Shown piece after piece: positions 1-64,000 of a DNA stretch of 64,000 nucleotides. The notes under the pieces are model-generated. The model was not told the DNA's origin. It saw nothing but the letters and a program-made list of their open reading frames with translations, and ran no database searches. This stretch comes from Antedon mediterranea (lineage: Eukaryota > Echinodermata > Crinoidea > Comatulida > Antedonidae): assembly GCF_964355755.1 (NCBI RefSeq), contig NC_092675.1:377001-441000 (forward strand), given 5' to 3'. Each line of letters opens with the position of its first letter. Within the stretch, counting starts at the first letter, position 1. The translations under genes and the position numbers were made by a program.

Positions 1-145
1 ATTTAATATTCAACTAAAAAGGTAGCCATACATTATGTGGTGTTTGTTAGGGTATTGCTGAACCATGCAAATATAAATAAAGTGGACACCTTATGACATA
101 GATTTAATTTGCCTTTAATCTAGTATACTAAAACAATCTACTAAC

Positions 146-211
146 CAAGGAGAAGCCACAATCGTCTTGACGTTAGCAAGCATCACAGCATCCGTATCTA
201 CGTTTTGATTA
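146..211 (-). pseudogene. CXXC zinc-finger first exon, copy a, with 9-bp deletion
   Basis: Minus-strand exon after a TTTTCAG acceptor, donor GTTAGT. Compared with the other copies, three codons (covering the fifth zinc-ligand Cys) are deleted in frame, leaving DDCGFSL. It shares the in-frame TAA after CDAC. The partner second exon would lie left of the window. Confidence 0.6.
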
Positions 212-238
212 CTGAAAAGGGTAAAAAAAAAACATAAA

Positions 239-2110
239 CTGGCCTACTACTTACTTACGCAACCTGGCCTGCTACTTACGCACGCAACCTGGCCTGCTAC
301 TTACGCACGCAACCTGGCCTGCTACTTACGCACGCAACCTGGCCTTCTACTTACGCACGCAACCTGGCCTTCTACTTACTTAGGCAACCTGGCCTTCTAC
401 TTACTTACGCAACCTGGCCTGCTACTTACGCACGCAACCTGGCCTGCTACTTACTCACGCAACCTGGCCTGCTACTTACGCACGCAACCTGCCCTGCTAC
501 TTACGCACGCAACCTGCCCTGCTACTTACGCACGCAACCTGGCCTGCTACTTACTCACGCAACCTGGCCTTCCACTTACGCACGCAACCTGGCCTGCCAC
601 TTACGCACGCAACCTGGCCTGCCACTTACGCACGCAACCTGGCCTGCCACTTACGCACGCAACCTGGCCTGCCACTTACGCACGCAACCTGGCCTGCCAC
701 TTACGCACGCAACCTGGCCTGCCACTTACGCAACATGGCCTGGTACTTACTTACGCAACCTGGCCTGCTACTTACTTACGCAACCTGGCCTGCTACTTAC
801 GCACGCAACCTGGCATGCTACTTACGCACGCAACCTGGCATGCTACTTACACACGCAACCTGGCCTGCTACTTACTTACGCAACCTGGCCTGCTACTTAC
901 TTACGCAACCTGGCCTGCTACTTACGCACGCAACCTGGCTTGCTACTTACGCACGCAAACTGGCCTGCCACTTACGCACGCAAACTGGCCTGCCACTTAC
1001 GCACGCAACCTGGCCTGCCACTTACGCACGCAACCTGGCCTGCCACTTACGCACGCAACCTGGCCTGCCACTTACGCACGCAACCTGGCCTGCCACTTAC
1101 GCACGCAACCTGGCCTGCTACTTACTTACGCAACCTGGCCTGCTACTTACTTACGCAACCTGGCCTGCTACTTACTTACGCAACCTGGCCTACTACTTAC
1201 GTAAGCAATCTGGCCTGCTACTTACTTACGCAACCTGGCCTGCTACTTACTTACGCAACCTGGCCTGCTACTTACGCACGCAACCTGGCCTACTACTTAC
1301 GTAAGCAATCTGGCCTGCTACTTACGCACGCAACCTGGCCTGCTACTTACTAACGCAACCTGGCCTTCCACTTACGCACGCAACCTGGCCTGCCACTTAC
1401 GCACGCAACCTGGCCTGCCACTTACGCACGCAACCTGGCCTGCCACTTACGCACGCAACCTGGCCTGCCACTTACGCACGCAACCTGGCCTGCCACTTAC
1501 GCACGCAACCTGGCCTGCCACTTACGCAACATGGCCTGCCACTTACGCAACATGGCCTGGTACTTACTTACGCAACCTGGCCTGCTACTTACTTACGCAA
1601 CCTGGCCTGCTACTTACGCATGCAACCTGGCATGCTACTTACGCACGCAACCTGGCATGCTACTTACGCACGCAACCTGGCCTGCTACTTACTTACGCAA
1701 CCTGGCCTGCTACTTACGCACGCAACCTGGCCTGCTACTTACGCACGCAACCTGGCTTGCTACTTACGCACGCAAACTGGCCTGCCACTTACGCACGCAA
1801 ACTGGCCTGCCACTTACGCACGCAACCTGGCCTGCCACTTACGCACGCAACCTGGCCTGCCACTTACGCACGCAACCTGGCCTGCCACTTACGCACGCAA
1901 CCTGGCCTGCCACTTACGCACGCAACCTGGCCTGCTACTTACTCACGCAACCTGGCCTGCTACTTACTTACGCAACCTGGCCTGCTACTTACGCACGCAA
2001 CCTGGCCTACTACTTACGTAAGCAATCTGGCCTGCTACTTACGCACGCAACCTGGCCTGCCACTTACTTACGCAACCTGGCCTACTACTTACGTAACCAG
2101 GCCTACTTAC
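239..2110. repeat. 25-bp minisatellite, array 1
   Basis: About 75 tandem monomers, consensus acgcaacctggcctgctact plus tacgc. Variation is concentrated at a few sites: gcac/ttac/tcac, gctac/gccac and cctgg/catgg. A distinctive run with caacatggcctgg recurs at 731 and 1548, which marks an internal duplication of about 0.8 kb. Since 25 is not a multiple of 3, three monomers make a 75-nt coding period; the long open frames here cycle through three peptides and are not credible proteins. Confidence 0.95.
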
Positions 2111-2117
2111 ATATATG

Positions 2118-2287
2118 TTATGGCATTAATCCATGTGGTCCATCAGCCACCAGAATCTTATTTGTAGAGGACAAAAGCACACAGGTGAAAAGGTGTAGAT
2201 CTTCATTCTGGGAACTGGACAAATATACTTCAGGGGAAGGCATAGTTCCTAACATTAACAACAGAATATTTAAACATGATACATTTT
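2118..2287 (-). other. Conserved minus-strand open stretch beside array 1
   Basis: After a TTCTTAG acceptor-like site, a frame runs to TAA at 2118 and includes MPSPEVYLSSSQNEDLHLF and ends NKILVADGPHGLMP. It recurs at 5517-5686 and 7984-8153, and at 10536-10707, where a 2-nt insertion breaks it. A second frame is also open, and the first frame needs a phase that the preceding candidate exon does not supply. I do not recognise it; it may be a terminal exon of the decayed CXXC gene. Confidence 0.25.
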
Positions 2288-2438
2288 CTAAGAATTACAT
2301 GAAAATGTTTTCACAACACAAATACTACGTATTACATTCTAATAACAGTCCCACATTAAACATTACATGAAATACACAAACCTTTTAAATGGAAATATGT
2401 GATAATATTAAAAATATAGTGACAAAATTGGTTCTTAC

Positions 2439-2537
2439 CCTTGGTATCATGTACTTGTGGTCTCTGTGAGCATCACCCTGTTTTGACGATGTTTCACTGT
2501 CCTTACGTTTACGCAATTTACACAATTTTATTCTCTT
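2439..2537 (-). other. Possible third exon after the CXXC finger
   Basis: Minus-strand open stretch of 33 codons ending at a good phase-0 donor (AGG/GTAAGA). It is basic then polar: KLRKRKDSETSS near the start, YMIPR at the end. Phase 0 matches the donor of the CXXC second exon. The acceptor (AAAAG) lacks a pyrimidine tract, so the 5' edge is a guess. Equivalent stretches occur in copies 2-4 (about 5849, 8311 and 10875). The plus-strand 63-codon frame over the same bases is likely a shadow. Confidence 0.25.
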
Positions 2538-3475
2538 CTTTTATCATCAATACCTCCGCCTACTGTAAAATTCTCCTTCATGAGAAACAAAATACATATA
2601 TATTTTTGTGTCTCAATGCTGTGTGTGATTAGGCTAATTTCACTACAACCATGTGTATGCAAATTTGGTGTAATGGTTTTGTAACCACCCTTTCAACTAA
2701 CAATATTTTCAGTTGACTAACAATAGAACAGCAACGCCAAAAACAAACAGGTGAATTTTAAAAGAAATTTTTAAAACTACTTGCATCAAAAAACATGTAA
2801 ATTAAATTTAATCATGTTTTAAAATTACAAATCACAAATTATAAACTCTTGCCTATTGTACAAAAATGAAGTTTTTAGCCCCGGGACGATTCGGCACACA
2901 TAAATTCATCAGCTTTGATATGCGTTTTATAAGCATAAAATAAGCTTTTTTCCCCAAACTTTATTTTCAGAGACACTATGGGGTAGTACTACTAGGGCTA
3001 AAGATGCAATAAAGCAAACATTTTCTAAACATTGTCGAAAGTCATCATTTTTTAGTCATGCGAACGATGTAAACAAGTTACGCCCTTTGTTGCACGAAAC
3101 AAAGTTTTCGAAGTAATAATTGAAAATAAAATTAGTTTTTTTTTAGCAATTTATTTGATATATTATATAAACATTGTCAATATTAATAAAATATGGATTG
3201 TTAAACACCTCTAAAAATCTGATAAATGTCAACCAAAATGAATATGAATTTGGTCTAAAGTTATACGTTTCGGACCACAAAGTGATCTATCTAGCTATCT
3301 ACGTAGCTTTCTATCATAATTTACCATAAAACGTTTATTTAAGACAAGGAATGACTTGGTTTAATGTTTTTAAAGTATTATATATATTTATTATTTTTAC
3401 AAATTGTCACAAATTATAGGAAAATGGTCTTTAGATAAGAAGTAAATAAATTCCTTAATTAAGTACAGAACTTAC

Positions 3476-3550
3476 CAAAGACAATCCAATACATTGCTTT
3501 AACCTGCATTTCTCGCTAATCCTGTTTTGTCCGCCAAATTTTTTCGTATC
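3476..3550 (-). pseudogene. CXXC zinc-finger second exon, copy a
   Basis: A 25-codon phase-0 exon, acceptor TTTATTCAG and donor GTAAGT. It encodes DTKKFGGQNRISEKC followed by RLKQCIGLSL: the KFGG DNA-contact motif, seven residues to Cys7, then C-x4-C, exactly as in CXXC fingers. No stop or lost ligand in this half. It follows the first exon at 3735-3809 on the minus strand. Confidence 0.75.
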
Positions 3551-3734
3551 CTGAATAAAGCATTCACAATAATAATTTAAACAAATTATATTTAATATTC
3601 AACTAAAAAGGTAGCCATACATTATGTGGTGTTTGTTAGGGTATTGCTGAACTATGCAAATATAAATAAAGTGGACACCTTATGACATAGATTTAATTTG
3701 CCATTAATCTAGTATACTAAAACAATCTACTAAC

Positions 3735-3809
3735 CAAGGAGTAGTCACATTCCCCACAATCGTCTTGACGTTAGCAAGCATCACAGCATCCGTATCTACG
3801 TTTTGATTA
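3735..3809 (-). pseudogene. CXXC zinc-finger first exon, copy b
   Basis: A 25-codon phase-0 exon between acceptor CTTTTCAG and donor TTG/GTTAGT. It reads SKRRYGCCDAC, then TAA, then RQDDCGECDYSL. This aligns without gaps to the first half of CXXC domains (pattern CGxCxxCx4DCGxCxxC, as in the MBD1/DNMT1/KMT2A families). Cys1 is Tyr (TAC for TGC) and Cys6 is Ser (TCC for TGC); the first codon and codon 13 are TAA. The exon is therefore decayed, and identically so in all copies. Spliced to 3476-3550 across a 184-bp intron it restores the exact CXXC spacing (CDYSL to DTKKFGG). Confidence 0.72.
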
Positions 3810-3836
3810 CTGAAAAGGGTAAAAAAAAAACATAAA

Positions 3837-5509
3837 CTGGCCTACTACTTACTTACGCAACCTGGCCTTCTACTTACTTACGCAACCTGGCCTGCTACTT
3901 ACGCACGCAACCTGGCCTGCTACTTACGCACGCAACCTGGCCTGCTACTTACTTACGCAACCTGGCCTGCTACTTACTTAGGCAACCTGGCCTGCTACTT
4001 ACTTAGGCAACCTGGCCTGCCACTTACTTAGGCAACCTGGCCTGCCACTTACGCACGCAACCTGGCCTGCCACTTACGCACGCAACCTGGCCTGCCACTT
4101 ACGCACGCAACCTGGCCTGCCACTTACGCACGCAACCTGGCCTTCCACTTACGCACGCAACCTGGCCTGCCACTTACGCACGCAACCTGGCCTGCCACTT
4201 ACGCACGCAACCTGGCCTGCCACTTACGCACGCAACCTGGCCTGCCACTTACGCACGCAACCTGGCCTGCCACTTACGCACGCAACCTGGCCTGCCACTT
4301 ACGCACGCAACCTGGCCTGCCACTTACGCACGCAACCTGGCCTGCCACTTACGCACGCAACCTGGCCTGCCACTTACGCACGCAACCTGGCCTGCCACTT
4401 ACGCACGCAACCTGGCCTGCCACTTACGCACGCAACCTGGCCTGCCACTTACGCACGCAACCTGGCCTGCCACTTACGCACGCAACCTGGCCTGCCACTT
4501 ACGCACGCAACCTGGCCTGCCACTTACGCACGCAACCTGGCCTGCCACTTACGCACGCAACCTGGCCTGCCACTTACGCACGCAACCTGGCCTGCCACTT
4601 ACGCACGCAACCTGGCCTGCCACTTACGCACGCAACCTGGCCTGCCACTTACGCACGCAACCTGGCCTGCCACTTACGCACGCAACCTGGCCTGCCACTT
4701 ACGCACGCAACCTGGCCTGCCACTTACGCACGCAACCTGGCCTGCCACTTACGCACGCAACCTGGCCTGCCACTTACTTACGCAACCTGGCCTGCCACTT
4801 ACTTACGCAACCTGGCCTGCCACTTACTTACGCAACCTGGCCTGCCACTTACTTACGTAACCTGGCCTGCCACTTACTTACGCAACCTGGCCTGCCACTT
4901 ACTTACGCAACCTGGCCTGCCACTTACTTACGCAACCTGGCCTGCCACTTACTTACGCAACCTGGCCTGCCACTTACTTATGCAACCTGGCCTGCCACTT
5001 ACTTACGCAACCTGGCCTGCCACTTACATACGCAACCTGGCCTGCTACTTACTCACGCAACCTGGCCTGCTACTTACTCACGCAACCTGGCCTGCTACTT
5101 ACGCACGCAACCTGGCCTGCTACTTACTTACGCAACCTGGCTTTCCACTTACTTACGCAACCTGGCCTGCCACTTACGCACGCAACCTGGCCTGCCACTT
5201 ACTTACGCAACCTGGCCTGCCACTTACGCACGCAACCTGGCCTGCCACTTACGCACGCAACCTGGCCTGCCACTTACGCACGCAACCTGGCCTGCCACTT
5301 ACTTACGCAACCTGGCCTGCTACTTACGCACGCAACCTGGCCTGCTACTTACGCACGCAACCTGGCCTGCTACTTGCATAACCTGACCTACTACTTAAGT
5401 ACGCACCCTGGCCTACTACTTACGTAAGCAATCTGGCCTGCTACTTACGCAACCTGGCCTACTTACGTACGCAACCTGGCCTACTACTTACGTAACCAGG
5501 CCTACTTAC
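3837..5509. repeat. 25-bp minisatellite, array 2
   Basis: About 67 monomers. The block 4040-4775 is almost perfectly homogeneous (gccacttacgcacgcaacct form) and is followed by a run of ttac variants (4775-5040). The edges are degenerate, as expected when unequal exchange homogenises the centre of an array. Confidence 0.95.
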
Positions 5510-6889
5510 ATATATGTTATGGCATTAATCCATGTGGTCCATCAGCCACCAGAATCTTATTTGTAGAGGACAAAAGCACACAGGTGAAAAGGTGTAGATC
5601 TTCATTCTGGGAACTGGACAAATATACTTCAGGGGAAGGCATAGTTCCTAACATTAACAACAGAATATTTAAACATGATACATTTTCTAAGAATTACATG
5701 AAAATGTTTTCACAACACAAATACTACGTATTACATTGTGTATTTTAACTAATAACAGTCCCACATTAAACATTACATGAAATACACAAACCTTTTAAAT
5801 GGAAATATGTGATAATATTAAAAATATAGTGACAAAATTGGTTCTTACCCTTGGTATCATGTACTTGTGGTCTCTGTGAGCATCACCCTGTTTTGACGAT
5901 GTTTCACTGTCCTTACGTTTACGCAATTTACACAATTTTATTCTCTTCTTTTATCATCAATACCTCCGCCTACTGTAAAATTCTCCTTCATGAGAAACAA
6001 AATACATATATATTTTTGTGTCTCAATGCTGTGTGTGATTAGGCTAATTTCACTACAACCATGTGTATGCAAATTTGGTGTAATGGTTTTGTAACCAGCC
6101 TTTCAACTAACAATATTTTCAGTTGACTAACAATAGAACAGCAACGCCAAAAACAAACAGGTGAATTTTAAAAAAAATTTTTAAAACTACTTGCATCAAA
6201 AAACATGTAAATTAAATTTAATCATGTTTTAAAATAACAAATCACAAATTATAAACTCTTGCCTATTGTACAAAAATGAAGTTTTTAGCCCCGGGACAAT
6301 TCGGCACACATAAATTCATCGGCTTTGATATGCGTTTTATAAGCATAAAATAAGCTTTTTTCCCCAAACTTTATTTTCAGAGACAGACACTATGGGGTAG
6401 TACTACTAGGGCTAAAGATGCAATAAAGCAAACATTTTCTAAACATTGTCGAAAGTCATCATTTTTTAGTCATGCGAACGATGTAAACAAGTTACGCCCT
6501 TTGTTGCACGAAACAAAGTTTTCGAAGTAATAATTGAAAATAAAATTAGTTTTTTTTTAGCAATTTATTTGATATATTATATAAACATTGTCAATATTAA
6601 TAAAATATGGATTGTTAAACACCTCTTAAAATGTGATAAATGTCAACAAAAATGAATATGAATTTGGTCTAAAGTTATACGTTTCGGACCACAAAGTGAT
6701 CTATCTAGCTATCTATGTAGCTTTCTATCATAATTTACCATAAAACGTTTATTTAAGACAAGGAATGACTTGGTTTAATGTTTTTAAAGTATTATATATA
6801 TTTATTAATTTTACAAATTGTCACAAATTATAGGAAAATGGTCTTTAGATAAGAAGTAAATAAATTCCTTAATTAAGTACAGAACTTAC

Positions 6890-6964
6890 CAAAGACAATC
6901 CAATACATTGCTTTAACCTGCATTTCTCGCTAATCCTGTTTTGTCCGCCAAATTTCTTCGTATC
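6890..6964 (-). pseudogene. CXXC zinc-finger second exon, copy b
   Basis: KFGG half-finger, open throughout. It differs from copy a by a synonymous AAA to AAG Lys change. Both splice sites are retained. Confidence 0.75.
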
Positions 6965-7148
6965 CTGAATAAAGCATTCACAATAATAATTTAAACAAAT
7001 TATATTTAATATTCAACTAAAAAGGTAGCCATACATTATGTGGTGTTTGTTAGGGTATTGCTGAACTATGCAAATATAAATAAAGTGGACACCTTATGAC
7101 ATAGATTTAATTTGCCATTAATCTAGTATACTAAAACAATCTACTAAC

Positions 7149-7223
7149 CAAGGAGTAGTCACATTCCCCACAATCGTCTTGACGTTAGCAAGCATCACAG
7201 CATCCGTATCTACGTTTTGATTA
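7149..7223 (-). pseudogene. CXXC zinc-finger first exon, copy c
   Basis: Same 75-bp exon with the same two TAA codons, Tyr for Cys1 and Ser for Cys6. Pairs with 6890-6964 through a 184-bp intron (6965-7148). Confidence 0.72.
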
Positions 7224-7253
7224 CTGAAAAGAAGGGTAAAAAAAAAACATAAA

Positions 7254-7976
7254 CTGGCCTACTACTAACTTACGCAACCTGGCCTTCTACTTACTTACGC
7301 AACCTGGCCTGCTACTTACGCACGCAACCTGGCCTGCTACTTACGCACGCAACCTGGCCTGCTACTTACGCACGCAACCTGGCCTGCTACTTACGCACGC
7401 AACCTGGCCTGCTACTTACTTAAGCAACCTGGCCTGCTACTTACTTACGCAACCTGGCCTGCCACTTACTTACGCAACCTGGCCTGCCACTTACTTACGC
7501 AACCTGGCCTGCCACTTACTCACGCAACCTGGCCTGCTACTTACGCACGCAACCTGGCCTGCTACTTACGTACGCAACCTGGCCTGCTACTTACGCACGC
7601 AACCTGGCCTGCCACTTACGCACGCAACCTGGCCTGCCACTTACGCACGCAACCTGGCCTGCCACTTACGCATGCAACCTGGCCTGCCACTTACGCACGC
7701 AACCTGGCCTGCCACTTACGCACGCAACCTGGCCTGCCACTTACGCACGCAACCTAGCCTGCCACTTACTTACGCAACCTGGCCTGCTACTTACGCACGC
7801 AACCTGGCCTGCTACTTACGCACGCAACCTGGCCTGCTACTTGCATAACCTGACCTACTACTTACGTACGCAACCTGGCCTACTACTTACGTAAGCAATC
7901 TGGCCTGCTACTTACGCAACCTGGCCTACTTACGTACGCAACCTGGCCTACTACTTACGTAACCAGGCCTACTTAC
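7254..7976. repeat. 25-bp minisatellite, array 3
   Basis: About 29 monomers with the same terminal variants as the other arrays: a left edge of ctggcctactact and a right edge with acttgcataacctgacc. The edges are inherited with the macro-repeat while the interior changes in copy number. Confidence 0.95.
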
Positions 7977-9366
7977 ATATATGTTATGGCAGTAATCCAT
8001 GTGGTCCATCAGTCACCAGAATCTTATTTGTAGAGGACAAAAGCACACAGGTGAAAAGGTGTAGATCTTCATTCTGGGAACTGGAAAAATATACTTCAGG
8101 GGAAGGCATAGTTCCTAACATTAACAACAGAATATTCAAACATGATACATTTTCTAAGAATTACATGAAAATGTTTTCACAACACAAATACTACGTATTA
8201 CATTGTGTATTTTAACTAATAACAGTCCCACATTAAACATTACATGAAATACACAAACCTTTTAAATGGAAATATGTGATAATATTAAAAATATAGTGAC
8301 AAAATTGGTTCTTACCCTTGGTATCATGTACGTGTGGTCTCTGTGAGCATCACCCTGTTCTGACGATGTTTCAATGTCCTTACGTTTACGCAATTTACAC
8401 AATTTTATTCTCTTCTTTTATCATCAATACCTCCGCCTACTGTAAAATTCTCCTACATATGAATTCATGAGAAACAAAATACATATATATTTTTGTGTCT
8501 CAATGCTGTGTGTGATTAGGCTAATTTCACTACAACCACGTGTATGCAAATTTGGTGTAATGGTTTTGTAACCAGCCTTTCAACTAACAATATTTTCAGT
8601 TGACTAACAATAGAACAGCAACGCCAAAAACAAACAGGTGAATTTTAAAAGAAATTTTTAAAACTACTTGCATCAAAAAACATGTAAATTAAATTTAATC
8701 ATGTTTTAAAATTACAAATCTCATATTATAAACTCTTGCCTATTGTACAAAAATGAAGTTTTTAGCCCCGGGACGATTCGGCACACATAAATTCATCGGC
8801 TTTGATATGCGTTTTATAAGCATAAAATAAGCTTTTTTCCCCAAACTTTATTTTCAGAGACAGACACTATGGGGTAGTACTACTAGGGCTAAAGATGCAA
8901 TAAAGCAAACATTTTCTAAACATTGTCGAAAGTCATCATTTTTTAGTCATGCGAACGATGTAAACAAGTTACGCCCTTTGTTGCACGAAACAAAGTTTTC
9001 GAAGTAATAATTGAAAATAAAATTAGGTTTTTTTTAGCAATTTATTTGATATATTATATAAACATTGTCAATATTAATAAAATATGGATTGTTAAACACC
9101 TCTAAAAATGTAATAAATGTCAACAAAAATGAATATGAATTTGGTCTAAAGTTATACGTTTCGGACCACAAAGTGATCTATCTAGCTATCTATGTAGCTT
9201 TCTATCATAATTTACCATAAAACGTTTATTTAAGACAAGGAATGACTTGGTTTAATGTTTTTAAAGTATTATATATATTTATTATTTTTACAAATTGTCA
9301 CAAATTATAGGAAAATGGTCTTTAAATAAGAAGAAAATATATTCCTTAATTAAGTACAGAACTTAC

Positions 9367-9441
9367 CAAAGGCAATCCAATACATTGCTTTAACCTGCAT
9401 TTCTCGCTAATCCTGTTGTGTCCGCCAAATTTCTTCGTATC
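9367..9441 (-). pseudogene. CXXC zinc-finger second exon, copy c
   Basis: KFGG half-finger with two replacements against copy a (Gln to His after KFGG, Ser to Pro near the end). Both remaining zinc-ligand Cys residues are kept. Confidence 0.74.
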
Positions 9442-9625
9442 CTGAATAAAGCATTCACAATAATAATTTAAACAAATTATATTTAATATTCAACTAAAAA
9501 GGTAGCCATACATTATGTGGTGTTTGTTAGGGTATTGCTGAACCATGCAAATATAAATAAAGTGGACACCTTATGACATAGATTTAATTTGCCTTTAATC
9601 TAGTATACTAAAAAAATCTACTAAC

Positions 9626-9700
9626 CAAGGAGTAGTCACATTCCCCACAATCGTCTTGACGTTAGCAAGCATCACAGCATCCGTATCTACGTTTTGATTA
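9626..9700 (-). pseudogene. CXXC zinc-finger first exon, copy d
   Basis: As copies b and c, with the same stops and substitutions. Splices in principle to 9367-9441, again with a 184-bp intron. Confidence 0.72.
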
Positions 9701-9730
9701 CTGAAAAGAAGGGTAAAAAAAAAACATAAA

Positions 9731-10528
9731 CTGGCCTACTACTTACTTACGCAACCTGGCCTTCTACTTACTTACGCAACCTGGCCTGCTACTTACGCAC
9801 GCAACCTGGCCTGCTACTTATGCATGCAACCTGGCCTGCTACTTACGCACGCAACCTGGCAAGCTACTTACGCACGCAACCTGGCCTTTTACTTACGCAC
9901 GCAACCTGGCCTTCTACTTACTTAGGCAACCTGGCCTTCTACTTACTCACGCAACCTGGCCTGCTACTTACTCACGCAACCTGGCCTGCTACTTACTCAC
10001 GCAACCTGGCCTGCTACTTACGCACGCGACCTGGCCTGCTACTTACGCACGCGACCTGGCCTGCTACTTACGCACGCAACCTGGCCTGCTACTTACGCAC
10101 GCAACCTGGCCTGCTACTTACGCACGCAACCTGGCCTGCCACTTACTTACGCAACCTGGCCTGCCACTTACGCACGCAACCTGGCCTGTCACTTACGCAC
10201 GCAACTTGGCCTGCCACTTACGCACGCAACCTGGCCTGTCACTTACGCACGCAACCTGGCCTGCCACTTACGCACGCAACCTGGCCTGCCACTTACGCAC
10301 GCAACCTGGCCTGCCACTTACGCACGCAACCTGTCCTGCTACTTACGCAGGCAACCTGGCCTGCTACTTACGCACGCAACCTGGCCTGCTACTTGCATAA
10401 CCTGACCTACTACTTAAGTACGCAACCTGGCCTACTACTTACGTAAGCAATCTGGCCTGCTACTTACGCAACCTGGCCTACTTACGTACGCAACCTGACC
10501 TACTACTTATGTAACCAGGCCTACTTAC
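9731..10528. repeat. 25-bp minisatellite, array 4
   Basis: About 32 monomers, including private variants (gcacgcgacc near 10025, ggcaagctac near 9858). Same flanks as the other arrays. Confidence 0.95.
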
Positions 10529-11208
10529 ATATATGTTATGGCATTAATCCATGTGGTCCATCAGCCACCAGAATCTTATTTGTAGTGAGGACAAAAGCAC
10601 ACAGGTGAAAAGGTGTAGATCTTCATTCTGGGAACTGGACAAATATACTTCAGGGGAAGGCATAGCTCCTAACATTAACAACAGAATATTCAAACATGAT
10701 ACATTTTCTAAGAATTACATGAAAATATTTTCACAACACAAATACTACGTATTACATTGTGTATTTTAACTAATAACAGTCCCACATTAAACATTACATG
10801 AAATACACAAACCTTTTAAATGGAAATATGTGATAATATTAAAAATATAGTGACAAAATTGGTTCTTACCCTTGGTATCATGTACGTGTGGTCTCTGTGA
10901 GCATCACCCTGTTCTGACGATGTTTCACTGTCCTTACGTTTACGCAATTTACACAATTTTATTCTCTTCTTTTATCATCAATACCTCCGCCTACTGTAAA
11001 ATTCTCCTACATATGAATTCATGAGAAACAAAATACATATATATTTTTGTGTCTCAATGCTGTGTGTGATTAGGCTAATTTCACTACAACCATGTGTATG
11101 CAAATTTGGTGTAATGGTTTTGTAACCAGCCTTTCAACTAACAATATTTTCAGTTGACTAACAATAGAACAGCAACGCCAAAAACAAACAGGTGAATTTT
11201 AAAAGAAA

Positions 11209-12413
11209 GAAGAATTAGATAGTATGTTGGCTATGGGTATAATAGAACCTACAGTTAGTGCCTATGCTGCACCTATTATTGCCCTGAAGAAAGGCCAGAA
11301 TCAAATTAGAATGGTGACAGATTTTAGATCACTAAATAAGACTACACAATTTGACCCTTATGTTATGCCTCGCATAGACGAAATGTTGGATGAGGTATCA
11401 TCCGCAATATATATAACTACGTTAGATCTAACTAAAGGATTTTACCAGGTGCCTCTGGATCCTAAGACCAAAGACAAATCAGCATTTATTACACAATTTG
11501 GACAGTATTGTTACAATGTACTTCCATTTGGTATGCAAAATAGCTCTAGTACTTTCCAAAGATTAATGGATAAGGTATTACAAGGTACTGAGGGATATGC
11601 TAAGGCATATATAGATGACATATGTATTTATAGTCAAACTTGGAAAGATCATATTTTTCATTTGAATGATGTATTAGAAAGATTAAGTAGTGCTGGATTG
11701 ACAGCAAAGCCTTTGAAATGTAAAATTGCCTATGCACAGGTAGAATTTCTGGGGCATAAGATTGGTAATGGAGAAATTAGACCCATGATTGATAAGGTTG
11801 AGGCTGTGGAAAAGTTCCCCAGACCTTTGTCTAAGAAACAAGTCCGATCATTTCTCGGATTAACGGGCTATTACAGAAAATTTGTACAGAACTATGCCGA
11901 TATTGCTAAGCCATTGATTGATTTAACTTTAAAGAGTAAAAGTAATACTGTTGTTAAGTGGAATGAACAATGTGAAAATGCCTTTGTAACTTTAAAGAAA
12001 CGACTTACTGATGATAATGTATTAAAAGCCCCAAATTTTGATAAGATGTTTATAGTGCAAACCGATGCCTCAAATTATGGCATAGGTGCAGTGCTGAACC
12101 AAATAGATGGGGAGGGTAATGATTATCCCATTGTGTACTTAAGTAGAAAGTTATCTGTACATGAGCAGAGATATTCTGTGCCAGAAAAAGAGTGCCTCTC
12201 TATTGTTTGGGCTATCAATAAACTTAAGTATTATCTGTATGGTTGTGAATTTCAAGTTCATACTGACCACCAGGCATTGAGATGGATGGACTCAATGAAG
12301 GGTGCCAATGTTAGACTTATGAGATGGGCTCTGTTTTTACAAGGATAAATTTAAAGTTATTTACAAGAAAGGATCATTAAATGGAAATGCAGATGGATTA
12401 AACCGTGCATAAA
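11209..12413 (+). pseudogene. Ty3/gypsy pol fragment (RT-RNase H)
   Basis: Frame open from 11224 to 12348. RT motifs: VTDFRSLN, LDLTKGFYQVPL, LPFGMQNSSSTFQ and the catalytic YIDDI. RNase H follows with VQTDASNYGIGAVL, PEKECLSIVWAI and HTDHQALRW. A single extra base near 12343 shifts the frame; the next frame continues as YKKGSLNGNADGLNRA to a stop at about 12413. Gag, protease and the RT start are missing on the left, and no integrase is present on the right. The 5' edge fuses to macro-repeat copy 4. Confidence 0.9.
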
Positions 12414-12510
12414 TAATATTATAGAGGTGTTGTAGATAGTTTATAGTAAAATGGTTTTAAATGTTAAATTTTTGGAAAGATTGACACAATCTTTTTCCCA
12501 AAAAGGGGAA

Positions 12511-12913
12511 TGTCATATTATTGATGTTGTGATTCTCTGTGTTTAGAGAAGGATGCTTTAGACCAGGTCCGCCTTATTATTAGCCAATCAAAACCGTATA
12601 ATTTTTGGAGGGAAAATGTTATCCTCCTCTGAAGCCTAAAATTTGCATATCCAGTATAAAAGTAGAATGTAATAGATATTAAGGAGAAGAGAGAATAAGA
12701 TCAGAGTAGATAAATGGAAAGATGATAAAGAAAATATTAAGGCTTGACTGGTAGTGGTAGAAAGATGTATTAATCGAATTACAAGGAATAAAAGTTCTAG
12801 TTGAGTTAAATATACTTTTTGTATGAGTTATCATTCAGTGACAGCTGTGTACGTCGCGTGGAGTTATATACGCCTGAGAAAGCTCGGAACCAACTAAAGA
12901 TAAATTCACTACA
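12511..12913 (+). mobile_element. 3' LTR of the Ty3/gypsy fragment
   Basis: Starts TGTCATATT right after a polypurine tract (aaaaaggggaa, 12500-12510) and ends near CACTACA. It includes a TATA box (12655) and an AATAAA signal (12787). No second LTR is seen in the window. The right end is set by where LINE coding similarity begins, so it is approximate. Confidence 0.65.
12655..12662 (+). promoter_or_regulatory. TATA box in LTR
   Basis: TATAAAAG in the middle of the LTR, about 130 bp before its AATAAA at 12787-12792: the usual U3/R arrangement. Confidence 0.45.
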
Positions 12914-14672
12914 ATGATGTTAAGTTTGTCAAGGTATTGAGTCGTTTGATCATACACAACCCTTTCATAAATTTTAGAAATACAAGGCAAGACTGAAACA
13001 GATCTATAATTTGTTATGTCATTTTCATCGCCACCCTTAAATATAGGCACAGTTCTGGCAATCTTTAATTCATCTGGAAAGCAACCAGTTGTCAATGATA
13101 TATTAACAATATGTTTAATCGGTATTGTTAGGCATTGCGAAAATGGTTTAATATAACGAGCACCAATTCCATCATTACCCGGTGACTTACTTATATCTAG
13201 ATTATCAATATATTTCTTAATGTCATGTTCATTTACTGGCCTAATAAACATAGAATTGGCGTAATTGCCAGACATTAACATTAGTGGATCTATTCTATTA
13301 CTTCTTTTATTTTTTATATCAGTTGCTATATTTTTGCCAATATTAATAAAATATGAATTCATTGCTTCCGCTTGATCTTGTTCATTGTTGTAATAGTTTG
13401 TATTTAAGAACATCTTTGACGGTTTTCCCGAATTGTAATTTTTTCCTAATAAATTGTTAATATTTCGCCATGTTTTTTTAGAGTTATTTTTATTTTTCTC
13501 AAATTCTTCATTCAGATAATTCGTTTTTCTTAGTCGTATTAGTTTAGTTAATTTATTTCTGTAGTTAGTGTATTTAGATTTTCTATAAAGTGTCGGATTT
13601 TTTCTATACAAACTGTATAGTTTTTCTTTCTTACGAATTGATATTGCAATACCTTCAGTGATCCACGGAGATTTATTTATATTTGCTCTCACGTGTATAT
13701 TTTTTAAGGGAAAGCATTTATCTATCAGTCTATTTAGTGTGTTATGAAAGTTAACGTACGACTCATTTGCATAACAGCTGCTAATTACATTCTCCCAGTC
13801 TTGCCGTTCTAGTTCAGTTCTGAATAGTTCTTGATTGCGACGGGAGTAGCTACGCTGTAACTTATATTTGTGTACATGTTTTGTTGGAGTCTTAACCGAT
13901 TTATTTATGCAAAAGATAGGATAGTGGTCTGAAATATCCGTATAAATTATTCCTGATTCTATCTGATGATATTGCTGTGAATTCGTAAGAATATTGTCGA
14001 TTATTGAAGCTGTGTTTGCTGTTACACGCGTTGGCTTGTTTATGATAGGGATAAAAGAATGTGAGAAAAGGGTATCTGTATGCATCTGTACGTTACTTTC
14101 TGTGTGATTAGCTAAATCAATATTATAATCTCCTACGAGATATGAATCTTTATTTTCACTATTAATAATGTCCATAACTGTACCCAATTGTTCGTTAAAC
14201 TTTTTAGAACATTTATCCGGGGGTCTGTATATGACTCCATATACAATGTTCTTATTTTGATGTTCAACTTCAACAAATAATGATTCTGATTGATCCATCA
14301 TAGCCGAGAGATCTTCTCTTATAGCATAGTATGCATTGTCAGGTAAGTATAATCCAATTCCGCCACCCCTTTTATTATGTCTGTTTTTGTAGATAAATCT
14401 GTAACTTGGTAGGCTATACATATTAGGTATATCATTTTTCGTTAGCCATGTTTCAACTAGAGCTATACAAGAAAATTCTCGGTTTAATGAGGATATAACC
14501 TCACTTATGCTATCAAACTTGTTTACAATACAATACAATTCAGACATAGTATTGAAATAAAATTTTCTCTATCAATATTAAATTTGGAGACAAAATCGTT
14601 AACAAGATAGTAATTAGTTTCTGTAGTTCCTATTGTTTCATTTTCGTACTCATGTAGACTATTATAAAACAT
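12914..14672 (-). pseudogene. LINE ORF2 fragment (APE endonuclease plus partial RT)
   Basis: Minus-strand non-LTR retrotransposon. The endonuclease shows ETWL, RGGGIGLYL, IYRPP, GDYNIDL, IDNILTN and SDHYPIF. The RT start shows KSPGNDGIG, FPDELKIARTVPIFKGG and NYRSVSVLPCISKIYERV, then coding similarity stops at LDKLNII, where the gypsy LTR begins. The catalytic YxDD part of RT is absent. The frame from 14672 (MFYNSLHEYENE to ISILCLN) is separated from the main frame (14547 on) by a frameshift near 14530. CR1/L2/jockey-like by motif style; clade not settled. Confidence 0.88.
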
Positions 14673-14795
14673 AACTTAGATGATTATTCCTACTCTATAT
14701 AATTGTATAGTGAATAACCTTCTCTGTGATGTATTTAGTCTCGAAAAGACAAGTTAAACGGTAAGTACAAGGTAATAAGAGGTAAGTATAAACAT

Positions 14796-14870
14796 AATAC
14801 ATACATACATACATACGTACGTAACCCGTAAAGATACATATACATACATACATATACAAACACTCATATA
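14796..14870. repeat. (CATA)n microsatellite
   Basis: Imperfect acatacatacat tract interrupted by gtacgtaacccgtaaaga. It lies between the LINE 5' end and gene A. Confidence 0.7.
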
Positions 14871-15256
14871 TTGTATATACACATATTATTAACGAGGATA
14901 TGATTATTAAGGCATGTAATTTGTTGTGAATACCTGTGTGGTTTGGTATAAATACAGTGGAGGTACCATGATCTGTCCCATAATCTGTCCCAAAATTACT
15001 AGTAGACGACTATGACATTATATCAGAGAAGTCATTGTTTGTGTATCATGCCATTTATGTATAATTTTCCATTTTTTTTAGATAGTTCTATAGATATTAT
15101 AACTAAAGAGATATTGGTTTTTTTTTATGATATTAATATTAATTTAGATAGACAATATTTATTCCAAGACATAAACAATCAATAATGGTCATCTTGTAGA
15201 AAGTGTTTTAATTACTTTAATATTACATTTTTCTAATATTTATTTTGTAGACTTAC

Positions 15257-15370
15257 TAGTTTCACATCTGGTTCCAGTATAGAAGCTTGGACATGTACAT
15301 GTGTAAGATGTACCAAAATCATTACAAGCTCCACCATTAAGACATGGAGAACTGTCACATGCACCAATTC
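15257..15370 (-). CDS. Gene A EGF exon 9 (last one seen)
   Basis: [24 protein letters not shown]. Donor GTAAGT is intact, so at least one further exon is expected to the left. None is recognisable in 14.7-15.2 kb. Confidence 0.88.
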
Positions 15371-18300
15371 CTGCAAAAATAGGTTGATTTTATTACAGTA
15401 ATTCTATAGATATTATAACTGAAGTCATTTTTTTTTTATGATATTAATATTAATTTAGATAGACAATATTTATTTCAAGACATAAACAATCAATAATGGT
15501 CATCTTGTAGAAAGTGTTTTAATTACTTTAATATTACATTTTTTAAGTATTTATTTTGTAGACTTACCAGTTTCACATGTGGTTCCAGTATAGAGGGTTG
15601 GACATGTACATGAGTAAGATGTACCAAAATCATTACAAGTACCACCATTAAAACATGGAGAACTGTCACATGGACCAATTCCTGAAAAAAATGGGTTGAT
15701 TTAATTAGAGTAGATAGTTCTATAGATATTATAACTAAAGAGATATTGTTTTTTTTTTATGATATTAATATTAATTTAGATAGACAATATTTATTCCAAG
15801 ACATAAACAATCGATAATGGTCATCTTGTAGAAAGTGTTTTAATTACTTTAATATTACATTTTTCTAATATTTATTTTGTAGACTTACCAGTTTCACATG
15901 TGGTTCCAGTATAGAAGCTTGGACATGTACATGTGTAAGATGTACCAAAATCAATACAAACTCCACCATTAAGACATGGAGAACTGTCACATGGACCAAT
16001 TCCTGCAAAAATGGGTTGATTTAATTACAGTAGATAGTTCTATAGATATTATAACTAAAGAGATATTGTTTTTTTTTTATGATATTAATATTAATTTAGA
16101 TAGACAATATTTATTCCAAGACATAAACAATCAATAATGGTCATCATGTAGAAAATGTTTTAATTACTTTAATATTACATTTTTCTAATATTTATTTAGC
16201 AGACTTACTAGTTTCACATGTGGTTCCAGTATAGAAGCTTGGACATGTACATGTGTAAGCTGTACCAAAATCAATACAAACTCCACCATTAAGACATGGA
16301 GAACTGTCACATGGACCAATTCCTGAAAAAAGGAGTAATTTTATTACAGTAGATAGTTCTATAGATATTATAACTAAAGAGATATTGTTTTTTTTTAATG
16401 ATATTAATATTAATTTAGATAGACAATATTTATTTCAAGACATAGAACTTGTAGAAAGTGTTTAATTACTTTAATATTACATTTTTCTAATATTTATTTT
16501 GTAGACTTACTAGTTTCACATCTGGTTCCAGTATAGAAGCTTGGACATGTACATGTGTAAGCTGTACCAAAATCAATACAAACTCCACCATTAAGACATG
16601 GAGAACTGTCACATGGACCAATTCCTGAAAAAAGGAGTAATTTTATTACAGTAGATAGTTCTATAGATATTATAACTAAAGAGATATTGTTTTTTTTAAT
16701 GATATTAATATTAATTTAGATAGACAATATTTATTCCAAGACATAAACAATCAATAATGGTCATCTTGTAGAAAGTGTTTTAATTACTTTAATATTACAT
16801 TTTTCTAATATTTTTTTTGTAGACTTACTAGTTTCACATCTGGTTCCAGTATAGAAGCTTGGACATGTACATGTGTAAGATGTACCAAAATCAATACAAA
16901 CTCCACCATTAAGACATGGAGAACTGTCACATGGACCAATTCCTGAAAAAAGGAGTAATTTTATTACAGTAGATAGTTCTATAGATATTATAACTAAAGA
17001 GATATTGTTTTTTTTCTATGATATTAATATTAATTTAGATAGACAATATTTATTCCAAGACATAAACAATCAATAATGGTCATCATGTAGAAAGTGTTTT
17101 AATTACTTTAATATTACATTTTTCTAATATTTATTTAGCAGACTTACTAGTTTCACATGTGGTTCCAGTATAGAAGCTTGGACATGTACATGTGTAAGCT
17201 GTACCAAAATCAATACAAACTCCACCATTAAGACATGGAGAACTGTCACATGGACCAATTCCTGCAAAAATGGGTTGATTTAATTACAGTAGTTCAAAAG
17301 ATCATAACTAAAGTTATATTGTTTTTTTTTTTTATGATATTAATATTAATTTAAATAGACATTATTTATTTCAAGACATAGAACTTGTAGAAAGTGTTTA
17401 ATTACTTTAATATTACATTTTTCTAATATTTATTTTGTAGACTTACCAGTTTCACATCTGGTTCCAGTATAGAGGCTTGGACATGTACAAAAGTAAGATG
17501 TACTAGAAATGTAACAAGTACCACCATTGACACATGGAGAACTGTTACATGGACTATGTACTGGAAGGAAAGGTTGATTTAATTACAGTAGTTCTAATAA
17601 AGTTGGCTCTGCCTTTTTAAATAGAGTAATCTCATCAATAGAGTCAACCTTTCAACTGAACTGAAATATTCTAGTATTTATTTTGTAGACTTACCAGTTT
17701 CACATCTGGTTCCAGTATAGAAGCTTGGACATGTACATGTGTAAGCTGTACCAAAATCATTACAAGTTCCACCATTAAGACATGGAGAACTAGCACATGG
17801 ACTATGTACTGGAAGGAAAGGTTGATTTAATTACTGTAGTACTACAAAGATGCTGTTGATATTAACATTCAATTAATAGACTACTGTATATTCATTTCGA
17901 ATTAAGAGACATTTACTTTAAAATAAAATGTAATGAAAACAAATATCGACGTTTCGTAACCATCATGAAACCATCCTCAAGAACAAATGAATAAAATTAA
18001 CAAAAAAAATACAAAGCACCAAATACTTAAACAATTAGTAACCATCTCTTAACAAACAAATGACTCAATCAAAGCAAAATAAATAACAAGAGGTATTTTG
18101 GTCTGAATTAAATTATTAATACATTAAATGTTGATTACCTTCATAAACTTGTACTTCACAAACAGTGATCTCATTAATATTAATGTTGTATAAAGAAACA
18201 TAACGTCCAACCAAATTGCAGTTTACCAAGTGATAACCATTGGTTGTTGAGGAAGGGATAGAGCCACATATGTTAGTGGAAGTAAAGAGTGAACTGGTAT

Positions 18301-21300
18301 CACTAACAACACGGACCTCAATGCCAGTAAGTGTTTCTGGAATAAAAAAAAACACAGTACTAATCTCAAATCCCTTAGTGATGACATTGCATGTAGACTA
18401 TAGATTTGCTAGCATAAAGAAATTTCACCTACATAATGTATGAATTTATTCAAAAAGTTAGTTCAATAAGGTATCTTATTTTATACCTCCCTGGTTCAAT
18501 ACTTACTTTTAATATGAAACATATTGAAAAACAATTATTGGGAAGTCCTAAAAATCTATAATGGATAGTGAATTGAGATTTCAAGAGTACAGTATCACCT
18601 TCAATTCCTTTAAATTACTTACGAGAAGAAAACAAACTGCATTATGGAAAACCTGCTTTTATATTTAGAATTTCAAATATTTTACAAAGAAATATAGCGT
18701 AGTACAGGACGTGAAAAAACTACTACGTATTGTTGTGTGTGGGTATGTTTCAGCATGGACATGTATACCACGATCTGAAAACATCCCTATTAGGGTTGAA
18801 GCTAAATTTGTTTTCAATAACTAATTATCTAACTCAACTTAATTAGTAAACAGGGTTTCATTAGGTGGTTAAAATCAGTACTGAAAGTATGAACCATCGA
18901 GTAAAAATGCGCGATTTACCAAATGTTGGCCTTACGTAATTTTTGTTTACACAACAGTGTACTATAGCTGCAAATTGAGTTGCTGGGAATACATTAACAT
19001 AGTCAATTCTGTATGTATCTCGTAAATCAACATACCAATGAGCAGATTGTCCTGCAGAAACTTTAATGATAAACACCATAAAAACATCAATATTGTAGAA
19101 AAAACACAATTGCTAGTAATGTAATATTTTTTATATTTTATTTATTTAGACTTAATAGAAATTAGAATAAGATAATAATTACATTTTTAAAATAAGAATT
19201 GATAAATTTTTATTTTAAAAATGTAATTACTGTACTACAGTATAAAAAAGTGTTGGTTGTATTTTTTATTCTATTTTTTAGTTATGCCAAGGTACAGTTA
19301 TAGGTAAGTTTACATTTTTGTTATGATTTCAAAATAATAAATATTTGGTTATGAAGCTTGGTATGAAAATCTCACCAACTGTACGTGAACATGAACCACT
19401 GTTGAAGTCCATATTGGTGTCACCATCAACAGCTAAACCAGCATCATATGATATACCATCAGAGGAATAAGTTGCGCTCTGGTATGCAGGCTTGCCATTT
19501 GACAACACAGCTGTAAAGAAACCAATTATTACAAAGGTGAGATTGTTTTCGACAACTAATTACACCTAACCACACATTGCTGCTGAGCTCGGAGTCAACT
19601 TGTAGTACCATTATTATTACTAACATCTATGTTGCAATTTAAAAAAAAAACCTTTGGTAATTTGTAAATTGTGCACCCAGTTTAAAAATTGAACAACTTT
19701 CAACACAAATAAGTAACGGCAAAGAATGTAAAATAATTTTAGATTATTCCAGCCACATATAATAAGATTGCAATGTAGTAATAAACTTCCTCCTCTTAAC
19801 GTGGCTGAAGTGAGCAGCGACGGGTTAGGCTTTCTAGCTCAATCACCAGCTAACTGCGGGTTAGGCTTTCTAGCTCAATCACCAGCTAACTGCGGGTTAG
19901 GCTTTGTAGCTCAATCACCAGCTAACTTAAGTATTGTAGTGAATCCTGAATAATAGTTGAGCCTCCAGGCGTGACACAAGGTCATGTGAGTTGTTAGAGG
20001 AGAGCAGTCTCTAACAAGACCAAGCGCCTGGTATAACAATTAAAAATTGTGATCTACATCCAAATCCTTTCAAAAGTTAAATGGAGTCTAAGTTTACTAA
20101 AAAAAATATTTGAGTCTCTCTCTCTTGCAACCTCTCTAACACACACAAAATCCCAGGCCTATACAAAGTATGAATACATGATTTTTGGAACATTAGTTAC
20201 CAGCCAAGCATAAAAAACTAAAATGACATTTCAGGACACCATGTAATAGTGATTAAAAAATGTACTGTAAAATGTTCATAAAAGATTGGCCTACATCCCT
20301 GTATGATTTTTAACAACATTTTTTTTTAATTTGTTGATTTCAAATGGAAAAAAGTCACAGTGTATAAGCATAGGCACACACCGTCTACGTGTGCCACCAC
20401 CGTTTTATTGCAGTGCAGTCATATGGAATGCCGATAATCTCTTCTCTGTGCGGTGATGTAATGCTCTTATACTGTTATATACAGTACTTTCATTTACCTT
20501 GATTTACCTTGATGTTGAGACTTATAAAGCCGTAGCTTGTGTGTCCCTCAGTAAAGTTCTATCATTCCATGCTACTATATATGTTTCAAGTTTCAATTTA
20601 TTTACCATTTAAATTTCTGAACATAAGAGATGAACAACTTATTTGGATGGATAACCGTAAGAGTGAAGCTCGTTTGCCGGTGTGTATGTGGCAAACTTGC
20701 AGAAAGAATCAGTCAAATGGGTCAAATACTCGAGACTTGAACTACTTTAGCTTAATGAATTTGATTCTAGACAACAGAGGATGGCATTTTATTCTAAACA
20801 TGGCATGCATGGTCTTATACTAATTCTTACTGTTCTTTTATACTCTTTCATTGCTTTCATCATCTCTTCCCTGGTATTATAAAATACTCATTCTTTAATG
20901 CTTAGCTCTTATTATTATATTACTCTTTTGTTATTATCTTATCAGACGTTCCAACCTAAAGAATGAAAAATCGGGAGAGTATACCATCACCAATGTTAAC
21001 ACTGTGAGAATGTCGCCACCAACGTTCAATAATGCGCGTTAATTAACTTTTATTATTGTAGACACGCTCGCATTGTATACAAATATAGTGTAGAGAAGCA
21101 ACGCATATACCATACTTATACAATCTCTACTATTAATATTGTTTGTTGTATCACTTACGGTGGTGGTACGTACAACGCCCTTTTTAATGAAATAATACTG
21201 AATTTTATGGAAACATGTTTGAAATTGGGAGATATATTTTAAATACGCCTTTTTTACGAAACGGAAGACATCTTCGATCGATGACAAACAATGCCGTGCA

Positions 21301-21640
21301 ACGAATAAATCGGGAGGGTTGGAAAATATTTCTTTTCCAAGTTCATGCTCTTTTAACAATAAATATAAAACGTAGCTAGGGGCGCTCCATACTATACTGA
21401 ACAGCTAGCGGCCGGACCGGAGTTGGGTAGCCTAGGCCCAACTAGGGCCTAGGCTAGGCTAGCCCTCTAACCCTAGCCTAGAGGCTAGGCCTAGCCTAGT
21501 CGCCGCCTAGCCTAGCTAGGCCCCTAGAAACTAGGCCTACTAGGCTAAGCCAACACGCACGGATACTCACTGTCTTGTTGGGATGAACTGATGAAACAAT
21601 AAGAAAGTAAGAAAAACAGTGTCAACCTTTCATAAAACAT
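15257..21640 (-). CDS. Gene A: secreted or cell-surface lectin-EGF protein (signal peptide, FTP, nine EGF), 3' end not found
   Basis: Exons joined on the minus strand: 21640-21571 (signal peptide), 19510-19376, 19051-18936 and 18336-18139 (fucolectin-like/F5-8C-type lectin), then nine 114-bp EGF exons from 17808 to 15257. FTP domains bind fucose or related glycans with calcium; EGF runs act as spacers and protein-binding rods. Nearly all junctions are phase 1. One is not: with the visible donor the second lectin exon ends in phase 0 and the next needs phase 1, consistent with a 1-bp loss at that junction. No TM or tail exon is found before the LINE at 14.7 kb, so the gene may be truncated by transposons or continue past them. 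Confidence 0.7.
15568..15681 (-). CDS. Gene A EGF exon 8
   Basis: [29 protein letters not shown]: five private replacements relative to its neighbours while the introns stay near-identical. Confidence 0.9.
15889..16002 (-). CDS. Gene A EGF exon 7
   Basis: [21 protein letters not shown]. Confidence 0.9.
16209..16322 (-). CDS. Gene A EGF exon 6
   Basis: [13 protein letters not shown] with TGTTC ending. The flanking intron has ttatttagcagac before the donor, shared with exon 3. Confidence 0.9.
16511..16624 (-). CDS. Gene A EGF exon 5
   Basis: [13 protein letters not shown] with TGTRC ending, a combination of the variants in exons 3 and 4. The downstream intron is shortened by loss of a segment containing the aacaatcaataatgg motif. 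Confidence 0.9.
16829..16942 (-). CDS. Gene A EGF exon 4
   Basis: As exon 3 with GTSYTC for GTAYTC and TGTRC for TGTTC. 319 bp from the previous exon start. Confidence 0.9.
17148..17261 (-). CDS. Gene A EGF exon 3
   Basis: [34 protein letters not shown]. Start of the run whose introns as well as exons are almost identical. Confidence 0.9.
17447..17560 (-). CDS. Gene A EGF exon 2
   Basis: [15 protein letters not shown] then [11 protein letters not shown]: the most divergent of the nine in the loop between Cys3 and Cys5. Confidence 0.88.
17695..17808 (-). CDS. Gene A EGF exon 1
   Basis: Begins [15 protein letters not shown] and ends TGTRCETG. Six Cys in EGF spacing, no calcium-binding DxDE start. 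Its upstream intron boundary (CTTCCAG) matches exon 2 but not exons 3-9. Confidence 0.88.
18139..18336 (-). CDS. Gene A FTP lectin exon 3
   Basis: [27 protein letters not shown] and [11 protein letters not shown] are the C-terminal half of a fucolectin-type domain (GxEVRVG, RYVTI, LTLCEVEVY). Acceptor TTATTCCAG, donor GTAATC, phase 1-1, 198 bp. Confidence 0.85.
18936..19051 (-). CDS. Gene A FTP lectin exon 2 (phase problem at 3' end)
   Basis: [18 protein letters not shown] matches the WxVDLG strand of the lectin; VHCCVNKNY carries the vicinal Cys pair typical of FTP domains. The donor TAC/GTAAGG leaves phase 0 (116 bp) whereas exon 3 needs one carried base. One extra G before GTAAGG would restore frame. 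Confidence 0.75.
19376..19510 (-). CDS. Gene A FTP lectin exon 1
   Basis: Phase 1-1, 135 bp. [22 protein letters not shown] and GSCSRTVG match the start of fucolectin/tachylectin-4/pentraxin-1-type domains (GKPAxQSSTY, AVDGN, SCTHT). Confidence 0.85.
19816..19927. repeat. 36-bp tandem repeat, three copies
   Basis: Unit begins gggttaggctttctagctca and ends ccagctaactgc. Copies 1 and 2 are identical over the unit; copy 3 has tttgtagc. Located in intron 1 of gene A. The 61-codon frame through it is repeat-driven. Confidence 0.8.
19950..21570. other. Gene A intron 1, remainder
   Basis: No recognisable gene. A 94-codon plus-strand frame (20539-20823) and a 106-codon minus-strand frame (21039-21359) have no motif I know, and neither is flanked by matching splice sites. 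The end nearest exon 1 is the CTAG-rich block. Confidence 0.4.
21405..21545. repeat. CTAG-rich low-complexity palindromic block
   Basis: Dense overlapping ctag/cctagg/ggcctag motifs (gcctaggctaggctagcc and relatives) in an otherwise AT-rich region, just downstream of gene A exon 1 on the minus strand. Confidence 0.6.
21571..21640 (-). CDS. Gene A exon 1: signal peptide
   Basis: ATG at 21640. [20 protein letters not shown] is a short n-region with a hydrophobic core and small residues at the cut site; it is followed by QQD and donor GTGAGT. The coding part is 70 bp and ends in phase 1, the same length and phase as exon 1 of gene C. Adding the next exon gives a lectin N-terminus in frame. Confidence 0.75.
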
Positions 21641-23490
21641 TTCGTTCCGTTAACACTGTGCATGTTACGTTGTAATATTTTACCACCACCAAAGAACTTT
21701 TTTGTACAACTTTTTTTTATTTCAAAGTGTTACAGCGCCCTCACTGTCACTAAACTTTTAATATTATAATAATCAGTGGGTTTATCATCTGTGTGGCTGC
21801 GACACAATCAGTTCCATTCCGCCGCAAAAGACACCGCGCGTCGCGGAGAATGTATTACATTACAGTATTGTTGGTATTTGTCGCTGTCAGACACAATATC
21901 AAAGGACTGTAGTATTACAAGTTCCTATCTTGGCAAGGCAAGGTCAGTGTCCTGTTACCCAGTAAGCCTGGTATACAAAAGCGTTGTAGCCCTAAAAACA
22001 TGAAAAATGGATACTTTGAAAAGGTCATTTTGCAGTTTTAATAAAGTTGCAGTAATCACTTCAGTAGAAAAAATGTTTTCACTTAAAAAATTACAAAATA
22101 AACGGTTAAATTCAACAACAAAAACTCATTGGCTGGAACAAACTTATGTATACCAGGTCTTTGCTGAATCATACTTTTATTATCTGTACTAACTTTCATC
22201 ACTATTTTAAACAAATTTGACTATAAATCATATTAACAAAACAAATATTTCAAACTCGTATTAAATGAATTTAATTTATACTTTGTATGAATGGAAATAA
22301 GGCCTATAGTTTACACATTTTTAAACAAATAAACATTTATTATTCCCTTGTTTATACTGTAATCAATTATGTCTTTGCTGGACCTCATTATTGTATTTAT
22401 TACAGTCCAGTAATGTCTTTGCTATTTATCTATTTAGAAGATTTAATTATCGTAAGTAAAATGTAACATGATTACAATGTTAGTTTAACATCACTACTGG
22501 AATAGCGTTATATTGTGGTTAATATAATTATAAGGTTAGAATGGTTAAATGTTGGAATAACGTTTTATTGCTATCTGTGTGCGTACATGATATCTATGGG
22601 TATTTTATTTTGCATATTTTTGAAAATTTTTTTTTTAAATTACAAAAGTTCAATCAATTACCCAGAAAAGAAGATGGTTTTGAATACTTTTCAGACAATG
22701 TAGAAACCATGAAAATAATAACATTTAATATTATCTGAGTACTGTATATATATCATGTATAGGCCTATACTTATTGTTAAGTCAACTTTTCCTCAAAATT
22801 ATTCCTATTATGCTAAAATATATCATAATAATATCCAATATAATTTTCTTACTAAATACCAATTGAATTTTATTGCTTTACATCTGAATATTACTTATGT
22901 TTATCTACTTAATTATAATACAGTATACGTTATATAAAATGAAATCACAATTAACATGTCTAAATTATGTTTTATAAAACATGGGCACATAATATTAAAG
23001 TATAAACTATGATGTAGGCCTATTGTATGTGTTTAATGATACTAACAATATTAACAATGCTCAGGAAATGCATTTTAATTAAAGATGAGATCGACCTTTT
23101 ATACTGACCAAGTTGGCTCCAAAGAAATCAAGGAATCCTAGCAGACTTGCTAGTATCAGTGAATGTACTCCTTATCACAACCAACTTAAAATCTTTTTGA
23201 GAAGGTAGTACTTGCAATTTCAGATCCTAAAGTTAATATGAATTTTAATTTAAATTTATATAAACAAGAAAACAAATCATGTAAATGATAAAAAAAAAAA
23301 CCATATAACAATATAAAATCAATATCACCCCTGCATCTCTAACAAAATGTACCCCTATTGGTTAAAAAAATGTACCCCTATTGGTTAACAAAAAAGTTAA
23401 AAAATATTGGAGATAATTATAACTATCCTATTGCAATTGGTAGTAGAAAACAAAATCATCAACATCAATTCTTGTTTAGGTTCATTGACT
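21641..23490. other. Intergenic, upstream of gene A
   Basis: AT-rich spacer 5' of the gene A start; its promoter should lie at the left edge. Several 60-75 codon frames (22007-22937) have low-complexity composition and no family signature. No TATA box was assigned. Confidence 0.4.
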
Positions 23491-23607
23491 AGGGGATGGT
23501 TCTAGGGGATGGTTCTAGGGGATGGTTCTAGGGGATGGTTCTAGGGGATGGTTCTAGGGGATGGTTCTAGGGGATGGTTCTAGGGGATGGTTCTAGGGGA
23601 TGGTTCT
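23491..23607. repeat. 13-bp perfect tandem repeat, nine copies
   Basis: aggggatggttct repeated nine times without a mismatch (117 bp). G-rich on the plus strand with regularly spaced GGGG runs. Confidence 0.9.
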
Positions 23608-24261
23608 AGGCCAGTTCTGTATACGAAAAAAAGTATGATCATGTACATGTATGAACCAAACCCTTAATTAATAAACTGGATCAGCAAAATTTGTATATGG
23701 TATCAGTAGATTTATAAATTATTTAATGGTTTTACATTGTTTATTTTGTTTCTCTGTTACACAATTATATATGTTTGTAATTGTTAACATGCTCAAAAAT
23801 ACAAAGTTCAATTTTATCACCTTCACCTATGCAAATCTGATTATTTAAAATAAGTACTAAATGATTGAATTAAATTTGATCTTATAAAATGTGAACACAG
23901 CGTTAACCAACACCAATAAGCTGAGTATTTCAATAACTACAGGATTGAACATAAACAATGTGAAGAATATTAATTAGTATATCCACCACAACAAAGATTA
24001 AGTAAAAACTTATAGTACTGTACATCTTCTACCTCTGGTCTGACCAATTCTAAAGAAAAATGTAAATAAAATATTGTAAATAGTATCAAAAACAATAATC
24101 ATATTAATGGAATAATTGAAAATCAAAGATATATGAATGCAGCATCTATATATGCCATTTGATTGATTTATTTCCTATCATTGTGCCATGGTCATTTACC
24201 CAGCGGTAATTGTAGTGAAACTATCAATCAATTATCAATTAATTTGCTGTGTTCAGTAATG

Positions 24262-25640
24262 GATCACATTTGCAGGTTCCCTCCTCCCCCTTATAACTTG
24301 TTATTGGTGTTTGGTTGGGTCCCTCAGGTATAGAGGTATCACATTTGCAGGTTCCCTCCTCCCCCTTATAACTTGTTATTGGTGTTTGGTTGGGGCCCTC
24401 AGGTATAGAGGTATCACATTTGCAGGTTCCCTCCTCCCCCTTATAACTTGTTATTGGTGTTTGGTTGGGTCCCACAGGTATCCCTCCTCCCCTTATAACT
24501 TGTTGTTGGCGTTTGGTTGGGTCCCACAGGTATCCCTCCTCCCCTTATAACTTGTTGTTGGCGTTTGGTTGGGTCCCACAGGTATCCCTCCTCCCCTTAT
24601 AACTTGTTGTTGGTGTTTGGTTGGGTCCCACGCCGGGTATCCCTCCTCCCCTTATAACTTGTTATTGGTGTTTGGTTGGGGCCCTCAGGTATAGAGGTAT
24701 CACATTTGCAGGTTCCCTCCTCCCCCTTATAACTTGTTATTGGTGTTTGGTTGGGTCCCACAGGTATCCCTCCTCCCCTTATAACTTGTTGTTGGCGTTT
24801 GGTTGGGTCCCACAGGTATCCCTCCTCCCCTTATAACTTGTTGTTGGTGTTTGGTTGGGTCCCACGCCGGGCATCCCTCCTCCCCTTATAACTTGTTGTT
24901 GGCGTTTGGTTGGGTCCCACAGGTATCCCTCCTCCCCTTATAACTTGTTGTTGGTGTTTGGTTGGGTCCCACGCCGGGCATCCCTCCTCCTCTTATAACT
25001 TGTTGTTGGTGTTTGGTTGGGTCCCACAGGTATCCCTCCTCCTCTTATAACTTGTTATTGGTGTTTGGTTGGGTCCCACAGGTATCCCTCCTCCCCTTAT
25101 AACTTGTTGTTGGCGTTTGGTTGGGTCCCACAGGTATCCCTCCTCCCCTTATAACTTGTTGTTGGTGTTTGGTTGGGTCCCACAGGTATCCCTCCTCCCC
25201 TTATAACTTGTTATTGGTGTTTGGTTGGGTCCCACAGGTATCCCTCCTCCTCTTATAACTTGTTGTTGGTGTTTGGTTGGGTCCCACGCCGGGTATCCCT
25301 CCTCCTCTTATAACTTGTTATTGGTGTTTGGTTGGGTCCCTCAGGTATAGAGGTATCACATTTGCAGGTTCCCTCCTCCCCCTTATAACTTGTTATTGGT
25401 GTTTGGTTGGGTCCCACAGGTATCCCTCCTCCTCTTATAACTTGTTGTTGGTGTTTGGTTGGGTCCCACGCCGGGTATCCCTCCTCCCCTTATAACTTGT
25501 TGTTGGTGTTTGGTTGGGTCCCACGCCGGGTATCCCTCCTCCTCTTATAACTTGTTGTTGGTGTTTGGTTGGGTCCCACAGGTATCCCTCCTCCTCTTAT
25601 AACTTGTTATTGGTGTTTGGTCCCACAGGTATAGAGGTTC
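24262..25640. repeat. 52/75-bp composite minisatellite
   Basis: About 25 units. The short unit (52 bp) contains cttataacttgttgttgg and gtttggttgggtcccaca. A longer 75-bp variant inserts a cacatttgcagg segment and occurs at 24320-24470, 24690 and 25350. A third version ends cacgccggg. The 75-bp type is a multiple of 3, so it gives a 25-residue repeat frame on the minus strand (GPNQTPITSYKGEEGTCKC); this is most likely incidental. Confidence 0.92.
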
Positions 25641-26051
25641 TACTGTAATTAGTTATATTAATTAATTTCCTTTGTTTTTACCTGCTAAAAACATTCCCAT
25701 GAGTAGACCACATATTGAAAATAACTAAACTGAAAGATATTTTTTACCTTTCTACCTGAACACAAAACCTTAACAAAATCCTATCCTGATTTTGCAGCCA
25801 TTCTTTGCAGTCCAAATCCAAAATATATGTTTAACACACAAATATAATGCAGGATAACATTCTTACAAATACCACGTATGTGTATTTGAATTTCTCTCAC
25901 AGTATACTGAAGTGTTCTCATGAACAAAAAACAGTGCGACACCTTTGCCTCTTGCATTTGTCATTAATTGTATGTGTTGATGACATTTGTAAAAACAAAA
26001 TGATGAAAATCTCACCTTCTTGATTGTATAGGCCTAGCCACATAATTAGGC

Positions 26052-26265
26052 CTACTTTCTTAAGATGTCCAGATCTCCAAATCCAGAATTAACTCTCTCT
26101 TCTGAAAGAGGTGGTTGAACTGCAACACTGCCAGGGGTTGGTATCTGCAGAATGACTTTATACTCTTTAGCTGGTTTGTTTGTTTTTGGTATGATGACCT
26201 CTTCATAAGTAGCCATGTTCATCTCTATGGACTTATCCTTTTGTTTCATTTTTTAATAATGGAAT
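26052..26265 (-). CDS. Gene B cytoplasmic-tail exon, in-frame stop near its start
   Basis: Acceptor TATCTTATAG. In the phase required by the TM exon it reads FHY then TAA (26255-26253). Past the stop the frame aligns to the gene D tail: [10 protein letters not shown] (D has EMNMPTYYDI) and [10 protein letters not shown] (D has ARVNSGYQDL). So this is an ancestral tail silenced by a nonsense codon, or a recently shortened one. Confidence 0.7.
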
Positions 26266-29200
26266 CTATAAGATACATTTGCAAGAAATCAAAATTCCCT
26301 TTTTTAAATATGAAGTAGGAAATATTTGCTACTCCCAGCAAATCATGTATGAAAATCATGTATTGAATGACCATGGGTAATTAATCAAGAAATAATATAC
26401 AAATAATGAATGTTTATAAGATGGAGGGATGGTGAGAATATTCATTTGTTGAAGAGTTACTGCTTTTTTTTGTCTAAATTAGTACAGATCGTGTGCCATT
26501 TTGAATGTTATTTTAGTTTATATTATGCCAAGCCAAGCACAATAAGGTTGCACTATTGGATGCTTGCCGTGGGGATGTTGACCGGCCTGAGATTTTGTTT
26601 TTGGTTTCTTTTTTTGTAGCTGAAAGGTGGAACTAATACCAAACAGCACATGCAAATTGTAAAGATACACTCAGGTGTGTTATAAAAACCATTATACACC
26701 GGCCACTTTCAATTCACGGCATCTAATTCAGCCAGTCTATAAAGAGCCATGCCCTGGAACTATACCTCTTCGCTAAACTCATCCAATAACAATTGGATCT
26801 ATACACACGCACGATTGTGAGGCCTAGGTGTTGAATATAGCTGGTTTAACTTGTAGGTGACTTTGCGGTCAGTTAAAGTGTACAAATGTAATGTAAATGT
26901 ACAAACAGAGAACAGAGAAAAGAAGCTAAGCAGAATGGAGTGGAAATAATCAAGTGGATCTTGTATGCAGATGATCTTGTTTTATTCTCAAAATATGTTA
27001 AAGAATCACAGCAAATCCTGACCATTATTTGCGATACTTGCAGAAGATACGGGTTGAATGTTTCCCTGAAGAAAACAAAGATTCAGGTGTTTGGTGAACA
27101 ACATCTAGCAGAGAAAAGTTCCTTAGTGAACATAAATGGAGTGGATATTGAAAATGTAAGAGACTTTGTTTATTTGGGGCATACAATCACAAATAGAGAG
27201 GATGGCTGCTTCACTGACCATAGAACATCAAGTGCTGTAGGAAAGTTCCATGAATTAAAAGAAGTTTTAAGAAAGAAAGTTTTAGAGGCTCTTATATGGT
27301 ACACAAGCATGGTTTCCAAATGAGAATGAAATAAAGAAGTTGGAATCGTGTTGGCATAACATATTGAGACAGATGGTCAAGAGAGGGTTTGACAGGGCAA
27401 AGAATGAGGCTGACCAACCAGATGAGGCATCTACAGACTTGTATATTCCAACAAAAGGATATTTGAAGTTGTGGGAACATCTTCCTTGAGGGACTGCATA
27501 TACAGTCAGTATATCCGATACGTTGGTCATATCTGTAGAGGACCGAATACATCAATTACAAAAAAGATGCTGTTTGCTGTTCCAACAAGACGGTACTATC
27601 GTGATCCGTGGATTAAAATCTCTCGTATTTTAAGTATGGAAATCAGGCAAGCCAAAGCCATTACACAATCAAAGAAAATTCTTAACGAACACCTTAGTAG
27701 GCTATTTGGTGCTGAATAGGTTTTCGACTCCAGTTCTACGACGTAGAAGAGGAGGATCCCATATGTATGTTTGTATGTAAAGTATGAAGAAACAAAACAA
27801 ATTATGGGAATGGGAATATTTATCGGATAGCTGGAAGAGACAAATTCTCAAATGCAGGCCGCTTGATGATGTTTATGTATGATTTGTAATATTTTATATC
27901 CAATTACTGCAACATTCACTATGTTTCAGTTTTGCCATGTGGCTTTTTGTAACAAAAAAAAAGATTTAGAGGTGGAAATGGAGCAGTAATATAACTAGTA
28001 TATTAGATTTCAACCAGAATAGAATCTTTTAATTATATCCACCAAATAAATGTAAATCAATACCTGTAATAGAAGACACATGCTGACAATAAAACCAAAA
28101 GGATGATAACAAGCCCAATTATTACTGCCATCAGGTACGGTGGTTCAACTAAAAGAACATTGTTATGGTCATGTTTACAACTGAGGTACATAACATACAA
28201 TTTAAGTTGTTGACAAAAAAAATAATGGTGAATTACAACTGATTTTTATGTTACTTGTTTTGAGGTAATCTGTAAATACTGTAAATGCACTAGCTTTGCT
28301 TGTTTGTACCCTCAGCATTCAGTGTACATGCATGGTCCTCACACATTTCTTATAAAACTTGCTCATCTGCTATTTAAGGTTTCATATTTAAAAAATAATG
28401 TCCCTATTCTTTAAATGGACAATCAGAGTATGTTCAGACTCATGGCGTTAAGGTGGCATTATGTAAGCGGCGTACATACTTTTGTGTCTGAACTAGGCCG
28501 TTAGGGAGCTGCTACGCCATGCCAGTGGCGTAAGAACCCTAGCAGGAGAGTTAGATTTAATAATGCTAATCCAGTGATGCATCAGTGATTTTAACCTTAA
28601 CGAATGAAAAGACACGACCACAATTAGCAGGCCAACAGCATACATGTACAGCGAAATAGCTAAACGTCAAACTATCAGGTTTTCAATTTTAAAGAACAGT
28701 ACAGTTGACGTCATATATTTTCATAAATTAAATACACTAATCAGATAATTGTCCGTGTAATTATTTTGAATTACTGTAGAATGCAAATCTGCAAGTAGTT
28801 AAGTAGTAAGAAGAAATCAGTATATTTTGAAGGTAACATTATAAATAAAAATTTAAAAAAAACAACTTTACAATGTGAACTGCCATGCGTTTGTCATGAT
28901 TGTATGCATAGTTCTACCTGGTTAGACATAATGAAAAAAAAAATCTGAAACTTTAAAAAAAAATGATTGATCATTTTTCTGTTCAATAGAACCATAGACC
29001 TGAATGGCATGTGATGTGTAATTAAACCAATCAAATGAAAAAGATACACTCCCAGTTGAGTTTTATTGTAGGCTATAATAAAAGATGCTTACCATCTTCA
29101 CAATGTGTGCCAGAATATCCTGCAGAACAAGTACAAGTGAAGCTGTTTGGGTTATCTGTACATTCACCATTGTTCTGACATGGGTTACTTGAACATTCAT

Positions 29201-32200
29201 CAATATCTATAGTTACAGCAAAGAAAAGACAACAAAATTGCCATAATACATTTTATCAATATTTGACATAGAGGTCATGTGCTTAAATAGTCACACAGGT
29301 CATTTGAAGTAAATTAAATTTAGACAACAAATGTAGGCATGTAATTATAATACTGTACCTGCATATGTTTCCTAATAAACTAAATATATAGTTTCTATTT
29401 GTTTATTTTATATTATTATCTTTGTTACTATAGTAGCAATGTATCCATATGATGGATTTAAACCATAAACATATTCTTGTTTGCAAGAAATGTGATAAAA
29501 TTAAGGCTTTTTTAAGGGGCTCGATGGATATTACAGGCTGCCACCAAATGATGGTGAATTACACTACACACAAGTTATTTTATTATTACTTTTCAGGTAA
29601 TCTGTAAATACCCTCTAAATTAAGTGTAAATACATAGTTATATCACACTTACAAAACTCACTCATTTATTACATTTGGTCTAATAATATGCTATCCACTA
29701 TCCCCAGAAAGTCCCTACTAGCCCGAGATGGAAAATCAGACAGACTATTGCCATTTTGAATGCTTAAAAAAAACGGGCAAGGCCAAAACAGCTGCTGGTT
29801 TTGACAAAAAAAACTCTCAAACTTTTTACAAAAACATTTATCACTTTTCAATTCAATAAAACTAATGACGGGAGGTGTAGGGTGCCCCCGTAGATTTGAG
29901 ATGTTTTGTGTGGATGAGGAGAACGCACCGGAGGGGAGATGAACACAATGAATGGAGTTGAGTGAACGTTTCCGAGTAATTAGTGATGTGTATATGTTTT
30001 TCTATGTTTTTTATTGTGTTCACATACCCTTCAAAATGGGTCACTTCATTTTTTCATTTCATTTTATTGTTCCACATAAAATATGACAAGACAAAGAAAA
30101 AAAAGAATCTAAAAAACCTGGGTAGTTATTTGTTTATGTGAGGAGACTCAAGTAAGCCAAAAAAGGCTTTAAGGCTGAGTTCCAAAATACATCACATAGT
30201 ACATGGTAACGTATATTACTTGTTATATAACACCTATATAAATTCCTGTCATTTGATTGGACGAATGTGGATCACATGGCGTGCAATAGTACGCACTATT
30301 CAACGATCGTTAAATAGTACTTTTTGAAACATTTTTGTTTGTTATTTAGATGTTATATAAAACAAATAATGAATGTTTTGTATTCGTGTAATGGTACAAA
30401 TAATGGCACTTGGTGAATGATGAAAGGTTATATCAACTCGGCTTTGCCTCGTTGATATAACCTTTCATCATTCACCTCGTGCCATTATTTGTACCATTGC
30501 ACTCATAAACATTCATTATTTGTATATTAATTAATAATTCGATGTTTTAAGAGGTATAATACGATGGTTGGATGACAGTAGAATTCGAGTGTGAAGATGT
30601 TTACTGTAGTTTGAACTTACATCGGGTGTAAAGGATTTCATAGATTAAAGTAGATTTACTAGACAGAAAGTTTTGTTATTTTGTTTTCAATGTTATCAAC
30701 GGATCAAGATAATTGGAGTGTCACTGATATTGCATTTTTTTTTAGTTCAAAGACAAGGAATTATTGATACTGTTGTGTACTACTTATTAAACGGTTGCAA
30801 AATTTTATACTTAGTTGTATTTACTTTATTTGGATTCTATACGATCTGAAGGGGCTACATATTGATAACTCCACTGCCCACATTACGACACTAATACTGA
30901 ATGGTAATTAACTAATCAAAAAGAAAAGATACACTCACTTGAGTTTTATTGTAGGCTAATAAAAGATGCTTACCAATTTCACATTTTTTGCCAGAATATC
31001 CTGCAGAACAATTTGTACAAGTGAAGCTGTTTGGGTTATCTGTACATTCACCATTGTTCTGACATGGGTTACTTGAACATTCATCAATATCTATAGTTAC
31101 AGCACAGAAAGAACAACAAAATTGCCATAATACATTTTATCAATATTTGAAATATACGAGTACTGCTCACTGAAAATATTTGGAAAAAAGGCGTTTGTCA
31201 TTATTACAAGAGGGGTTCATTACTTAACTGTTTAGCAACTACCATCGTGTTTAATTGGAACTCGCGGTACAGTTTATTACAGCGTTCAAAATATTGTTGA
31301 ACAAAAGGTCATGGAGCTATATTATTACGTAATCCTTGATGTGCCTGTTTATTAGAACAATTAAAGACTATAGCTAACAGGTGTTAACAGTTTGTAACAA
31401 TTTTACAGACGGTATAGAAAAGACTTTGTTTTATGTAGCCTAAAAAGGAAAGTTAAAATGTAAACCTTTTTTCTCTTTATGCAATCAAATTTAATACGTA
31501 CTATGCAAATTATTTTATGAAATTATCAGTATTCGATTTATTCACAGTATATCATTTTTATTGAATGAATAGAAATACCCAGTAATCATTATGTTTTAAA
31601 GTAGTTATGTACTGTACATATAATAAGTCAAATGTGTAGGCGTGGTAACTCCCAAAAATTACACATTTATTATAGATAGTGGATTATTTGATATACGATA
31701 TTTAATATCAAACTGCACTATTAAAATGATTTGTTTTTTGTTTTTTTTGTCTTGTGTGGGTTCATCCCACTTTTATTATCATACTCTGTTATTATATTTT
31801 TTAAACATATTTTTTCCTCTCGTTTATATCTTACAATGTTAAAAGTAATTGTAATAAAAACATTGCATTCATTATTTTACATTTAAAAAAAGTAATTTAA
31901 ATATATAAAATAATTAACAAAATGCCTAATAAAAGACGATAAAAATTGATTAAAATTGATTGACAGCTGTAATTATTCTATAAAGCTCGTGTTCGTGTTC
32001 ATGATTTGTTTATTTATGAAACTTGTTTGGAATATAGCCCTATTCGATATGATTTCTTGTATTACTTTATGTATTTTTCAATCTGAAATAAAAGAATGAA
32101 TGAATAGCAACATTTTCACCATATTTATATACTTACCAATTTCACAATTTGTGCCAGAATATCCTGGAGTACAAGTACAAATGAAGCTGTTTGGGTTATC

Positions 32201-35200
32201 TGTACATTCACCATTGTTCTGACATGGGGTACTTGAACATTCATCAATATCTATATTTATCATGAAAACTGATAGTTAAAACCCCTACTATCTGAGCCAC
32301 AGCACGCTCAGGTTTGGGCGCACGCGTAACTTTCTGTAAAACAAGCCATTTTTTTTCCATAGATAGCGCATGACATAAATTTAAACTTTGCTAAGTTTCA
32401 ATTTAAATTGTTGTATGGTTATCGACCATGTTAAATACCAGAAATTCATAAAATCGCGCGTAACTTACGCTGCGTGACTCTAAAGTCATATAACAAAGTT
32501 TTTTGCACATCTACAGCTTCAGGTCAATCTTTTAAAAAGTTATACAATCTTATGTTAACCAATCTTATTGGTTATCCGCCAAGTGCGGATAACCAATTAA
32601 TAAAATGGCAAGGACACGACGTTATAATATTCTGAATTAAACCATATATTCTGCTTACCATTTTCACATTTAGTGCCAGAATATCCTGGAGAACAAGTAC
32701 AAGTGAAGCTGTTTGGGTTATCTGTACATTCACCATTGTTCTGACATGGGTTACTTGAACATTCATCAATATCTATAGTCAACAAAACTTACAGGTGTGT
32801 AAAAATGCAAAATTGCCAAAGTAGGTGGGCCTTCATTTGTTTATTTATTTACCAATATTTGTCACCAGCAATGTACCCATCTACGATGGATTAACCATAC
32901 TATATAATCTTGTGCATACAGAATAGTAGTTCACCCCTTTGATTAATTGCATAAATTATATTCTCCATAACATAATAACATACTGTAGATTTTTTATTTT
33001 TATATTAAATTTAGTGTAGTTTGATTATTAGGCCTACTGTACCTGTATCACAATTTGTTCCATCATATCCATCTGCACACAAACAAAAGTAAGAAACAGT
33101 TGTGCCTATAGGTATACATGTTCCTCCATTTTGACATGGGTTTGAATTACATGGAGTCACTGTCCGACAAAGTAAGAATTGAATATGTAATAGATGAAAT
33201 CAAGGAGTAAAATGTATGTAAAACCATACTACACAGTACATCAAAAATGTCATTCAATGTGTATTTCTCTCAGTTTATAGTGTAAAAGGAGTATTAGATT
33301 TACAAGACTCCATGACACAATTGTAAATGATCACTTCTATCAATCAATTATGCAGTTTTAAAGTTAAGATTTTATACATAGAGGACATTAAAGCAAAATG
33401 TCCACCTTCTCATGGTCTAAAACAAACCATATATAATGCTTACCATTTTCACATTTAGTGCCAGAATATCCTGGAGAACAAGTACAAGTGAAGCTGTTCA
33501 AGTTATCTGTACATTCACCATTGTTCTCACATGGGTTACTTGAACATTCATCAATATCTATATTTAACATGAAAACTAATTAGTTAAAACCCCTACTACT
33601 GTATCTGAGCCACAGCACGCTCAGGTTTGGGCGCGCGCGTAACTTTCTGTAAAACAAGCCATTTTTTTTCCATAGATAGCGCATGACATAAATTTAAACT
33701 TTGCTAAGTTTCAATTTAAATTGTTGTATGGTTATCGACCATGTTAAATACCAGAAATTCATAAAATCGCGCGTAACTTACGCTGCAAGACTCTAAAGTC
33801 ATATAACGAAGTTTTTTGCACATCTACAGCTTCAGGTCAATCTTTTAAAAAGTTATACAATCTTATGTTAACCAATCTTATTGGTTATCTGCCAAGTGCG
33901 GATAACCAATTAATAAAATGGCAAGGACACAACGTTATAATATTCTGAAATAAGCCATATATTCTGCTTACCATTTTCACATTTAGTGCCAGAATATCCT
34001 GGAGAACAAGTACAAGTGAAGCTGTTTGGGTTATCTGTACATTCACCATTGTTCTGACATGGGTTACTTGAACATTCATCAATATCTATAGTCAACAAAA
34101 CTTACAGGTGTGTAAAAATGCAAATTGCCAAAGTAGGTGGGCCTTCATTTGTTTATTTATTTACCAATATTTGTCACCAGCAATGTACCCATCTACGATG
34201 GATTAACCATACTATATAATCTTGTGCATACAGAATAGTAGTTCACCCCTTTGATTAATTGCATAAATTATATTCTCCATAACATAATAACATACTGTAG
34301 ATTTTTTATTTTTATATTAAATTTAGTGTAGTTTGATTATTAGGCCTACTGTACCTGTATCACAATTTGTTCCATCATATCCATCTGCACACAAACAAAA
34401 GTAAGAAACAGTTGTGCCTATAGGTATACATGTTCCTCCATTTTGACATGGGTTTGAATTACATGGAGTCACTGTCCGACAAATAAGAATTGAATATGTA
34501 ATAGATAAAATCAAGGAGTAAAATGTATGTAAAACCATACTACACAGTACATCAACATTTCATTCAATGTGTATTTCGCTCAGTTTATAGTGTAAAAGGA
34601 GTATTAGATTTACAAGACTCCATGACACAATTGTAAATGATCACTTTTATACATAGAGAACATGTACTGTACATTAAAGCAAAATGTCCACCTTCTCATG
34701 GTCTAAAACAAACCATATTTTCAGCTTACCATTTTCACATGTTATGCCTGAATATCCTGGATAACATGTACAAGTGAAGCTGTTCAAGTTATCTGTACAA
34801 TCACCATTGTTCTCACATGGGTTACTTGAACATTCATCAATATCTATATTCAACAAAAGTTACAGGTGTTATAGCACAGAAAAGTACAAAGACAAAATTT
34901 CTACAGTAGGCCTACATTTTTTACTTGACCACCTGAGCCATACAAAATCAAAGGTATAGGCTGGTCACTGTCTGGGGTGGTGCAAAAATTGTACTCCCTA
35001 ACCCCTCTACACCATTGTCTTCAGCCATATAACAGGGGTTGCAAAGATAAAGTGCTATATAGGTTGCTATCTATAAATATATAATCTCCAGGACCTAAAC
35101 TCCTTCATGGTTAGGGCTGAGCTGCAAGGGTCCCCAGAAATGGCACTTATAATTTCAATTATAAAACAAAATATAATAACCATCTCCAGCATCTCAGCCA

Positions 35201-35753
35201 CACCATGCTTGGGGTTAGGTAAAGGCAATTTGTAAAAATAGAGCTGCTGCTGGCCCTAAGAAATTGCAGTTAATATTTGTAGTCAAGCTTCATCATGCTT
35301 GGGGCAAGCCTTGAAATCTATTTCGCATATAGTGTAGTGTTTATTCATAAGAAAGAGCAAGTATTTTTATGAACTAATCAAGTTCTACTACTCCCGATAT
35401 ATTTCACATTTTTCCTGTAGGCTAGTACTAGTAGGAGCTATGAGCATGTGAACCCTTTTGCTACGTTTTGCATTGAATATTCACAAAATATCTGAAAAGC
35501 TTGCTATACCTTCAATCATTAAAATTAAGAAAAATGCTTGGCAGATGAATCAAAATGATTCAGCCTTTGACTGCAATTTATATATTAAATAAAAAGAAAT
35601 TATATTAATAAAATGACAAGGACACAATATTCTGCTCACCCTCTTCACAATTTGTGCCAGAATATCCTGGAGAACAAGTACAAGTGAAGCTGTTTGGGTT
35701 ATCTGTACATTCACCATTGTTCTGACATGGGTTACTTGAACATTCATCAATAT
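26052..35753 (-). CDS. Gene B: ten-EGF transmembrane protein, tail interrupted by a stop
   Basis: Exons from 35753 leftwards: EGF1-10, TM (28148-28064), tail (26265-26052). Eight EGFs begin DIDECSS, the calcium-binding EGF signature, with CxNNGxC and NSFTCTC (Asn/Ser plus aromatic context). Two (EGF3, EGF6) are non-calcium type ([14 protein letters not shown]). Every extracellular junction is phase 1; TM to tail is phase 2. Spliced as drawn, the tail reads RFHY then TAA, although the homologous tail frame continues to 26052. No signal peptide exon was found between 35.8 and 40.0 kb, so the 5' end is missing or unrecognised. A receptor or adhesion role at the plasma membrane is inferred from architecture only. 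Confidence 0.68.
26940..27719 (+). pseudogene. LINE RT 3'-half fragment in gene B intron
   Basis: YADDLVLFS catalytic motif, then [15 protein letters not shown] and VYLGHTIT (RT thumb region). At least two frameshifts (near 27320 and 27475) separate it from the C-terminal part with [15 protein letters not shown]. Opposite in orientation to gene B. Not the same family as the LINE at 12.9-14.7 kb by motif context. Confidence 0.85.
28064..28148 (-). CDS. Gene B transmembrane exon
   Basis: [20 protein letters not shown] plus SACVFYYR: about 20 hydrophobic residues, then a basic/aromatic stop-transfer. 85 bp, phase 1 to phase 2. Homologous to the TM exons of genes C, D and E (Y-L-hydrophobic start, FYY/FYC end). 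Confidence 0.82.
29093..29206 (-). CDS. Gene B EGF10 (membrane-proximal)
   Basis: [29 protein letters not shown]; donor GTAAGC. Followed in phase 1 by the TM exon. Confidence 0.9.
30362..30523. mobile_element. Palindromic foldback MITE, copy 1
   Basis: Two arms, from acaaataatgaatgttt to ggttatatcaac, surround a short loop (tcggctttgcctc) and are near-perfect inverted repeats of about 75 bp. A second copy lies at 56.5 kb. Intronic in gene B. Confidence 0.75.
30524..30973. other. Gene B intron segment, nothing recognised
   Basis: AT-rich intron between EGF9 and EGF10, right part. No coding or structural signal. The same is true of 29207-30361 and 31091-32136. Confidence 0.4.
30974..31090 (-). 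CDS. Gene B EGF9 with one-residue insertion in the Cys5-Cys6 region
   Basis: [16 protein letters not shown] as in the others, but [17 protein letters not shown] instead of CTC: a 3-nt insertion (117 bp) adds Asn and lengthens the near-invariant C-x-C to C-x-x-C. Confidence 0.88.
32137..32250 (-). CDS. Gene B EGF8 (calcium-binding)
   Basis: [32 protein letters not shown]: unique Thr, Ile and Thr replacements relative to the other modules. Confidence 0.9.
32659..32772 (-). CDS. Gene B EGF7 (calcium-binding)
   Basis: [25 protein letters not shown]; duplicate of EGF4. Confidence 0.9.
33043..33159 (-). CDS. Gene B EGF6 (non-calcium type)
   Basis: [14 protein letters not shown] start, ADGYDGTNC end; duplicate of EGF3, donor GTACAG. 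Confidence 0.9.
33444..33557 (-). CDS. Gene B EGF5 (calcium-binding)
   Basis: [33 protein letters not shown]. Partner of EGF2. Confidence 0.9.
33972..34085 (-). CDS. Gene B EGF4 (calcium-binding)
   Basis: [16 protein letters not shown] with YSGTKCENG. Same protein sequence as EGF7; the flanking intron is also duplicated. Confidence 0.9.
34355..34471 (-). CDS. Gene B EGF3 (non-calcium type)
   Basis: [37 protein letters not shown]; 117 bp, donor GTACAG. Essentially identical to EGF6. Confidence 0.9.
34730..34843 (-). CDS. Gene B EGF2 (calcium-binding)
   Basis: [33 protein letters not shown]. Shares CENN and DNLNS with EGF5, its partner in the 1.3-kb duplication. Confidence 0.9.
34844..35639. 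other. Gene B intron between EGF1 and EGF2
   Basis: No exon-like signal. Contains a ggggttaggtaaagg stretch and a diverged aaatgg direct repeat. No recognised element. Confidence 0.35.
35640..35753 (-). CDS. Gene B EGF1 (calcium-binding)
   Basis: [33 protein letters not shown]. Acceptor ATATAG, donor GTGAGC; 114 bp, phase 1-1. Confidence 0.9.
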
Positions 35754-38040
35754 CTATATTCAACAAAATTACAGATAGCACAGAAAAGTACAAAAATTAC
35801 CACAGTAGGCCTACATTTTACCAATGTTTTTCACTAGCAATGTACCTATGATGGATTTATCATAAATATATTCTTGAGCATACAGTTTTATGCCTTATAG
35901 ATATTTTTTATAGTAGTTTTAATGGTCATCATTATTTTCCAATACTGTAGATCTATTTTAAATGTAATCGCTGAGGAGAAGCGCCACAACATTCGTCGCA
36001 TGCGTGATGTGGTTGAAGATGCTCAAATGGTTTGCGTACAAGTTCTACACGGAAATTAAAAATAAAACTACACGCTTACTATATTGGTGACACACGCTCA
36101 TAAACAATGCATTCACAAAAGCATAACGAACAAACAGATACATATCAATGGGATATTCCGGGATTAATACAATAATAAAGACTTTTTAAAACTTACCGGA
36201 ATTACCGGTACTAAAAAAAACCAGACTTACCTTTAACATGTGAGTACGGGAGTCGTACTTCACTAAAACCTCACTTCAAATTAAAATACAAGTTTTAAAA
36301 TATAAAAAAGAAAGAGAATAAACAAAAATATATATAACTGAGGAGAAAAAAACAGTTCACGACGATAGAAATATAGATAATATGCGAAAGATTTGGCACT
36401 AAGTTAAAATGTTCAAATAGTCTTGAGAGTACGTTTTAAACTAGCTCTCAACTACATTCTCTATTTAAAAATCGGACCGTAATTATTTCCAGAAACACTT
36501 TTCGTGACGATTGGAATTTTAAGTTTTTGACAGTTTTGTTTCGTAATATATTTTTATTTTTTTATTTATTTATTCGATTTTCTGCCATATACAATACAAA
36601 TAAGACAAAACAATTATAAAAAGAGGGCAAGGAAAGACCAAACAGGTGCTAAACACCTATGCTAGTTGGTCAACCCAGAACATACAGAGTACAGAAAGAA
36701 AGAGATAAATAAAAAAATAAAATTACGTTCTACAGATACAGATAACTTTTATTGTCCAAATAAACTGGAAATTGCATTTGCTCACTTATCACATAAAAAT
36801 ATCGTATAAAAATAAAGTATATAAAATGTAGAATAACAATTAAAGCATCTACAAGAAAGCGACCAACTACACACATTTTCAATATTAAAATTATTTAAAA
36901 AGTAAATATTGAAATAATTCAATTAATTTAATTAGCTATATATCGATGGGGGAAGAAACAGACATGTCTGATGTGTCAATTGGAATGTAGAGTTACTATC
37001 GGTTCGCGCTCAAATTAGCTGGGATTGAATTTCCTTTGCCTAATTTTGTCAAAGCAATGTTTAAGCAGTATGCCTAATTATTAAATGTATATTAATGTAA
37101 AATTATGTTATTCATTCATGATTGACTGTATTTTAAAAATACCTCCAAAGGATAACCTGTAAATGTACCCTACATTAATGTAAAAAGTACAATGATTACT
37201 GGTGAAATGTACTGTACATTATTAATTAAATATTACATTTATTTCTAGGCTCGTCTTTCATAGATCATACCATTAAGCAGTGCACATATCACCTATCCAT
37301 GCTTTATCCCCCCAATATGTTAATATTATGTTTATGTTTATCGAATTATCTATCGAATGTGTTGCCACCACTGTTGATTTGTGAATAATCAAAGGTGCGC
37401 ATAGAAACTGACAATACGCGTAAATAATACATGTCGATTATATAGCAGAGCAAAAAGTACAGTAGATTATAGAAGGATATGCACTGGACTACTGTCACTT
37501 AGTAACATATGAATTGGGGTGGGTTGGAGTGGGGATGTTCTCAGCAGAATAAAACAGGAAAAGATCCGAAAAAAATATATAAAGAAAATGTGTGATTCCA
37601 TGGTATTTTTTTCACTTTGTAAATTTAATGAAAGGAATACAGGATATGGAATTGTTATTGTTTGATGACTTTGCTGCTAAAAAAAGTTCATTAAACTAAT
37701 AGTGATTTCATAATTCTTATTGCTTTGTGAATAATCAAGGGTGCGCATCAGGTGCGTGGGTACAGGTGTTTGAGTAGGAGGGCAAGAATTAGGTGACATT
37801 AATTGTCTTGTAGATATTTTCATTTGTTGGATACGATCACTAGCATGCCGCGCCGCGTGGTACATCCGATAATAATAGATAGATTTATTTTGTATTATAG
37901 TACAGTTTATGACTTTACTTAGATGCTACATTATTAATAATGTCTATGTAATGGGTCAAATTTACCAATCAGATATTTAATAACACTAAACTAGGTGTTG
38001 GTATGGTGATTGGCAATATTGTAAACTTGGTTTTAAGAAT
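35754..38040. other. Intergenic upstream of gene B
   Basis: No signal-peptide exon for gene B was found. 36,540-36,830 holds two tails of LINE type on the minus strand (cgaataaataaataaa-type and tggacaataaaagttatctg-type ends). 37,660-37,870 has a 62-codon frame without features. Confidence 0.4.
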
Positions 38041-38049
38041 AACATTTAT

Positions 38050-38760
38050 GGAACTTTCTTTTTATATATACTAGGTATTAGGGTAACATTTGGCGATTGA
38101 TCAATAAACTTTATGAAGATGTTAAAGGTGCTGTAAGATTTGGAGATATGGACACAGAATTCTTCAGTATTCAACAGGGTGTAAAGGAAAGCTGTGTACT
38201 TTCTCCGAATCCTATTTAACATTTTCAAAATGAATTTAAGAAATAGCTTGTATCAAACAATATTATTCGAATAACACTTTGATAGATGGGTTATTTGGGC
38301 AGATGATGTTAGTATTAGTTGCCAATAACGAACATGTATTGTCAAAAATGCTTGACCTTGCAACATTATTTGCTAAAAAATGGAATTAAATTTTAACTAT
38401 TAACCAATGTTCTAGTTTTTGGGAAAAGAATTGACAGTCATAAAGCTAGGAGATAGATTTATTGTTGAAGTAGAGACTTACAAAATGTCGTCCATAATTC
38501 TAGGAAACTTATAAATGACAAGGTACACTTTCAACATGTAATTACAAAATGAAATATAGCCTTATGTTTGGCCTATATCAAATCGTTAATTGACAATTGC
38601 AATCATTTTAATAGGGTATATTTTGGAGATGTATTATGGAGGACAATCGGTCTACGGATCACCTGTTTGGTGTTCTTTAAATAAAGCTGATATTGATACA
38701 CTAGAAAAAATTACAAGTGCAATGGCTAGATATATTTATTCTTAAGGCGCCAACATCGTT
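38050..38760 (+). pseudogene. Degenerate LINE RT remnant
   Basis: Reading with stops and shifts: LINKLYEDVKGAVRFGD, FFSIQQGVKESCVLSP (from the GVKQGCVLSP motif), then WADDVS for YADD and MYYGGQSVYGSP further on. Old, heavily mutated insertion. Confidence 0.7.
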
Positions 38761-39503
38761 GGCCAAAGGTTTTGCTTATAAATGCTCTGCTTGAACTTAA
38801 TTGTAATCAGAATGAGTTTCGTTTCAAATTTGTAACTTTTTTGAAGAGATTTGTAACACGATTGATAACCCTACTTCTACTGTATTTCTGAATGAAAAAG
38901 TAGGCCTAATGTAATTAGTATAAATATACCTGTACTCATGGAAATTACAAAGAAAAAACCAACGTTAGGACACCTAGTCTGTATTATACATATTACAGCA
39001 TTATTGTTATGTAGTTTTACCGTTTATTTCTTTCTTTTCAAAAAATATAATCGTAAAATTACTGTATATATTAATGAAAATAGAAAGTGCTAAAATTACA
39101 ATGCTGTGGTATCAATGACTGGATTTCAAAGGAGTTACAAACAAAATATTATGAAAAATCTAAATCAAAAAGCTAAAGCAAAAGAGCCAGAAAAAACTGC
39201 AGAGCTTTCGGATTCCTAGTACTAGAAATAAATGAATAATGGCTGACTTTTCAAATTAAATTGAACATTAAGTCCCTGGTTGAATTTTATTGCTTTACAT
39301 CTAAGTATTACACATTTGATTATTAATACAGTATGCTTTATTTATTTTATTTATATTTTTTTATTTATTCGGGTATAAAACTTACAACAAGTAGCCGCAA
39401 GGCTAAAAACGTTGCATTTACAAAATTACTGTACAATTTACTTATATAACAATAAAAAGGATGTAAAAAAGCAAAATAAAAAGTACAACAATATCACTCA
39501 CTG

Positions 39504-39835
39504 GCGAGTGAGTGGCCGAGCGGTTAAGACAGTGGAACCGTAATTACGTAGCCATAACATCGGCAAGGGTTCAAGGCTCACTCGCTCCATGGTTCTGGTG
39601 GTAAACCGTAGGTCCAGTGTACACATAGCTCATGCGCACTTTAAAGAACCTAGTACATCTTTCGAGACGAGTAGGGGGTTACCCCGGTGTACTAGTCCAC
39701 ACAAACATAGCCACTGTCACACACAGCCACTGTGCAAATTTGGACTGGACCGTTTTAGAGGTGTTTACCACCTGTTGGTCCAGATCCTTCACTAACTGAG
39801 TTAGTGAGAAGTCGAATAAATAAAAAATAAAAAAT
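39504..39835 (+). mobile_element. tRNA-Ser-like SINE
   Basis: The head has a box A (tggccgagcggttaag) and box B (ggttcaaggct), and the 7-bp acceptor arms gcgagtg and cactcgc, ending in cca: tRNA-like with a long variable arm, as in tRNA-Ser/Leu. An unrelated body follows, ending in an aataaataaaaaataaaa tail. The 68-codon frame in the body is incidental. Confidence 0.75.
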
Positions 39836-40038
39836 ACTCTGTCGCTTTGGCTCTATGAACTATTGTTTAGCATATTGATTATTGCAGGGATGGGTGAATT
39901 TTTAAATCTTTTGGCTCTTGGTTTCTTTGAATTGTTGATATTTTACCTTGCCATTGCTTCGTAAAGTGTTAACAATATATGTCTAAATTAATTTATAAAG
40001 ACATTCACATAAGAAGCATTTTAGTTATATTCTATATT

Positions 40039-40219
40039 TTAGTTGTTCAGAATCTCATAATCAGAATCTACTATTTGTGATGGCGCATGTGACATGATAG
40101 TATAGACACTGCGATTGCTTGGGACAACATTTTCATAACCGATAGTCTTCATATTATTGTTTGTTGCTGCCATCTCTGTGGAATTATCGATTACTTTGTT
40201 CTTCTTGGAATAATAGAAC
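40039..40219 (-). CDS. Gene C cytoplasmic tail and stop
   Basis: FYYSKKNKVIDNSTEM is shared in style with gene D; then TIGYENVV, RSVYTIM and DSDYEILNN to TAA. Two sites fit [ILVS]xYxx[ILV] (IGYENV, SDYEIL). Confidence 0.83.
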
Positions 40220-43200
40220 CTAAAAGACATAATCGTTATAGTCAGCCATATAACTCTATTAGAGAACATAATGTTTTATTTATTTTTTAATTCATAATCT
40301 AATTCATAGGAATGTTTATTTTGAAAGGAAGGAATTAAAGTCAGCTGCAGAAAAGTCAGGGTGACAAAGTTTGACATGAAATAGAGGTGGATTTCACAAA
40401 TTTGGAATCAAAAAGTGCAGGAACATGGTGTGTACTAGAGAGCAAGCAACAAAAGAGTAATGCTTAAGTGAAAAGAACTACAGAACATTGGTATGAAAAG
40501 CATTGATGTATACCGTGTATGGGCTGTAGACGGAGAACAAAGAAGAGAAAGATTTGAAAGTAATGTGTAGTAGCCTAACAGGATGTTAAATGAGGGGAAA
40601 AATCGACCGATGACATCTGAGAAAATGAGTAGAGCTAAAGAGAAGTTGGTGGAGAAGCTAGGGGTTGTGGGTGATGGGGTGTCTTTTATATGGGGAATGT
40701 TTTAATACCACAAAAAAATATTTATAAATCAATCACTTTCAGATAAAGTTGAAAAATAAATATTCTCACTTGTAATAAAAGACCAAAGCTGGAATCACCA
40801 AAATGATAATCCCAAGAATAGTTATTAATGCTATCATCAAGTAATTGACTACAGGACAAAATTCAAGAAAAACAAAATTTTGTTAAATAAAATATATGTA
40901 CACAATAATATATATCTTTTATTTTACTTAGACAAGACAATAATATGTTTTATAGACTACTAATTGTATTTTTCTATATTATTATCTTGTTGTATACTGA
41001 ATTATTATTTCGTATTCGTATTTAATGTTATATCTTGGGGTGGGTCAAAATTAAAGTCTTTCTGACTTATATGACTCTCCCCCCACATGATTACTTATTA
41101 GTATTTTTTATCCTGTATGTATGTTATTATATTGTGAAAATATATTAAATTGAATTGAATTGAAATTATAGCATTCATTTTGTTACAATTAGTCTTACAC
41201 CCAGCTGAATCTTGATAAGTGGTGTCAAACTCCACTGCCACTGTAAATCCACAGCTTCCTGTATTACCAGCAGTATCAGTAGCATTACAAGTAACATCAG
41301 TTGAACCAGCATTGAATAATGAACCAGAAGATGGAGTACAAGTAGCTGGCAGACCAGTATCAAAATTGTCACTGACTGAGGGGTCATCCCATGTAACTTG
41401 GTCTGTGTATACTTCAATGTTATCTGGACAAGTCACTGTAGGATCACCAGCATCTACAATCAGTTTCAAATATATATTTGTTTGTTATGCACATCATATG
41501 ATATGTTATCAAGGAAGTGGTAGAATTTGTTGTAAAATGTCCTCATGAACCATTTTCCACATCTGACCACAAGGTCAGGAATGTAAAATAGTAGCTCTAA
41601 TAATGTACGCCGAGGAGGAGGAGAACAAGGTGACAAAAGTTACAGGTAGTTGCCAGTAAGTTTAGGTTGGTGGAGGTGGGTGTCAATTAGTGTGTGAAAC
41701 AGGTTTAGTGTACTGTAGGTGCCATAACAGGGCTGAGTGCTCCAAGTTAAGGGCAAGTGGAAACTGGTTTATGGTGTATGGTGGTGTCAACAAGTTTGAT
41801 GGATGGCGGATTCAAGGGAGAGACAGCACACCCCCCCCCCCCCTATCTTTTTGCAAATTGTAATGATGAAAAGATAGGACACTAATTTCAGTACAGGCAC
41901 TGGCCCTCCCCCTATTTCAAAATCCTGGATCTGCCACTATGTGGGGTCTAAAAAGTACAGGATGTGATGAGTTTAAGATGTGTTATTGTTAGTGTTATGT
42001 TTTGTACACGCTAAAGACACTACAACAGTACACAGGTATAATAGACACGACTCAGTCAGGTGTGGATTCCAAGTGAACGAGGCATTTATTAACAACCGCC
42101 TATTATACTATTCTACCAATAATATCAATGCGCGTAGACCAATCACCCATGTCTTAATACACGACATTTCTCCCTTTTTAATTTGGAAACCTATTTTCAC
42201 ATTTTATATATTTTTTTTTTTACAGATTTTCAATACATTTTATTAAAATTAACAATACACCAAAATCTTAACGCAGAGCTTATACGCTGAATAGTCGAAT
42301 GGATCAATGAACGTTAGTTATTAAATATGTACAACCAAACATAATACTACAGTAAATACTGCAAAGATGACTGTCTATAGAGTTATGTTTTAAAATGACT
42401 ACAAAGCAAATTCAATCATGCCGCTAAACAAACAATACTATAGAAACATTATCATTCAATAATGAAACCGATCTGGCGCTTTGCGCACTCTGGTTGACCT
42501 TCTTAACACACTTGGTTTAGTAGCAACATTACTTTTAACATTATCATTTATACAATTTTCTTTAGTCTGTTCAATAGCATCATTACTTTTAACATTATCA
42601 TTTATACAATTTTCTTTAGTCTTTCTACTCAAAATTTCTTCTACTCTCTTATCTACATATTCCGTATCCATATCCTCCCCTTCTTTATTTTCAAAATCTA
42701 CATTTACACCTCTATCTTTAATTTGATCAACATGTCTTTTCCAAACCAATTTATTTCCAACATCAATTTTATAGTTTAGAGGACCTTCCTGGTTTACAAC
42801 AACACCAGGAACCCACTTAGTTTGTCCTATATAATTTCGCACATAAACCAAATCGTTTGTTTCGTATAAACGCAACTTTCGATCTCGTTTATGCATGGCT
42901 TTGTGTAAATTATTTCTCACAGAATCATTAATATTGGGTCGAAGGATATCTAATCTAGTTCTTATAGAACGGTTCATAAACAACTTTGCAGGCGTCTCTT
43001 TAGTCAATGAGTGTTCAGCATTTCTATAAGAAAGCAAAAACCTGTCTAATTTAGTTTGCGGATCACCTGAATCATTTCGAGCAGCCCTTAATCCTTGTTT
43101 TAACGATTGAACAAAACGCTCTGCTTGTCCATTCGTACTAGGATGATAAGGTGCAGATAATTTGTGACTAATACCATTCATAGCCATAAAACTCTTAAAT

Positions 43201-46200
43201 TCCCCAGACGTAAACTGTGGACCATTATCAGACACTAGAACTTGGGGCAAACCATTCCGGCTAAACAAAGTTCTCAATACCCCAATAGTTTTATGTGAAG
43301 TCGTAGATTGCATAATAAAAACTTCGGGCCACTTTGAAAAAGCATCGACCACAATCAGATATGCAAGACCCTCAAAAGGACCCGCGAAATCTACATGTAC
43401 ACGTTCCCCAGGGTTAGAAACAGGTAACCAAGGATGCATAGGCGCAATGGTAGGATTATTTTGTATACGCTGACATGAGTCGCACTTTTTCGCAGTTTCC
43501 TCAATTTGCGCATCTAACAACGGCCACCAGAAATGAGAACGCGCTAACCCTTTCATTTTGACCACCCCAATATGGCCTACATGCAATTCCTCTAAAACCT
43601 GTTGTCGCAATTTTGGTGGAATTATTACCCGGACACCCCATAACAAACAACCCCCTTCAATAGTCAGTTCGTTTCGCATTACTCTAGATAATATTACATC
43701 TTTACGGGTATTATTTCTTATTTCGGCGCTAGTTACCGGAAGAATCTCTCTAGAACCAATATGCGCAACCGAAATTTCGCTATGACGTGGGGGACCCTCA
43801 ACCGGTAATCGGGATAAACAATCCGCGTTCGCATTTGCTTGACTGTTCCTAAATTTAATATTATAATCAAACCCAGACAAATAAAGAGCCCATCGCTGGA
43901 TTCGCTCAGCAGCCAAAATTGGTAACCCTTTCTTCGGACCAAATATAGTAGTTAAGGGCTTGTTGTCAGTTATTAAAATAAACTTTCGGCCATAAATATA
44001 GGAATAAAACTTTTTGCAAGCATACACGATTGCCAAGGCTTCTCTTTCTAGTTGCGGATAATTTCTTTCGGTCTTATTCAATGAACGCGATGCAAATTTA
44101 ATAGGTCTTTCTTTCCCATTAACCATGTGGGATAACACAGCGCCTACCCCTTCACCTGAAGCATCCGTAGCTACTGTTAAAGGTAAATTTGGATCATAGT
44201 GAACCAAAAACCCAGAATGTCTTAGCATTTCCTTAGATTTCACCCATGCATTTCTAGCTAATTCTGTCCATTTAAATTCTCTACCCTTTTCTAACATACT
44301 AGTTAAAGGTGCTAATATTGTGGCTAATCGAGGTACAAATGAACGGTAATAATTCACCATTCCCAGATACGATCTTAAAGTAGTAATGTCCGAAGGCAAC
44401 GGCATTTGCAAAATATGATCAATTTTGTCTATGGATTTATGAACACCATGTTTATCAACACAATGTCCCAGATATTCAACAGACTGCTTCATAAATTCGC
44501 ACTTTCCCCGTTTTAGTCTCAAGCCATAATCTTGCAAACGAACAAGGACCCTCTCTAAATTACCAAGGTGCTCTTGATCATCTTTCCCTGTGACCAAGAT
44601 ATCATCAAGGTACACTTGTACACCCGGGAGATCCTTCAAGATAACATTCATTGCGTTTTGCCAAATTGCTGGCGCGGACGTTATGCCAAAAACCAATCGA
44701 TTTTGCTGAAACAAGCCCTTTTCAGTAATAATTGTGAGTACCTTTTTAGACTCATCGGACAACTCCATCTGATTGTAGGCTTGTGCCAGATCTAATTTGG
44801 TAAAGGTTTCACCACCCGCAAGGTTAGACAAAATGTCGTCAACGTTAATGTTAGGTGGAGCAACAGATTGTAGCACTGGATTGATTGTGGGCTTATAATT
44901 TCCACATAATCTAACGGACCCATCCTTTTTCCGAACGGTTACTATACCACTGGCCCACTGACTATGCGTCACTGGTGTCAGAACCCCAATGTTGACCAAT
45001 CTATCTAACTCAGTATCAACGTCAGACCTTAAGGCATAAGGAACCCGGTATGCTTTACTAATCATTGGCTTGGCATCTCCCTTAAGTAAAACATCAGCTT
45101 TAATATGCTTTAAAAGACCCAGTTCCTCTTTAAACAGACCCTCATGCTTATCCAAGAGTTGTTTAAGAGCATCCCTACATTCCAATTTATTAACATAATT
45201 ATTATGAAAACATTCTTGCCAATTTAACTTGATAACATTTAACCAGTCTCGCCCTAAAAGAGAATGCTTAGTATTAGCAACAACATACATGAATAAATAA
45301 TGACATTGTGACTCATATACCACTTTAACACTGATTTTACCAAGGGGTTTTACAATCTCCCCCGTAAAACTAGTAAATGTCCGAGAACTCCCAGCAGACT
45401 CTCTCATCCCATCCTTGTCGCCAAATGTTATGTTTTGTACACGCTAAAGACACTACAACAGTACACAGGTATAATAGACACGACTCAGTCAGGTGTGGAT
45501 TCCAAGTGAACGAGGCATTTATTAACAACAGCCTATTATACTATTCTACCAATAATATCAATGCGCGTAGACCAATCACCCATGTCTTAATACACGACAG
45601 TTAGTATTTGCCTACACAGAATAAAATAAAAATTCACATACCATTGACAGAAACTGTAAATTTGCAGCTTCCTGTTTTACCATCAGTATCCATAGCAGTA
45701 CAAGCAACATCAGTCGAACCAATATTAAATAATGAACCAGAAGATGGAGTACAAGTAGCTGACAGACCAGAATCAACATTGTCAGTGACTGAGGGGTCAC
45801 TCCAGGTCACTGTAGCTTGGCCTCCGTCTGTATCCTCTTCCATGTTGAATGGACAGGTCACAATGGGGGCATCAATATCTTTGTTTAGAAAGTGATGTTT
45901 TAAAGAAAACCAATGCATTTGAGATGTTGCTTTACTATATATTATTGTAGCCTACTGTATACTGAGTAATGTAAATTCAAGACTACTAGTCTAAATAAAT
46001 CTTAACAAGTAAAAAATATCTACTAGTTAAAACCTCAGACTTACCAATGACAATAACTTTCAAATTACAGCTACCGTAATTCCCAACAGAGTCAGTAGCA
46101 AAACATGTAACATCAGTTGAACCAATATTAAATGATGAACCAGACGATGGAGTACAAGTAGCTGATAGACCAGTATCAACATTGTCAGTGACTGAGGGGT

Positions 46201-49200
46201 CATCCCAGGTCACTGTTACTCGGTCTGAGGTTGTAATTCTAATCACGTCATCAGGACATACAACATTTGGGTTTTCATATGGATTGTTATTGTCTGAAAT
46301 GAGAAGAAAATATCTATGTATGTCCAGATTGACAAAGTTGATAGCGTAAGTACAAATTTTAACTGTCTGAACCAGTCAACTAGAAAGTTAAAATGAATAT
46401 GCTATGAAACTGACTGGAATTTAGAATAAAGAGTTTCAAGGTCCAATAAATGGTTTTCAATATTAACTAAACATTGTAATTATGAACACACTTACGATTG
46501 ACTGTAATTTTAAAGGCACAGATTCCTATATTACCAGCCCTGTCTGTACAAATAACATCAGTTGAACCAAGCCGAAATGATGAACCAGAAGGTGGTATGC
46601 AATCAGCTGAGAGATCAGGATCACCATAATCCTGGACAGAGGCAATCCAGGTCACAGTAGTTTGGTCTGTGTGGCTATTTCTAACAATGTTACTTGGGCA
46701 GGTCACTGTAGGGTTACCAGTATCTATAAGCATATATTACATAAATTATAATTTTTAATTATCTGATTTCTTATTTATAATGATTAGTTTATAAAACATA
46801 TTGTAGGCCTATTGTCTTTAGAGGGTTAGTAACAACTTTCTTTGTAATACGTGAATATAAATTATTTCTGAGATCACTTTGTCTTAACAATGTACTGTCT
46901 GTAATATAGGCACATTTGCTTTGACTCAAAATAACACTTATCATGATGATTGTTGTTGGGAATCTCCTAGCTGTACACAAAACCATCATCCCCACAATTG
47001 TTTATGACAATTATGCAGCAAGCAGTTGGCTATAGGTTAGATGGTACAACAAGCAGTAAAAACTGGTCATTTAGTGTCATTCAACAAAAACACACCTTTA
47101 ATACTCAAAATATAAACTGAGAATTTGTAAATATTACCAAGGACGGTAAGTGTAAATTGACAGCTTCCTGTATTACCAGCACTATCTGTAGCATTACAGG
47201 TAACATGTGTAACAGATCCACCATTAAATGATGAACCAGAAGGTGGAGTACAATTTGCTGACAGACCGGTATCAATATTGTCACTGACTGTGGGATCATT
47301 CCAAGTATACTGTCTAAACGAGCTTGAAGATGTAGATATGTCATTACGGCATACAACAATTGGCATCTCATTGTCTAAAAAGTAATTTTTATGTTAAAGA
47401 AAATAATATCTGTTTTTTAGTTGGAGGATCTCAGTACACAATGTTTCTGTATACTGTTATACTTAGCATCTATCTATAATTCCAATGGAAAATAATTAAA
47501 TGGATGTAGACTGTAAGAGCATGCTTCCATGCTACTTCCTATTGTACTGTATATTTTGTTGTTTTCTTTTAACCAGAAAGATTTTTGCAATCACCCTAGA
47601 TATCATACCTTCTAAAAGTAATTGTATGGTAAAAGTGCATTGACCAGTATTAGCATCACTGTCAGTTGCAGTACAAGTTACAGTTGTAGAGCCAACAGGA
47701 AAGTATGAACCAGATGATGAAGTACAAGTAGCAGTCAGGCCAGTGTCAACATCATCAACTACTGTTGGTGCATCCCAGGACACTCTTGATGACGATGTGC
47801 CTATAATGTCAATGTCACCAGGACAAGTCACAACTGGTATTAAAGTAGGAACTGCATTGTTAGAAAAAAGAACAAATAAGATCAGTAAACACCTTAAAAA
47901 TGATATAACATTCCATATGAACAGTGACCACATAAAGTTTGATTTTGTGACACACCTGTGACAACAAAATGTAACTCATCTTTAAGCTGGCAAAAGATGC
48001 AAATATCAAATTGGTTAGGCATAAAACACAAGATAATAACTTTATAATAATTGTACATTTGAATTAAATACAGCAAATAAGTAATTCTATCATTTTATAT
48101 ATATATATATACAAATCAGACTTTACTTCCGTAGACATAGACTTCACAAACAGTGATCGCATTACTCTTCTTTTGAAATAGAAAGACAAAACGTCCAATT
48201 ACATCTGGGTACCAACTGTAAGAAGTGCTTAAGTAATCAATTGATCCAAGTTGGTTACTAGCATCTAAAAAAAGAAAAGTTTAAAATGTATCATTCTCAG
48301 CAATTATTGGCATTTCGTTAGCACATACTAAATGGTTTTTCTTAACTACAGTAAAACATATTTACCTAGCATTTATGATTTAACAAAACAAATAAGATTG
48401 ATGTTGCTGTTTATTTGTCAAAAACACACAAAAAGTGACAATCAGTCATTTTATATTCTAAAGCATGTTGTAAAAAAAAAAGAATGAATAATAATAAATG
48501 AAATGTGAGTACATGACAGGTAATACTGTAATTTACCTTCATATCCATATGGTGTATATACATAAACACGTTCAATGATGTGGAGACTTCCTAAATCAAT
48601 ATACCAATATGGGTTCTGGTTCACTGAAACTTAATAACGGACGTACGTCAGTAAACTTCGGCTGACACAATCAGATATCTGATCATCTTCTAGTTTTCAG
48701 ATAATTATTAAGTTTTTTTATCTCACTTCAATTAAATAATCATATATATTTATTTATCTGGAGGACTAAACTTGGCTTAATGCATCCTCCTCACACAATT
48801 ATATTTATGAATTTGTGTTCTGTATATATTATAGTGTGAAACAATAAACTTGAAACTTGAAGTTTAAAATGTAATGTAGGATGTATGAATTTCTCATTTT
48901 TGGAAAGTTAAGAATACTGATAGCATTACTTACCAACTGTACGTGAACATGAACCTATGCTAAAGTCCTGATTACCATTACCATCAACCGCTAAACCAGC
49001 ATCATATGATATACCACCAGAGGAATAAGTTGCGCTCTGGTATGCAGGCTTGCCAGTTGACACATAGCCTTTTACAAATGCTGGAAGAATGCGTGTGAAA
49101 AAAATGAATAAAAAAAAAACAAAAATAAAAAACATGTGATTGTAGTCATCCATCAAGAATTATTCTGCTGCCCAGTTTATTTCAAACCATTCCACCAAAT

Positions 49201-50632
49201 GTATGTTAATAGTTTATTTGCGAACTTGCAACTAACCCTCCTTTCTCTCTCTTCAACCAATATTTTAGTACAAAAACACAACCAAAGCAAAGGTATAAAC
49301 TAAGGCATATACCAATGTAATTGGTTTCAGCTACATTTTTTAGACTTGTATTCTTATAGGACACCACAATGTAAAACAAAAGAAGGATCTGCAAGATAAT
49401 TGTCAAATTGTCTATAATATAGTCAGCCAATGGTAGTTTTTACTGTCGGATTTGTTGGCTTCCATTTCATCAATAAACATTAATGAGGTTTACTACTAGC
49501 TGGTGAACACTATACTTCTTTAAGTAATTTAAACATAAAACATACCATTTATACTTAAGTTTTATGTAGTCATGCTTATTTTCGGATGGGTGATAATCAA
49601 ATTCATATGTACCTGGATATTCACATCTGTCTCCTTTATATCCGGTTCGACAGGAACACCGATACGTATTGTTAGTATTAACATAACAGTTTCCATTATT
49701 TAGACAGGGATTAGATGAACATGGGCCTAAAGGAAAAAAATAACTTTAAGTTAGGCTAACACCAGTTATTGAATAATTAAAAGTTGTCTACTGTAAATAT
49801 AAATAGCTACTGTATTGATGGAATTTCTAAATTTAAACTTTAATTGGTAATATATAATAACATAATATAATCATAAACCACATCATTGAATTAAAATCAC
49901 TGAATTAATAATTTTTCCCAAAATGTCTTTAAACACAAAATTAGCACCAATAATCCCACTCAGGTGGCAAACTAGCCTTGTATCCATTAACTATCATTCT
50001 ATCAGTTATGATAGAACAAATAGAAATCAGTGCATACAACTGAAGGGGAAAGTAAAAATTATCTTGTTTTATCATCTTCCTTCCTCCATAGTTTTATAAA
50101 ACACTTCCTATAGAAGTACTGTATCAGAAAAACAATGATAAATCAGTCATTTATATACACTTTTGTTAAATTAACAATATTTTGACAGAATTTTCACAAA
50201 ACTGGCATTTATCTACAGCTCAAAATGGAAATATGGCTTATATCATACTAGGACCCTTTTGCAAACCATACAATTATACCAAAACAAACACAAACTAACA
50301 CATAGTTACAGGATACTTTCATTCATTCCTAAAGCCTGGTCTAAAGTATCTAACTTTATGTCACAAACAAAATTAATGTGCCTATATATGGACATGAAGA
50401 TGTCATATCACTACTATTTTTTGTTGTCAAACTAGTTTGATAGTGTAGACAGAGCTTAAAAGTACATGGAGACCCATCCAACCATCATCCATCCCTATTT
50501 ACAAATGATTTTAGACAAAAGTTAGTGTAATCTCTCTCTGTACCATCAATGCACATACTTACTCTGAGAAGAACAGATTTGACATTGCTTGAATAGAAGT
50601 ACCAACATCAGTGCTATGTACCTTTCATCCAT
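40039..50632 (-). CDS. Gene C: complete EGF-FTP-HYR6 transmembrane receptor-like gene
   Basis: Thirteen exons on the minus strand give an uninterrupted 2265-nt coding sequence (754 aa plus stop), with every phase matching. Domains by residue: signal peptide 1-23; EGF 24-61; fucolectin/F5-8C-like lectin 62-185; six HYR (hyalin repeat, Ig-like fold) modules 186-668; TM about 669-694; tail 695-754. HYR modules are adhesion modules known from echinoderm hyalin and related surface proteins. The tail has ITIM-like IGYENV and SDYEIL plus SVYTIM, which could recruit SH2 proteins if phosphorylated (inference). A Ty3/gypsy element sits in the intron between HYR5 and HYR6. Best-supported gene in the window. 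Confidence 0.85.
40770..40848 (-). CDS. Gene C transmembrane exon
   Basis: NYLMMALITILGIIILVIPA then LVFYYK: one membrane helix and stop-transfer. 79 bp, phase 1 to 2. Confidence 0.85.
41199..41453 (-). CDS. Gene C HYR6 (membrane-proximal)
   Basis: TVTCPDNIEV, VTWDDPSVSDNFDTGLPATC, AGSTDVTCNATDTAGNTGSC, then a short stalk ending DSAG at donor GTAAGA. 255 bp. Confidence 0.9.
41993..42166 (-). repeat. 3' LTR of the gene C gypsy element
   Basis: On the minus strand starts TGTCGTGTATTAAG and ends CATAACA (TG...CA), 174 bp. Confidence 0.9.
42456..45407 (-). CDS. pol: Gypsy pol polyprotein (RT, RNase H, integrase)
   Basis: 983 aa, uninterrupted. The start keeps only the end of a retropepsin (HSLLGRDWL). 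RT: FTKLDLAQAYNQM, FGITSAPAIWQ, YLDDILV. RNase H: VATDASGEGVGAVL, EREALAIVYA, LITDNKPLT. Integrase: zinc-binding H-x3-H...C-x2-C (HVGH, CDSC), then the DDE core (VDFAGPF, VSDNGPQF, NGQAERFVQ), and a C-terminal region ending KRHVDQI. A 17-residue near-duplicate (TKENCINDNVKSN) lies near the C-terminus. Antisense to nothing: it shares the strand of gene C, so it would be transcribed inside that intron. Confidence 0.93.
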   Translation of the reverse strand: MRESAGSSRTFTSFTGEIVKPLGKISVKVVYESQCHYLFMYVVANTKHSLLGRDWLNVIKLNWQECFHNNYVNKLECRDALKQLLDKHEGLFKEELGLLKHIKADVLLKGDAKPMISKAYRVPYALRSDVDTELDRLVNIGVLTPVTHSQWASGIVTVRKKDGSVRLCGNYKPTINPVLQSVAPPNINVDDILSNLAGGETFTKLDLAQAYNQMELSDESKKVLTIITEKGLFQQNRLVFGITSAPAIWQNAMNVILKDLPGVQVYLDDILVTGKDDQEHLGNLERVLVRLQDYGLRLKRGKCEFMKQSVEYLGHCVDKHGVHKSIDKIDHILQMPLPSDITTLRSYLGMVNYYRSFVPRLATILAPLTSMLEKGREFKWTELARNAWVKSKEMLRHSGFLVHYDPNLPLTVATDASGEGVGAVLSHMVNGKERPIKFASRSLNKTERNYPQLEREALAIVYACKKFYSYIYGRKFILITDNKPLTTIFGPKKGLPILAAERIQRWALYLSGFDYNIKFRNSQANANADCLSRLPVEGPPRHSEISVAHIGSREILPVTSAEIRNNTRKDVILSRVMRNELTIEGGCLLWGVRVIIPPKLRQQVLEELHVGHIGVVKMKGLARSHFWWPLLDAQIEETAKKCDSCQRIQNNPTIAPMHPWLPVSNPGERVHVDFAGPFEGLAYLIVVDAFSKWPEVFIMQSTTSHKTIGVLRTLFSRNGLPQVLVSDNGPQFTSGEFKSFMAMNGISHKLSAPYHPSTNGQAERFVQSLKQGLRAARNDSGDPQTKLDRFLLSYRNAEHSLTKETPAKLFMNRSIRTRLDILRPNINDSVRNNLHKAMHKRDRKLRLYETNDLVYVRNYIGQTKWVPGVVVNQEGPLNYKIDVGNKLVWKRHVDQIKDRGVNVDFENKEGEDMDTEYVDKRVEEILSRKTKENCINDNVKSNDAIEQTKENCINDNVKSNVATKPSVLRRSTRVRKAPDRFHY
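45426..45599 (-). repeat. 5' LTR of the gene C gypsy element
   Basis: Same 174 bp with one mismatch; followed on the minus strand by TTTGGCGACAAGGATGG, a TGGCGAC-type primer-binding site. Confidence 0.9.
45642..45878 (-). CDS. Gene C HYR5
   Basis: IVTCPFNMEE, VTWSDPSVTDNVDSGLSATC, IGSTDVACTAMDTDGKTGSC; donor GTATGTG lies 38 bp from the gypsy insertion site. Confidence 0.9.
46045..46293 (-). CDS. Gene C HYR4
   Basis: NVVCPDDVIR, VTWDDPSVTDNVDTGLSATC, IGSTDVTCFATDSVGNYGSC; 249 bp, phase 1-1. Confidence 0.9.
46496..46723 (-). CDS. Gene C HYR3
   Basis: PTVTCPSNIV, VTWIASVQDYGDPDLSADC, LGSTDVICTDRAGNIGICAF: shortened in the T-A-T-D turn. The most divergent of the six; 228 bp. Confidence 0.9.
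47138..47374 (-). CDS. Gene C HYR2
   Basis: IVVCRNDIS, YTWNDPTVSDNIDTGLSANC, then GGSVTHVTCNATDSAGNTG with one extra residue in the usual GSTxVTC turn. 237 bp. Confidence 0.9.
47609..47851 (-). CDS. Gene C HYR1
   Basis: VVTCPGDIDI, VSWDAPTVVDDVDTGLTATC, FPVGSTTVTCTATDSDANTG, CTFTIQ: full HYR with its four Cys. 243 bp, phase 1-1. Confidence 0.9.
48127..48264 (-). CDS. Gene C FTP lectin exon 3
   Basis: DVIGRFVFLFQ and AITVCEVYVYG match RYVTI and LTLCEVEVY of the family; the GxEVRVG strand is not recognisable. 138 bp, donor GTAAAG. Confidence 0.83.
48537..48623 (-). CDS. Gene C FTP lectin exon 2, short form
   Basis: NQNPYWYIDLGSLHIIERV then YVYTPYGYEG. 87 bp, 29-30 bp shorter than in gene A; it lacks the vicinal Cys pair region. 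Confidence 0.85.
48934..49080 (-). CDS. Gene C FTP lectin exon 1
   Basis: [35 protein letters not shown]: highly similar to the matching exon of gene A, including silent positions. 147 bp, phase 1-1. Confidence 0.88.
49613..49726 (-). CDS. Gene C EGF exon
   Basis: SPCSSNPCLNNGNC, NNTYRCSC, GYKGDRCEYPG: six Cys, phase 1-1, 114 bp. Precedes the lectin, whereas in gene A the EGFs follow it. Confidence 0.9.
50563..50632 (-). CDS. Gene C exon 1: signal peptide
   Basis: MDERYIALMLVLLFKQCQIC then SSQ, donor GTAAGT, 70 bp, phase 1. A TTTCAG just upstream (about 50,655) suggests a separate 5' UTR exon. A five-codon upstream frame starting at 50642 ends just inside the main start. Confidence 0.8.
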
Positions 50633-50642
50633 TCTGTTTCAT
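50625..50642 (-). promoter_or_regulatory. Short uORF overlapping the gene C start
   Basis: ATG AAA CAG AAT GGA TGA: its stop lies at main-ORF positions +6 to +8, overlapping in another frame. Such an arrangement can limit initiation at the main ATG. Present only if the transcript starts upstream of 50642. Confidence 0.35.
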
Positions 50643-53143
50643 GATCAATCCAGCACTGAAACAACATTATAAATACATATATTTTTAGTTCCTTATCTCA
50701 GAAATAATGTACTGAGTTTAGTTCCTATTATGTTATTTAAACTAGATTACAAATCAGACAGTTACACCAGAGATACATAATGTTCTGTTTTTGTTGCCAA
50801 TGACAAGAGTGATATTGACTTTAACCAGGTTACACAATTTCATACGGAAATTTCTATTAAGTATCTTTGATGATCTAGAATTAACATCACAATGTTTCTA
50901 TTTTTGCACTACTTAAGTAAATTATCAGATTATTATTATTAATGGTCAAACTTGTATCAAAAGTAACCACACCTATTATAAAAATATTTATAGTATTCGA
51001 CGATGGTCACATATTTTTAATAAAAATATAAATGCACTTTGAAAATAGAAACAAAAATGACTATGTTAGAAACTGGAAATGCTAGGTTATTGAAGACAAA
51101 CACATTTCAAATTTCATGTTTTTTCCCTATTATTAAGGGGAAAATGTATTATACTTATCTTCTCCACTCATGAACATGAATTTACAATTTCACTCAATCC
51201 TCAGATAGTATATAACCTAAAAAACTATGAATTTATTAATTATAAAAAGTTGTACAATAGTCAATCAACACTAATCAATGTCTGTATCAAATATGTAAGA
51301 CAGGAGACGGTGGAGTCCAAAGTAGGGCACTGCTTGCTCATGTTTTATTGAAAATAGGTTAGGTTTTTAGAGTAGGATCCAAATTAGATAGATTATTGCT
51401 TATAAAGTCATTTGTAAAGAAAGTATAAAGTCAGTGAGTATAGCTGGAAGATAGGATGATGCGTCTTTTCCTTTTGCCATTATAGTAGTCCCACATGATT
51501 GTTATGTTATGATTCATAATTTCCAAAACTAACCATCACAATTATCATCAAAAAGCTTCAGAACTGTCTAAAGATGAAACCAAGATAATTCTCTGTTTTA
51601 TGCCATCATTTGGTGACACTTATTATCTTCCTGTAAAGAGTTTCTTTGATTCTTTCTTTCATTCTTGCTCCCTTTCACTTTACAACATAACCAAATGATC
51701 AAGACATTCAACTTAAAATTTATATTAATTTTGTTTATTAGCATTGCATGCTTGTAAAAAATGTAACATTATTATTGCTAAGACCAACTATTATTATTAT
51801 TAAAAATTATCACTACTTCTTCAGCAAAATTAAATTATATTTAGTTTGGTAGCTCATTGAGTAATATTGGCTTGAAATGAATATGGTTATATTTTAACAC
51901 CAAGTGTCTATTGAATTTCTTTCCAAACTGTTACAATTAATTTGATGGCCTGCTAAGACCAAGTATTTAATATACATTAAATATTTAGTTGTATTATTCT
52001 TATTTATAGTATCTGCATATCATATCTATTTTGTACAGTGTTATAGTTATACTGTATATATTAAAATGTGATTGGTTTATTTACAACTTTATTGCATAAT
52101 AAATGTGACCGCATGTTGAACCTAGAAATGTTCAAACACTTGTGAAAATCTGTAAAAATTCATCACCTACTAATGTGCAATCATGACACTGTTAAATGAA
52201 AAAAAAACAATCAATTTGATGTTTGCACATTTTATCTAACAAAACTAACTCAATGTTGAAAAAATTTTAAACACATCCATCAATACAAGTTTGATATTTG
52301 TTTGTCATATGTTCCTACTTTGAAAAACTGTAAAAGTAATTAAATAAATTGGCTCTGTAGATTTAAGCTTACGACTTCATAATAAGCACCAACCAAGACC
52401 ACAGAATATCAGCTGAGTAGTTCAATAATTGATGGATATCAACCTACTATCCAAAACATCATTAACTAGTTGAAGAAAAAGGTGATTCTGCATTTCAATA
52501 CTAAAGAGAAAATTTCAATAATTATGAATTATGTATAAAAATAATATAAAAATATAAAGCACATCAATCAGAATCAGTATTTAATTATAGGTATTACATT
52601 ATTGTTTCAAAATAAATAACATAAAGTAGGCCTACAATGCATCATAAATTGGCACTTACTGTATGTTTTTTATTGTCCCCCTGAAAAATAATTTTTAAAA
52701 TTTGTGTTGTTGAATATGCCATGTTAATGTCACATAATAGTTATACACTTTGACCAAAAACTGGATCTAAACAAAATTTATTTACCTGAAAAAACTGTAA
52801 TTTAAAGCAAAAAAAGGTCAAATTGATTGCCAGCCAATGGATTTTTGGTTGAATTTTACCATTTATTATGTTACTTTATTAGTGAAAACATTTTTGTTTG
52901 TCATTTTTTTTCCTCAATTTTTCATGTTTTTGGGGGACAAACCATCTGTAATGTGATTGCCGCTGTTGAATGTGTGTTTAATGCAAACCATTACCACAGT
53001 AATAATGTGAAGTGCTAGAGGCTTTGTGCATTAAGTGCTGTATAAGATCGACATTATTATTATTATTATTATTATATAAAATATTGACTTTTTAATGACA
53101 TGATATCATACCGTATTTGAAAAATGTTATTAGCCTCCCATCA
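50633..53143. other. Intergenic between genes D and C
   Basis: AT-rich; expected to hold the gene C promoter near its left end. No gene or repeat recognised apart from the L2-like tail at its right end. Confidence 0.4.
53008..53078 (+). mobile_element. L2/CR1-like 3' tail with (ATT)n
   Basis: tgcattaagtgctgtataaga followed by an att tandem run: the typical end of L2-like LINEs or L2-mobilised SINEs. Similar tails at 60.2 and 63.5 kb. Confidence 0.45.
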
Positions 53144-59215
<6,072 letters not shown>

Positions 59216-59879
59216 TTATGCATACAAGTGTCGAAGAAGAACTCATTGCGATTGTGGTAAACACCTACAAGTTTCTTTCTTATGATGCAAATTAGGGAGC
59301 AGCATTATTATGAAAATCGTGGAGTTGTGATAGAAAGGACAAGCAAAGACAGTAGGGAGCTAGACATGGAACTACTGTAGCAGCCAACTACATTGTAGAT
59401 TGTGGAAATAGACCAGGCTATAATTGAGTGGACATTGTGGTGGACACTTAACATAATAAAGAAATTATTATTGGAGAAGTTATTCCATAATTTTGGATTT
59501 GGGAAGCAGACGACGGTACTTTTGGAACATTATAACTATGTACCATGTAACACTTTGAAAGACAATGCTTTGTACGCTTTAATAATGTACCTGTGTGACA
59601 GGATTAATTTTTTTGCTGTTACAACACTATTTGGATAAAAAATATCACATCAGAATTCATTCAAAATATCACATAAAGTATATATGACTATGAAAAAAAA
59701 AATCAAGGGCATATGCTGGTCTGGGTGGGGCAGTGCTGTACATTTCAGGGTAGACATGGAAATTGCTGGGGCAAAAACAATGATGAGAATATGCACTTGC
59801 ACCTTCCATATGCTAAAAATCAGTACTATTCAAAAAGTTCTAAATTTAACTGATGTACTGACCAATATATATTTAAACC

Positions 59880-60270
59880 TTAAAGAAACAAGAACCTCAA
59901 GTCTGTTTCAGCTCCTTGTCTGTGGAATCGGTTACCTTTACACATTCTATCAAGCAAGTCTACTGATGTTTTCAAGAGTGCGCTTAAGACACATCTGCTG
60001 TCGGCTGCTTTTGGCAATTTGTAAGATTTAATTTGTTTTGCTAGATACCCACATCACTGAGAACACCTGTATGTACTGCTGTCAGCACCTTATTGCTGGT
60101 AAATGGAAGCGGGTGATGTGGGTTCGATTGGTCTTGTTTTTAATTTTTTTATTTTTTTTTGTCAACATTATCAGTAGTATTTAGGTTTAAGGTTAATATG
60201 TTTCATGGTTTTTCACAAGCGCCTTGAGCACTTTTGTGGATATGTGCGCTGTATAAATCAGAGAAAATTT
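59880..60270 (+). pseudogene. LINE 3' end (CR1/L2-like)
   Basis: The frame ending at 60024 reads CLWNRLPLHI, STDVFKSALKTHLL, the common C-terminus of jockey/CR1/L2 ORF2 (WNxLPxxI, FKxxLKxHL). A 3' UTR ends in ttgagcacttttgtggatatgtgcgctgtat. Confidence 0.7.
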
Positions 60271-60824
60271 GAGAATATGAACTACATACTTACCTGTAAA
60301 TTAAGTAGTGTAAATTAAAACTTTACCAAATTGAAAACCAAACCATTGAGTAATTTTAATATAAAATTTTAAAATAAAAGCAGACATAAATCAACAATGT
60401 GTGCTTCAAAGTGAAATAATAGAAAAATTACAATGCAAAGCAGAGGTAAACCATTTGCTGTAAGTTTGAAAACTTAAGTTTCAGAATGGGTCCCCCAACA
60501 TAAACAAGAACAAATGAATACAAACTGTACCCTAGTACATGAATACGGTACGATTATGGCTGGCCGAGGTGGAAAATGTTTTGGAAAGTGGAACCTCCAG
60601 AGTCAAATATAACCGATAAACTACATAGGCCCTACACAAAAAATACATCCTGGAACATATACCACATCATAAGCAAGCAGAAATTGGAATTATAAATTGA
60701 TTTACTTTTGCACAGCCTACAAAATTGCACATGAATCCAGAAATTACTCATAGAAAATTAGCCTCAGACAACCTTACCCAGAAACACAATAGACACGTTT
60801 CGCGCTCGCGACCAATCAGAAATA

Positions 60825-61660
60825 GTGGGTATAGACAAAGAATATATATCACAAGAATGAGTAATCCGCGATTTTCCCTGTAACAGTAATATTGTCCATG
60901 TGGTAGGGCGCCGCCATGAGTGAGGATGTATCTGGGATGTATACAACTTTTTGTGACGGTTTCACTAATCAAAGGCTGGACCAACGGTAGTATTTTCATG
61001 ATAAAAAATGTTATCAACTACATGCCAACATCATGTTAAATACTATTTGGATATTTAATTGTTCGTTTTATGCAATTTATTTAGTAAAAACTGCCGTATA
61101 AACAGTTTGCTTTATCAACCGGGCGCTATGATAGCGTGACTGGGCGTGTTGCTGTTTACGCGTTTTCACGAAGGATAGTTTAATAATATTCCTATATTTA
61201 ACTTGTTTCTGGTAAAACAAATAAATGTTAATAACATTTAACATTTTGTCCTATTAATAACATGTATTTTATACTAATTTATATCATAAAAACAATACTT
61301 AATTTACCGGGCGTAGAGTAGTACACGGCAATGGTAAAGAATACAGTAGGCCGTGCTGAGTATCGATTCGTTGATTTTGGTGTTGCATGTTAGTAAATAA
61401 TTGTCTGTAAAAGTGAATGTACACTAGTTTGTTAATAAATATGTATTATAAAATAGTTTACAATTGAAAAACTATTATCATAATTCTATTTAATGTGACA
61501 TGTATAATATCTATTAAATCAAGTCTTATTTAGTATGTATACATCCGCCCTTATGAGGGCGGGCATCACTCACTGGAGCTCTCTGTTACAAATTTCTCAT
61601 GCAAAAATCGCGGAATACTCATTCTTGTGATATATATTCTTTGGTATAGATTTGTAAACA
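60825..61660. mobile_element. Element with about 120-bp imperfect terminal inverted repeats
   Basis: 60,830-60,950 (tatagacaaagaatatatat, cacaagaatgagtaatccgc, tgagtgaggatgtat) is the imperfect reverse complement of 61,535-61,655. The interior has no transposase. Fits a MITE or foldback element, or a duplicated promoter in inverted orientation. Confidence 0.6.
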
Positions 61661-61687
61661 AACCGAACACCTCTATCCTCGCCTATT

Positions 61688-61893
61688 ATGTTGAAGCATA
61701 GCGAAATGGCGACTGCCGAGTGCTTTCGTTGCAAGGTGCATCATAAATGTTGTATATGTTGGATAAATCGTGAATTTAACTACACAAAATCACTGAATAA
61801 TATTCCTGTTTTTAATTTTCAAACACTTGCTGAGTGGTTTGCGTCGGCTCCGAAGGATAGTGGCGCAAAATCTTGGAAATTTTTCAAGGAAAG
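61688..61893 (+). CDS. Cys-rich first exon of an unrecognised plus-strand gene
   Basis: ATG at 61688 (or 61706), open to donor GAAAG/GTACGT. CFRCKVHHKCCICW is a dense Cys/His cluster that could bind zinc; then FNFQTLAEWFASAPKDSG and WKFFKER. The local CpG content is higher than average, as in a promoter-proximal exon. It is the only gene-like signal here on the plus strand. No downstream exon was identified within the window and I do not recognise the family. Confidence 0.4.
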
Positions 61894-62532
61894 GTACGTC
61901 CACAATGTGCTCGTGTCTCTCCGCCCGCCCGGTGGCGTTGCCTGATGCGGTACTTCGTCTGCTAGGCCTAGTGGAGGCTTAGGTGTCTGTTTAAGCGCCA
62001 AAGAACATCACATAATACATGGAAGATGCAATAGGAGCATGAAGAAGAATGAAAGATAATAATTAATATATTTACGCAACATTTGTAAATAAAATCAACA
62101 GTTAACATGTATTAAATGCACCGTAATATATTATACTAGGCCTAGGCCTATGTCTCAAACCAAAAATGACAATACATAAATAAAGTTGATGATTCCGAAC
62201 CAAATGCCTTTAGGAAGGATCTAAATCTCCCTACTCCAATCCAGGAGTTCTTCTACGCATGTGTAGATATCTACTACGTCATCGTATATATATCGTATTT
62301 TATTTGCGGTCCGGCCATGTAGTATATTACTCGCACATCGCTATTTTATACCGTATTACTTAAATATATATCGCTTTCTCATACCATCCCACAGCTATAT
62401 AGGCTAAGTGTACCAAACATTTGCAGCAGTTGAAAAAGATAGTATAATCGGGTTATGTTTATGCTGTAGGAAAAAGGAGAATCATTGTAAACGAACTAAT
62501 CATGCCTACTATTCCGGAATCCACTGTATAGC

Positions 62533-62760
62533 CGTACCTGCCCTGACGTATGACAAATAATAAATATATTATTTGTCATCCTTCAGGGCAGGTATACGGT
62601 ACGTACAGTGGAATCATACAATACCTGCCCTGAAGGATGACAAATAATATATTTATTATTTGTCATACGTCAGGGCAGGTATACAACGGCTATGTAGCCT
62701 ACAGTCAGTGGAATCATACAATCCTGCCCTGACGGATGACAAATAATATATTAATAATAA
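62533..62760. repeat. Nested palindromes
   Basis: A 62-bp palindrome (acctgccctgacgtatgaca, at-rich centre, mirror arm) at 62,533-62,596 is followed by its own reverse complement at 62,621-62,682 and a third partial arm at 62,720. Short direct repeats (cagtggaatcataca) separate them. Confidence 0.8.
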
Positions 62761-62837
62761 AAATTAATGGTGAAAGATGATTTGTATTATCATGGGTAGT
62801 ACCTACAAACAAAACAGCAAGTTGATAAAATGAAACA

Positions 62838-63285
62838 GCAATAGATGGAATCAGATGCATAACATAAGCAATGCTGTGGGTACAGTGTGGCTTGATCTCA
62901 ATAGAGTAAAAAGATGCATAACAGATGCATAACATAAGCAATGCTGTGGGTTACAGTGTGGTTTGATCTCAATAGAGTAAAAAGATGCATAACAGATACA
63001 TAACATAAGCAATGCTGTGGGTTAGGGTGTGGCTTGATCTCAATAGAGTTAAAGGAAAGAAAAATAATAGATGGAATCAGATGCATAACATAAGCAATGC
63101 TGTGGGTTACGGTGTGGCTTGATCTCAATAGAGTTAAAGGTGGAATCAGATGCATAACATAAGCAATGCTGTGGGTTACGGTGTGGCTTGATCTCAATAG
63201 AGTAAAAAGATGCATAACAGATGCATAACATAAGCAATGCTGTGGGTTATGGTGTGGCTTGATCTCAATAGAGTAAAAAGAAAGA
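62838..63285. repeat. About 70-bp tandem repeat, six copies
   Basis: Each copy has gcataacataagcaatgctg, a tgtggcttgatctcaa segment and atagagt. Copies sit near 62,858, 62,928, 63,000, 63,083, 63,152 and 63,223, separated by 70-83 bp. The minus-strand frames through it are repetitive and unlikely to be genes. Confidence 0.88.
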
Positions 63286-63451
63286 AAAATAAAAAGCACA
63301 AATGTTAATCAAAACCATACTGGTGCAAAGAAACAGCAACAGAAAGAAATTCTGAAAATAATGAGTTGATAAATTTATTCCAAAACTTGGTTAGCAATGT
63401 TTCTCTGCTTCTTCTTCATTTTTTGGTTATTGTAAGATATTTAATGGATCA

Positions 63452-63520
63452 ATTTTGTGTGTAAAGCGCTTTGAAACATTGTATAAGGCCTTATATAAGA
63501 CTATTATTATATTGTTTTAT
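63452..63520 (+). mobile_element. L2-like 3' tail
   Basis: gtaaagcgctttgaaacattg and aggccttatataagactatt: the canonical end of L2-type LINEs or SINEs. Confidence 0.45.
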
Positions 63521-63585
63521 TTAAATAATATTCAAGTTAGGTTAGCTGTGTTGTATATTTAAAAAATGAAGTACAAAAACAACAC

Positions 63586-63667
63586 CTGCAATAAAAGACC
63601 AAAACTGGAAACATCACCAAAATGATGACAACAAGAACAATTAGTATTGCTATCAGGTAATCTGGTA
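63586..63667 (-). CDS. Gene E transmembrane exon (gene continues off the right edge)
   Basis: VPDYLIAILIVLVVIILVMF then PVLVFYCR; acceptor TTCTGCAG, donor GTGTTG, 82 bp, phase 1 to 2, closely matching gene D. No cytoplasmic-tail exon is recognisable between here and gene D, where palindromes and tandem repeats occupy the spacer. Confidence 0.78.
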
Positions 63668-64000
63668 CTGCAGAATATCCTCCAAAATTAAGTAAAAAAG
63701 AATGAAATATTTATATTGTTTAAAAAAAGCACATTTTGTATTGAATTGGCAAAGTAGGAGAATCTAAAAAATGTAGAAATTTGATTTTCAACATTTATCT
63801 TTATTACTATCATGAAAATTCTCTATGAGGCAGATTTTCTAGATTATATCACCAAAAATTAATAAATAAATGCTATGAAAAATAGTTGTACCAATTATTA
63901 ATTGTATTGCGTTTGTATGGACAATTTTCTTTATGTTTTGAAATGTTGGATTTAAACTGAATCTAACCATCAAAATTTCCAACATTAATATTACTACAGC

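Follow-up and report, generated by a model that had tools for sequence, protein, structure and literature searches.

Most of what is known about large echinoderm recognition families, including the TLR, NLR, SRCR and Sp185/333 families, comes from sea urchins, and crinoids form the sister lineage of the other echinoderms. The EGF-rich engulfment receptors Draper, CED-1 and MEGF10 cross the membrane once, carry YxxL/ITAM-like tails and contain an EMI domain and EGF repeats only. Hyalin/SVEP1-type proteins, which combine HYR and EGF repeats, are secreted or belong to the matrix, and F-type lectins such as eel AAA and bass FBP32 possess an FTP domain. The Alr receptors of Hydractinia bear Tyr-based motifs. 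The Alr family, with 41 genes (PMC11999971), is made up of clustered transmembrane recognition genes that have an Ig-like (V-set/I-set-like) ectodomain and whose role in allorecognition was shown genetically. The Sp185/333 (SpTransformer) genes of sea urchins form an echinoderm family with tight clusters, mosaic sequence and coding-exon repeats, for which gene conversion among both linked and unlinked members has been put forward (PMC3091723, PMC5103432).

A cluster of genes in the crinoid Antedon mediterranea resembles each of these systems in part. Like Sp185/333, it is a tightly clustered echinoderm family with mosaic sequence, repeats in its coding exons and proposed gene conversion among linked and unlinked copies; however, an Sp185/333 gene has two exons within less than 2 kb, an element pattern and no transmembrane (TM) segment (PMC3091723), whereas the present genes are multi-exonic, extend over several kb and encode a TM helix and a tail. 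The cluster shares with Alr the linkage of transmembrane genes, but Pfam recognizes only FTP, EGF, HYR and CUB modules in it. EGF repeats, a single membrane pass and ITAM-like tails are shared with Draper-type receptors, from which the genes differ by their FTP, HYR and CUB modules; the EMI domain had no Pfam match in the N-termini of genes A, C, F and G, those of B and D being incomplete. The FTP domain is homologous to that of F-type lectins, here lacking the fucose-binding residues and joined to a TM helix and tail, while the HYR and EGF repeats shared with Hyalin/SVEP1-type proteins are likewise attached to a TM helix and a probable signalling tail. The family evolves in the manner of Sp185/333 and has the anatomy of a paired-receptor or engulfment family, and is a member of neither. 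In agreement with the original prediction that this exact combination is not known from a described family, FTP/EGF/HYR/CUB modules followed by TM and tail were not found in the open literature searched, by which measure the architecture is provisionally new.

Organization of the cluster

The 64,000-nucleotide window (C6:377001-441000, C6 being chromosome 6) has a GC content of about one third outside its minisatellites and lies in the 354-Mb assembly GCF_964355755.1, in which a few small contigs accompany 11 large ones of 22-41 Mb. Five related gene units, A to E, are arranged head-to-tail on the minus strand, as had been predicted and as splice-aware exon scans, tblastn and Pfam confirm. Pfam matched HYR (E 1e-13 to 1e-14), CUB (3e-11), EGF and FTP/F5_8-C modules, although the split FTP exons of the window were missed by the Pfam FTP model and required spliced models. 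The predicted phase-1 exon structure holds for the ectodomain exons, which are phase 1-1, but not for the TM exon, which starts in phase 1 and ends in phase 2. The five-unit extent was likewise retained, with longer genes than first proposed: A begins at 21640, C at 50632, and the ectodomain of E reaches C6:474 kb. Coordinates without prefix are window positions, all on the minus strand.

Gene A (15257..21640) encodes a signal peptide (21640-21571), an FTP domain in three exons (19510-19376, 19051-18920 and 18336-18139) and nine EGF exons (17808-15257), seven of which, introns included, form a 319-bp tandem array. One usual splice donor is lost in this gene, where a longer in-frame exon is possible, and neither TM nor tail was found in the 25 kb downstream, to 367 kb on C6. 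Gene B (26053..35753) consists of ten EGF exons (35753-29093), a TM exon (28148-28064) and a tail exon (26265-26053), with an in-frame TAA four codons past the TM exon (RFHY*). Gene C (40039..50632) runs from a signal peptide (50632-50563) through one EGF exon (49726-49613), three FTP exons (49080-48934, 48623-48537 and 48264-48127) and six HYR exons (47833-41199) to TM (40848-40770) and a tail (40219-40039) with two ITIM-like motifs. One of its introns harbours a Gypsy-type LTR element (41993..45602, minus strand; pol ORF 42459-45443) whose terminal repeats are 99% identical over 177 nt, and which is an insertion and not part of the gene.

Gene D (53144..59169) comprises two 5′ EGF exons (59169-59035 and 58873-58715), a CUB exon (58269-57889), a second EGF pair (57414-57298 and 56980-56858), a remnant of a first HYR (56748-56644), a further HYR exon (55709-55491), TM (54230-54149) and an ITAM-like tail (53375-53144). 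Signal-peptide exons were sought for B and D and not found. The only exon of gene E within the window is its TM exon (63588..63668); the gene reads as FTP-HYR7-TM, with HYR and FTP exons at C6:442.9-474.6 kb and LINE-like ORFs within it, and no tail was recognized when searched for. The FTP at 474 kb and the TM at 441 kb probably belong to one gene, as judged from the sequence on either side of the 467.5-472.9 kb interval. Hence three of the five genes (A, B and E) look incomplete.

The wider family

Searches of the genome with tail, TM and FTP1 sequences revealed further members at C6:127, 260, 277, 290 and 301 kb, a cluster on C9 (chromosome 9) at 7.56-7.72 Mb, and single loci on C1, C3, C8 and elsewhere on C9. 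Chromosome 6 contributes about ten genes between 0.12 and 0.48 Mb, and the whole family is estimated at about 15-20 genes. Those read further are gene F (C6:277-278 kb; SP-FTP-TM-tail, where SP is the signal peptide), gene G (290 kb; SP-FTP-HYR-EGF2-HYR2-TM-tail), gene H (301 kb; FTP-HYR6-TM-tail, with a stop in the 5′ part of its HYR1) and, read at full length on C9, gene X (SP-EGF-FTP-HYR8-TM-tail). The usual layout is SP-[EGF]-FTP-(HYR/EGF)n-TM-tail.

Heads, tails and a possible recognition role

The FTP domain matches F-type lectins (phmmer E 2.8e-19 to bass FBP32 and 4.2e-11 to eel lectin) and scores above the cut-off of Pfam PF22633 in A, F and G and just below it in C. Alignment to eel lectin did not reveal the fucose-binding motif (His...Arg-x-Asp-x4-Arg/Lys): the eel YHGSC, NRGD and GER positions correspond to LAGSC, YSVTQ and EEN in gene F, and other members have FPATQFA or YTPYGYE at the motif positions. 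Since the fucose-binding residues are lacking, "lectin" is here the name of a fold.

The tails have no relatives in Pfam or PDB. The ITAM pattern Yxx[L/I]-x(6-12)-Yxx[L/I] occurs in the tails of D, F and the C3, C6:127 kb and C8 members, which are of the [17 protein letters not shown]-type, and is absent from those of C, G, H, B, C1 and X. In these five tails, the conserved C-terminus [19 protein letters not shown] yields YxxL-x9-YxxL, whose nine-residue spacer slightly exceeds the canonical 6-8. A match arises in 1-2% of shuffles of each tail, and the tails, being related, amount to about one observation. In D and F the two tyrosine motifs read YQDL and YTDL. The ITIM-like motifs of the C tail, IGYENV and SDYEIL, are of a kind matched by chance in 10-24% of shuffles.

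These features suggest, with about even confidence on our part, a lineage-specific, clustered family of single-pass surface receptors that evolves by duplication, head exchange and short conversion, and to which signalling and ligand-binding roles may be ascribed. Each receptor would consist of a signal peptide, a ligand-facing head, an HYR or EGF stalk, one TM helix and a short multi-tyrosine tail, the predicted head being F-type-lectin-like FTP in most members, EGF/CUB in D and EGF only in B. The heads may bind microbial or altered-self surfaces, and the tail tyrosines could be phosphorylated by Src-family kinases and recruit SH2 proteins, in which case the ITAM-like tails would activate, that of C with its ITIM-like motifs would inhibit, and B would be effectively tail-less. 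An innate recognition role is plausible from the clustering, the tyrosine-motif tails and the F-type-lectin-like heads. A crinoid family of this kind, with exon-limited conversion across chromosomes, would mean that paired-receptor-like signalling and conversion-driven repertoires had arisen on FTP/HYR scaffolds too.

Echinoderm extracellular matrices commonly contain HYR, EGF and CUB proteins. The receptors described here might instead serve in adhesion, in the matrix or in gamete interaction and play no part in immunity, and the HYR expansion is indeed general in this genome, where a first look gave at least 1413 candidates. Clustered, partly degenerate and unequal copies, together with conversion and tyrosine-motif tails, are however more typical of recognition families, and we regard such a non-immune role as somewhat unlikely.

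Proposed exchange of modules

The cluster was predicted to reuse its modules in different orders and to have undergone exon shuffling or conversion. The different orders are only partly borne out: a general order of FTP, then HYR/EGF, TM and tail prevails, and C and X share the same layout although they lie on different chromosomes. In a maximum-likelihood tree, the HYR1 exons of C, X, G and H group together (support 95/91), HYR3 of C and X joins E (97/87 and 94/89), and the last HYRs of G and H pair up (97/94). Hence some HYRs hold their position across genes and chromosomes, and free shuffling of these three is rejected by their positional orthology. FTP2 splits into C, E and C9 on one side and A, F, G, H and the 260-kb gene on the other (90/96).

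The similarity of the first lectin exon in A and C, predicted as evidence of exchange, is real (89% DNA identity) but nothing special: an identity of about 70-90% is usual among FTP1 copies, and the introns flanking FTP1 in A match those of G and H and differ from those of C. The AU test (p 0.40) does not demand a special A/C conversion of FTP1, and this idea was abandoned for want of proof. Likewise, the predicted likeness of the D and E TM exons (90%) was found, but E is closer to F (96%), despite an FTP of the C/X type.

What stands of the exchange hypothesis is the synonymous homogenization of HYR cores, described below, and a probable exchange of heads. Genes D and F have TM, tail and 3′ flank in common (80-92%), D having EGF/CUB where F has FTP, and B has an EGF-only head on the common TM and tail. 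N-terminal blocks thus appear to have been exchanged or replaced on a common membrane-and-tail chassis in D and B, as supported by these comparisons. In the proposed scheme, the family would evolve by tandem duplication, by swaps of N-terminal blocks at phase-1 introns and by short ectopic gene conversion, the latter confined to exons because the neighbouring introns are not homologous.

Homogenization of the HYR cores

At residues shared between HYR exons, of which 29 were compared, codon identity starts from 0.57 at the 5′ end, where pooled codon usage predicts 0.53, rises through 0.71, 0.77 and 0.87 to 0.93 in mid-exon (0.40-0.49 expected) and falls to 0.66-0.70 further 3′. The peak value compares with an expected 0.49 and is as high as 0.92 in pairs between C6 and C9. 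Correspondingly, pS along 23 core-sharing exons is 0.55, 0.22, 0.10, 0.30 and 0.43, the first value being the least certain because the N-terminal columns align poorly. pN tracks pS, with pN/pS of about 0.62 outside the innermost core and 1.32 within it, the bootstrap interval of the difference including zero. No comparable peak was seen in FTP1, FTP2, tail or EGF exons. The core of gene D (55540..55659, minus strand) served as genome query, and a core 21-mer has 28 exact and 24 one-mismatch matches genome-wide, nearly always within the family despite the at least 1413 HYR candidates of the genome, against none in the reversed control. Codon bias was ruled out as the cause, neighbouring Ser codons being fixed as TCT and TCA.

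Age variation within the exon, combined with unlike flanking introns, indicates short homology-driven conversion between exons, also between chromosomes. The pattern fits a rewriting of HYR cores by short, exon-internal ectopic gene conversion, within C6 and between C6 and C9.

Selection on the nucleotide sequence itself, for a splicing enhancer, RNA structure or translation, could also freeze such a core in a family that diverged by duplication alone. The near restriction of the 21-mer to the family would be compatible with this, and six otherwise divergent HYR exons still match the innermost core in part, with a codon identity of 0.70-0.81 within columns 33-46, so that nucleotide constraint may contribute. 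However, these six exons do not rise above background in columns 19-32 and 47-60, the peak lies mid-exon, away from splice sites, and pN drops in proportion to pS, which is predicted by age and not by silent-site constraint. As the full explanation, nucleotide constraint is therefore unlikely, and ectopic conversion is preferred. Low dS is seen in the TM exons of D, E, F and H as well (0-0.16 over few sites, against 0.16-0.46 in tails), dS being noisy in such short exons.

Selection and integrity of the genes

The dN/dS of tails is 0.26-0.32 for the D-F and D-H comparisons and 0.26-0.44 among D, F and H, and that of most FTP1 pairs about 0.3-1.6, all from small samples. The tails of D, F and H thus look to be under selection. 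This bears on the possibility that the locus is mostly a decaying, functionless array of gene fragments, as the missing TM and tail of A, the TAA in B, the unrecognized tail of E, the HYR1 remnant of D, the HYR1 stop of H and the Gypsy and LINE insertions would suggest. With C, F and G open from signal peptide to stop, D short only of a recognized signal-peptide exon, and tails that appear selected, general decay is quite improbable.

A more far-reaching reading is a paired-receptor system, with ITAM-like, ITIM-like and tail-less members and exchangeable heads, in which the HYR repeats would be continually rewritten by sub-exonic conversion between two clusters, perhaps under diversifying selection at core columns 45, 46, 51 and 55. 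Such a germline, possibly somatic, repertoire generator is a long shot. An allorecognition locus is very improbable: clustered variable TM receptors with tyrosine motifs are broadly reminiscent of the Alr genes of Hydractinia (PMC11999971), but the Ig-like Alr ectodomain is absent and the crinoid host is solitary.

Genomic setting

A homeodomain search of the same assembly located a Hox cluster on C2 at 7.83-8.21 Mb, with 12 homeodomains that may be read as Hox1-8, 9/10 and 11/13a-c, the two most posterior lying face to face. Such a 12-gene cluster speaks against a sponge or cnidarian source and, with the GC content and the chromosome numbers of related groups, marks the genome as ambulacrarian and probably crinoid, in line with its origin from Antedon. 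A feather star genome with a GC content of 33.2% was reported to contain 10 ordered Hox genes and two posterior ones face to face, unlike hemichordates (PMC7351957). The two sequenced hemichordates have 1N = 23 (PMC11175523), and most echinoderms have 36-46 chromosomes in the diploid state (PMC3308324).

Repeats and a shared intron stretch around the receptor-like genes

Introns of genes H and E, two members of the receptor-like family on contig C6, share a stretch of 1-1.5 kb at 90-94% identity (C6:312565-314080 vs C6:441097-442537), which may either have been copied recently or belong to a repeat element. Two minisatellites lie beside the genes of the window. The first, with a unit of ~52 bp, is found downstream of the tail exon of gene B (24242-25621), while the second, with a unit of 69-71 bp, directly follows the transmembrane exon of gene E (62840-63292) and occupies the expected position of the gene E tail intron. 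Directly downstream of gene A, the expected place of its transmembrane and tail exons holds a Gypsy-type reverse transcriptase fragment (11203-12348, + strand) and a LINE-type endonuclease ORF (12838-14568, - strand). At the start of the window (239-10509, + strand), a 25-bp minisatellite (CTGGCCTGCTACTTACGCACGCAAC) forms four arrays nested within bigger tandem segments of 2.5-3.4 kb each, and the long ORFs of this region are repeat artefacts.

Related modules and the Hox cluster elsewhere in the genome

A first-look search returned 1413 candidates genome-wide for the ectodomain module HYR. Further very large HYR clusters are located on contigs C1 (6.5-7.3, 14.3-14.4 and 39.0-39.7 Mb), C10 (11.87-11.89 Mb), C4 (29.47 Mb) and C3 (27.75 Mb). 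Contig C3 also carries, remote from the main family clusters, a tail exon with internally duplicated Tyr motifs in a single 160-aa open frame (C3:38055420-38055773).

The Hox cluster (C2:7827797-8206132) is compact, ordered and of the ambulacrarian type, with 12 genes, the two most posterior of which stand face to face, only ~50-70 kb from Hox11/13a.
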